From Elusimicrobia bacterium RIFCSPLOWO2_02_FULL_39_32 (GTDB lineage: Bacteria > Elusimicrobiota > Elusimicrobia > 2-02-FULL-39-32): 64,000 bases of DNA. The translations under genes were made by a program, and so were the position numbers. A model generated the notes under the pieces. That model was not told the DNA's origin. It was given only the letters and a program-made list of their open reading frames with translations, and searched no databases. Positions 1 through 64,000 of this stretch are shown here, piece by piece; within the stretch, counting starts at the first letter, position 1; every line of letters starts with the position of its first letter. The stretch lies in assembly GCA_001800135.1 (NCBI GenBank), contig MGUU01000016.1:186001-250000 (forward strand), in the 5' to 3' direction.

Positions 1-3000
1 TTGGAAATCCTTTTTCTCTAAAAATAGTTCTTAAAATATGGTCAATTTCACTCTCTAGACTATGCAGGGTTTTAAAAGTCTCATGGCTTGTGCGAAAATG
101 GTTTTGAGGATCTTCCAGAAAACTCTTGAGCGAGGATGCAGGGTTTGGATTTTTGGAATCCATGAGATTCAAGGTCATTAAAATTTTTCTCAAAAGCTCT
201 TTTGCTTCTAAATTTAATTCTCTGGAAGCGCTCCATGTTTCAAGGCTAGGGAAGTCTCCTTTTATTTGGACCCCAGTGGACAATGATTCTGAGGCATATG
301 AAGATGGTTCTATTTTCGAACCAGAGGCAAAAGCAGATTGGACTTCTCTAAAAGCTGTATCAGCCACTGCTCTGAGTGATCGCGCTATATCCTGAGAGGA
401 TAACTCTTTATTTAAAGATTTGTTCCACAAGGTTTGCCAAAAAACTTCTGCAAAAGATTGAGGTTCTTCTTTAATTTTTGCAGCTAAAACTGTTTCTCTC
501 CACCCATGGTCTAACCCTTGCAAAAATTTTAAGATTTGCTGCGCAGAAATTTTTGGATTATTTTCCAGCTTAATTTCTTTTAAGGCAGGCTCTATGCCCT
601 CTAACAGATTTAATTTTGTTTCTTGAACCTCATCCTTAGATCTCAGAATTATGAGATGAATGATTCTTAAAAAATGGCTCTTTAAACCATTTATGCTCGC
701 CTCCAAACCTTCCTTTGTATCCGCTAAAGAACCAGTCCCAATAGTTCTAATCGCTTGAACATCTCCCATCAGAAAAAATTGCAGGCTGTTTTCAATGGTT
801 TTTATATCACTCTGGATTTGTCTAGCCAAACCTAAATTAAGATCAAACTTTATAGAATTTTTTAAAAGCACCCTTTCCCAAATTCTCTTGATCACAGGCT
901 CTGCCAAATCCCTATTTTCCCCAAAGAGCGCAGATAAAGCAGGATGAATTGCCTCTCTTTTTAAAGCAGCCTCTCTATTTTCTAAAACGTTCAGAAGCTG
1001 CTCCAACTTCTTCTCAGAATTTATGAAAACTTTTAAATTGATTGGAATCCCTAATTTTTGGGAAATGGCAGAGAGAAGCTCTCTAGTTTCCTGAATATAG
1101 GCTGGATACCTTTGCGCAACTTCCAAATAGGTTTTTGCTCCTTCAAAATGATGGTTTAAACGCTCCTCTAATATCCCAAACTTCTTTTCTTGGGTTAAAA
1201 GAACTATCATCTCATCTAACTTTTGATTAGTGTTCCTAAATTCTTTTAAAAATGGTTCTGGGGAGCTGCTATTTTCTAAAATAATTTGAGAAAAATTTGG
1301 AGTTTTAAAATCAAGCAGTTTAGATTCCTTAAAACCTGTAAGCAAAGATTCAATAATTTCATTTTGCATATTCAAAAAAGTTCTTTCAAATTGTTTAAGA
1401 TCATATTGGTTTTTAAAGTTCCCTAAAATTTTTGTTTGTAAAAATTCCCATAAAGAGCCAACCCCATTTTTTATCGCTAAAGATGGATTCCAAAAACTAT
1501 TTAAAATAGATGCGCCTCCTTTGGATAGAATCTCTTTCCATTCTCTGTTATTTTCTTCTTTTAAAGCTTGGTCCATCATCTTAACAAGAAGGGTTAGATT
1601 CGCTTTTTCTCTCAAACCAGGAACGCTTTCCAGAGTTTTTTCCATTTCTTCCGCATACTGAAACATCCGTTTTTTAAGTTCTTCCAGATTCTTTACATCT
1701 TTAAAACAGATGTCAAAAATCGAATCAACCTTTTCTAAAATCCTCTCTTCACCTGAGACCAAATAAAATGTCTGTCCTAAAAATCCTTTATGCGCTAAGA
1801 AAACGCGGAAAAGAAACTCTTCCAACTCATTGTTTTGAAGGTTCCAAACCCAAGACTCTAAGAAAGATCTCTCTAAATGAACCGGTATAGAATTCCTGCT
1901 TAAACTACGATTTAATAAATCGTGAGAAAGTTCTTGCAAGAATTCATGAAAACCCTCTTTTTTTAAAGGCTTTTCAAATATCGCCTGAACCACTGCCATG
2001 TGGTTTTCTACAGCGCTTTTCATAACATCGTCCAACTCCTGCTTTAAAGACTGTTCAATTTCCTGATAAGCATGATAAAAGGGACTGAACTCTTTAGGTT
2101 CTTCATCAAATTCTTTTTCAAGCAAAGACCTCACCCTATTTTCCAGTTCTCCAAATAAATAGGCTTGATTAGAACTTAGCTCTGAATATTCAGCCAACTC
2201 TATTTTTCTTTGATTGAGCTCTTGATTAAAAAAATCAACACTTTGAGCAAACCGAATAAGCCAATTTCTCAAACTTCGAGGATCTGTCTCTAACTCTCCT
2301 AAATCAGACAAATCCTTTTCTATCCGTTCTAAGGCAGGATAAAAATAAGAGTCCTGATCTAAACGATCTAAGAGATTTTGAACTCTGGATGAAAATGATT
2401 CTTCAACTATTTCTGGAAATTTTTTAAAAATTGCCAGGGTTGAATTCTTAAATAAATCTCCTGCTTCCAAAGAATTCAATAAGAACTGATCTCCCTTTTC
2501 TACCATCTCTTTTTGAATAAATTCCATTAATTCAATAAGAACTTTTTTAAACTCTTCGCTATTTTCAAAATGAGCATAAGGGGTTGGATAAAAAAGTTCC
2601 TTTGCCTTTAAAGTTAAGGAGCCCTTATGATAAACGCTTCCTATTTTTTCCTGATCCTCTTCAATCCTAGTTTCCAGCTCTTCTAGCCACGCGCTAATAT
2701 TTTTAATCCATTGCTTAGAATTTACAGGATTTTTCTTGATTTTAAAAAGAGCTTCTTCAAGCTCTAAAGAGTCTAAGGGAGAAAGTCCCAAGGCGATCCT
2801 CCTAGAATTTAAGTGTTCCAGCATAAAACGAGCCGTTCCTTCTAAACCTTGAGAAAATTTTTCAATTTTAAAAGGAGCGTCATTTAAAGAAAAATAGAGT
2901 TTTCTTTTTGCATCCCTCTCAGCATTACTTTGCTGGAACTGTTTATAACTTTCTAAATAAAATGAGCGAAATAGAAATAGAGAAATCCAGGAAAAAAATG

Positions 3001-5839
3001 GAGAAAATAACTTTTCCACAAAAAAATCCGTTTTAGGGTTTAAGAGCCCTGAAACAAGCAAACTCTTTCTTAAAGCTTTAGTATCCAGCACCAAAGCGCG
3101 CGCCAATAGATAAAGTGACCTTCCCAAAAGGTAGGTAATAAAAATTGCGCTAAGGGTAAGAGCGGTTTCAGTTAAAGAATGAAAACTAAAATGCGCAAAG
3201 CTGGCAACAACTTCTCTTAAGCTCTGACCCAAGGGTGAATAAAGAACAACCCATAAAGAGCCTAAAGGAGCAAGCGCGCTTAAAGTTAACCAGCTCCATT
3301 CTGTTGTTTTTTCCATTTGATTTTTATCTTGACTCTTTGAAACTGTACTGTTCTTAACCTCCTCTAAATCCAACTTTCTCCAAAAAAGAAGATCTAAAGA
3401 GCGAATCCACTCTAAAAAACCCATCATTGGCTCTAAACAGATCATCTTCACTAAAAAAAAGTAACGCCTTATAAAAAAATAAGGGTTCAAGGCTACAAAC
3501 AGTTCTAATTTTTTTTCCATTTGCGCGCGAATCAGCTCCTCCTGAAAAACCCTTAGCTGCAAAATTTTAGGCATTCCCTTAAAAGCATTCTTATGAATAA
3601 AAACAGTTCCCTCTCCTCCAATCTTTATCAGACGAAACCCTAACTTTGTATTGGGTCTCCCTTTCGCTCCTTTAAATATTTCCAGACGCGGATCTAATTT
3701 TTTATCTTTTTTAAAAAGGCCTATTCTATGAACCCCAAGATAAAGAACAGGATATCGAAATATCCAATCCCGCAAAACACTGAAACCTAATAAAGGAGCA
3801 AAAGAAAGCACAAAATTCACAAAGCTGGAATTAGACCTAAAAAGAAAATGGGTTAGGTATCGAATAATATTAAAAAGATGATCCTCTGCTTCTATTTGAA
3901 GCGTGAGAATAGGAAACCAAAGAGAGAAGGTCATGGAACCAATGAGCGCAAAAAGGATTACGGAAGAAAGAAAAAAATTCATCCAGACAAAAGAACGGCT
4001 CCATTCCAAAGGGACCCTAAAATTTTTCTTCCTAAACTCTTTAAGATTAGAAAAAGCGCTTTTGGCCTGAATTTTATTTTTTTTAATTTTAAGCGGTCTT
4101 TGAAGCTGAATTAAGATAAAAAAGCTCTTTAGGAATTTTAAAGGAAGCAAAACGCTCCCTAAAAATATTGAACTGACGAATCTGGATATTGGGCTAAGAT
4201 AATATCTTCCAACCCTCCTAACCCCTAAAATTTTTAAAGCGCTTAAATTATGAATGTAAAGAAAAATTTGTAATGCAGGCGGAACTTTCTTTAAACTTTT
4301 GTCAAAGATCTCTATTCTCTCCTTGCTTTTTAAAGTTACGGGACTCCAGAATTTCATTTTTGAAGGGATCTTTTTCATTAAAGGAATAGGATCAAAACCT
4401 GAAAACAATGGAACATCTTTTTTATGCTTAAAAAAACGATCCAGCGCAAATTTGTTTAAAAATACAATTAAAAAACCATGCAAAGCATGGGCTATGGAAC
4501 TGGAAATAAGAGGAGCCAAAATTTGATAGGGGATAAGAGAGAATTGAAAGAAAATCTTAAAAAATCTTTGAACTCCAAAAACAAGCGGATCAATCAATGC
4601 TGAATTCCATTGCGGGCTGTGAACCGGGCTTGTCGCAAACCAAAGAAGGGACAAAAACCAAAGAGAATTAAGAGTTAAGGAAACTAAAAGAGCGGTTTTG
4701 TCTCTTTTTTTAACCCCCTCGCTATTCTTCCAGAAATCTTTAAGAGACTTTAAGTGTCCTTGATCTCCTACTTTTGAATCTTTTAATAAAGCCTCTAAGG
4801 GCAGCTCAAATTTAAAATTAAATATTTTTTTTTGTTTTTCAATCTGCCAGACACGAGGGACACCAGAGATTCTTAAAACCAAGAAAGCCTTATTCCTACC
4901 CGAATAAAAAATTTTCTCAAAACTTTCTATTTTTAAAGGAGAAAATTCTTTTAACCATTTTTTAAGTTCTGGCAAAAGCCTCTTTTTATGCCGAACACGA
5001 TGGCGAAAAAGAGAGAGCAGGATCAGTTTAGCAATGGTCTCTTCTCTAAACCCAGGTTTAAGGAATTGGGAGGGAGGCGCTAAAAAATCATTTGAGAATG
5101 AAGTGTTTAGGGAAGGTTGAATGATAAAATAATTTACCTTTTTCTCTTTAAAAATCTGTTTTAAACCATGGGTATGGAATCCCCCTGCAATGAGCACAGC
5201 CTGATGGTTCCTTCTTTTTTTCATATCTCTTAAAGCGTTTTCAGCCATGGCTCTATCTCTTTTTACAGCAAGCTCGTAGAATTCGTTTGTTATCTTTAAT
5301 TTCCTTAAATGCGCATTTAACAAAGGAGCTTGTTTTAAAAGCTTAAAATAAATCTTTGCATGGGATTGATAGAGTTCCGGATCTTCTACTCCAATAATCC
5401 GTAACCTCGCGCGTGGATTTCTTACCGCATAGAACTCAGGGCCAGTTAAACTTCTATTTTCTAAACAATTTTCAGCGAGCTCTCCTTTTATTCTTCTATC
5501 TGGAAACTCTCTAAAAAAACTAATCGGAAGCTCCCCCCATGCTCCTTCAACATAAAGTGGAGTTGGCTCTTTAATGTTCTGGTAAATAGAGCTAAGAATA
5601 GAACTAATATTAAGCTGAACTTTGTGGTATCCATGAATATCGCGAATGCAATAAATGGTGGGAGCTTTTTCATCCACAAAATGCTTATCTACCACTTTTC
5701 CAAACTCACTGGGGATCGCTATTTCTTTAATGCCTTTAACGGTTTTTAAACGACCTAAAGAAACCCCCTCTAAATAAGAAATAGAGGAAGATGTAAAAAA
5801 AATAGAAAAACAAATAAACAAAGAAAGAAGTTTTTTCAT
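1..5839 (-). CDS. Giant membrane protein with N-terminal TraB/Tiki-like domain, C-terminus outside window
   Basis: The frame opens at ATG 5839 and has no stop before position 1, so at least 1946 residues are present and the 3' end is missing. The first 21 residues (MKKLLSLFICFSIFFTSSSI) look like a signal peptide. Residues about 55-245 form a compact domain with the signatures YCIRDIHG, LYVEGAWGE and VLIAGGFHTHG. The same paired motifs (DxHG near the start, GGxH near the end) occur in the N-termini of both giants in this window and resemble the TraB/ChaN/Tiki fold; that family link is inference. Several hydrophobic segments follow (for example ALLVSLTLNSLWFLSLLWFA and the stretch encoded around 3100-3300). 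The C-terminal two thirds is a charged, helical, coiled-coil-like region. The ATG lies two bases after the stop of the SecA-like gene, so the two are probably co-translated. Function unknown. Confidence 0.85.
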   Translation of the reverse strand, partial: MKKLLSLFICFSIFFTSSSISYLEGVSLGRLKTVKGIKEIAIPSEFGKVVDKHFVDEKAPTIYCIRDIHGYHKVQLNISSILSSIYQNIKEPTPLYVEGAWGELPISFFREFPDRRIKGELAENCLENRSLTGPEFYAVRNPRARLRIIGVEDPELYQSHAKIYFKLLKQAPLLNAHLRKLKITNEFYELAVKRDRAMAENALRDMKKRRNHQAVLIAGGFHTHGLKQIFKEKKVNYFIIQPSLNTSFSNDFLAPPSQFLKPGFREETIAKLILLSLFRHRVRHKKRLLPELKKWLKEFSPLKIESFEKIFYSGRNKAFLVLRISGVPRVWQIEKQKKIFNFKFELPLEALLKDSKVGDQGHLKSLKDFWKNSEGVKKRDKTALLVSLTLNSLWFLSLLWFATSPVHSPQWNSALIDPLVFGVQRFFKIFFQFSLIPYQILAPLISSSIAHALHGFLIVFLNKFALDRFFKHKKDVPLFSGFDPIPLMKKIPSKMKFWSPVTLKSKERIEIFDKSLKKVPPALQIFLYIHNLSALKILGVRRVGRYYLSPISRFVSSIFLGSVLLPLKFLKSFFILIQLQRPLKIKKNKIQAKSAFSNLKEFRKKNFRVPLEWSRSFVWMNFFLSSVILFALIGSMTFSLWFPILTLQIEAEDHLFNIIRYLTHFLFRSNSSFVNFVLSFAPLLGFSVLRDWIFRYPVLYLGVHRIGLFKKDKKLDPRLEIFKGAKGRPNTKLGFRLIKIGGEGTVFIHKNAFKGMPKILQLRVFQEELIRAQMEKKLELFVALNPYFFIRRYFFLVKMICLEPMMGFLEWIRSLDLLFWRKLDLEEVKNSTVSKSQDKNQMEKTTEWSWLTLSALAPLGSLWVVLYSPLGQSLREVVASFAHFSFHSLTETALTLSAIFITYLLGRSLYLLARALVLDTKALRKSLLVSGLLNPKTDFFVEKLFSPFFSWISLFLFRSFYLESYKQFQQSNAERDAKRKLYFSLNDAPFKIEKFSQGLEGTARFMLEHLNSRRIALGLSPLDSLELEEALFKIKKNPVNSKQWIKNISAWLEELETRIEEDQEKIGSVYHKGSLTLKAKELFYPTPYAHFENSEEFKKVLIELMEFIQKEMVEKGDQFLLNSLEAGDLFKNSTLAIFKKFPEIVEESFSSRVQNLLDRLDQDSYFYPALERIEKDLSDLGELETDPRSLRNWLIRFAQSVDFFNQELNQRKIELAEYSELSSNQAYLFGELENRVRSLLEKEFDEEPKEFSPFYHAYQEIEQSLKQELDDVMKSAVENHMAVVQAIFEKPLKKEGFHEFLQELSHDLLNRSLSRNSIPVHLERSFLESWVWNLQNNELEEFLFRVFLAHKGFLGQTFYLVSGEERILEKVDSIFDICFKDVKNLEELKKRMFQYAEEMEKTLESVPGLREKANLTLLVKMMDQALKEENNREWKEILSKGGASILNSFWNPSLAIKNGVGSLWEFLQTKILGNFKNQYDLKQFERTFLNMQNEIIESLLTGFKESKLLDFKTPNFSQIILENSSSPEPFLKEFRNTNQKLDEMIVLLTQEKKFGILEERLNHHFEGAKTYLEVAQRYPAYIQETRELLSAISQKLGIPINLKVFINSEKKLEQLLNVLENREAALKREAIHPALSALFGENRDLAEPVIKRIWERVLLKNSIKFDLNLGLARQIQSDIKTIENSLQFFLMGDVQAIRTIGTGSLADTKEGLEASINGLKSHFLRIIHLIILRSKDEVQETKLNLLEGIEPALKEIKLENNPKISAQQILKFLQGLDHGWRETVLAAKIKEEPQSFAEVFWQTLWNKSLNKELSSQDIARSLRAVADTAFREVQSAFASGSKIEPSSYASESLSTGVQIKGDFPSLETWSASRELNLEAKELLRKILMTLNLMDSKNPNPASSLKSFLEDPQNHFRTSHETFKTLHSLESEIDHILRTIFREKGFP

Positions 5840-5841
5840 GG

Positions 5842-8800
5842 CTAATACTGGCTATTGAATAAGGTTTCTGTTTGCCACAAATTGTCTTGATCTGCTGGAT
5901 TTTTTTTCTTCTGTTTTATCTTAACAACTCTATTTTTTGACCCTAGATTTGCGATTGAGTTTGAAAAGCGAGACGACTTCCTTAATTCAATGTCAGTTGT
6001 GGAATTTAAGACTTGATCAGCAAGTAGATAATAGTGCTTCAGCCAATGGGCTTTATAATCTTTTTTCTCTAAATTAAAAAAAATAGGATTTTCTTTCTCT
6101 AAATAGCTGTCTAAGACGTTAGAAAAAATGATTTCTCCTAACTGCCATGCAAGCTTTTCTAAATCATGGTCTTTAATCCGATTCTTTCCATTCAATAAAA
6201 AGCTCGCTATTTTGTAAGAGAGTTGAGATAAAGAACTCTTATTAAAAACCCCTTTTTTGTTTCCTCGAATTAAACTTTCAGGAACTCTCATAAGTTCGCT
6301 CTTGGTGATCCCGATCAAGGTATTCTCTTCCCCAAGGTTATGAAGAATCTCTTTTAGCTTTTCCGGTAAAAGTTTTATTTCTAAATTCTCAAGGCTCATC
6401 ACTGAATCCAAAGATGAATGAGTTGGTCGCAGATGAAGCAAAGCCTCGTTTAAAGGCATGTTCTTTAAACTCCCTGAAATCTTTATTGGTTGTGAGAATC
6501 GTGATAAATTCCAGAATCCAATATCAGTTCTTTTGGCGACATCATTTCCTGATTTCTTAAAATCTTGAGGATGAGAAAAAAGTTCTTGAATCATTTTTGA
6601 CTTAAAAACTTTACCTTCATTTTCAAAAAAGGGAGATTTGCTTAAAGCTTCTAAAATTTTATCTTCAACTCTTTTTTGACTCTCCCAAAGTGAAATAACT
6701 TTAATATGAAATTTTAAATCCGCAATGAGTTCGCTCCATGTAGATGGCAAAGGATCCTCAACTAAAAGTCCCATTTCTTTAAGCTCATCCACTCCCTTGT
6801 AAAATTGCGCTGTCATTTTAAGAAACGCGCTAGGTTTAAGAGTTGTGGGCTTAAGATTGAGCGCTAAAACCTCATCTTTAGAATTCTGCTTTAGCAGATC
6901 TACTTCTAATACAACTCTTTTAACTGAGTTTTGTTTTAACTCCGCAAGGGTTGAGGATTCCACATCCTCCAAGATAACTTTGCTTCCTTTGATTCTTCCT
7001 GTCCACTTTTTATTATGCCTTTGGAATTCGATTGCATACCTGCCAAGAAATTCAGGATTTTTTTTAGAGTAGGCATTTAAAAATTTAGCTTTTCCTAATT
7101 CTTTTTCCTTTTTCCACAATAATTCCGATTTAACTCCGAGCGCGGTTTCTTCTGAGCTTTTTTGGATTTCAGACATTAATTTTTTTAAAGTCTGCTCATT
7201 CCATCCTCCTAATTTGTTAGCTTTTTCTAAAATTGTTTCAGGCACTGTGCGTTGAAGAGTTTCATGATCAGCCAAAATAAAATTTTCAGCTCCATTTTTC
7301 CAACTCTTTTTTCTTTCTCCTTCTCCCCGCCCAAAAAGCTGAATTAAACTCACCTCTGGAACCGCTATGGTATTGAATCCTATAATCCTAAACTTTTCAG
7401 TTCCCTTAAACTGCGTGAGATCCATTCCCCTTCCTACCTGCTCCACATTGCCTAAAATGACCCTATATTTTCCACTTTTAGCAGCTTTTAAAATCTCCTT
7501 ACCCGGAGTGAGGGAACCAATCAAAAAAAGCTCTTTTTTTGCAAGCACACCTTCTTTAACCAAAAGGTTTCGAATCATCCGCGCTTCTTCAGGAGAGCGA
7601 GTTCCTACCAGAATCTGCTGATCTTTTGGTTGAATGAGTTTTAAAACCTCATGATAAAGTTCTTTTAAATTTTCTTTATAAATTAATTGAGCGCCTTCTG
7701 GCCTTGGCGGAAGCTGGCCATTCACAAAATTTTTGATTGAATCCTGGCTTAAACTAAATAAAGAGGAAAATTTTTCTTTGGCAAATTGGGTCAATGTCCC
7801 TGTATTGCCTATTACCATCCCATTCCCAGCTTTTAAAGCCGCGATGTCAGAAAGGGAAAAAAATTTTTCCTCTCTTTGAATAGGATGAGTAAAAGAGTCC
7901 TTTGCATAGAGATGTTCTAATGCTTGAGTGTAACCAGCTTGTCTGATCAGATCTTTTGCGGTTCCAGCCTGAATTATTTTTATTTTTTCATGAAATACCG
8001 CATAATCTTCCCCTTTTCTATCCCTTAAAGCGCCCACGCCATTTTCTAATAGGCGCATCGCTTCTTCTTTCTCCAATTTTAAACCAACCTCTTTACTTTT
8101 TTCTAAAATTCTTAAGATAGAAGCTTGCTCTTTTATTGGAATTTGAGCTAGGCTTGAAACTCTCTCAGAAGCCATCTGGGCTGTTTCTCCAAAAAAAGTC
8201 CAAAATCTGCCTAAATCAGAATCTTTAGAAACCTTCTTAAACTCATTTCCAATTTGATGAGTCGGCGCATAAAGAGCAGAATCAATTTCATCTATTATTT
8301 TAGCGCCTGTTCTTTTTTCCTGATCTAAAATAGTTGTTTCAGATTGCGGATTCTGTTCTTTAATCTTCCTGTCTAGCGCATGAAGTTCCCCCTGCTTAGA
8401 GATGGTTAAAAAAAGAATCTCAGAATTTTGAGCTATTTTTTTAGCTTCTTCTGGGGGTGTCTCCTGCTTAATAATTCCAACTTTTCCTAATGAATCTCCA
8501 TAGAATTTTTTTGTTATCTCATGCAGCATCTCTACATTCCCTTCACTATCAGAATTAACATGAGTTCTTAAGTTCAAAGGCTTGTCTTTTGCGCGCGCTG
8601 CTAAAAGTTGAGCCATCTCCACCGCTGTTTTTCCAGCCCCTGTGCCAAGCAAATGAATTTGAAGCGGCAATTTTTCTTTCGGATGAGTTAGAAAAAGAGC
8701 ATCTACAGTTTGGCTGATCGCCTGGATTTGAATTTCCTTTAAATAAAACCGGGAAGCTGTTTCCAATGGAGAGAAACTTTTTTTATTAGCCTGCTCCAGC

Positions 8801-11793
8801 CATGCGGCGTCTTCTATAAAAGTATTAATTTGAGTCTTAAGTTGAGGGACATTATTTTGATTAATAACTTTATTTTCACTTAACAGCTTTAAAAAATTTA
8901 CAGATGTTTTTTGCCTTTCTGTAATAGGCTGTTCAAAAAAAGATTTATCTTCTATTTGAGAAACTTTAGTTAAAGAAGTGAGCCGGTCCTTAAATATTTC
9001 CTCTTTGATATAAACTTTAGGTGGTTCTAACTCCAACCCCAAATTCGTCATTGGTTGTGAGAACTCTCCAGACTTTTCCCCTTGACTCTGCCCACTGGAC
9101 TCTGTTCCGGACAGACTTAAAAAAGGCTTAGGGAAGGCTTGGGAGAGACGAGACGAAAAAGATGAGGTAAAACGGCTAAAACGATTAGATAAAAATAGCT
9201 CTCCTAAATGAGGAGCTAAAAGAGGCACTACTGGCTGTAAAGTAAACTGCATCTGAGTTGTAAAAAAAGAATGGTTCTTAAAATAAGGAGTTTGAGGCAG
9301 ATATTCAATCCCTTTTTCTAAAAAAGCCATGCTCATATAGATAGAGGATTCTCTGCCTAATGTTCCAAGAGACTTGGTTTGTAAAAGCTCTTTTCCCAAA
9401 GAAAACCTATCCTTTAAAGATAAAAGAACTTCTTCGGATTTTAGCTGGTTTAATTTCAACCTATAAGCAGAGCTTAAACGCAAAGTAGAAAGCCCTCCTA
9501 CAAAAGCGCTAAAACCAAAAACTTTTTTTAATGTTTCGCAATCCGCGCAATGTTGAGAGATCACCCCTTCCGCGCCAGAGAGAGCGCCTAAACTAAGGGT
9601 TGGAACCATTTGTGATTTTGCAGATTGAAAAGTTAGATTTAAACTCTCTTTAGAAAAACTTAAATGGACTCTATGCACTCCCCCAACTAAAGCGAATTTG
9701 GCGCTATCCTCTAAAGATTGAAAAAAACCAATAAGAACAAAATCCTTACTCTTTGGCAGAGCGCTGGAATTGTAAGCAGTGACCATCCTTTCACCCAAAC
9801 TGCTAAAAGGCAGGAGCATCATGCCAAAACTTCCCATTTGTCCCATAAAACGTTTGCCATCTTTTCTATCCTCCTCTCCTTCATAAGACAAGGCTTTAAA
9901 ATAAGAGGAGAGACTTGCGCTGCGGGCAAACAAATAAGCAGCTGGATTATAAGTGGTTTTAGCAAGCTGAGAAAACATTTTTGCTTTTGCAAATTCCAAA
10001 TCGCTTAAAAGTAAATGCTGTTTATGGAAATCTTGCATTCCCTTGTAAAAACCATGAAGGCTTACATTAAGTCCAGAAATTCCAAAAATTTGAGATGTTT
10101 CTTTTAAGATTGAAAGACGTTGGTCAATATCTTGCACGAGTTTACCATGCCATTGGGACGTGTGATCCATGAGTTCAGGATTTTCAAAAACATCTAGTAG
10201 AGAGGATCGAACCTTTTGCTCCGTCTTCATGCGAATCCCAAGAGTTTTTAAGGCATGTTCGCTTGCTTTTATGACCTCCTTCTTAGACTGGTAAAGATTA
10301 AAATCTTCCGGACTAATAAACTCTGTTTTTCTTGCAACCCTAAAGCTGGAATTAAGAGCTTCTAAAGTCTTAGCGCTTTCCTCTAAATAAGGATGAGCAT
10401 CTCTTAAAATCGTTTGGATTTTCCAAGAAGGAGAGCTAACAAAATCTATTCTAGTTATTCCTCCTTGCAATTTTTTGAAACCTTGAAGAGTAGAATCATA
10501 AGCCTCTTTTTCTTTTTTAAAAACATGCTCTTCAGAATTCAAAAGAGATGATTTTTTCTGCCAAGTCCCTTCAATAGAGGATTTTAAATCAAGCGGATCA
10601 TTGGTTTTATAATTTCTAGCTGTGCCCTGATTTTCCAAAGAAAAATTTCTTATTTCATTTGAACCATTTTTTGAATTAGATTTTTGAACGCTGGAATAAA
10701 GCTGCCAATTTCCATTCTGATCATTGAGATATTGTTTAACCAGAATATTTTCCCCTCTAACGCCCTCCTCCATAGGATGAAGGGAATAGTGAAAACCTCT
10801 TTTAGTGTAGTAGGAGAATTTTTTTTCATTACTTGAACCAGAAGCTATCTGGAAGGGACCATTAAAATTTGTAGGATCTGATTTTTCATAAAAATGCGCA
10901 AGGGATTGAGCGGATATCACCCCTTTTTGACTAAGGGAGATTAAACCATTGTAATTCTGATCTACACTCTTAATCATTTTTTTAGGAAAATAGTTTTCTA
11001 ATAATTTGTTATTAAAATTTAATTGCTTAGAGACAAGAAAATTTGCTTCTCTTAATATCGGGTGGCTATTCCTAATTGTTAGGCTGACTTTAGGAGTAGG
11101 AAAAACAATACTTTCCCAAGCTCCTCCCAATGCCTGATAAACTAATTCATAGGAGTTCAAACCTGTTTTGGAAGATTTCAATAGAATCCCTGAGCCTGTT
11201 GGAAAAAGCGCTCCAATCTTTGAAGGATTTAATTGCAAGTTTTGATTTTGAGTCCCAACTCCTATAAAAAGCCCTCCGGGTTTATTTTCATGAATACCAA
11301 AACCTAATGTAAAAACTTCATATCCTTTTTGAATTGTTTGCAATTGATAAAGGCCAGAATAATGAAAGATTTCCTTGTCTTTATCAAACATTGAACCTAC
11401 TCCGATATGATAAGGGTCTGCCTTTATTTTTTTGCTATGAGCATTCTTGATCCCAGGGAAAGAAAAGTGTTCCACCCCTTGTTTAAAAAAAATATTTCCT
11501 CCTGACACAATTCCATTGGGATTATAATTAAGATCAAATTTAGGTAAATATGAATTAGGGTTATTCGTCTCAATTCTAACTCTATTTTCATTCTGATGAT
11601 CCTTAAAAACCTTAACTTCATAAGGATATGGCTCGGAAGCAAATAGAGAAAACTTAAAAAGTAAAATCAAGAAATATCTAACTAATTCCTTAATGGATAG
11701 TGAGAAATAAGGCTCTTTGGGTTCCTTGCCTAGAAGATCGTTTAATTGTTTTTCTGTGAAGAGAAAGATTCGGGCTAAAAAATTATTCGTCAC
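5842..11793 (-). CDS. 1983-aa exported giant with SecA-like DEAD motor domain
   Basis: The frame begins at GTG 11793, one base after the stop of the upstream gene. No Shine-Dalgarno sequence is visible, so coupling is likely and the true start could lie slightly downstream. A hydrophobic segment at residues about 37-52 ends in FSLFASEPYP and looks like an uncleaved anchor or an extended signal peptide. Residues 60-950 are not recognised; they are partly beta-rich and partly helical. Residues about 965-1540 resemble the SecA motor: Walker A GTGAGKT (1050-1056), Walker B DEIDSAL (from 1168), GTRSPEEARMIRNLL, QVGRGMDL (from 1452) and FGRGEGE (near 1486). These correspond to SecA GEGKT, DEVDSIL, AGRGTDI and RGRSGRQGDPG. 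The preprotein-binding and zinc-finger parts of true SecA are not evident, so this is not the housekeeping translocase. A role in handling the neighbouring secreted giants is a guess from context. Confidence 0.85.
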   Translation of the reverse strand: MTNNFLARIFLFTEKQLNDLLGKEPKEPYFSLSIKELVRYFLILLFKFSLFASEPYPYEVKVFKDHQNENRVRIETNNPNSYLPKFDLNYNPNGIVSGGNIFFKQGVEHFSFPGIKNAHSKKIKADPYHIGVGSMFDKDKEIFHYSGLYQLQTIQKGYEVFTLGFGIHENKPGGLFIGVGTQNQNLQLNPSKIGALFPTGSGILLKSSKTGLNSYELVYQALGGAWESIVFPTPKVSLTIRNSHPILREANFLVSKQLNFNNKLLENYFPKKMIKSVDQNYNGLISLSQKGVISAQSLAHFYEKSDPTNFNGPFQIASGSSNEKKFSYYTKRGFHYSLHPMEEGVRGENILVKQYLNDQNGNWQLYSSVQKSNSKNGSNEIRNFSLENQGTARNYKTNDPLDLKSSIEGTWQKKSSLLNSEEHVFKKEKEAYDSTLQGFKKLQGGITRIDFVSSPSWKIQTILRDAHPYLEESAKTLEALNSSFRVARKTEFISPEDFNLYQSKKEVIKASEHALKTLGIRMKTEQKVRSSLLDVFENPELMDHTSQWHGKLVQDIDQRLSILKETSQIFGISGLNVSLHGFYKGMQDFHKQHLLLSDLEFAKAKMFSQLAKTTYNPAAYLFARSASLSSYFKALSYEGEEDRKDGKRFMGQMGSFGMMLLPFSSLGERMVTAYNSSALPKSKDFVLIGFFQSLEDSAKFALVGGVHRVHLSFSKESLNLTFQSAKSQMVPTLSLGALSGAEGVISQHCADCETLKKVFGFSAFVGGLSTLRLSSAYRLKLNQLKSEEVLLSLKDRFSLGKELLQTKSLGTLGRESSIYMSMAFLEKGIEYLPQTPYFKNHSFFTTQMQFTLQPVVPLLAPHLGELFLSNRFSRFTSSFSSRLSQAFPKPFLSLSGTESSGQSQGEKSGEFSQPMTNLGLELEPPKVYIKEEIFKDRLTSLTKVSQIEDKSFFEQPITERQKTSVNFLKLLSENKVINQNNVPQLKTQINTFIEDAAWLEQANKKSFSPLETASRFYLKEIQIQAISQTVDALFLTHPKEKLPLQIHLLGTGAGKTAVEMAQLLAARAKDKPLNLRTHVNSDSEGNVEMLHEITKKFYGDSLGKVGIIKQETPPEEAKKIAQNSEILFLTISKQGELHALDRKIKEQNPQSETTILDQEKRTGAKIIDEIDSALYAPTHQIGNEFKKVSKDSDLGRFWTFFGETAQMASERVSSLAQIPIKEQASILRILEKSKEVGLKLEKEEAMRLLENGVGALRDRKGEDYAVFHEKIKIIQAGTAKDLIRQAGYTQALEHLYAKDSFTHPIQREEKFFSLSDIAALKAGNGMVIGNTGTLTQFAKEKFSSLFSLSQDSIKNFVNGQLPPRPEGAQLIYKENLKELYHEVLKLIQPKDQQILVGTRSPEEARMIRNLLVKEGVLAKKELFLIGSLTPGKEILKAAKSGKYRVILGNVEQVGRGMDLTQFKGTEKFRIIGFNTIAVPEVSLIQLFGRGEGERKKSWKNGAENFILADHETLQRTVPETILEKANKLGGWNEQTLKKLMSEIQKSSEETALGVKSELLWKKEKELGKAKFLNAYSKKNPEFLGRYAIEFQRHNKKWTGRIKGSKVILEDVESSTLAELKQNSVKRVVLEVDLLKQNSKDEVLALNLKPTTLKPSAFLKMTAQFYKGVDELKEMGLLVEDPLPSTWSELIADLKFHIKVISLWESQKRVEDKILEALSKSPFFENEGKVFKSKMIQELFSHPQDFKKSGNDVAKRTDIGFWNLSRFSQPIKISGSLKNMPLNEALLHLRPTHSSLDSVMSLENLEIKLLPEKLKEILHNLGEENTLIGITKSELMRVPESLIRGNKKGVFNKSSLSQLSYKIASFLLNGKNRIKDHDLEKLAWQLGEIIFSNVLDSYLEKENPIFFNLEKKDYKAHWLKHYYLLADQVLNSTTDIELRKSSRFSNSIANLGSKNRVVKIKQKKKNPADQDNLWQTETLFNSQY

Positions 11794-11794
11794 T

Positions 11795-13885
11795 TTAATT
11801 TTTTAAATTAAGATCAATTTTATATTTGAGCATTAGCTGATTTAATTTATTGGCATCTATCGGTTTAGAGCTATCAATGAACCATTCCCCATCTCTATTA
11901 AAAAATGTAAGCAGCAGCTCTTGGGTTTTTAAAAGTATCTCTTTTTTTGTGTAAGGGAACTCTGAAAGATGAACAGTCTTTCCCTGTTCTCGCGCTTTTT
12001 TAACTTCTAAATAATGGCTTTGAGAAATGGTTCCATATTCAGTTATAAAACCTTCTATTTTATGTGATAAATCCCGCAATCCAATGTCAGTCTTTGGGAA
12101 AACATCTAACAGAGGGTATCTTTTATAAAGTTCTGCTCTAGCCACATTTTTTTGATTTGAAACCTGGAATTGAGAAAAATTTTCTGGCATTAAAAAAGTT
12201 ATTTGATTTTCTTCCTGAATTTCAAGAACTGGCAACCTAACTCCATAATCCTCTTTCATTTTTGCTTCTTGTAAATAAAAATGATTCTCCTCTTTTTCCA
12301 CATATTTACGAATCATGATTGGTTTTATCTTATTTAAGTTCAGCTCTTTTAGAAGTTGTTCACTGTCAATTTTACCCTCCATTGCAAGTTTATAGATCCT
12401 CCTTTCTCTTTCAAAAAGAAGTTTAGGTTCTGAAGTTCTGTAAAGGTTCCCTGCTTCATGGAGCGCTAAAAGCGTTAAATTTTGATTTAAAAATTCTCTG
12501 CCTTTTGGAAAAGAGTTAAATAAAGCGATTGAATCTCCAAACCTCTCTACCCCTTTAGAAAAGATCTGATCTCTATAATGAATGGGGTTTAGTCTTTGTT
12601 CATCTACATAATCTTTAATTTTTTGAGCGCTAAGATTTCTAACTTTAGCCTGTTTCATGCTCTGCAATGTTGAAGGAGTTGAGCTAAAACCCCAGAGAAG
12701 GTCAGCGCCTTGCAGGCTCAAATTAAGCAGCTGATTAGAATTTTCACCCAAAGCTTTTTCTTTTAACCCTCCAATTTCAGCCAAACGGTTTAAATGCGAC
12801 AAAACTTGTTGAAATGAATAAAGTTTTTGACCATTACTCATTTCCCCAAAAAGAGCAGAAAACTCTTTCCCGGTTTGATAAAGTTGAGAAACCCCTGAAA
12901 TAGTTTGAGTTAAAATTTGAAAAGCTCCTAATCCAATCTTTGCTTTTAGCTCTTCTTCTGAATGAAAACCCTCTAATCCTTTTTGATTTAAAACAAGTTG
13001 AGAGCGTAGAGTTTCACCTAAAGAAACAGTTTGACCTGTCATGGCTGCCCCTAACCCAACTTTTGCAGCCATAGGCAGGGTAGCTCCGCCAGTAGGGATG
13101 GCGGTTAGAATTGTTGCGGCTAAAGTAAAACTGCCTAAAACATAACTTTGCAGGAATTGATTCTGTAACTCATCCTCTTTTTTTCCTATCTCTCTTGCGA
13201 TCTCTCCAAACTGAGAAGCTGAATTGTAAAGTAAACTCTTTAAGGTGGAAACACCTGAAAAATTTGAGTTTGCGCCTTTTAAATAGAAGTGCACGGTTTG
13301 ATCCGCCTGCTTGGACAGAGAAAATTGATCCGCTCTTTCTAAATAAGGAGGAATCATTTTATTCCTTAAATGATTCTTAAATTCCTGTCCAATATAAAAT
13401 TCCAATTTTCTAGTTTTATCCCCTAATTCTTTTAGTTTTTCCGCTTTGTTCAAAATGGTTGAGCGATCATAGGTGGCGATCTCTCCGCTTGGAGTTATCA
13501 GTTCCTGTTTTATCTTGTTTTCTTCTTCAAGGATCCCGGCAATTTTTCCTTGAAGTGAAGCTGTTAGCTGGGTCAACCCAAAATTCCTTTGCGCCTGATC
13601 CTTAATGAGTTGAGATTTCAAAGCATAGGGGTCATGAATATTCACCCCTTGAGGAGAAAAATAGCCGCTCATCCGATTTAGGAAGTTCCCCTGAGCATGG
13701 ATTTGCGCTGCATGAAAAGAGCTGTTTTCTTTGCCAACAAAAGAATAATTTCTCTCTTTTCTTTGGTTTTCTAATCTTAACTCCTGGGCATAAAACCCAT
13801 CTTCCTGGAATTTTAGAGGAGGGTTAGACCATGCTAAAACATGAGAAAAAAAAAGCATTCCAACAAAAAAGATTAAAATGTTCAT
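11795..13885 (-). CDS. 696-aa secreted protein, first gene of the giant operon
   Basis: Starts at ATG 13885 with a clear signal peptide (MNILIFFVGMLFFSHVLAWS, likely cut after VLA). The mature protein is largely helical and charged. One long alanine/glycine-rich hydrophobic stretch at residues about 245-290 (beginning LGSFTLAATILTAIPTGGA) could span or insert in a membrane. Near the C-terminus the words TDIGLRDLS recall TDIGFWNLS near the C-terminus of the SecA-like neighbour, suggesting a small shared module. It is followed after one base by the SecA-like gene, so the three minus-strand genes form one operon. No known family recognised. Confidence 0.8.
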   Translation of the reverse strand: MNILIFFVGMLFFSHVLAWSNPPLKFQEDGFYAQELRLENQRKERNYSFVGKENSSFHAAQIHAQGNFLNRMSGYFSPQGVNIHDPYALKSQLIKDQAQRNFGLTQLTASLQGKIAGILEEENKIKQELITPSGEIATYDRSTILNKAEKLKELGDKTRKLEFYIGQEFKNHLRNKMIPPYLERADQFSLSKQADQTVHFYLKGANSNFSGVSTLKSLLYNSASQFGEIAREIGKKEDELQNQFLQSYVLGSFTLAATILTAIPTGGATLPMAAKVGLGAAMTGQTVSLGETLRSQLVLNQKGLEGFHSEEELKAKIGLGAFQILTQTISGVSQLYQTGKEFSALFGEMSNGQKLYSFQQVLSHLNRLAEIGGLKEKALGENSNQLLNLSLQGADLLWGFSSTPSTLQSMKQAKVRNLSAQKIKDYVDEQRLNPIHYRDQIFSKGVERFGDSIALFNSFPKGREFLNQNLTLLALHEAGNLYRTSEPKLLFERERRIYKLAMEGKIDSEQLLKELNLNKIKPIMIRKYVEKEENHFYLQEAKMKEDYGVRLPVLEIQEENQITFLMPENFSQFQVSNQKNVARAELYKRYPLLDVFPKTDIGLRDLSHKIEGFITEYGTISQSHYLEVKKAREQGKTVHLSEFPYTKKEILLKTQELLLTFFNRDGEWFIDSSKPIDANKLNQLMLKYKIDLNLKN

Positions 13886-14016
13886 ATTCCTAATTTTAAA
13901 GAAGTTCCCTTAGGCAAACAAGGCAAGAAAATGGTCAATCTAGGCAGAAAAACCCTTAAAAGCCGTTAAAATCCATTAAAATGACCTTTGAAAAAATACA
14001 AAAGTGTTACAAAAAG

Positions 14017-14045
14017 TTTACAGTTTGTTTAAGAATAGTTTTAGT
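14017..14045 (+). promoter_or_regulatory. Candidate sigma70-type promoter for the secreted-protein cluster
   Basis: TTTACA at 14017-14022 (5 of 6 to the -35 consensus) and TTTAGT at 14040-14045 (4 of 6 to -10), 17 bases apart, in the divergent intergenic region 13886-14130. It would leave an untranslated leader of about 80 bases before the strongly initiated gene at 14131. A second -10-like TATAGT lies at 14060 without a matching -35. Confidence 0.35.
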
Positions 14046-14130
14046 CTTTAGGTTAACCTTATAGTAGAGATTTTCTCAATGAACCTTCAAGGGTCGTCGA
14101 GGAATCTGACTAATTGTAAGGAGGAAAATT

Positions 14131-14700
14131 ATGAGTAGAACAATAAACAAAATACTTGCCTTTAAGCTGGCCACAGCCATAGCCTTGTTAGTTTCAGGCT
14201 TTGCCTTTGGAGCAGATAATGTCTCTGTGCAAGTAGTAATGACACTGCAAAATGTGTCTGTTGCAAGGCTGAGCGATGGCGCCTTAAATATAAAGGTCTC
14301 TCCGGGAACTAGCAAAGTTACTGACCGTTCAATCTACAAGAATGATGGAAATGTTGCGGTACACTTTGCCATTAAAATAGCCGGCACAAATGGTAACTGG
14401 ACCCCTGTGATCACTGTTCCGGGAGCAAACCAATATCGTTTATCCGCGCTTTGGCATCAATGGGATGCAACCCCGGCTGTTGCTGAATTCCAGGATAATG
14501 ATTTCCTGACCACAGACTACCAAACCAGTACAGATACCAAATACTTCAATGACTCTGAAACCCATTTAACAGATGGAGTCAAAGGGAACAATGTTCAACC
14601 CGATGAAGAGAGAAATCTCTTTATTCGATTAGATGCTCCAGCTTCTGGCACTGGCAGCGCAACAGCAGAGGTCAATGTATCTGCGGTAGCAGTTCCATGA
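14131..14700 (+). CDS. 189-aa abundant-type secreted protein
   Basis: ATG 14131 is preceded by a near-perfect Shine-Dalgarno sequence AAGGAGG at 14118-14124, the strongest in the window, which points to high expression. A signal peptide covers residues 1-27 (hydrophobic TAIALLVSGFAFG, cut before ADN). The mature 160 residues are rich in Thr, Asn, Val and Asp with alternating hydrophobic residues, consistent with an all-beta fold. There are no cysteines. A plausible reading is a major surface or fibre subunit assembled by the downstream proteins, because it is the first gene of the cluster and is separated from the rest by a hairpin. No family recognised with certainty. Confidence 0.8.
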   Translation: MSRTINKILAFKLATAIALLVSGFAFGADNVSVQVVMTLQNVSVARLSDGALNIKVSPGTSKVTDRSIYKNDGNVAVHFAIKIAGTNGNWTPVITVPGANQYRLSALWHQWDATPAVAEFQDNDFLTTDYQTSTDTKYFNDSETHLTDGVKGNNVQPDEERNLFIRLDAPASGTGSATAEVNVSAVAVP

Positions 14701-14727
14701 AAAAACTATTGGAAAAAGCAAACAATT

Positions 14728-14770
14728 CAAGGTAGCGCATCCATCAAAATTGATTGCGTGCGCTGCCTTG
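14728..14770 (+). promoter_or_regulatory. Intercistronic stem-loop
   Basis: CAAGGTAGCGCA (14728-14739) pairs with TGCGCTGCCTTG (14759-14770), 12 pairs with one G-U, enclosing a second small stem ATCAA/TTGAT. No run of T follows; the next bases are AAAAGGGAAATAACA and the start codon of the next gene. This looks like an mRNA-stabilising or partial-readthrough element after the first gene rather than a full terminator. Confidence 0.6.
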
Positions 14771-14785
14771 AAAAGGGAAATAACA

Positions 14786-15694
14786 ATGAAACAGATACCT
14801 TTATTCATTTCTCTATTTAGCTTGAATTTTAGCTTGCTTCAGGCAGGAGAACGCTTAAGCTCAAATATGGGTGAACTCTTATTAAGACATCTACAACCAG
14901 GAACAACTTATAACCTAACCACCCTACTGCAATTTCCTCTGGAGGTCATGTATGAAGGAAGTTCAGAAGTTGTTTTAAAATTAGATCCGGTTTTCCCGGA
15001 AGAAAATGAAAGAAAAGAGGGTTTTGAAAATATTCCAAATTTGGAATGGATCCATGTGAACCCGAATATTTTTGAGACAAAAGGCAGCACAGTGATCCAT
15101 TCAAATGTAACGATTGCCATACCCAATGAAACCGCTTTATTAGGAAAAAAATTCATTGTTTATCTTTGGTCAAGAGTGACAAAAAAAGGAGGAGGCTTTG
15201 GCATGGGGATTGGCACTAAAAGCAGATTATTGCTGACCATTGCGGAAAAGAAAAATGACACTGAAAATTTCATGCAGGGAAGCTCTTATATGGGTTTCAA
15301 ATTGGATCCGGGAATAGCAACTCTTAAAAAAGCTCCCCTTGGCAAAAAAATTAAAGCTCTTAAAAATAGTAAAGGATCGCTTAAAATTATAAATTTTGGC
15401 TCTGAAAATAGAGATTTTAAAATGGAAGTTATAGATGGAAACTCATTAGGCATGGAACCGCCTCAAGGCATGGAATGGGGACCAAAAGAAACAGAAATTA
15501 GTATTAAACCAAGTAAAGCAAAAATTAAAGCTGGAAAATCTAAAAAGGTCAAAATTAATTTAAAGCTGCCAGAAGATGAACAATTCTATGGAAAAAAGTA
15601 TCAGTACCTCTTACGGGTTTCACCGAACGATGTTGGGGAAGGGATAAGTTCAGGAATTTTGTTTAGAATCAATTTGGAGACTGTGTCAAAATGA
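14786..15694 (+). CDS. 302-aa secreted Ig-like protein
   Basis: The start is placed at ATG 14786, not at the upstream in-frame ATG 14750. The former is preceded by AAAAGGGA and begins directly with a signal peptide (MKQIPLFISLFSLNFSLLQAG), whereas the upstream extension lies inside the hairpin. The mature protein has two beta-rich parts. The C-terminal one (about residues 190-300) reads like an immunoglobulin-type domain with a lysine-rich edge (SIKPSKAKIKAGKSKKVKI). It overlaps the next gene by four bases (ATGA). Probably part of a surface-assembly set; exact role unknown. Confidence 0.75.
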   Translation: MKQIPLFISLFSLNFSLLQAGERLSSNMGELLLRHLQPGTTYNLTTLLQFPLEVMYEGSSEVVLKLDPVFPEENERKEGFENIPNLEWIHVNPNIFETKGSTVIHSNVTIAIPNETALLGKKFIVYLWSRVTKKGGGFGMGIGTKSRLLLTIAEKKNDTENFMQGSSYMGFKLDPGIATLKKAPLGKKIKALKNSKGSLKIINFGSENRDFKMEVIDGNSLGMEPPQGMEWGPKETEISIKPSKAKIKAGKSKKVKINLKLPEDEQFYGKKYQYLLRVSPNDVGEGISSGILFRINLETVSK

Positions 15695-16497
15695 AAAAAT
15701 ATTTTAAGAAAATTTTTAAATGGCAACTCCTTCTACTCTTAAGCGCTTTTTCACTGCTGCTTACAAACGGCATTGGCGCTCTAGAAATATCGCCGGAACA
15801 TTTTACTTTAGAAGCAGAGGTTGGAAAAAAAATAAAAAATCAGATAATTTTGAAAAATCCAAGCCAAAAGAAAGTGAAAGTTACGCTCCATTTTTTACCC
15901 TGCAGCTCGGATGAAAAAATGAATAGGAAAAAATGGGTTAAATTTTCTCAAAAAAAATTCTTCCTTAACCAAGAAGAAAGTAAAACGATCCAGCTCACCT
16001 GCAAAGTCCCTAAAAAAGCTAAGGGAGAGCTTCTGGGTATTGTAATGATTAAAGCTGAAAACCCTTTAGAACCTTTTATGGAGATTCGTTATCTTCATCC
16101 TTTAACCATGCGCATTAAAGGAACTGAAAAAGTAAAAGCGAAATTGACTAAAGTAGAAGCTAAAAAAAATAACAGATCCATTTTGCTTTATGGCGCAATC
16201 AAAAATGAAGGGAATATAAGGATTAAGCCAAAGTTAATTGTTGAAATACTCAATTTAAGAGGCGAGTTGGATTCAAAAGTTCTAGATCCAAAGATCAATG
16301 AGATTAAACCAGAAGAGGAGATAAACTTCACCGCTGAATTTCCCTTAAGAAATGACGAGTCTCAAGGTTTTGGAACTTTAAAACTTTTTTACAAAGATGT
16401 GAAAGATAAAATCCAAATGGAAAAAAAAGGATTTAAAATTATTTTAAGCGAATCAGCTCTTGAAGAAGAGAAACTAGGGAATTTTAAGGAAAATTAG
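15691..16497 (+). CDS. 268-aa secreted protein with pilus-chaperone/DUF916-like Ig fold
   Basis: Start ATG 15691 overlaps the previous stop (ATGA). An N-terminal signal or anchor segment (WQLLLLLSAFSLLLTNGIGA) is followed by LEISPEHFTLEAEVGKK, the opening typical of periplasmic chaperone-like and DUF916-like Ig domains, and by KTIQLTCKVPKKAKGELLG. A second Ig-like domain follows at about residues 140-250. The stop TAG touches the next in-frame ATG, so translation is coupled. Family knowledge suggests a helper in assembly or anchoring of surface subunits; the assignment is by fold-like pattern only. Confidence 0.7.
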   Translation: MKKYFKKIFKWQLLLLLSAFSLLLTNGIGALEISPEHFTLEAEVGKKIKNQIILKNPSQKKVKVTLHFLPCSSDEKMNRKKWVKFSQKKFFLNQEESKTIQLTCKVPKKAKGELLGIVMIKAENPLEPFMEIRYLHPLTMRIKGTEKVKAKLTKVEAKKNNRSILLYGAIKNEGNIRIKPKLIVEILNLRGELDSKVLDPKINEIKPEEEINFTAEFPLRNDESQGFGTLKLFYKDVKDKIQMEKKGFKIILSESALEEEKLGNFKEN

Positions 16498-16551
16498 ATG
16501 ATCGTACAATCTAAAAAACCAAGTGAAATAAAACAAAAAACTGGAGAAAAT

Positions 16552-18132
16552 ATGAAGTTTCTAAAAGTACCTTTACTGCTGGGAATGATCTTGGCAAAGA
16601 GCGCGCTTGCTTACTCTTTAGAAGTTGAGCTCCACAACCTTTCTGACAATCAATTGTCCTCTGTCATTGACTTTGGAGGAGTTCGCACAAACAAAACCCA
16701 TTGGCTAGCGAAACAATATCATAAACTTATTTACCAAGAGATGGAGTATAAAGAGATCCATATTTACACAGATAATAGCGATTGGCAAGGAGATAAAGAA
16801 ATAGATCACAGCGGTCTAGTTTTAAGCAGTACCCTTAAAACCAGAGTGCCCCTCTATTGGTTAGATTTTCCTTTAACTCAAGCAGAAAATTTCACCATTA
16901 CGCAAGAAACAGAAAGCTTATGGAAAACCATGACAGACAAGAATAATAAAGACTTTAACCAAAGGAAAAAAGAGAGCACCTCTGTCACAATCCATTCAAG
17001 CGGAGTCACCTATCTTTATCTTGGAACCAAGATCCCCAACGGTAGAAGCACTCCAGGTAAATATAAAACCAAAATTATTTTTGAAGTGCTGAATTTAGCC
17101 CCTGACACCAAAGCCCCTAGGGTGAGCCAAATCCAACAAAATAAAAAAGCGTTCTTTAGCAATGAAGCGATCAGTTTTAAAGCAAAATTAGAAGATGATA
17201 CTCAAATTAAATCAGCCACCTTATTCTATAAGTATAAGGAAGAGACGGATTTTAAATCTCGTACCATGACTCTAACTCAAGACATGCAAAATCCATTTGA
17301 ATATATTGCAGAGGTAACTTTTTCCAAGCAAGAGCTAAAAGAGGGAGAAATTGAATATTATATTGTAGGAGATGATGGCTATAACAAAACTTCACTTGGG
17401 GATATTAGAGTTCCAATTAAGCTAGAAATTCTAAATGAGTTTAGCCCTATCACTGACTCTATCAGCTCTAACGGCGGAAAATTTAGAGTGCAAGAAGGGG
17501 ATTCCAGCAGCAATGCCACAGAGCTTACTTTCCCAGCAGGAAGCATTAAAAATGAAATAAAAATTTCTGCAAAAAAATTAAACGCTCAAGCCCTTCCCCC
17601 CATGAACGGCCAATATGCGGTGAATAGTTTTGAATTTGGGCCAGAAGGAACAGTGTTTAATCGCCCAATCACCATGAAATTAAATTATTCGGATTCAGAC
17701 CAAGACAGCATTGTAGATGGAACTAATTTAAATGAAAAAGAGTTGCGTTTGTTTTGGTACGATGGATTTTCTTGGAGAAACTTAGGAGGCAAGGTAGATG
17801 AAAACGCGAATACAGTAACAGGCGAGGTCTCCCATTTTAGTATCTATGGTTTATTGCCAGCTGGAGACAATAAAGCGGATGAGATTAGAACAAAGGAAAA
17901 AATTATTACTCCCAATGGGGACGGCATCAATGATTTCGCGCAATTTGGGGTATCAGGCGAATTTGAAATTAATATTTATAATAGTTCTGGAAAAAGGATA
18001 AAAAAAATAGAAAATAATAATATCTGGGACGGGAAAAATGAGAATGGAGAAACTGTGGAAAGCGGCGTTTATCTCTACCAAGTAAAAACTAGTGAAACAC
18101 TAGTTTCCGGTACAATTGGAGTAGCAAAATGA
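16552..18132 (+). CDS. 526-aa multidomain surface protein with CHU_C/FlgD-like C-terminus
   Basis: Of two in-frame starts (16498 and 16552) the second is preferred. It has GGAG just upstream and begins with a signal peptide (MKFLKVPLLLGMILAKSALA). Counting from 16552, the order is: an N-terminal beta domain; an Ig-like segment beginning APRVSQIQQNKKAFFSNEAI; a ZU5-like segment (ATELTFPAGSIKNEI, then FEFGPEGTVFNRPI); a calcium-loop-like DSDQDSIVDG; and a C-terminal module with ITPNGDGINDF and WDGKNENGETVESGVYLYQV. The last module is characteristic of gliding-motility/type IX-exported proteins (CHU_C) and FlgD Ig-like domains. It overlaps the barrel gene by four bases. Likely a cell-surface protein exported together with the PorV-like partner. 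Confidence 0.8.
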   Translation: MKFLKVPLLLGMILAKSALAYSLEVELHNLSDNQLSSVIDFGGVRTNKTHWLAKQYHKLIYQEMEYKEIHIYTDNSDWQGDKEIDHSGLVLSSTLKTRVPLYWLDFPLTQAENFTITQETESLWKTMTDKNNKDFNQRKKESTSVTIHSSGVTYLYLGTKIPNGRSTPGKYKTKIIFEVLNLAPDTKAPRVSQIQQNKKAFFSNEAISFKAKLEDDTQIKSATLFYKYKEETDFKSRTMTLTQDMQNPFEYIAEVTFSKQELKEGEIEYYIVGDDGYNKTSLGDIRVPIKLEILNEFSPITDSISSNGGKFRVQEGDSSSNATELTFPAGSIKNEIKISAKKLNAQALPPMNGQYAVNSFEFGPEGTVFNRPITMKLNYSDSDQDSIVDGTNLNEKELRLFWYDGFSWRNLGGKVDENANTVTGEVSHFSIYGLLPAGDNKADEIRTKEKIITPNGDGINDFAQFGVSGEFEINIYNSSGKRIKKIENNNIWDGKNENGETVESGVYLYQVKTSETLVSGTIGVAK

Positions 18133-19052
18133 AAAAAATAAAAATAACACTTTATATTCTTTTAGCTTTTCTTTCTTTTTCTTCGCTTGCGCAAGCGGCG
18201 TTTGAGGAAAATTATTGGTCTGCGCGGGTGGGAGCTTTAGCAGGAGCTTTTCATGCCATTTCCAATGACGCTACAGGAGTTTTTTATAACATGGCCGCTA
18301 CAAATAAAACTCAAAGCAAACAGGCAAATTTTAGTTATGCGCGTCTTTTTGCGGGATTAGATGAGGTAAGTTTAAGTTTAAGCCAATTTAGCTATCTCCA
18401 ACCCATGGGAACTGGCCAAACCATAGCCATAGGCTGGGGTAGTTTTGGCGCTCAAAACATCTACAGGGAAGATACCATTGTCACAGGATACTCACATGAC
18501 CTAACCTCTTATTTAGGTGAGTGGACTGGAACTTTAAGCGCGGGAATTTCCATTCGATATTTAATGCGCAGATTTGTGATGGATGAAAGAACCATTGGAG
18601 ACCCGGTTTTTAAAGAAGGACGAATTCAAAATGCAACCACTTTTGATTTGCACTTTTACTCAATCCCTGAACCAGACAACTTCCCTAATCTTTCTGTGGC
18701 CCTCTCCTTAAAATCGCTAAATCAACCAAATATCGGGTATAAAGAGACGGACAGACTGCCTAAAGAAATGGTTTTAGGGTTGGCCTATCAATGGAAAAAT
18801 AACGTATTCCCTTTGGACATCTCTTTACGTTCCAATGAAATTGTTCCTCATTTTGGCGCTGAAATCTCTCTGGCGAAAGAAACTGTTTTTATAAGATCAG
18901 GTTCTGACCTGTCCCAAATTGGTTTTGGAATGGGGTACCATAAGCGATTAAGTGAGAAATTTTCTATAATTGTTGATTATGGATTTATGTTCCCTTTACA
19001 GGTTGAAAAAACCGCAGGATCCCATCGCGCCACTGTTGGAATTAGCTTCTAA
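18129..19052 (+). CDS. PorV/UPF0164-like outer-membrane beta-barrel protein
   Basis: Start ATG 18129 overlaps the previous stop (ATGA). Signal peptide MKKIKITLYILLAFLSFSSLAQA, then AFEENYWSARVGALAGAFHA with SNDATGVFYNMAA. This matches the N-terminal hallmark of PorV/PorQ-type barrels (ARxxGMGGAFxAxADDxxAxxxNPA). The rest alternates polar and hydrophobic strands rich in aromatic residues and ends in an aromatic residue (ATVGISF), as barrels do. In characterised type IX systems PorV is an outer-membrane shuttle for cargo with a C-terminal signal, and the preceding gene carries such a C-terminus. No other type IX component is visible here. Confidence 0.75.
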   Translation: MKKIKITLYILLAFLSFSSLAQAAFEENYWSARVGALAGAFHAISNDATGVFYNMAATNKTQSKQANFSYARLFAGLDEVSLSLSQFSYLQPMGTGQTIAIGWGSFGAQNIYREDTIVTGYSHDLTSYLGEWTGTLSAGISIRYLMRRFVMDERTIGDPVFKEGRIQNATTFDLHFYSIPEPDNFPNLSVALSLKSLNQPNIGYKETDRLPKEMVLGLAYQWKNNVFPLDISLRSNEIVPHFGAEISLAKETVFIRSGSDLSQIGFGMGYHKRLSEKFSIIVDYGFMFPLQVEKTAGSHRATVGISF

Positions 19053-19068
19053 AATTTTCTAAAAAATA

Positions 19069-20307
19069 ATGGCACCTCTGGAAACAGTCTATTTCCATAC
19101 CTTTGGCTGCAAAGTAAACCAATACGAAACTGAATCTCTTCGAGAAAAACTTTTCCAATGTGGCTACAAAACCACCCAAGAGCTAGCCCATTCTGACCTT
19201 TGCATTATTAATTCCTGTTCCGTAACTTCTGAAGCGGATAGAAAATGCCGCCAATTTGTGCGTAGAGTTCTTCGCCAAAATAGAAAAGCAAGAATTGTGG
19301 TAACAGGCTGCTATGCAACCAGAGATCCGAATGAAATTAAAAAAATTTCTCCAAGGATAGAACTCTTTTCCAATCAGGAAAAAGAGGCGATCCCAGAAGC
19401 TCTGACTGGCTGCTCTCTTTTAGCGCCCCACAGCGCTCTCTTAACACTCTTTAACGGACATACCAGAACCTTTGTGAAAGTGCAAGATGGTTGTGATGCG
19501 ACTTGCACCTATTGCATTATCCCTAAAGTCAGGCCCAAAATGGAAAGTCGTTCTATTGCAGAAATTAAGAAAGAAGCGCATGGTCTTCTCAACCAAGGCT
19601 ATAAAGAGATTGTGCTCACTGGCATTCGTTTAGGCAGTTATGGACTTGACTCTAGCGGAGGAAGGGTGAGCAAAATTCATGGAAATCTAGTAACTCTTTT
19701 AAAAGAACTGTTGAGCTTAAATGGAAATTATCGGATTCGGCTCTCTTCCTTAGAAATTACAGAAGTAACAAAGGAACTTTTAGAGTTAACTCAAAGTCAG
19801 GAAAAAATTTGCAGCCATTTTCATTTGCCCTTACAATCCGGCGATGATTTTATCCTAAAAAGAATGGGACGATGGTATGATTCTAAATTTTTCTCTGAAA
19901 AAATTCTTGAAATTAAAAATCATTTGCCTGATGCTGGCATTACAACAGACGTGATTGTTGGTTTCCCCGGAGAAAAGGAAGAAAATTTCAAAAACACTTA
20001 TAGCTTTATAGAAAAACATTTTAATGGTCTGCACATATTCCCTTTTTCTGACAGGCCTGGAACAGCCGCTCTAAAATTAAAAGAGCATAATGCTCCTGAC
20101 ACTATTCAAAAACGAGTTCAGATTTTATTAGAATTAGATAAAAATTTGAGGAAAGAATTTCAAAATCGTTTTGCGGGAAAAAGCAGAATGGTTCTTGCGG
20201 AAAGTGATGGCGGCTTTACAGATAATGGTATCCGTATTCCCCGGCCTTTAAAAATAAAGGAAGGTGAGCTAGCGCTCCATCCCATCCCTCCCTATAGCGC
20301 AAGCTAA
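19069..20307 (+). CDS. mtaB: tRNA t6A37 methylthiotransferase MtaB
   Basis: Radical-SAM methylthiotransferase of 412 aa, about the usual length. The N-terminal UPF0004 domain (YFHTFGCKVNQYETE, INSCSVTSEADRKC, VVTGCYA) carries the auxiliary-cluster cysteines. The central radical SAM motif is CDATCTYC at residues near 143-150, followed by IPKVRPKMESRS, LPLQSGDD and GFPGEKEENF. The opening HTFGCKVNQ is diagnostic of the MtaB branch, which converts t6A to ms2t6A at position 37 of tRNAs reading ANN codons. The gene starts 16 bases after the barrel gene with no clear ribosome-binding site and is probably read through from it. The C-terminal TRAM domain appears short. Confidence 0.93.
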   Translation: MAPLETVYFHTFGCKVNQYETESLREKLFQCGYKTTQELAHSDLCIINSCSVTSEADRKCRQFVRRVLRQNRKARIVVTGCYATRDPNEIKKISPRIELFSNQEKEAIPEALTGCSLLAPHSALLTLFNGHTRTFVKVQDGCDATCTYCIIPKVRPKMESRSIAEIKKEAHGLLNQGYKEIVLTGIRLGSYGLDSSGGRVSKIHGNLVTLLKELLSLNGNYRIRLSSLEITEVTKELLELTQSQEKICSHFHLPLQSGDDFILKRMGRWYDSKFFSEKILEIKNHLPDAGITTDVIVGFPGEKEENFKNTYSFIEKHFNGLHIFPFSDRPGTAALKLKEHNAPDTIQKRVQILLELDKNLRKEFQNRFAGKSRMVLAESDGGFTDNGIRIPRPLKIKEGELALHPIPPYSAS

Positions 20308-20331
20308 CTTCACAAGCGGTAAACTTGAGAT

Positions 20332-20700
20332 TTAATTTTTGGTGTTTTTTACTTCTTCTAAAATCTGATTTAGCTTTGTAAAATCAATTGGTTTTGGCAA
20401 AAAATCCAATATGCCAAGATCCTTTTTTTCCTCATCTGAAGCTGATTCAGAAGCAGAAAAAATAATAATGGGAATATGGCGAGTATTAGAATTTTTCTTT
20501 AGTTCATCCACAACTTCCACCCCGCTTAAACCAGGCATCACCTGATCCAAAATAATCAGGTCTGGTTTTCTTTTTTTAATCTCACCCAATGCTTCCTGAC
20601 CACTAGAAGCAGTAGAGACCTTATAAGTCCCACGCATCTCCAGATAGTCTTGGAAAAGTGAAGTGATTTGATTTTCGTCATCTACAACTAAGATATTCAT
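20332..20700 (-). CDS. Single-domain response regulator (receiver)
   Basis: The start is placed at ATG 20700 rather than at the in-frame ATG 20799. The receiver fold begins immediately (MNILVVDDE), AAGG lies upstream, and the longer form has an atypical basic extension over a promoter-like region. The 122 residues carry all receiver landmarks: acidic pair D7/D8, phospho-acceptor D52 in LIILDQVMPG, S82 in IIIFSAS and K103 in LPKP. There is no output domain, so it acts through a partner, as CheY- and Spo0F-type regulators do. No histidine kinase is nearby. It is convergent with mtaB and downstream of giant 1. Confidence 0.93.
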   Translation of the reverse strand: MNILVVDDENQITSLFQDYLEMRGTYKVSTASSGQEALGEIKKRKPDLIILDQVMPGLSGVEVVDELKKNSNTRHIPIIIFSASESASDEEKKDLGILDFLPKPIDFTKLNQILEEVKNTKN

Positions 20701-20742
20701 TTTTTTATTGAACCTTCTTTCATTAACATTCTTGATAGATAA

Positions 20743-20772
20743 AGTATATCTCAAACAGGGCTGGTCTGTCTT
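20743..20772 (-). promoter_or_regulatory. Candidate promoter of the response regulator
   Basis: Read on the minus strand, AAGACA (20772-20767) and TATACT (20748-20743) are separated by 18 bases, about 43 bases upstream of ATG 20700. The -10 matches 5 of 6 and the -35 matches 4 of 6 consensus positions. Confidence 0.4.
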
Positions 20773-20800
20773 AAACTTTTTGTAAAATTTTTGTGACAAA

Positions 20801-20816
20801 AATGAAAAGTTTCATT
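20801..20816. repeat. Short perfect inverted repeat
   Basis: AATGAAA-AG-TTTCATT, a perfect 7-bp dyad in the 200-base gap between giant 1 and the response regulator. It is too AT-rich and short to be a convincing terminator; it could be an operator. No other structure is evident in this gap. Confidence 0.3.
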
Positions 20817-20900
20817 TAACCAAATTTCTTTTTATAAAAATAATTATGGTTTATCTAAAACTTAAGATGGTTGGCTGCTTATAAAAGTTGGGGGAAAGTT

Positions 20901-23900
20901 TTAGGAGCTGAGAGAAGATACTCTTTTTTCTCTTTCTTCCTGCTCTAATTCTGGACTCATTGGCAGAATGGTTCCGTTGGTTAATATCTCAAAGATTTGA
21001 ATAAAGCTGTTCTTTGTGAACTGCCATAGATTGGCCTCTTGTGTCAGAATGGAAAGAGCAAAGTTCTGACTAAGCTGCCAGCCCATGTTTTGACCTTGCG
21101 CCCAAACCCAGGCATGGAAAAGTTCAGTTTCAACTTTTCCAGATTCAGCCAAAATAAGGCCAGAGTTATTTAGCTCGTGCTTTGAAGTCACAATCCAATT
21201 TTGCCTGACCGCATAGAACTCTTCCATACTTATTTTATTCTCCAAAGCTAAAGAGAGCAGTTCCTGCTCAAACTTGAATAACTCTAAATCTAATTTTTCA
21301 AAAGAAACATTAAAGACTAAAACAGTTTTGAGTAACTCTGGAGTAGCAGTCGCGCGAATTTGTTTAAGATAAGATTCTGCCTGAGCTTTAATGCTCTCAT
21401 CCTCACTAAAATCTAAAGTAAGAACATGATCCCTATTCTCTATTAGGGAACTGTGAGAGTCATCTGTTCCTAACGGACTAGATTTCAGAGAAACAATACG
21501 GCTTACTGAAATAGTTGGAGTTCCTTCACTTGGGAAGAGACTCTGTTTTTTCAAGATCAAGCCGTTCTCTAATAAAGCTTCATTGCTAATTTTTAACTCA
21601 GGGGTGAATTGACCTGAATATGCATGAGTTGCGTAAAATGGGATGTTAAGCGTTTCACCGGGATGTTCCGCCACATAACTAGCAGGCAAAACATGCGACT
21701 CAATCATGAGCAATCCAAATTCATTAATCAGTATTCCCCAATCTCTAAAATGTTCAACTAAATTTTGCTGTAATTCTTCATTAGAAATCGCCCTGCCAGT
21801 AACCTTATCTACAAAGGCAGCATCAGCGAAAGTGATTCTTAAGCTCCAATCCCCTTTGGGAGTTTGATAATCCCGGTTATGATCCACAAAAGAATGCACA
21901 TGAAGAATTCTATTCAAAGGAATACCGCGCATGACTAATCCTTGAGCAATCGCACCAGGATCATTGACAGTGCCTTCAAAAACCAAGTTTGGAATTCCCT
22001 CTTTATTTAAGGCTTGGTGCGCAATTTCCAAAGATTCAGGATTAATATCCACATCAATCAGAGTGATTTTATATTTTTCTATCCTGCCAGTCTCAGCCAA
22101 TTCTTGTTTCATCAGCCGTCCGCGTTCAGTATTATTTAAGATATACTCATGCATGTGCAAAAGAAGTGAACCATCTCCGCCGCCTGTATCTTGAATGTAA
22201 GATGGCTGGCGCTCAAAATCACTATTGTCGTAAATCTCCATAAGGTTATTAGTTAATTCCTTAAAGTACCTGTCGTGAATGTATGTGCAGGCAGCTAAAT
22301 TCATGGGGCGGTCTAAATGGGTTTCAATGTTGTTTGCATCCCGTTCAAATACTCTATCTGGATGTTCGCCAAAAAATAATTCTTCTTGGCGGCTAAACAT
22401 TGGCAGATAAGAAACCGTGACCCCATAAGTCCATGCTTTTTCAGCGGCAAACATTCCTTTGCGGGTTAAGGTAACCACATTGCCATTTCGAACTGCCCAT
22501 CCCTCTTGTTCTAAAAGATCAAAGGCAGACCTTAAATTAAATAAATTTCCTCCAATTTTTGTTAAGTCCAGAGAATGAGTTAAAGGATGGAACTTCTCAA
22601 ATACTTTAGCCTCTTTTAGCGCGACCATTACTGGGCCAATTAAGAATCCTCTCAAATGATCCGCAATACGAAGATTTACCGCGTCCGCTTTATTTTGAGG
22701 ATCAGCTTTTCTCTCAAAAAAGTCCCACTGCCTTTGGGATTTTTTCACCAGTTCCTGAAAATTAAATTGATTGATGAGCAATGGAGTTTTTGAATCAAGC
22801 AAAAATTCTTTCATTCGAGTTAAAACAGAGATAAAGTCCGTCACTTCTTGATAAGCATGAAGCTGACCTAAAGCTATTTTCCCTTGAGGAGTTAAATAAA
22901 ATTGCATTGAGTCAGAAGCGGATTTTCCTCTGCGCTTAAGCCAGCCCTGCATTTCTAACAGCGCCATTGCGGCATGCATATGACCTTTATTCACTTTTTC
23001 TACTTGTCCTTGTTCCAACAAATAGTCAGTTATTTCTTGCATGGAAATGCCGTCTTTTTCAGACAAAATTTTAAAAATATTTTTCTTATGAAATTCAGTA
23101 ATGGTGGAAGCCAAACCAATTCCATCCAGATGAATGAATATTTTTTGAAAAATCTCTTTAGTTTCATCTTTTTTGAGTTTAGGCAGAGAAACGGGGTTTG
23201 GTAAAGATGCTGGGGACGGAAGATTAGAATCAGAATTTGAGGCTGGAGTCTCTTGTGAAACAAACCGCTGGTCTTCAGGTAGAACATTGGTATCCGAAGC
23301 AGTTGTTTGGTCAGTAGGCGGAGCGCGGGAATCAAAATTTTCCTTTAGGCGGTTAGTTGGCGATCGAGGAGGATCGCGATCTTTTAAAGTTCCTTTACCA
23401 AAAAGCTGAACAACTTTTAAAAGAGACCAGGCAGCTGAAAAATCCTCTCTAGTAAGATCCGCGGGTTTTTCAAAAGCATCTAGGGGATGGCTCTTATCTA
23501 AAACAGGCTGAGCTGCTCCTTGTTTTAAGAGTTGCTGATCTTCCATGCTCAATTCAGTTTGCCCCTCTAAACCATACTTAGAGGTACGAACAAAACTCTT
23601 TATTCCTTGAAACCCAAGTAAACTAGTACTCCTCTTTTGTCTGCGGGCTAAATAAATTAAAAATCCAACTAATGCGCCTACTAAAACTATAATTGCTAAT
23701 GGTAAAAGAATTGAATTTAAAGATAAGGATCCAGCTGTACTGCTTACCACTTGAGGATCTAGCGCTTTACCTGTTTCCGCCATCGCCTTATCCACAACTG
23801 AAACAAAAGCTAGAACCCCAGTGAAACCAAAAATAAGAAAAGTTTTCAGGCTAGCAGTCATGCCCCATCTCATTCTTGCGTCATTGCTTCTTCTACTTAA

Positions 23901-26900
23901 AAGAGCTCCAACACCAAGGAAAAGAACTGCTGAACTGTTGGGTTTAGAAGATTTTTGATCCTCAATAAAATCTAATAGCTCTTTTACTTTTTTATCCGCT
24001 AATTCTTTTAACTGATCTTTGTTTGTCTGATTAAAATATTCAGGAGCTCGTTGCTGCGCGTTCTTAATGGTTTGGCTTTGCATGATCAGATTTCTTGGAG
24101 CATCCTCATAAAGATAGTTGGCAACAGCCAAATATAAAAGCATCATGTCCCAAAGAGTTTGTTGACGAGCATACTCTCCTGTAACATTATTAACCGCATC
24201 CGCAGGAACTCCTTCAAAAGTTGGGTAGCGCATTAAGTTTTCAATTATTAAATTATCCAACTGAGGGTTCCTGCCCAATAGCATTGCAGATGAATGGGGA
24301 GCGGATTCACGAAGGTCTGTATTGCCATAACCATTGTACTCCACCCCGCTTGAATCTGCTGCAGCGCTGATCCCAACCCAACGATAGCCGCGGGTATAGG
24401 CAAAAGCGATCTGGGCAATAAATTCAGAAAGAGCCAGCGCATCATAAGAAGAACCCACTGTATCTAAGGTTGGCATGGCTCTTGAAAATAAAGCTCCGTC
24501 ATCATAATTGCGATGGTAAAATCCATTTTGTTTTCGTCTTTTATCATCCACATCTGCTGGAATCGCCACTACAGGAAAACCAGGAACAAGTTCAAATATT
24601 TCATCTCCCTGTTTATCTTTAGCAAAAAGAACTTGGGGTGAAATCCTATACGCTTCATTTTCAGTTCCAACTGCGCCTATAAAGAGCCAAAAGTTATCTG
24701 TATGGCCTCTCAGCCCCCAATCCCTGATATAAGATACTTTTCCTGGACCAAGGAACTTTGCTCCGCCTCCTAAAAGATAATCCTTTAAAGCCCATCTAGT
24801 AATATCATCCCTAAGAAGAGGTTTGTAATTCATCCCATTTAAAATTTTAGAAGCGATCCGCACAGTTTCTCCATTTCCATTAAAAACCATTCTGGCTGCT
24901 TCCATTCCAGGGGTTAAATTTCCTTGATCGAGATAGGAGATATCTGAATTTGGGTCGAGCTTAAAAGGGGTGTCGTGATAAAGGTGTGTGGGCGTAAAAC
25001 CATCGCACTGACAGTTATCCGTTGCAGACTCTAAGCTTTTAAGCCCTAACAAGACAACCTCCTGATGAGTTAACCCATCTTTAAAAGGAATTTTTCTGCC
25101 TAATTTTTCAGCAACGCTCACTAATTCAGAAAATTTACCAATATTACTAGTAGTAGTTTTATCCAATTTTTTAGTTGTGTCTAAAGGGAGCCCAGTTTTT
25201 GTGTTAGTAAGTTCTGCAATGCGCGCCTCAATTTTTTGCAATAAATCTTCCAGATATTTTCGTTCCTCAGCAGTTACAGTTCCCTTTAAACCATTTTCAA
25301 TATTTGCTCGAGCCTCTGCGCGAGCATTTTCAGAAACAAGGAGGTCTATTCCTATAGGAAGAGAGGGTGTGGCTATGGGAGTTTGTGGCTTTGGAGTAAG
25401 TTGGGGTGTTGCAATAGCTGCAGGACGAGCGATAGGAGTGGCGTGAGATTTAGAGGTAGGAGAATCAAAACAAGCAGAGGCTGCCTGAACCACAATTGCC
25501 AGTAAAATCACTTTGCTAACCTGTCCTAATTTTTCAATCCAGCTTGCTTGTTTTTCTTTTTTAGGAGCTACTATTGAAGGGTCTGTAAAAGGTTGTTGAA
25601 CATAAAACGCGCCAATGCCGCCAACCATAGCATCGTAAGCAGAACTAATTCTGAGCCAACGATTGTCCCTATCCATGGCCCAGCCCCGTCCCATAACATC
25701 TACTATCATCCCCACATCTAAATCATCTAACACAACTTGCAATAATTTAATAAATTGAACTGCAGATTGCGGGCCAGAATCTCGGCCGTCTGTAAAAACA
25801 TGAATCTTTACCTGATCTTTTTTAAGTCCAACTGCTTTTGCCATTCTTAAAAGCATAAAAAGATGCTCCATAGAAGCATGAATATCTCCCTTTGATCCAT
25901 GAGAAACAAGCCCCATGAGGTGAAGGGAGGTTCCATTCTCTAAAGCCTTAAACATACTGCGCAACAACGGCATATTCTTTGCAAAAGATCCATCTTCTAA
26001 AGCCTGATTAATTAAAGTAAGATCGGATTGTAAATGTCTTCCTCCATCTAAGTTCACATGACCAAACTCTGTAGTTCCTGCAACCCCCATAGGATAACCT
26101 GCCTCTATACTAGAAGCATTTAAAGCAGTGTGTGGGTACCTATCTAACCGCCTGCCAACTCCTGAAGTTTTGCTTGTTAGCCAACGATCCATATTCAGTT
26201 TTGTTAATTCCCCAGCGCGCGCAATCGCGTTTCCTTTTTTTTGCTCACTTAAACCCCATCCATCCAAAACAATGCGCATTATTTTCCGATTAGGATCAGA
26301 ATCTATATGGGAAAAAATAAGGCTATCACTTGTCATTTCCTTAGGCGCAGCTATTCCACGCAATTCTAAAAGAGTAGGAGCGATGTTAGATAGTGATCCA
26401 TCCTCTATAAAATCAATATTCTCAAGTTCCCAATCGTTTCCACCCAATAAAATAAATGGAACCTTGTTTGTACTATGTCCCGGCATGGGGTTTCCTTCTT
26501 TATCATAAAGCTCTTCTGCATTGCCATGATCTGCTGTGATTGCAATGACCCACCCCTTTTGCAAAGCTGCTTCCACCAACCTTCCTAACTGCTCATCTAC
26601 AACCTGTATCGCTTTTACTACCGCGTTAAAATCTCCTTTTGGATTTACTTGAGCAAAAGCATGTGATACCATGTCTGGATTGGCATAATTAACAAAAATA
26701 TCAGTAACAGAAGGATCTTTTTGAATCACAGATATAACTTCATCGGTTAATGCAACCGCGCTCATCTCAGGCGCTTCCACATAAGAAGCTTTTTGAGGCG
26801 AAGGGATTACGCGCACATCAATTCCCAACTGATCCACCATGTTTCTGCGTCCATCCAAAAACCAGGTTCCAGCGCGCCATTTTTCAGATTCCATGAATCG

Positions 26901-29900
26901 GGCCTCTTTATAGCCAAGAGCCGCAATAATTTCAGAATAGGTTTGGCCAAATGGCGATGGTTCAAATGCTACTTGCACATGTTCGGCAAAAGCATCGTCA
27001 TAATTAGTCATGGTTACAAAATGAACTTTGGGTCTGGAAAAATTACTTACTAATCCACCTTCAAGCCCTTCATACCTTTCTGCAGGAGTAAGCGCATAGG
27101 TTATGGGTTTTGCTCGATCTGTTCTAAAATTAAAAAATATTGCGCTATCCCCATCCTTAATGGTTCCAACAGGTTCACCCTGCTGATTGACAACTACGAT
27201 GGGCGGAATTAATTGATCTTCAATCCCGCCGTTATAAATCGCATTTAAAACTGGACTTAAATCCTGATTTTCCAGAACAATCGTATTATCTTCAGTCCGA
27301 GCTTGATGAGCCAAATCCCATAAAGCTTGTTCCACCTGAACTCCTGTCATTTTCACAATCTGAGCTAATTGTTTAGATATCTCAGTTACAAAGGATAGAG
27401 TTGCTTTAGCTTTGACTTGAGCTTGAGCCTGAGCTTTGTCTTTAGCTTTAGCTGTAGCTGTGACTTCAGCTTCAGATTCAGCTTGAATTTGAGTTTGAGT
27501 TTGATCTTGAGCTTGAGCTTGTTTTGCGCTTTGACTATTAGGAAGAACTGTCAGATAAGCGATACCATAACTTTCAAGCTCTTTTATATATTTATATTCT
27601 AAACCTTTAGGAGCAACCAAATATTTTACCTTTGCTTTTTGAAGTTTTAGGATCAAATTGTTATCTATCTTATCCGTTACAAAAATCTCAATATCAGGAA
27701 TCCCTAGCTTGGTTCTTAAACCCGGACGCATCAGCCTCTTTAAACTTCCCTGCGTGTCTGGAAAATCTTTAAAGGAATAAACTCCTCTGCCTTTAAAAAT
27801 AAATAGTCTTTGATCGAACTCCTTCCTTTTTTCTACAGATAGACGATCAAAGAGAAGCTGTATGTTTTTCCCATCTGGGTCAGAAGCGATTACAAGTGCT
27901 CCTTGCTCCAAGAGCTCAAGAGCTAATTTTCTTTTTTCAAACTCTAACCCAGAAATTTGAACAACTTTTCTTCTTAGATCTTTAGTGATTGACTGAATCG
28001 TATTCAAATAATCTTGAAAGGTCAGTGATTCTTGTTCAGTGTCAGCAGGCGAGATAACTTTAGCTTCTTCTACAACCAACCGTTTTGGCTCTCTTGCTTT
28101 ATGAAGAGTTTCTTTTGCCTTTTCCCTTTCCCCTTTTTGCCTAAAGGCAAGAGCAATTTTTACAAAAGCTTGATTCCGCAAAGGAGATAAAAAATTAATT
28201 TTCTGGGCAAAAGAGTAGGCGAATTGAATTTTTTCAACTTCCAATAAATTTTCAACAATATAAAGAAAATCTTCTGCTTTTTTAGCTGTGCGTCCGGCAA
28301 GAGTAAAAGCTAAGGTGGCGCTAGACTCCTTCTGGCTCTCAAACAATTCCTTTCCAATCACCACATAATTTTTAAATTGATTTTCTGAATGATCCTGCCC
28401 GGCAACTTTATAAAGAGTTTCAACCCTGCCAGCTTCTATGACTGCTTTCACTAAAAAAAGAAAATCTGGGTCTAAAATAAACTGCGGATCAAATTTTTCA
28501 GCGCTTTTAACTGTTTTTTCAAAATCTTTTTTCTGAATTTCCCTCTTTACCTGATCTACTACTTTCTGCTTTTTATTCTTCCCTCCTACTCCACCCAATC
28601 CCCCCATCATGCCCATCCCACCCAAAATCCCAAGCGGGGCAGTAAGAAGAACAGTGAGGAAATTTCTCTTTGGAAGATCGTCATAAGAAATCTGCTGGTC
28701 CGCACTAACTATTCCTCTTATCTGCTTTAGTTCACCTAAAAGCGCACCAATTAAATTTACTAAGAAATGAGAAAGAAATGAGAAGGCGATTAAGTCTGAA
28801 GTAGAAAGAGGAAAGAATAGAAGTGAAAGATTAATCATGCTGATCAATGAAGCTAACCAGATGTTCTCTGGCGGAGGGGCGCGAGAACCAAGCCTTAAGT
28901 TGAGTGCGGATGAATGCAGAAAAATTAGCGCAAGCCAAGTAAAAATATAAGCAAACCTAAAAGCAAAATCTAAATTTCCACTCACTGCCAAGGCAAGAGC
29001 CAAAGGGATTAACCCACCAACTCTAAATGCAAATAAGTTATCTGCTATAAACGCAATTCCTACATTGTAAATCTTTTCTAACCGATCCTTAGCAACTTTT
29101 GGAAAGAGCTTTGCCAGCATTCCTACGATCGGATCTTTAACAAAGGGAATGATCCCACCCACACCACGAACATCTTCATTACTCCACTCTTCAATAAGCT
29201 GCCATTCTCCTTTTTGAACCAACTCTTCTGCAGCTCCAATAGGCATATACATCGCATAACCACCTAGATTTTCAACCTTATCATTCAAGGGTGCGTTCAT
29301 AATTACAATGAAATTCCTGTGCATGATTCCAATCACTGTAGCTGAATAAGGAATCCCATCATGCTTAACCAAGAATTTCTGCCCTACCTTGATTAGATAA
29401 TCATCTTCTTGAACTGTCTCCCTTTCAATGCGAAGCCCATATTGAACTAAGGATGAGACAGGATATGGAACAAGAGCCGATACCCGCCTCTTCTCAAGAT
29501 ATTGTTTAGATCCCAAAAAACCAAATATATCGTTTGACCAATGATGGATAGGGAGCAGAAAAGCGGTAAAACCATTTTCTGGTGTGGGTTTTTCAAATAG
29601 TACAGCTCTCTCCAAATAGTTGAATGGGCTATGAATATGGACAATATCTCCATTGTTTAAATCTTCTGGAACCAATGACGGCGTTGAGGGCATCTCTCGG
29701 GAGTTCTGGTGCGCTACAATATCTTCGATCTCTCTAGATAAAACGATTGCAACCTTTTTCAAAGACTGAAGACTTTTTTGACTTGCCATTCCTCTTAAAA
29801 CATCAATAATAATATTTGCAATGTCCTTATAAATCTTAATTCCCATTCCTTGAATCCACGTTTTATCAAAAACTATTCCCTTAAACCCCAAACGATCTGC

Positions 29901-32900
29901 TAAGCGAATTTTACTAATGATTTGTTCCCTAATTTCATCGAACTTCTCAACCGAACCTATAGCATATTCACTGATCTCAAAATCATCATGGATATTGACC
30001 GCTCCATTGATTTGACTCATCTTATCTAGCTTCTTATGGGAAATAGGCTCTATTCCTACTTTTTCTTCTCCTGCTTTGGGCAAAGTAACTAATATTGGAA
30101 ATCCAGACTGTACTCTTTGATATTTAGCATGCGCTTCTTTCATTCTTTCAAATTCGGTTTCAGGCGATTCATCTTTTATCTTAAGCCTATTGAGAATCAT
30201 TTCCCGAACTTCCTCAATGCTTTTTTCTTTTCCTTGTTTTAAATTATGAGCATACCCAGTTGCTTGTCTTTCTCCCGGAGTTAAAAGGCTTAAAAAATAC
30301 TCTATCTGCCAGAGCAATGTGCCATCTAAGGCACGCGCAATTTTTTCTCCAACTCCATCAAAAATATGAAAGCCAAAAACTTTTGGATCAAGTCCAGGAA
30401 CTATTCTTTGCAGCCAAAACTTCACATAAAGCTGCATGGTCAAGGGAAGTATCCGCTTATCCTCGTAATCTGTGGGCAGTTCAAGTCCGAACTCTTTACT
30501 CATCTTCTCAAAGAAATCTCGAACCTGATATTGTGTGGTAAAAACAATGTTTGTGTGTCTCCCTCCCAAACTTAAAAGATTAAGAGACTCAAAATAGTGA
30601 TACAAAAGTTCCGCCCATATAAAACCATTAATATCCACATTAAAGCCTGCTTGTTTCGTAATATAAAGAAAACGTTCTACCTTTTCCTCATTGATCAGAC
30701 GATACCTATCTTGTTTAGCGCTAACCTTAATAAAAGGAGGAAGCTCTAATATAAGGGATTGGAATTCATTTGCCAAATCATCCAAACCTTTAGCTATCAG
30801 CTCTGCTTTTACATCTGTGACAAAGGATTGGCTTAAACTTAAAATAGCTCTTTGTGATTCTACAGGATTCAGAGGGATTAAACTGCGGCGCTGGGCGCTG
30901 GGATGATCTAGATTCCAGAAAATATGATGAATTTGATCCGCAATCGTATAACTGAGGAAATTAATAAGAATAACTATAGATATACTGTCTGGAAAATATG
31001 GGGTGAGAAAATAGAAACATAAAACAATCAGATAAACAACAAAGGAGTAGGAAGATGCCATAAAATGGGATTCAGGTGGACCCCGTCCAACATTTTTTCC
31101 AACTTTTTCATGAAGTTTTATTAAAGTTTCCGCAAGCATTCCACCAAAAATGGTTTGAAGGATTAAATGAATGCTGGTTGCACTTAAAAGAGCAAGGATT
31201 GATGGATGATCAATAGAAACCCCAAAAGCGTTATAAACCAACAAAATAAGAACTCCAGGAATCGCGCTGACCAATATCCCTTGTACCCAGGCTTCAAAAT
31301 TAGCGATTCTTGTTTCATACCAATCTATCTGCTCATCAGTGTATCTATTTTTTTCCTTGAGCCATTGGCTGAGCAAACTCCGCCTTGCTTTTAAAACGCC
31401 GCCGCCACTTCCCATAAGGAAATCACGCGGTTCTTCTCTGATTACCGGCACGCCAGCGAGCCCGCCTCCCCCTATGCTCAAAGTTGCCATTGCAGGCAAT
31501 CGAAACGCAAGGTTTGTCTGTCTAATGAGCCATCTAAAAAATTCAAGCAGGTCATCTAAAAAATTTTTCAATGAATCTTTCAGTTGCCGAAAATCGTGTT
31601 CCTGTTCTGAATCGCCCGCGCCCTCCACTGCATCTACATCTACATTAGAGATAGCAGCAGGCGCCAAACCTTCTGACTGCGATTCGGAAACAAATTTCCA
31701 GCGCAAGCTGCCATCTTCAGTCTCGCCTTCCCAATATGAAAAATCTGCTTTTTTCATCATATCTACTGCATGGTCTTTTAATACAATGACCAACGCTTTA
31801 TTTACAGAATCATAATGAAGACGAACGATTGGGTCTTGAGAAAGACGAAGAATCCGATCATGAGTCCCACTGTCATAAAATCTAAGCCCGTCATCCGGAA
31901 ACCAGTATAAGTTGAGCAAGATCGGCCGGTTGTTATAAGTAATGGACCATGAATCTTTTTTTTGCCAATAGGTAATTTCAAAAAATTCCCGCCTAAATTT
32001 TATGATTCCGTCCTTCTCTCTATACCCTTCCAGCCCCTCCAAACTTTTAATGGCATTTCCCATTCCCTCTTCAGAAGATAGTGCGGCTGGACTCTCTTCA
32101 TGGGGATCGGAACCATCATCTACAGTTTTCTTGCGGAAAGATACCACATTTCCCCCATTTGAACCTGCAGGTTTTTGATTTGGTTGCTCACCTTTCTCTT
32201 GAGCTTTCAAAACAGTTCCAATCGCCACTAAACCTTTTGTTGATAATGAACGCAAAAATAAAAATGTATTTCGATAGAAAAGGTAATTTGATTCCAACCA
32301 CAACTGCATGGATAAAAAAAGCCATGCTGTTTTAGCCGGCAAAACCTTAGACTCGATTTGTCCTCGCTTGTGCTTCAGCTCATCCAGCCAATACCCGCGG
32401 GAAACGCGCTTGAGCATCTCATTCGCGTCATCAACTTTGGAAGGATCCAACCTTTGAATACTTTCCATCTCTTGAATCACATTATTAAAAACAATTCGAA
32501 TATCAATGTGTTCAATATCAATCATCTCTTTAAGCTGTTGATAGAGATCGGCAGAAAATTGTTGCCTAAGCGAATCATGGATTAACAACACTTGAGTCAC
32601 ATCCGCTTCATGGACGATCTTGTCCGGATCCACACACCTCTGTCTCGTATGCGCATGAAATTCAGAGTCCACTTTTAAGAAATGATCGTAAATTTCGTTG
32701 AGCGCTACGCTGATCTGAGCCAGAGATAAAATTCCCCATTCAGAAAATACCGCGCTTGCCTCCTCTACCAACTTCTGCCTAAGAAGTTTCTGAAATTCAT
32801 TGTAGATCTCTGGGGTAACCGTCGTAACATAACTCAGTATTCTTTGAAACGGATCTTTAGGTAAAAATTGTTCGACATCAAACCCGTGGATTTCTTCCGG

Positions 32901-35900
32901 TGGAATCTCTGACACATCTTGGTCCAAGCCGCTTTCGTCTGAGTCTCCGCCCACACCGCCTCCACTTACCCCGCCTCCCATCCCCAATCCGCCCATTAAC
33001 CCTAATGGAGCTGTGAGGAGAACGGTAAGGAAATTTCGTGCGGGTTTTCGTCTGACGGCTGTTGGTTTCCAAACTTCTTGATCGAATTGCGCGACCGTTT
33101 GATCAACATAAACTAATCCAAAAGATTTGTAGTAGGGTTCAAGAAACTTACTCTGTTTTAAATAAAGGATATTCTTAGTCCATATCTTAAAAAATAAATC
33201 CGCCATATCCCATGTAAGATCTGCGGGAGATTTACTCTTTCTCCAATAAGATTCATAAATGCCGTCAATTTTCTGAAAATAAAAATCTAAGCGGTACTTC
33301 ATAGCACTTTCCAAACGAGAAAGTTCCTCAGGACTCATGGAATATTGAGTTTGGGCGTATTCTGTCAATGAATCCATGCCTTTTTGCTCGACCTCATCGC
33401 GAAGTTGCTTGAGCCATGCAAAAAAACTTTGATTATCTTTATCGCTATCTTCATAGGCAACATTAAAATAGAACCGCATGATTCTAAATAAAAAAAATGC
33501 GCATACAATTCTTTCAGCAAGGTCAAGATTGTATATATTCTGAGCTACATTCTCTTCAAATTTTGGATCTTCCCTGGGGATGTCAGATTGGGCTATCAAA
33601 GCAAAACCTCTATCCCGCATCGTACTATGTTCGGATTTAATTTCCTTTACTACGTCATCAAATGCTTTTAAAATATTTCTCTCACTTATAAAACGATGCA
33701 ATTGATCTCTTTCCCCTGCCTGCTTGCCTATTTGCTCTCTTAAATCTTCCGCTATAGAGCCTCTAATTAATGTCATTACATAACGGTAGAATTCTAATGT
33801 TAAGTGGCGTTCTGGTTTTTCAACCGCTAATATTTTTTCTAGAACTTCTTTTGTTGAAGACTCCTTATTTTTTTCACCTTTCCTATTATGATTATAAGCA
33901 ATCCGACTTCTAATAAAATCGAATGGAAAAAATATAAAAATAATTACAGGGAAAAAAATAAGAAATAATGGATTTTTACGATATTTACCCCACCTTTCAG
34001 ATTGAATGATAAAACCATCCTTATTGGCTGCCCACGCGTAGAACAATCTAAAAAGTTGGCTTGTGATTCCTTCTGCCGCTATAGAAACATTAATTGGCAA
34101 AAGCATTTGGATGATATAGATGTTAATAAATCCAGGAATCCTGGCCATGAGAAATGCTTCATCACTTTTTTGACGACTCAATGGGCCCTCACTTACACTT
34201 TTCGACTTGCCCACAAAAAATGCATAGATTGTGACCTGTCCATATCCCAATCCCCAATGAGCAAGAATCCTCACTATTGCCACAACAATGTATGGATAAG
34301 GAGCATTTGCAGACATAAAAAAATTAATCATCCAAAAACCAATAAACATATATATCCCAAACAATATTCCTATAGGGATCATGGATAAAGTCTGTTTTAA
34401 TTGAAACTTCCTGCCCGTGATCCACTGAGCAAGAATATCATTCAGAACAGTAAATAAAGCGAACAAAACAATATTAAGGATTGGTGAGAGAATAGGATCC
34501 TTAATCTTCTCTAAACCAGAACCATACAAAAGACCAATAGAAAATCCTAGTATGAGATAGGAAATGACAAATTTTTTCCATAAAGGCAGCTTTATATTTT
34601 TAAGCTCTGAGTCTCTGCCCGCACCACCTCCACTTATACCGCCCGCCATCCCCAATCCGCCCAAAATCCCTAATGGAGCAGTGAGGAGAACAGTAAGAAA
34701 ACTCCGTGCGGGTTTGCGGCGAAATTTTAAATAATTGAGGAATTGGAGTCCATCTGAAACAAAACCTCCAATCCTAAATGGAATAAGGTTGATGGCTTGT
34801 GTGGCCATTTGAACAATAGAACTCCAATATAAGTAAGAATATAGAAAATGATTGGAAGGAACGAAATTTGCGATGAGAAGAAAAAAAGCGAAAGAAACAA
34901 GAATTCCTGCGATTGGACCTGCTAAAATTGCGATGGGCCCGGCGCGGATTGCGTTAGCATCTATGGATTGGGGATCAGAAGTATTTTGTTGAACCAAATC
35001 AGCTTTTGCAAAATTTAAGCCAGTAGCCAATGAAAGAAGCAAACCTTTGAGAGTAAAATAATTCAAAGGATTAAAATCACTCTTTTTTAATTTTCTTTTT
35101 CCTTCAATCGCTAAACCAACCATGTGCATCGCCTCGTGCGCATAATGCGCGGCGAATCCAAAACCACCTGCGGTTCCAAATGAAAAACCATTGAGGTCTT
35201 CATGTATCGCCACTCCCCTTCGGTTTAACATTTCGGATAACGCTTGATCTGAATCGTGGTTAGAAATAGAAACTCGCGCGATGTGGTCTCTGAGCGCCCA
35301 AACAATCTCTTCAGCTTGATCTACATCTATGCTGGCCAATACCCTAACTGTACCGCGCGGAATATTTAAACTATCTTCAATTCCTGAAATAATTTTGTGC
35401 CAGAGAATCGCTTCATCCGCAGAATCAATAGAAAGAGAAAGAGTTGGGTTCAACCCCTGTTGTTTGAAAAGCTCAGCTGTATTCGCGATGAAAATCACAG
35501 AATCCGCAATCGCGGCAGAAACTGAAAGACCATCTACCCAGATCGTTCTCTCCTGAGAAAGAAGATGTCTTGGCCGCAAAGCGACAGTGGGTTGAACCGA
35601 ACCATCCAATATGGATTTTTTTAGGTTTTGGATACGCTCTAAATATAATTCAAAGGCTTCATTTGGATTTGCACTGATAACGGAAATTTTTTGCTCCTCG
35701 GCTAATGGAGGAGATGGGTGTGTCACTCTCCAGCCACCTCTACGAATTTCATCCACGCTCGCCTCTTCTTTTTTGGAACGCTTTAGAGTATGGAATATGC
35801 GAACTTTTCTAGGGTCAAACCCATGGTTTTCAGCGAGAGAGCGTATTTCACCCAACTCAGCAAATCTTTCCAGAGTTGGTTTATAAGCTCTTTGTAAATG

Positions 35901-38900
35901 TGAAATTAACTTAAGGGCAGGTCCAGAAATAATTTGATAAGTATCCTCACTCAGTCTGGTTCTCAGATCAATCCCTAAACGATCCGCATCCACTTCTTTA
36001 AGAGCTTTCTTACCCCATGGATTTTCGCTTGGACGAAAAAAACCTCCGGAACCTCCACCCCCAATTCCAAGCAAAAAAAACATTGGAACTTTTAATGAAT
36101 GTGTCAAACCTCGCAAAAAAGCGCGGCGGTAATTAGCAAAGATGCGGCGCACGGAATTTAACTTCCTCTCATGAATATCCAACATCTGATTATATAGAGG
36201 TTGATCGGGCTTATTAAAACCATCCAAATATTTTTTAGACCTTTTCAAAGAAATGCGCTTTGCTTCATTGAACATGCGCAGGGAAAAAGATTCAGCTTCA
36301 ACTCTATCTTGTGCCTTAACAATAAATTCACTCTCCTCCTTTTTTCTGCCTGACTGAGTAGAAGGAGCGAGCTGTTTGCGAGCTTTAGAAAGTGTCTCTT
36401 TCGCCTCCTCTAAACTATGGATGCTCAAGAGAGTGGCTGAAATAAAATCATAGAGTTTTGATCTCAAATCATCATCCTTAATTTGATCTGCGGTTTCTTC
36501 TGCCATTTCAAACATCTTTTCAGCTTTTACAAAATATTCTTCACTATTTTGATCTGACGCCAACTTATAATAGGCTTCTCCAAAACGGACTGATGTCAAA
36601 GTTCCTGATTCATCATCCTTAGGAAGAAAACCAAATAAATAAACAAGGATATCCGCTGTTACCCCAGCATCTTCAAGCTTTTCTATGATATATTGGTGAG
36701 GGTTTTCTAAATCAGTTTTGTTTGCAAGTCTCACAGCTTTTGAAAATGAGAGGTTCAATTTATCTTGTTGCTCTCCCATACGGTAATATTCTGCTGCCAT
36801 CTGAGCATAAATTTCATAGCGGTAAGGGTCATCCGACTTCATTTGACTATCTTCTTCTTCAGTTAAAATTTTAAATACTACATCACTATGTCCAGCTTGA
36901 ATCATGCCCTTTAACAAAAATTCAAATTCTTCCTGGCCAAAAATTGACATGGGTTGCTTTGGATATTTCTTGTTTAAGTATTGACGTGCCAGTACCAAAG
37001 ACTGCATAAATGTAAAGGAAGAGTTAACCCCTATCCTACTCTCATTCAACCCGATTTCAGCAAAAATTTTAGAAAGCAGATAACTCTGTTTAGATGAATA
37101 GGGATAGACCAACAATCTTTGAGCTATAAGTGATGCATTATGATATTCACCTCGATTGATTAAATCCTTAATCGCCAAAATCGCCAAATTAAACCTCTTT
37201 CTTTGCTGAAGAAAACCAAATAAAGTCTTAAAGGCAAAGGAACTCATTATAAAAACAACATAAAGAACCGGATAAAGAATAAGATAAGCCCTTACAAAAA
37301 CTACATTTAATACCGGGTTCTTTATGAAAGGCTTCTCCTCACGCCACTTATGCCAACGCAGGGATTTATCCAAATACCAATTTTTATTAACAGACCAACT
37401 ATAAAATAACGCAAAAAACTGCGTGGCAACCCCCTCGGTCGCTACAGACATTTCCTCAGGAACAAACATCTGAATGATAAAATTCTTAATAAATGAAGGG
37501 ATGCGTGTCATCCAAAATGATTCGAACTGTTTATCCTGGCTTGGGTTTTTAAACCAGGCTTTAATGATTTCTTTCAAATCCCATTTTTTTTCAGATTGCT
37601 GAGAGCTGCTCATCTTCTCTACGAGCCGGGCATAAATAAAGGTTCTTGCCCGTACCACCACCATTGCGCCTACCACCCGGATCGTTGCCAAAAACAAATA
37701 AGGCAAGGAAGAATCTTTTGGAAAATAATAGTTGAGTAAGGCAAAACCAACAGCAGTAACCGCACCCATGAACAGCCCTGCCGGAAATGCATGTAAAGTT
37801 TGTTTAAGGATGATTTTTTTCCCTGACATCCACTGCCCCAGAAAATCTGAAAGTGTGGTAAAAAAACCAAATAACAAAATATTGGCGGTTAAAGAGAGCA
37901 GCGGAAGCTGAAGTAAGCTCAAATGAGAGCCATAAAGTAAATAAGCGAGATATCCAAGCAATGAATAGCTGAGAATAAATTTAAGCCAAATCGGCGCATG
38001 CAAAATCTTTCGCACGGGCTTTATGGAGATTAAAAAGATAAGTGCAATGAGCGCAACTCCTATGATGAAATCGAATGGCCAGGAAGGAACTCCTCCAAGA
38101 CCAAGAGCCACTCCATTTTTAGAAAACAAAAGCCCAAAAGAAACCAAACCCACAGCAAGCCCTGTTACAATTTTTCCAGAACCGCTTCTTTTTCTTTTAG
38201 GACGCGAAGCCTTTTCCTGAAGTTCTTGAAAATAAGCTGGATCATATAATCTAGGATGTCTTGATCTTAATGCATCCTGGAACTGTTGGGGAGTAAGAGA
38301 TAAAATATTTTGCAGATCATCAAAAGTGACAGAGGTGATTGGAACAAGTTTATCAAAACCATAAAAAAGAACTCGATGGTCGTCTGTTACGCCAAAGTCG
38401 CCCAAGGATGCTTTTGGAAATTTACCCTGCTCTGAAAGTATGTCCTCCAATGTTTTGCCAAAATCCAGCGCAACTCGCTGCGCAAGAGGAGTTCTACCTT
38501 CACGATCCAAAAATAGATTTAAGGGCCTAATCTTTCTTTGAACAAAAGAATGTTTAATATGGAGATAATCCCCCTCGGTTCTTACAGACTCTTTAGCGCT
38601 TCCTTTTAATAATGCTAGAAGATCAGGATGAAAATATCTCTTAGGAAGACGAGTATCAAATGTAAATGTGTTTAACATGCGTCCCATTGGATCCACGCTG
38701 ACCTGATGATATTTTTCCACCACTTCGTTTCTGGTAAGAGCTGTAGCTCCTTCAAAAACATCTTTCATAATTTTAAGCACATAAGGAAATCCAGGAAGAG
38801 TGATGACCACCATGGCTCTTCCAGGCAACCCTTCGGCAATTTGAAAAACTTTGTCCTCTTTAGCTAATTCCTTCATCATCTTTTTATAGAGAAGCTGCTC

Positions 38901-41900
38901 AGCAAATTCAAAAAATCCTAAAGATGCGTGAATAGAGACAGGATCTCTGGGTATCATGGTTGTTAAAAAAGCGACTAATTCCAAAGGATAGTAAAAAAGA
39001 ACATGAAAATTTGCCCGGGTAGAGCTAAAAAGCCTATAGATGTCATCCGCATTTAACAAAACTTTACTCAATGTGATTCCCTGCTTTGTGTTCTTTAAAA
39101 GCAGAGCAAATGGCAAAAACCCGGACTCTGTAGTGATGCGCCCAATCATGTAACAGTCTCGGTTGCGAAAAAATGGCGCTTTAACAACTTCAATCTCTTT
39201 AATATGATCCTGAGTAAGAGCTAATTTTGCAAGTTCAGAATCTATATTAGTCACAGCCCTTCTAATATCCTTACGAATATCTCTTAAAGGTTTTCTAAAT
39301 TCAAGCTTAACTAAGATGTCTGTAAGAATATATTCCATAGGCAGGCGATTGCGGACCATGGGGTAGAGGAAAGATTCGTTTGTTTCCAAAGTTCTATTTT
39401 CCATATCTTCCTCAAACGTATATTCAAATACATCCGCTTCCGGTCCAAAAATTCTTTTTGCAATTGAGTTAGAAAATACCATTCCAATGACATATGGATT
39501 TGCTCCCAAAATTCTATTGTCAATCAGTCTTTCAGAATATCGCCCTTGAATCTCTATCCACATTGGGATGTCTCGTAGTTTATTTTTAAGAAGAGTCCTT
39601 AAACCATTTTCAAGATCGTTTAACGTATCGTTGTAAAGGCTTAATCGTTCCTCTACATCTTGAAGTAATCCTTCCCAATCCATCTCATCAAAATGGAGCT
39701 TGGCTCTGGCAGTGATGGTAAAAAATTTTTCGTAATAAATTATGAATGCAGCCTCTATCATTTCTGCTGCTGTCTTGGCAAGCTGGCCCATAGGGCCTTG
39801 AGAAGTAACTCTGACGGGCGTTCCTATATTTGAAAGAGGAGGCGCTTTCGCTCGAAGAGAAATTGTTTGTGCTAATGGACTCTGTCCTTGAACTAAAGCA
39901 GAAAGTGTTTGTAGAACAGGAGCTGGGCTTTGAGTTTGAGTATTAGCCTCTTCTGCATGTAAAATTTGGATTTGTGGAGCATAAGGCGCTTGCGCAAGTA
40001 ATGGAGAAGCTGGGACTTCTGCTGGATCAGTAGCTGTTGCTGCTGCTAGAGAATCTGATCTTTGAGCATAAGCGTTAGCCTCTGAAGTCTGATCCAGAAA
40101 AGTAATGCCAGAACTATCCACCCTTATATCATTTAACTGATTTGCCGGCCTCTTATTCATCATAAGCTGCCTTAAATTATTGTTAAACGCAATTCTTTGT
40201 TTAGCTTTTTTACTTCCTCCATGAGCTGCGCTGGTATGACCTGAAACCTTCGCATTCTTAAGCCGATTCCCTTTGGAATCTATAAAACGCTTAAAAAAAC
40301 CTCCTTTTTCCTCGTCGCTAGCAACATCTGTACGATACTCCACCTCAGGATGACTCTTTAAGTAAGCAATCATGGCTGTTTCATCCACTACATCTTTGGT
40401 TATGCTGATAACTGATCTTAAATTCCCTTGCGCCAATTCCCCAAAAATTTCTAAAGACTCTGCATTCACCCACCCTACTGTTTCATTTGTTTTTTTAGGA
40501 GGAGAAAGAGAGATCACATTACTTTGTTTTAAAAAAGTTTCTTTGTCAACATATTGCACTTCAATGGAACGATTGAGTCTTTCCCCAACTACCTCTGCAA
40601 GCTGAGCAAGGCGCGCGCGTTTTTCTACATATTCTTGTCTGCCGGGATCTCTTTGCTGAATCAGGAGATTCGCTCCCAAGGAAATAAATCTTTGCGCGCT
40701 CGCTTCTCCAATGCGTCCAAGACCTAAAACCCCTACTGTCATTGGACTCACTAACCTTTTTCCTTTCCCTACATCTCCCTCTTTCACTTCCTCTTCTTTT
40801 AGCTCAACCTCAATCGGACGAGTTAAATTTATCAGCTCATCCATATCTCTTATAAAAATTTGATTTGCATCACTTGTAATTTTCATGCGGGAACCTTTCG
40901 TGCTTTGAACTCCCGCAGGAGTCCGCAAAACATAAGATGAATGTTTTAAGAGTTCAGAAAGGCTCACTGGCCGAATTTGAATTGTTAAACGTTCTGTTGT
41001 AGATGTCTGTTCTATGATTTCCTTATATGAATTTAACCTTAAGAGTTTTTCTTCATCGAGCTCATCTTTCAAAACATAGATAGTGGCAGGCTCATGAGCC
41101 ATGGCGATTTCAGCTAATTTTAAACCCACCTCATCTAAACCAATAATGCCGATGGTAGGTGAACTCTCATCATAAACGCTTTGTCCGATCTTTCCATGAT
41201 AAACAGTTGCTTCCTCTCCCACGCCAACGCGCACATATTTGTCGCTCGCTCCAAACTTAAACATCTCTTCTAGTTTCAATACATTACGCATGAGCATGTA
41301 CCAAAGGGCATGAGCAATTACCAGAGAATTTTCTGGGTCGCTTTTAAGTTCGCTTAAGCAGGTATAATCTTTAGACTTTTTAGTCTGTATCTTATTGGAA
41401 TAAATCACATCCAGAAAAAAAGCAATGAGCCCTTCAGCCACGGGAATGGTGGTTGGGCCAGGAGCATTAGTAACCACTGTGCCATATTTTGTGGCAGCAT
41501 CCAGATCAATGTGATGAATGGCTGTTGAAAAAAGAATAAGCCCTTTTAATTTTGCCTCACGAAAAAAATCCTCATCATAGTTTTCATTGATATAACCCAC
41601 CACATAATCATAATTCTGGCTTTTGACCAGTTCTAAAAGTTTTCCATGTATCCCCGGTCTCCAACTCTCTCCTTCCTTTACAAGTTCAGACCTTATGTCC
41701 AAGAGATCAATATCCATATCGCCAAAGCGGCGGTTAAGTTCAGAGATGATCTCTAGGCTAAGAGGCTCAATAACCAATACTTTAGCTTTTGGCCGATTTA
41801 CTTTAAGACGAAAAAATCTTAAACCGGAAATCTCTACGCTATAAACTGGGATAGTGATGCGGTACCAAATTTTTTGAAGAGCTTGAGGCAGCCTGCTGAT

Positions 41901-44897: not shown

Positions 44898-44919
44898 AGT
44901 TTTTGTAAAGATTACCTCT

Positions 44920-44948
44920 TTGACAACTTTGAATAATCCTGCTATACT
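44920..44948 (+). promoter_or_regulatory. Sigma70 promoter of TA cassette 1, leaderless
   Basis: TTGACA (44920-44925, perfect) and TATACT (44943-44948), 17 bases apart. The ATG at 44955 is seven bases after the -10, exactly where transcription should start, so the message is probably leaderless. It also lies in the 57-base gap to the divergent giant 1 start. Confidence 0.85.
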
Positions 44949-44954
44949 TTTTTT

Positions 44955-45176
44955 ATGAAACAAATCCTAAAGGCTATCTATGAAAAAGGCGTTTTAAAAC
45001 CTCTAAAAAAAATAAAATTTCCAGAACATAAGGAACTAATCGTAACCATTCAAGACAACGACGATTTGCCCTCCCATCTACTTACCAAAGCTGCTGAAAA
45101 AAGTCATTCTTATCTATTTCTTAAAAAAAAAGGAGAAGACATCTACTCTTTGGATGATGGGAAACCCATCCACTAA
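44955..45176 (+). CDS. AF2212/DUF104-type antitoxin of TA cassette 1
   Basis: 73 residues beginning MKQILKAIYEKGVLKPLKKI, the K-x-I-x-A-x-Y-E-x-G-V-x-K-P-L signature of DUF104 antitoxins. It is followed after three bases by a MazF-type toxin. It should bind and neutralise the toxin and repress the shared promoter, which also faces giant 1. No ribosome-binding site precedes the ATG, consistent with a leaderless message. Confidence 0.8.
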   Translation: MKQILKAIYEKGVLKPLKKIKFPEHKELIVTIQDNDDLPSHLLTKAAEKSHSYLFLKKKGEDIYSLDDGKPIH

Positions 45177-45179
45177 AAA

Positions 45180-45527
45180 ATGAGGCTCCATCGAGGCGAT
45201 ATTGTTCTTGTTCCCTTTCCATTTACTGACCTCTCCTCAAAAAAAGTTCGACCAGCTCTAATTATCTCCTCTGATCCCCAAGAAGAGGACATTGTTCTTA
45301 TTTTTATATCTTCTGTGATACCGCCTAATATCTCTCATTATGATTATCTTTTAAAATTGTCCCATCCAAACTTTTTGATCTCAGGATTAAAAACTACATC
45401 CATTTTTAAAACCCGTAAAATCTTGACTCTAAACCGTTTACAGGTCGTTCGTTACCTTGGCCATTTAACCCTAGATATCCAATCTGAAATAGATGAACGA
45501 CTTGCACTATCCATGGGATTAAAATAA
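45180..45527 (+). CDS. PemK/MazF-family endoribonuclease toxin 1
   Basis: 115 residues with RGDIVLVPFPFTDLSSKKVR followed by PALIIS, the SH3-like N-terminus and substrate-binding loop of MazF/PemK mRNA interferases. Length is typical. It is downstream of the DUF104 antitoxin and eight bases upstream of a zinc-finger gene in the same operon. It is a diverged paralogue of the toxin at 46072. Confidence 0.88.
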   Translation: MRLHRGDIVLVPFPFTDLSSKKVRPALIISSDPQEEDIVLIFISSVIPPNISHYDYLLKLSHPNFLISGLKTTSIFKTRKILTLNRLQVVRYLGHLTLDIQSEIDERLALSMGLK

Positions 45528-45535
45528 CCTTTTCA

Positions 45536-45760
45536 ATGAAAAATAATTTATGCGCCATCTGCGGAGGAAAACTTCAAAACAAAAAAACGACCATTGATCG
45601 AATGGTAGAAGGACACATGTATTTGTTTGAGAAGGTTTCCGTTCAAATATGCGAAAAATGTAATGAAATTTGGATCCCATGCCGTGAAGCTGAACGAATG
45701 GATCAAGCCATTCAAGGAAAAATAAAACCCCATAAAAAAGTAAGCGTTCCAGTTTATTGA
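45536..45760 (+). CDS. YgiT-type zinc-finger protein
   Basis: 74 residues with two CxxC pairs (CAICGG and CEKCNE) about 28 residues apart, as in YgiT/MqsA-type N-terminal zinc-finger antitoxin proteins. The helix-turn-helix half of MqsA is absent. It is third in the cassette, possibly an accessory antitoxin or regulator. A deletion remnant of the same gene lies at 46430. Confidence 0.75.
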   Translation: MKNNLCAICGGKLQNKKTTIDRMVEGHMYLFEKVSVQICEKCNEIWIPCREAERMDQAIQGKIKPHKKVSVPVY

Positions 45761-45773
45761 AATTTCTCATTAA

Positions 45774-45857
45774 ATAAGAAAAGACAGCTACAAAACTTAC
45801 GGCTGCCATGAGTTGCATCCAGCTCCTATTATTCTTACGCATCCAAAAGTGAATCAC
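45774..45857 (-). pseudogene. Remnant of a giant-gene 5' end
   Basis: Copy of the giant 1 start region (44814-44897) at an offset of exactly 960 bases. A 31-base run is identical, from AGTTGCATCC to CTTACGCA, and the flanks are similar. It encodes MIHFWMRKNNRSWMQLMAAV but with GTG in place of ATG. The homology ends after the signal peptide, where the frame runs on antisense to the zinc-finger gene. It is the relic of a duplicated giant gene or of a duplicated junction. Confidence 0.85.
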
Positions 45858-45867
45858 AATATTTTCC

Positions 45868-45896
45868 TTGACACAAACAGTAAATCCTGCTATATT
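45868..45896 (+). promoter_or_regulatory. Sigma70 promoter of TA cassette 2, leaderless
   Basis: TTGACA (45868-45873, perfect) and TATATT (45891-45896) with a 17-base spacer. ATG 45903 is seven bases after the -10. Same geometry as the promoter of cassette 1, and part of the duplicated segment (shared AATCCTGCTATA). Confidence 0.85.
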
Positions 45897-45902
45897 TTTT
45901 AT

Positions 45903-46085
45903 ATGACATTAAAATCCATAGAAAAAGCGGTAAAATCACTTAACCTAAAAGAACAACGCAAATTGCTTACAGATTTACCTTTACTCATTCACATATCTCA
46001 AGAGGATATTGCTCGCTTAAAGGTATCTGAGAAATCATTTCAATTTTGGGACAACCCAGAAGACTCAATCTATGACACCCTATAA
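45903..46085 (+). CDS. Small putative antitoxin of TA cassette 2
   Basis: 60 residues from ATG 45903 (an in-frame ATG at 45813 lies upstream of the promoter and is rejected). The sequence MTLKSIEKAVKSLNLKEQRK and QFWDNPEDSIYDTL is not related to the DUF104 antitoxin of cassette 1, although promoter and toxin are paralogous. The end overlaps the toxin by 14 bases. Called antitoxin by position and size. Confidence 0.65.
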   Translation: MTLKSIEKAVKSLNLKEQRKLLTDLPLLIHISQEDIARLKVSEKSFQFWDNPEDSIYDTL

Positions 46086-46419
46086 ACAGGGTGATATCGT
46101 ACTTGTTCCCTTCCCCTTTACAGACTTAACCACCACGAAGAAAAGACCTGCTGTTATTATTTCTTCAGAACGGTTTAACAAAAAATATAATGATGTTATC
46201 GTGGTAGCGATCACTTCACAAATTCCTGAAAGCATATCAGAAGAAGAGATATTACTTTCTCCCATTGAACAAAAGGAATCTGGCTTGCCAAAGACATCTC
46301 TTATCAAGATCGGAAAAATTTCAACCATAGACCAAAGATTAATTAGAAAAAAACTAGGAACCATTCCACGCACAACATACAAAAAACTTATAGATGCAAT
46401 TGACACAATAATAGTGTAA
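46072..46419 (+). CDS. PemK/MazF-family endoribonuclease toxin 2
   Basis: 115 residues with QGDIVLVPFPFTDLTTTKKR, then PAVIIS and LPKTSLIKIGKISTID, which are standard MazF/PemK words. It shares GDIVLVPFPFTDL with toxin 1 but is otherwise clearly diverged. Translated by coupling from the overlapping antitoxin. Confidence 0.88.
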   Translation: MTPYKQGDIVLVPFPFTDLTTTKKRPAVIISSERFNKKYNDVIVVAITSQIPESISEEEILLSPIEQKESGLPKTSLIKIGKISTIDQRLIRKKLGTIPRTTYKKLIDAIDTIIV

Positions 46420-46429
46420 ATAACTCAAC

Positions 46430-46475
46430 ATGAAAAATAATTTATGCGCCATCTAAAGTAAGCGTTCCAGTTTAT
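46430..46475 (+). pseudogene. Deletion remnant of the YgiT zinc-finger gene
   Basis: The first 25 bases (ATGAAAAATAATTTATGCGC and CATCT) equal the start of the gene at 45536. They are joined directly to AAAGTAAGCGTTCCAGTTTA, its last bases at about 45740-45760. Roughly 180 internal bases are gone and a stop follows after eight codons. Confidence 0.9.
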
Positions 46476-46491
46476 TAAAACCCGATCCTTT

Positions 46492-46532
46492 AAAGGAAAA
46501 AGGCAACTGCAGTGCAGTTGCCTTTTTCCTTT
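46492..46532. terminator. Strong bidirectional terminator hairpin
   Basis: AAAGGAAAAAGGCAACTGCA (46492-46511) and its exact complement TGCAGTTGCCTTTTTCCTTT (46513-46532) around one central base. The GC-rich core GGCAACTGC with A and T runs on both sides suits termination from the TA operon (plus strand) and from giant 2 (minus strand, stop at 46568). Confidence 0.85.
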
Positions 46533-46567
46533 GATTCTTCATGCAGACTTCTGAACAATCACACGAA

Positions 46568-49440
46568 TTACGCTTGGATGTCAACCACGCGTTTGCCTCG
46601 GAATTTATTTTCTATGCCAATCACTAAACGGGTTACATCCCTGCCTTCCATGCCTGAAACAAGTTCAATAATCTGAACAATAGTTTCATTAAGGTCGCCA
46701 AGAGCAAGACGACTTGCGTCATCTGTAATAATGCGGAAGTTTGGACCCAGCCACCAGCCAAAATCTTTATAAATCTTAGCTGCATTGACTTTATCTGACT
46801 CTGTCTCACCTTGGAACTTAACGCGTCCAGCTCCATATCCCTCATCCAAAATCCGATATAGAGCTTCCCCATCTCGAACTCCCATTTTCTCTATCAGTTT
46901 GATTTTAAGTTCAGTTCGGAACGAATCCGCAGAACCTACGCGAGATAAAAGAATTCTTTCTCCTTCTCCAATTCCATTTTTGGTACGTTCGTGAAGTTGA
47001 GTAATTAGATGCTTAGCGCCAAGGGCAGACTCTGGATCGTCCAAGAATAACGCGGACAACTCAAACATTTCTGATTCTTCTGAGAGACCAGACAATTTTA
47101 CATTCTTGATAGAGGCAATTCCTTTATCTAGGAACGCTTTTCTGTAACCTTCAGTCACGATTTGGTTGAACTTTTCTGCTTGTTCAAAAGAAAGAGCTCT
47201 CTTTTTACCAGTTTGACGGTCAAAGAGTTGCGCAATCTCAGCTAACTTTTGCACTCCTTGCGCATCCTCACCCGACACAGATGCCCTCTCATCAAATGTA
47301 GAGGTCAATTCCTTAATCACTGGGACTGACACACTAAATTCCTTATATGCAGTTCTTAAAATAGCATCTGTCCCTTGTTTTAGCGCCGCTCTATCTCCGC
47401 TTAGGCGATACTCATATCCCAACGCGTAAAGAGCTTGTTCAATTTTTTCAATCTTTTCAGGCTCGCTGGCATTTTGAATTTGATTCAATCGAGCTTTAAA
47501 TGTTTGAGGGCGAACTTTAATGAAAGTTGCGGCGCGCGCCATAAATTCCTTTTCATTTAAATGTCTTGCGACCCGCACGCGCGCTTCAATATTTTCAGGA
47601 GCCCGACCCGCTGCTAGAAAATAACTCTTTGCCATCTGCGCTGACGCATAGACTGTTGCAGGCAGAAATGGAACCGTTCCTGCCAGCCAAGCCAAAGCTT
47701 GAGGCGGAATAAATCCATTGGAAGGCAGGGCATGAAGCACGCCGGGAAAAATCATTGAAAGGGTGAATCCCGCTAATGCAAGAAGAGCAGCGCCTGCAAT
47801 AACAGTCATTGATTTTTCTTTCATAAAATCTCGATAGTTGAGCAAAGCTTGCAGAAAAATAATTCTTTTATGTTCCATATTTTTAGCAGCTCTAAAAACA
47901 AGGGAATCCGCATAGTCTTTGGGAGAAACAACATCATAAGCGCCAAAGACTAAAGTTACCTTTGAAAGAAGACCAGGATTATTCAGCAACACCCGATAGA
48001 TAAAGTCCTCCTGAACAGAATTTCTAAAATTTGCTGGAGGAACAAACATAACAACGGATTCTTTATTAGAAAAGAAGGATTTCAGATGAAAACTAAGCGA
48101 GATGGGTGCATGTGGCTTATAAGTTACATCCAGACCTGCAGCTTTTGAAAATACTTCAAACACATCATCAGGCTTATCCGCATAACCATCATTATCATCA
48201 TATAACCTTAGCGGAGAAAGACTAGCCCCGCCTTTAAAAGAATCTCGCTGGTCAATGAATTCATAAGCAGTAAGAGCTTTCCCTCCATTTGTCTCTAATA
48301 TATTTTTAATATCAGCGGGAAGCTTACTGGCTGCTATCGCATTATCAAGATCAATAGGATTAAAGATTTCTTGACGCCCTTCTCCAAAGTTATTCAATGC
48401 AAAAAAGCGCAAGGATTCATTAAACGCTAGAATATCATTAAGCCCTTGCTGATAATCAGGAAAGTCTCTTGAATATTCCTTTTGAAGTTCATTCTGAACT
48501 TCTCGTCTGGCAAATGCAATTTCTCTAAACAGTGCCCTATTAGCTGTCCAAGGTGAGTCAAGCTCATTAATCCGTTGATCCAGAAAAGGAACCTCTCTAA
48601 AAGATTTGTAGCGATTCCTGATGATTTGATCTCCCCATGCCAGAATGTGAGCAACTCTTTGCTTACTCCACTCTTTTGTTGCTTGGTATCCTCTTAATAT
48701 AAGATGACCATAATGAAAAAGTTGAAATTGTTCATGTTCTAAGCGAAATTTATATTGCTCAGGCGTTAAACCGTTTTGCATGTAAATATAATTTATTCCA
48801 TCAGGCAGGATGCGCGAGCTGGGATCGCTAGCTAGATTGTATGAACCCATGATTGCTTTTTTCTTAAACAATTGACCAATACGAAGCTTACTGATCTGCT
48901 CTTGATCATCGCTATTCATCACTGCATCCCAATCCACGAAATTAGAATTTGTATAAGGAACAAGATAATATTTTATGGTTCCTCTGCCTGGAATCTCGAC
49001 TTCATAAAATTCTTTTGAAATAAAGTTGGTATAATTAATTAAATCTCTTATTTCATTATCATCCAACTCTTTTTTATCAATAATGTCGCCAAGTGCTCCG
49101 CCCTCCCAACCTTTTTGAGGCGAGAGATAATTCTTGATGAGGGCGATAGGGTTATTAGGGTTGATAGGGTTATTGGTTTTAAAATGCTTCACCGCCCAAA
49201 TGCCTCCGAATAAAGTTCCCAAACCAAGCGATAGCTCCAGAATGTTCCAACCGCTGAATGCTCCGCCAGAGTACGCATCTACCGCGTTTGCTATAATTCC
49301 AAAAGCGATTGCCGCAGGAACTCCCACAGTTCCCAGCCAAGAAGCCACCATCAAAGAATTTTCCGCAAACTCTTTTAAGCTTTTGTTATCCATAGGAATC
49401 GGGCGAGAAACTTTCTTTCCCCCTCCTTCATTAGTTTTAA
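46568..49440 (-). other. Unassigned C-terminal region of giant 2
   Basis: Begins with a membrane pair ([20 protein letters not shown] and [20 protein letters not shown]), then a short slippage-type tract [13 protein letters not shown] (about 49130-49180) and a soluble region. Two further membrane helices appear near 47630-47810 ([20 protein letters not shown]). The final 350 residues are helical and charged. No family recognised. Confidence 0.4.
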
Positions 49441-52400
49441 ATTGCGCCTCTGTGGATTCTTTGCCAGCAGCTCCAGTAGCATTAGAGCCGCGCATAATAA
49501 CACGTTCTCCTTTGCTTACCCTTTTAGTTCCAGCCTTAGTTTGATGCTTTCCGAATCTAACCCCATCTAACTGTTCTATTTGCTGAACATTAAAAACAAA
49601 TCCTGCTGCGCCTAAGCGTAACATCTCCTTTGCAGTTCTAGAGATATGAAGAGCATTGGTATGATCTTGGAATATGGTGACAAACTGGAATCCAAAACCA
49701 GCTCTGCCCATGTCTATGCTAAAGTTAGCGATCGCTTCTAACATCACTAAAACATCAGCGCCATATTCTCCCCAACTATCTGGATTGTCCCACCTAAACC
49801 CTTCTAATTCTTTTGCCTTCTTTATATTCTCAATCTGTTCTTTAGTTAGAACAGCAGACCATCCTTCAGGATCGCTCCAGTTAAAAGATGGAGAAAGATT
49901 TAGAGCAAAAATAATATTTTTTGCCTCAGGGTTGTGCGGATCGTTTACCACATTGTCATGAAATTCTCTGGCATGCTTAATATTAGGCCTGTCTTGTTCC
50001 ATCCATGCCACATCCGCAATCTTTGCATACTGTCTCATCCGAATAGAAGCATTTAATACCCCTAATCCGCTGTCAATTTGGTAAAAACCTTCATAAACCC
50101 TTGGTTTATCCCAATCCCAGTCAATTTCAATTCCAATTGTTTTAGCAAGAGCCTTCATCTGATTAAGAGAAAGAGTATTGGTTAAAGGATTAGTGGCATC
50201 TTCCCACCATTTCTTAATATCTTCCCTACGCTGTTCAGAAGCAAACCGGGATGTTCTCATCTCCAGAATCCTCTCCCCAACTGCTTGAGAATAGGTTTTA
50301 AGTTTAGCTTCTGCCCTCCAACTTTCAGTCAATTTCTGCAAGGCAGCTTCTTCTTTGGCAAGATGAACTGGCTGCCTTTCTAAAAGTTCTTTAACAGTGA
50401 CCTCTTTGCCATTTTCATCTTCAATCAGAGTGTCGAGTTTAAGATATGGATATTCTCCATGCTCAATCAGTTCCCGATGCTGCCAAACCGTATTGTAAGT
50501 AAAGGTATTGCCATCTTCACTTGACCGAGGATCTTTGACTTTAAGAAAATAAACATCGGTTTCTAATCTTTTTCCATTGATCCTTCCTGTAGAATTCCAA
50601 ATATCGCGAATGGTTCTGCCTAGTTCAGGAAATTCTTGCTCCCACATCTCTAAAACCTGCGCAGGAGTTTTGGGAAGCAAGATATTCTCAATCTCTTGGC
50701 GATTGACCCGGGCCATTAAATCTTTAGCTCGGTCAATAAGCGCTGCGTTATCCCCGCGATAAGCATACTCAGGCATGTCTCCTCTTGCCAAACGAATCAC
50801 ATCTTTTAAAGAAGGGAGATTTTTTACTGATGAGCCAAGAATAAAATAATGGTCCATTGGATCGTCATTACTCTGCAAGAGCTTTGCTGCCTGGGCGTCA
50901 GTGCGGGCAATAATCAAAAGCTCTGAATGAAGCCGATCCCTCTCTTTACCAGTTATCAGAAGTCTTTGAAAATGCTTTTGAATGGAAGTTAAAACTTTAC
51001 CAGCCATGTGGCCGCACTTCTTTTCCCCATCAGCTTGATCTTCTAAATGAATGCTTGCCGCCCCGGCCCGAACAAAATATTGCACGAGCTTTTCTGGCGA
51101 TAAATGTCCGGTGTCCCCATCCGCATAGAATGGAATTAAGTAATCAATCAGATAACCTTCCAAAGTTTGGAATACTGTTTCCCTCAGAGCATTTCTTTGT
51201 TCATGAGCAATTGAGCCTTGACTTACATACTGGGCAATGGCCTGCACCACAACTTCTGAAAAAAGATTGTAAAGCACGGTTTCTGAATCTTCCCTTAACT
51301 CATCCACAAAGATCGGAATATCTTCCCCTACTACATTCATAAACTTCTCTATGAACTCATCTCTAACTTCTGTGCGCAGCACTAAATCGTCTGCTTTAGT
51401 TTTAGGAAGGGTTCGATAGAATTCCTTAAAAATATCCTCCAGCTTATCAGACATCTCTTTATAACGACCCATCTGGTCTTCGTGCTGATTGCGCAAATAC
51501 CTATTAATTTCATAGATCTTATCTGGAACTGTGTTGTCCGGATACTTTGCCAAGTCTGGTTCGCCCCAGTGGTGCGACATTTGCCAGCCGCTAAAATAAA
51601 GCGCTTTCATTCCTTTTTCCGCCATTGCAGCTGCTGAAGGGCCATCCATCACTCCTCCTGTTACAATAGGGATCCCAGTTCTTTGAGCTTCTCCCATGAG
51701 GAAAAAAAGTTTTCTTGTCGTAAGATCATGAAAAGTTTTATCATCCAAAACAGAGCCGCGAATAGCATAAATTTCGCTAGCTGAATAAGGCCGATTTCTC
51801 TGGATACGGCTAAAACGATCTGACCTCATCCATTGATCAAGCGTAGAGATATTTTGTCTCATTGTCTTAATCCAAGAAGTCATGCCCGCAATTTTAACCC
51901 CGCCTGCAAAATGAGAATAGACTCTTCTAGCTATTCCTTGAACAGAACCAAATTCTCTTGCATCCGGGTTATCAAACACATAGTCAAAAGCTTCCAGTGT
52001 TTTTTTGTCCCACTCGCCTGACCTTACTTTCTCTGCCACATCTTTTCTGGAATCGCTATAGACCGCATCCAAGATTTGGTCAATGACAGCAATATCTTTT
52101 TCTGGATCCAATTCAATAATAGAAAGAAGGATTCGGGAGCCATAAGTAACCCACTTATTCTGCATGGAATAGGTGTTATCGCCATTGTCAATGATGAGCT
52201 GGCGTTCCAAAATTTTCATAATGAGCGGAGAAAACCTGCGATCATTTTTGGAAAGCCCTTGGCTTTCAAGATAATCTATTTTCTTTTCAGCGGAAGCATA
52301 AACTTTATCCAGAACCATCTTAAGCAGTTCAGGTGTAACTTTTGTGCCTGCTTTAATTACAGTGCCGTCCCGCATGGTTCCATCTTTGGTTAATACCACT

Positions 52401-55400
52401 TCATGCTTGGCAAGAGTCCACATCCAATGCCAGAATATTTCGTGAGTGGCAAAATCATTCATCATTCCGTTGTCGCTCTTGTAGTCAAAAATCTTAACAG
52501 CTTGATTCCCATTCAGCACCCCAAAACCATACTCTGCGGACATGGTAGCCGCATACTCAATGCCGTCAATGGAAATATCCCCTTTGGGAACCCGGGTAAG
52601 ATCATCCCACTTTGGTTCTGACCAGAGATTTTCTAGATCTTCTTTTGTGACCAGATAGTGTTTGATCTTGCCAAGCTCATCTACTAAACCCAAATTTTTT
52701 AAACGGTTCAATTCGCTCTCATTGCTGCGATCCACCAAACTCTGCAATTCATCTAAAGGTGTAACCAAAGGCTCTTCACCTGAACGCACATATTTTTCCG
52801 TAATAGTGGCTACCCAGCTCTGGCGATAGGTATCGTAAAGCTCGCCATTAATAATAATCAGTCCTGTTAAACGTTCGCGCAATTTATCAAACCATATATC
52901 TCTAACCGCTTTTTCATTTGCAGCCAACATTTTTTCTCTTGGTTCTCCTTGTTCAGGAACATTTCTTTCCATTACAGCTGACATTCCACCAATGGGCATG
53001 CCATTCACCATCTTCCCATTTTTTACCGCTGCCAGCACAGTAAGAATCGCGTTTCTGCGGGTATATTCTGTCATGGTTTCATCAGTCATTTTTATGTCGT
53101 GCGGATTAGGCAGAACCATGTTAGGATCGTCCTTACCCATTTCTACACGGCTAGCGATAAAGTCCCACCGCCCCACGTTCGGGCCGATGAGCCAGTCTCT
53201 TAACACCCACATGATCGCCTCTTGGTTTTGTGTGAATCGAATTCTTTCATGCAGCATCTCGATTTTTATGGTTCCTCTAGGAACCCCAATCTCTTCTTCC
53301 AACGCTTTTAACAATTTAGCGATAAGCAATGCTTCTTGCGGAGTCTCAATTTTTGGAATATAGAAATAAATTCCTGAACCATTCTTTTTTAAGGATTCAT
53401 AATTATTTAAAACATGAATCACCATGGCCGCAATGGTTGCGGGGACTCTTTCCCCGCCAATCCACATCTGGCGGTTTCTGATGCCAAGACCAGGCACGCG
53501 GTGGAAAATAGATCCCCACTCCCCGCGTGGAAGTTTAATTGAAGATTTTTTTCCTGCTGCATCTGTGTATTCATGGCCTTCCCATTTACCAGCTAAAACT
53601 TCTTTTAAATTTTTCCAAGCAAGGTAGAGTTTATCGTTGTAATCGTCTCCCGCATCTTCCCAGTCAAACATCCAAGAAGCGGTTTTGGCGTTGATGGCGC
53701 TCATCAACATTCTTAAAGCATGGGCTGGTCCTGTTCCTTGCAATCCCGGACGCAAAACTTCTTGAGGCACAGGGGTTTTATCATTTAATCTCCAACGATT
53801 CTCACTATCAACGCCATAAAAATTATCTATTAGACCTTGGCGTATCTCTTCTACTGTTAACTCGTTTCCATCCGCATCTTCAATAATTTGATCCGAATCC
53901 AAGAAACCATACTTTGCAGTTCCTTCAGAAACAGCTTTCAAGAAATCTCTGCGATCTTTTAAACGATCTGAAAATTCCGGACCAAGTTGAAGCGTAAATT
54001 TCCTAATAAGATCTTCTACTCCCACTGCTCTGCCATTCACAATTCTATTGCCAAAAATTTCCGGATACTTTCTCCAAATATCTTCACGGATCACTAATTT
54101 TTGCGCCCGCTCTCTAAAATTGATTAAACCAGAAGCTGCAGCAAGCACCGCCCCACCTCCCCAGCTCGCAGCCTGCGCTGCTACAGGCAAAGCACCGCCT
54201 AATCCCATAGCATTGGCAACATCTCCAAATGAAAAGCCCCAAAGAAGTGCGCTCACGGACAGAAGCCCAAATAATCCAATGATAACAGAAGATAAGCGAT
54301 CTCCCCTTTCTTTATCTATTTCTATATTAATTCTTTGCACTTCCTCTCTAGCGTCTTTTACTTTTTCAAATGCTCTATCTCTATCAGATCTTGATATCGA
54401 ATTATTGTCTTTATCATTTTCAGCTCTATCAAGTCTGCTCAATGCGTCTCTCAAATCTCTAGATAGGGAGCTTCTCCTATTATCATCACTAGACCCTCCA
54501 CCTCCACTCATGCCTATCACACCAGTCACTGCAATCAGAGCATAGTTCGCCTGTTTCGCTATCTTGTTGACTGACCTTTGGAAAGCAGGAATAAAGAGGT
54601 AAGCCAGTACAAACACTCCGCCTCCTATCGCTAAGGAAATGCTAAAAGAATGCGCAAGAATAAAAGCCTGAACTAAACTCAAATGCAGAGTCTGAGCTTG
54701 CAAAAAACTCCACGCAAAACTCCAAAGCGCTGGATGAGTCTGCAGAAAATATATGAGCACAGGCGCAAAAACTACAGCCGTAATAAAAAGCGCGGACACA
54801 GTAACAGATTCCGTCAAAGTAAAACCGTTCCCGGGCACACTGGGTCCAGAACTACCGTATTTTTTATCAGCTGTTGATCCGCTGCCTTCATCACCTTCGG
54901 CAGTTCCAGCGCTCATTCTCGATTCCAAATCTTCCAAATCCGATAAATATTTTACAATCGCCTGTTTATCGGGATAGATCGGGCCAGATACTAAAAGATG
55001 GTAAAATTCAAAAGTTCTCTTTCTATCGGAAAATACCAACTCTCCCGCCCTAGCAAGAAGACCATCCACCAAACTAACAACATCCTCTCCCTCTGAATCA
55101 ATCAATGATTGATGCTGTTGTTTGTATGCAGAAACTGCAAAAAGCGCCTTTGCTTGCGGACGCACGCCTGAATTGTCAATGCCAAGAAGAGCCGTTCTCA
55201 TCATAAAAGGATCATTAAGAACGCCGCTCATTGCAATGTTCAGATTCGCAATAAAGAGATCGAATGTCCTATTCTCAAACCAAAAGTCAACCACCCCTCT
55301 AACTACTTCTTCATCAACCCAAGTCATGCCATTAACAATCGCATCTTCAACGATAGACTCTACCTTTGGGACGTCGTCGTAACCTCTTTGAAGATAAACA

Positions 55401-64000: not shown

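Follow-up and report, generated by a model that had tools for sequence, protein, structure and literature searches.

Giant genes of an Elusimicrobia bacterium as probable membrane-anchored mosaics of housekeeping enzymes

The window analyzed here is a stretch of 64,000 nucleotides from the draft genome of Elusimicrobia bacterium RIFCSPLOWO2_02_FULL_39_32 (contig MGUU01000016.1; G000:C16:186001-250000), a genome of 2.52 Mb in 27 contigs that is ~97% complete. The host is probably a groundwater member of the Elusimicrobiota. It contains two giant genes, which lie with all their modules on the minus strand and are given here in window positions. Giant 1 (20901 to 44963) spans 8,020 codons from a mechanically called TTG start. 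This start is probably wrong, and an ATG at 44897 (MIHFWLRKNNRSW..., ~7,998 amino acids [aa]) is preferred because the resulting N terminus can be aligned with that of giant 2 (MIKFW.../MIKFWIKKQNKSW). Giant 2 occupies 46568 to 64000 and continues outside the window to an ATG at C16:250975, 975 bases past the window end, for a full length of 6,135 aa. As three further consecutive giants (giants 3 to 5; 10,747, 3,524, and at least 8,383 aa) follow on the same strand beyond the window, the array comprises at least five giants over >115 kb. Giants 1 to 4 begin alike (the sequence of giant 5 stops short of its start), and the signal peptides of giants 1 to 3 end in (S)APFAEA↓S-type sites. The signal peptide of giant 1 (MIHFWLRKNNRSWMQLTAAVIVFSFLFTTVSAPFAEA↓SLW; 44787 to 44897) is kept in giants 2 to 4 and in relatives.

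The initial annotation had read two uninterrupted frames of 24 kb and >17 kb that carry modules of central metabolism. Indeed, both frames are free of stop codons, and profile searches matched every module that it named. Its placement of the modules stood in part: all are present, but isocitrate lyase (ICL; AceA) and malate synthase (MS; AceB) sit in giant 2 and AceK sits in giant 1. With frames of 24, 18, and 32 kb, signal peptides or transmembrane helices, and a host in the Elusimicrobiota/Omnitrophota lineage, these genes belong with the giant open reading frames (ORFs; >20 kb with a signal peptide or transmembrane helices). Chance ORFs or misassembly were ruled out as an explanation, because a genome of the same genus has these modules in an identical order, with the modules ~80 to 90% identical, and relatives are found in other genera.

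The region between giants 1 and 2 (44955 to 46419, plus strand) contains two PemK/MazF-type toxin genes (45180 to 45527 and 46072 to 46419), an AF2212-like small partner ORF (44955 to 45176), and a small ORF with a zinc motif (45536 to 45760). On the minus strand, this toxin-antitoxin region also contains what is left of the start of another giant (MIHFWMRKNNRSWMQLMAAVS...; 45519 to 45857), in truncated form. Elsewhere in the window, the product of a plus-strand gene (16498 to 18132) has a type IX secretion sorting domain (CHU_C), a hint that the genome encodes a type IX-like secretion system.

Giant 2 carries, in order along the chain, an amino acid dehydrogenase of the Glu/Leu/Phe/Val (Trp-type) family (ELFV; 60959 to 61939), a class I fructose-1,6-bisphosphatase (FBPase; 58859 to 59650), MS (52286 to 53776), and ICL with insertions (49430 to 51850), all identified by profile. 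The ICL module scored 318.6 bits against TIGR01346 (cutoff, 275.9) in four stretches in the TIGR01346/PF00463 family test and retains the KKCGH catalytic loop as well as SGWQ, ARTDA, and NLSPSFNW. The MS module is a divergent homologue of malate synthase A, with a score of 133 bits that is below the NCBIfam equivalog cutoff of 594.5 bits. The equivalents of R166, E250, D278, and D447 (Escherichia coli AceB numbering) are all retained, and these four catalytic residues are present in three genera in the available sequence. The FBPase module keeps the DPLDGS and KLRxxYE metal and substrate motifs; it scored 34.7 bits against PF18913 (cutoff, 27) and 34.3 bits against PF00316 (cutoff, 34.8) within giant 2, with 40.2 bits in the genome search. 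For MS and FBPase, and likewise for AceK, phosphoenolpyruvate (PEP) synthase, and the mutase discussed below, the residue roles are the ones known for these enzymes.

Family searches of the ~97%-complete draft genome, which for FBPase covered class I, detected no separate gene for ICL, MS, or class I FBPase; according to the initial annotation, such an absence would argue for functional modules. This absence is strong but not final, because draft genomes can miss genes. Stand-alone citrate synthase and isocitrate dehydrogenase-type genes are present. MS and ICL are found together within large frames in three genera, including this one (g1, g2, and g4), and another genus of the same family (g3) has a stand-alone MS gene with ICL directly downstream.

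Profile searches of giant 1 revealed a D-2-hydroxyacid dehydrogenase-like module with its catalytic and NAD parts spread across 440 aa (40308 to 41639), an AceK regulatory and kinase module (38313 to 39788), a malate synthase TIM-barrel fragment (35268 to 35579), a phosphoglycerate mutase, and a module with AprA-like N-terminal, winged-helix, and methyltransferase parts (21525 to 23147). The AceK match is strong (E value, 3e-95) and reaches model position 495 of 582. In both species of the genus, D457, N462, and D475 are replaced by A, D, and G, while the ATP lysine and D477 are retained. With three catalytic residues lost, AceK is probably a pseudoenzyme, and its proposed role as regulator of the neighboring glyoxylate shunt was rejected. 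A hydrophobic stretch of giant 1 (~34719 to 35171) contains HEAMH and NLIPFRIGGFVSDG, resembling an M50 site-2 protease; it is missing from the sister species' copy. In giant 3, all three parts of a PEP synthase/pyruvate phosphate dikinase (PPDK) are found, with the GGxTxHA histidine and CGQA retained, together with HEAT repeats and a malate synthase fragment. Giants 4 and 5 yielded Glu/Leu dehydrogenase modules in the profile searches. These two giants (C16:285661-296235 and C16:296848-321999) also have in common a module with an RDHExxH(F/L)K motif (36% identity over 260 aa), possibly a metalloprotease.

The phosphoglycerate mutase of giant 1 is of the 2,3-bisphosphoglycerate (BPG)-independent type and matches the whole enzyme (TIGR01307, 402.9 bits; cutoff, 330.65), with its domains in a noncanonical order. 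The C-terminal half (26316 to 27272; profile and alignment) precedes the N-terminal half (25602 to 26285; profile), such that the equivalents of residues 221 to 510 of the Geobacillus-type enzyme 1EJJ come first, followed by those of residues 5 to 213. A short linker bridges the old termini, and only about seven residues are absent at the new ends. The module retains D12, H123, R153, D154, R185, R191, R261, R264, K336, D403, H407, D444, H445, and H462. The set of metal and substrate ligands is complete in this genome, in the sister species (G001), and in a member of another genus (G005), and in each the nucleophile Ser62 is replaced by threonine. The permuted order also occurs in a member of another family (G028), where most catalytic residues are lost; in the rest of the class, mutases are stand-alone proteins of 500 to 650 aa. 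An AlphaFold model of the permuted module built from four sequences reached a pLDDT of 40, too low to be informative. A literature search for a described circularly permuted enzyme of this type gave no match. The giant 1 mutase was rejected as the only phosphoglycerate mutase of the genome: a stand-alone archaeal-type mutase of 405 aa, recognized by eye from its sequence rather than by family search, is encoded elsewhere. Together, the probably dead AceK and the loss of most catalytic residues from the G028 mutase indicate that modules can persist without catalysis.

The first module of each full-length giant, behind the signal peptide, lies at 42759 to 44786 in giant 1 (QDxH ... VEGS ... GGYH) and, for its C-terminal part, at 62876 to 64000 in giant 2. 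In the phylum, 60 of 295 genomes matched a profile of this module, most matches being in frames 1,000 to 11,000 aa long. When copies truncated or misaligned at the alignment edge are set aside, a 32-sequence alignment shows [D/E]xH, a glutamate 27 residues past that histidine, and GGxH near the end. TIKI hydrolases have been described to use two histidines and two acids, with His/Glu pairs at 3902 and 3930 in VvRRSP and at 85 and 113 in Bcr135 (PMC6254334). The spacing of 27 in the giants compares with ~28 expected for the TIKI/ChaN superfamily. AlphaFold predicted a good core (mean pLDDT, 75.7). The closest matches were weak: Foldseek returned HopBA1 (5t09, TIKI fold) with a probability of 0.80 but an E value of 0.63, and PF04187 matched one member with an E value of 0.04. 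No significant match came from searching Pfam and PDB profiles with the module. Compared with VvRRSP, HopBA1, and Bcr135 of the TIKI/ChaN/EreA superfamily, the module agrees in [D/E]xH, the glutamate 27 residues on, the second histidine near its end, and the weak HopBA1 fold match, but it differs by a long helical insertion before the second histidine, and its sequence and fold E values are not significant. We call the module TIKI-like; a protease role for it is conceivable. At the start of the window (2 to 5839, minus strand; full ORF C16:183899-191851), a 2,650-aa frame has a weak ChaN/Tiki match (PF04187; E value, 4e-4). The 1,983-aa ORF beside it (5842 to 11793) has GAGKT- and DEID-like motifs of helicase/SecA type and no Pfam match.

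Between the modules lie hydrophobic hairpins, glycine-rich linkers, and many membrane segments. One example hairpin (23652 to 23843) has a signal peptidase-like site (VVDKAMA↓ETGK ... ARRQKRS). In 26 simple hairpins, Lys plus Arg per residue amounts to 0.15 to 0.18 in the flanks versus 0.06 in the loops and, by the positive-inside rule, the modules would therefore be cytoplasmic. The N-terminal signal peptides imply that the first module, at least, is exported. A simple topology of giant 2 is thus in conflict, with the signal peptide placing module 1 outside and the hairpin charges placing the enzymes inside, and the number of membrane crossings between the two is ambiguous. Of the earlier suggestion that the giants are membrane tethered or exported, tethering is supported by the signal peptide on each full-length start and the many membrane segments; full export is doubtful, as the charge bias favors a cytoplasmic side for the enzyme modules. 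Glycine-rich linkers open with a twin-arginine-like RRNFLT in giant 1 (~28600 to 28660) and in the sister species' copy (KRRNFLTILLTAPLG).

The only other genome of the genus (G001) provided the dN/dS comparison. For the giants overall, dN/dS was 0.22 to 0.26. Values of 0.05 to 0.11 were found across most of the MS/ICL block and of ~0.05 to 0.15 across most of PEP synthase, with 0.14 to 0.29 in four ordinary neighboring genes. Such low values argue against drift. Furthermore, catalytic residues are retained between genera at ~40 to 50% identity. Across the modules, most catalytic residues are intact and under purifying selection, and the active-site residues of ICL, MS, FBPase (core motifs), and PEP synthase are retained. 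Two blocks of giant 1 (residues ~2967 to 3450 and 3985 to 4505) are present or absent between the two species exactly at GG-rich linkers, which demonstrates modular shuffling at two junctions. Residues 3451 to 3600 of giant 1 are encoded by ~150 codons identical to those of G001; the dS of 0, unlike that of the surroundings (~0.3), points to recent recombination or gene conversion.

Giants in more distant relatives are built from other housekeeping enzymes. The NagB module of the G028 giant has an intact GIGRNGHIAFNEPG; the same giant also carries an RNB nuclease domain that retains all four aspartates, together with an adenosine deaminase-like part and the dead permuted mutase. A giant of G022 combines RecJ with an M20 peptidase, a low-molecular-weight phosphatase, and a cation efflux domain, and its PPDK parts are permuted. 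In this latter case (L098, residues 1154 to 1979 of the piece), the PEP-utilizer mobile domain comes before the PPDK ATP-binding domain with the low-molecular-weight phosphatase in between, the second case of an apparent permutation among the giants. The glyoxylate theme is therefore one instance of a wider habit, and the dedicated pathway for growth on acetate or lipid proposed by the initial annotation proved too narrow.

We conclude that the giants are membrane-anchored mosaics and not an acetate-specific exported complex. On balance, we favor the reading that they form part of a giant gene family of Elusimicrobiota and that several of their modules are active in this genus. Each full-length copy would begin with a signal peptide followed by a TIKI-like hydrolase module, after which enzyme modules captured by gene fusion would be strung between hydrophobic hairpins and glycine-rich linkers, and recombination at the linkers would allow whole modules to be gained and lost. 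We consider it probable that ICL, MS, FBPase, PEP synthase, and the permuted mutase are active enzymes attached to the membrane; the activity is suggested by their largely conserved active sites and the cytoplasmic orientation by the charge bias. As giant 2 is the only detected source of ICL and MS, the enzymes of the glyoxylate shunt most likely come from this giant. A bolder formulation, which we offer tentatively, is that housekeeping metabolism may partly be run from signal peptide-bearing giant polyproteins or membrane "enzyme strings" whose modules (ICL, MS, PEP synthase, phosphoglycerate mutase, NagB, RecJ, and RNase) have been captured, permuted, shuffled, and possibly freed by a built-in TIKI-type protease, an arrangement that would be undescribed in any bacterium.

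It is rather unlikely that the giants are polyproteins, i.e., single chains cut into enzymes by signal peptidase or prepilin peptidase at internal signal-like segments, by the N-terminal TIKI-like protease, or both. Several first hairpin helices do resemble prepilins (GFTLxE) or signal peptides with AxA sites, and one is lipobox-like (AASAC); such segments are found at module borders, where two candidate cleavage sites are conserved in the sister species. Prepilin-like GF[TSAI][LRT]xE motifs occurred 11 times versus 0.84 expected in shuffles, many of the copies being related repeats. Moreover, the N-terminal module has the TIKI pattern of two histidines and two acids, and TIKI relatives include proteases. 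However, no site is common to all giants, AxA after a hydrophobic stretch is frequent by chance, prepilin peptidase normally cuts off short leaders, and the M50-like HExxH region of giant 1 is missing in the sister species' copy.

An extracellular or cell surface role in contact with other cells has been proposed for the giant ORFs of Omnitrophota, and giant ORFs are also described in related phyla (PMC10066038, PMC12057145). Applied here, the enzyme folds would be structural, binding, or decoy elements without metabolic function. The signal peptide on every full-length start, the many transmembrane segments, the dead AceK, and the dead G028 mutase are in keeping with such a role, which we nonetheless consider improbable: ICL, MS, FBPase, and PEP synthase have kept their active sites and require cytosolic cofactors, MS/ICL dN/dS is very low with no other ICL or MS genes found, the hairpin charges place the modules inside, and adhesion and carbohydrate-binding domains are absent from the searched giants. 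That the enzymes were captured accidentally and are now drifting without function, as the degenerate AceK, MS fragments, and G028 mutase might suggest, is largely refuted and very improbable given open frames of 18 to 32 kb in several species, the dN/dS values, and the catalytic residues kept between genera.

Membrane-anchored mosaics of this kind would matter in several ways. Published accounts of poorly understood giant genes of uncultured bacteria lean to adhesion or predation. Here, recognizable central metabolism enzymes with intact active sites and no detected stand-alone substitutes for the glyoxylate shunt make function directly testable. The locus also offers a naturally occurring circular permutation of phosphoglycerate mutase, with threonine as its nucleophile, as well as a setting in which close relatives differ by whole enzymes inserted or deleted at repeated linkers. 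With modules facing the cytoplasm, the giants would amount to a membrane metabolon fused at the gene level; with modules that are cut out, they would amount to a bacterial polyprotein. Overall, the arrangement points to a little-known way to package metabolism.

Giant ORFs are known from Omnitrophota and related phyla (PMC10066038) and have been noted in Elusimicrobia (PMC12057145, PMC11573180). To our knowledge, giants that join active housekeeping enzymes into mosaics after a TIKI-like N terminus are undescribed in the searched literature, and a search for Omnitrophota with isocitrate lyase gave no match. The giants studied here resemble those of Omnitrophota in their size (>20 kb), their signal peptide or transmembrane segments, and their occurrence in uncultured bacteria of related phyla. 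In contrast, the published ORFs are described as having few annotated domains, mostly related to adhesion or polysaccharides, whereas those studied here share a TIKI-like N terminus and carry housekeeping enzymes whose active sites are largely intact. Bifunctional ICL-MS fusions occur in nematodes, Euglena (in the order MS-ICL), and Anaeromyxobacter (PMC1630690). As in these fusions, giant 2 has MS and ICL in one chain, and in the Euglena order; however, the former are two-enzyme proteins, while in giant 2 the pair lies inside a multimodule membrane giant with FBPase and a dehydrogenase. AROM, CAD, and fatty acid synthase likewise combine several enzymes per polypeptide, which catalyze consecutive cytosolic steps. 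The giants are like them in joining several enzymes on one chain, but the enzymes they mix are unrelated, signal peptides and hairpins are present, and modules are shuffled between species.
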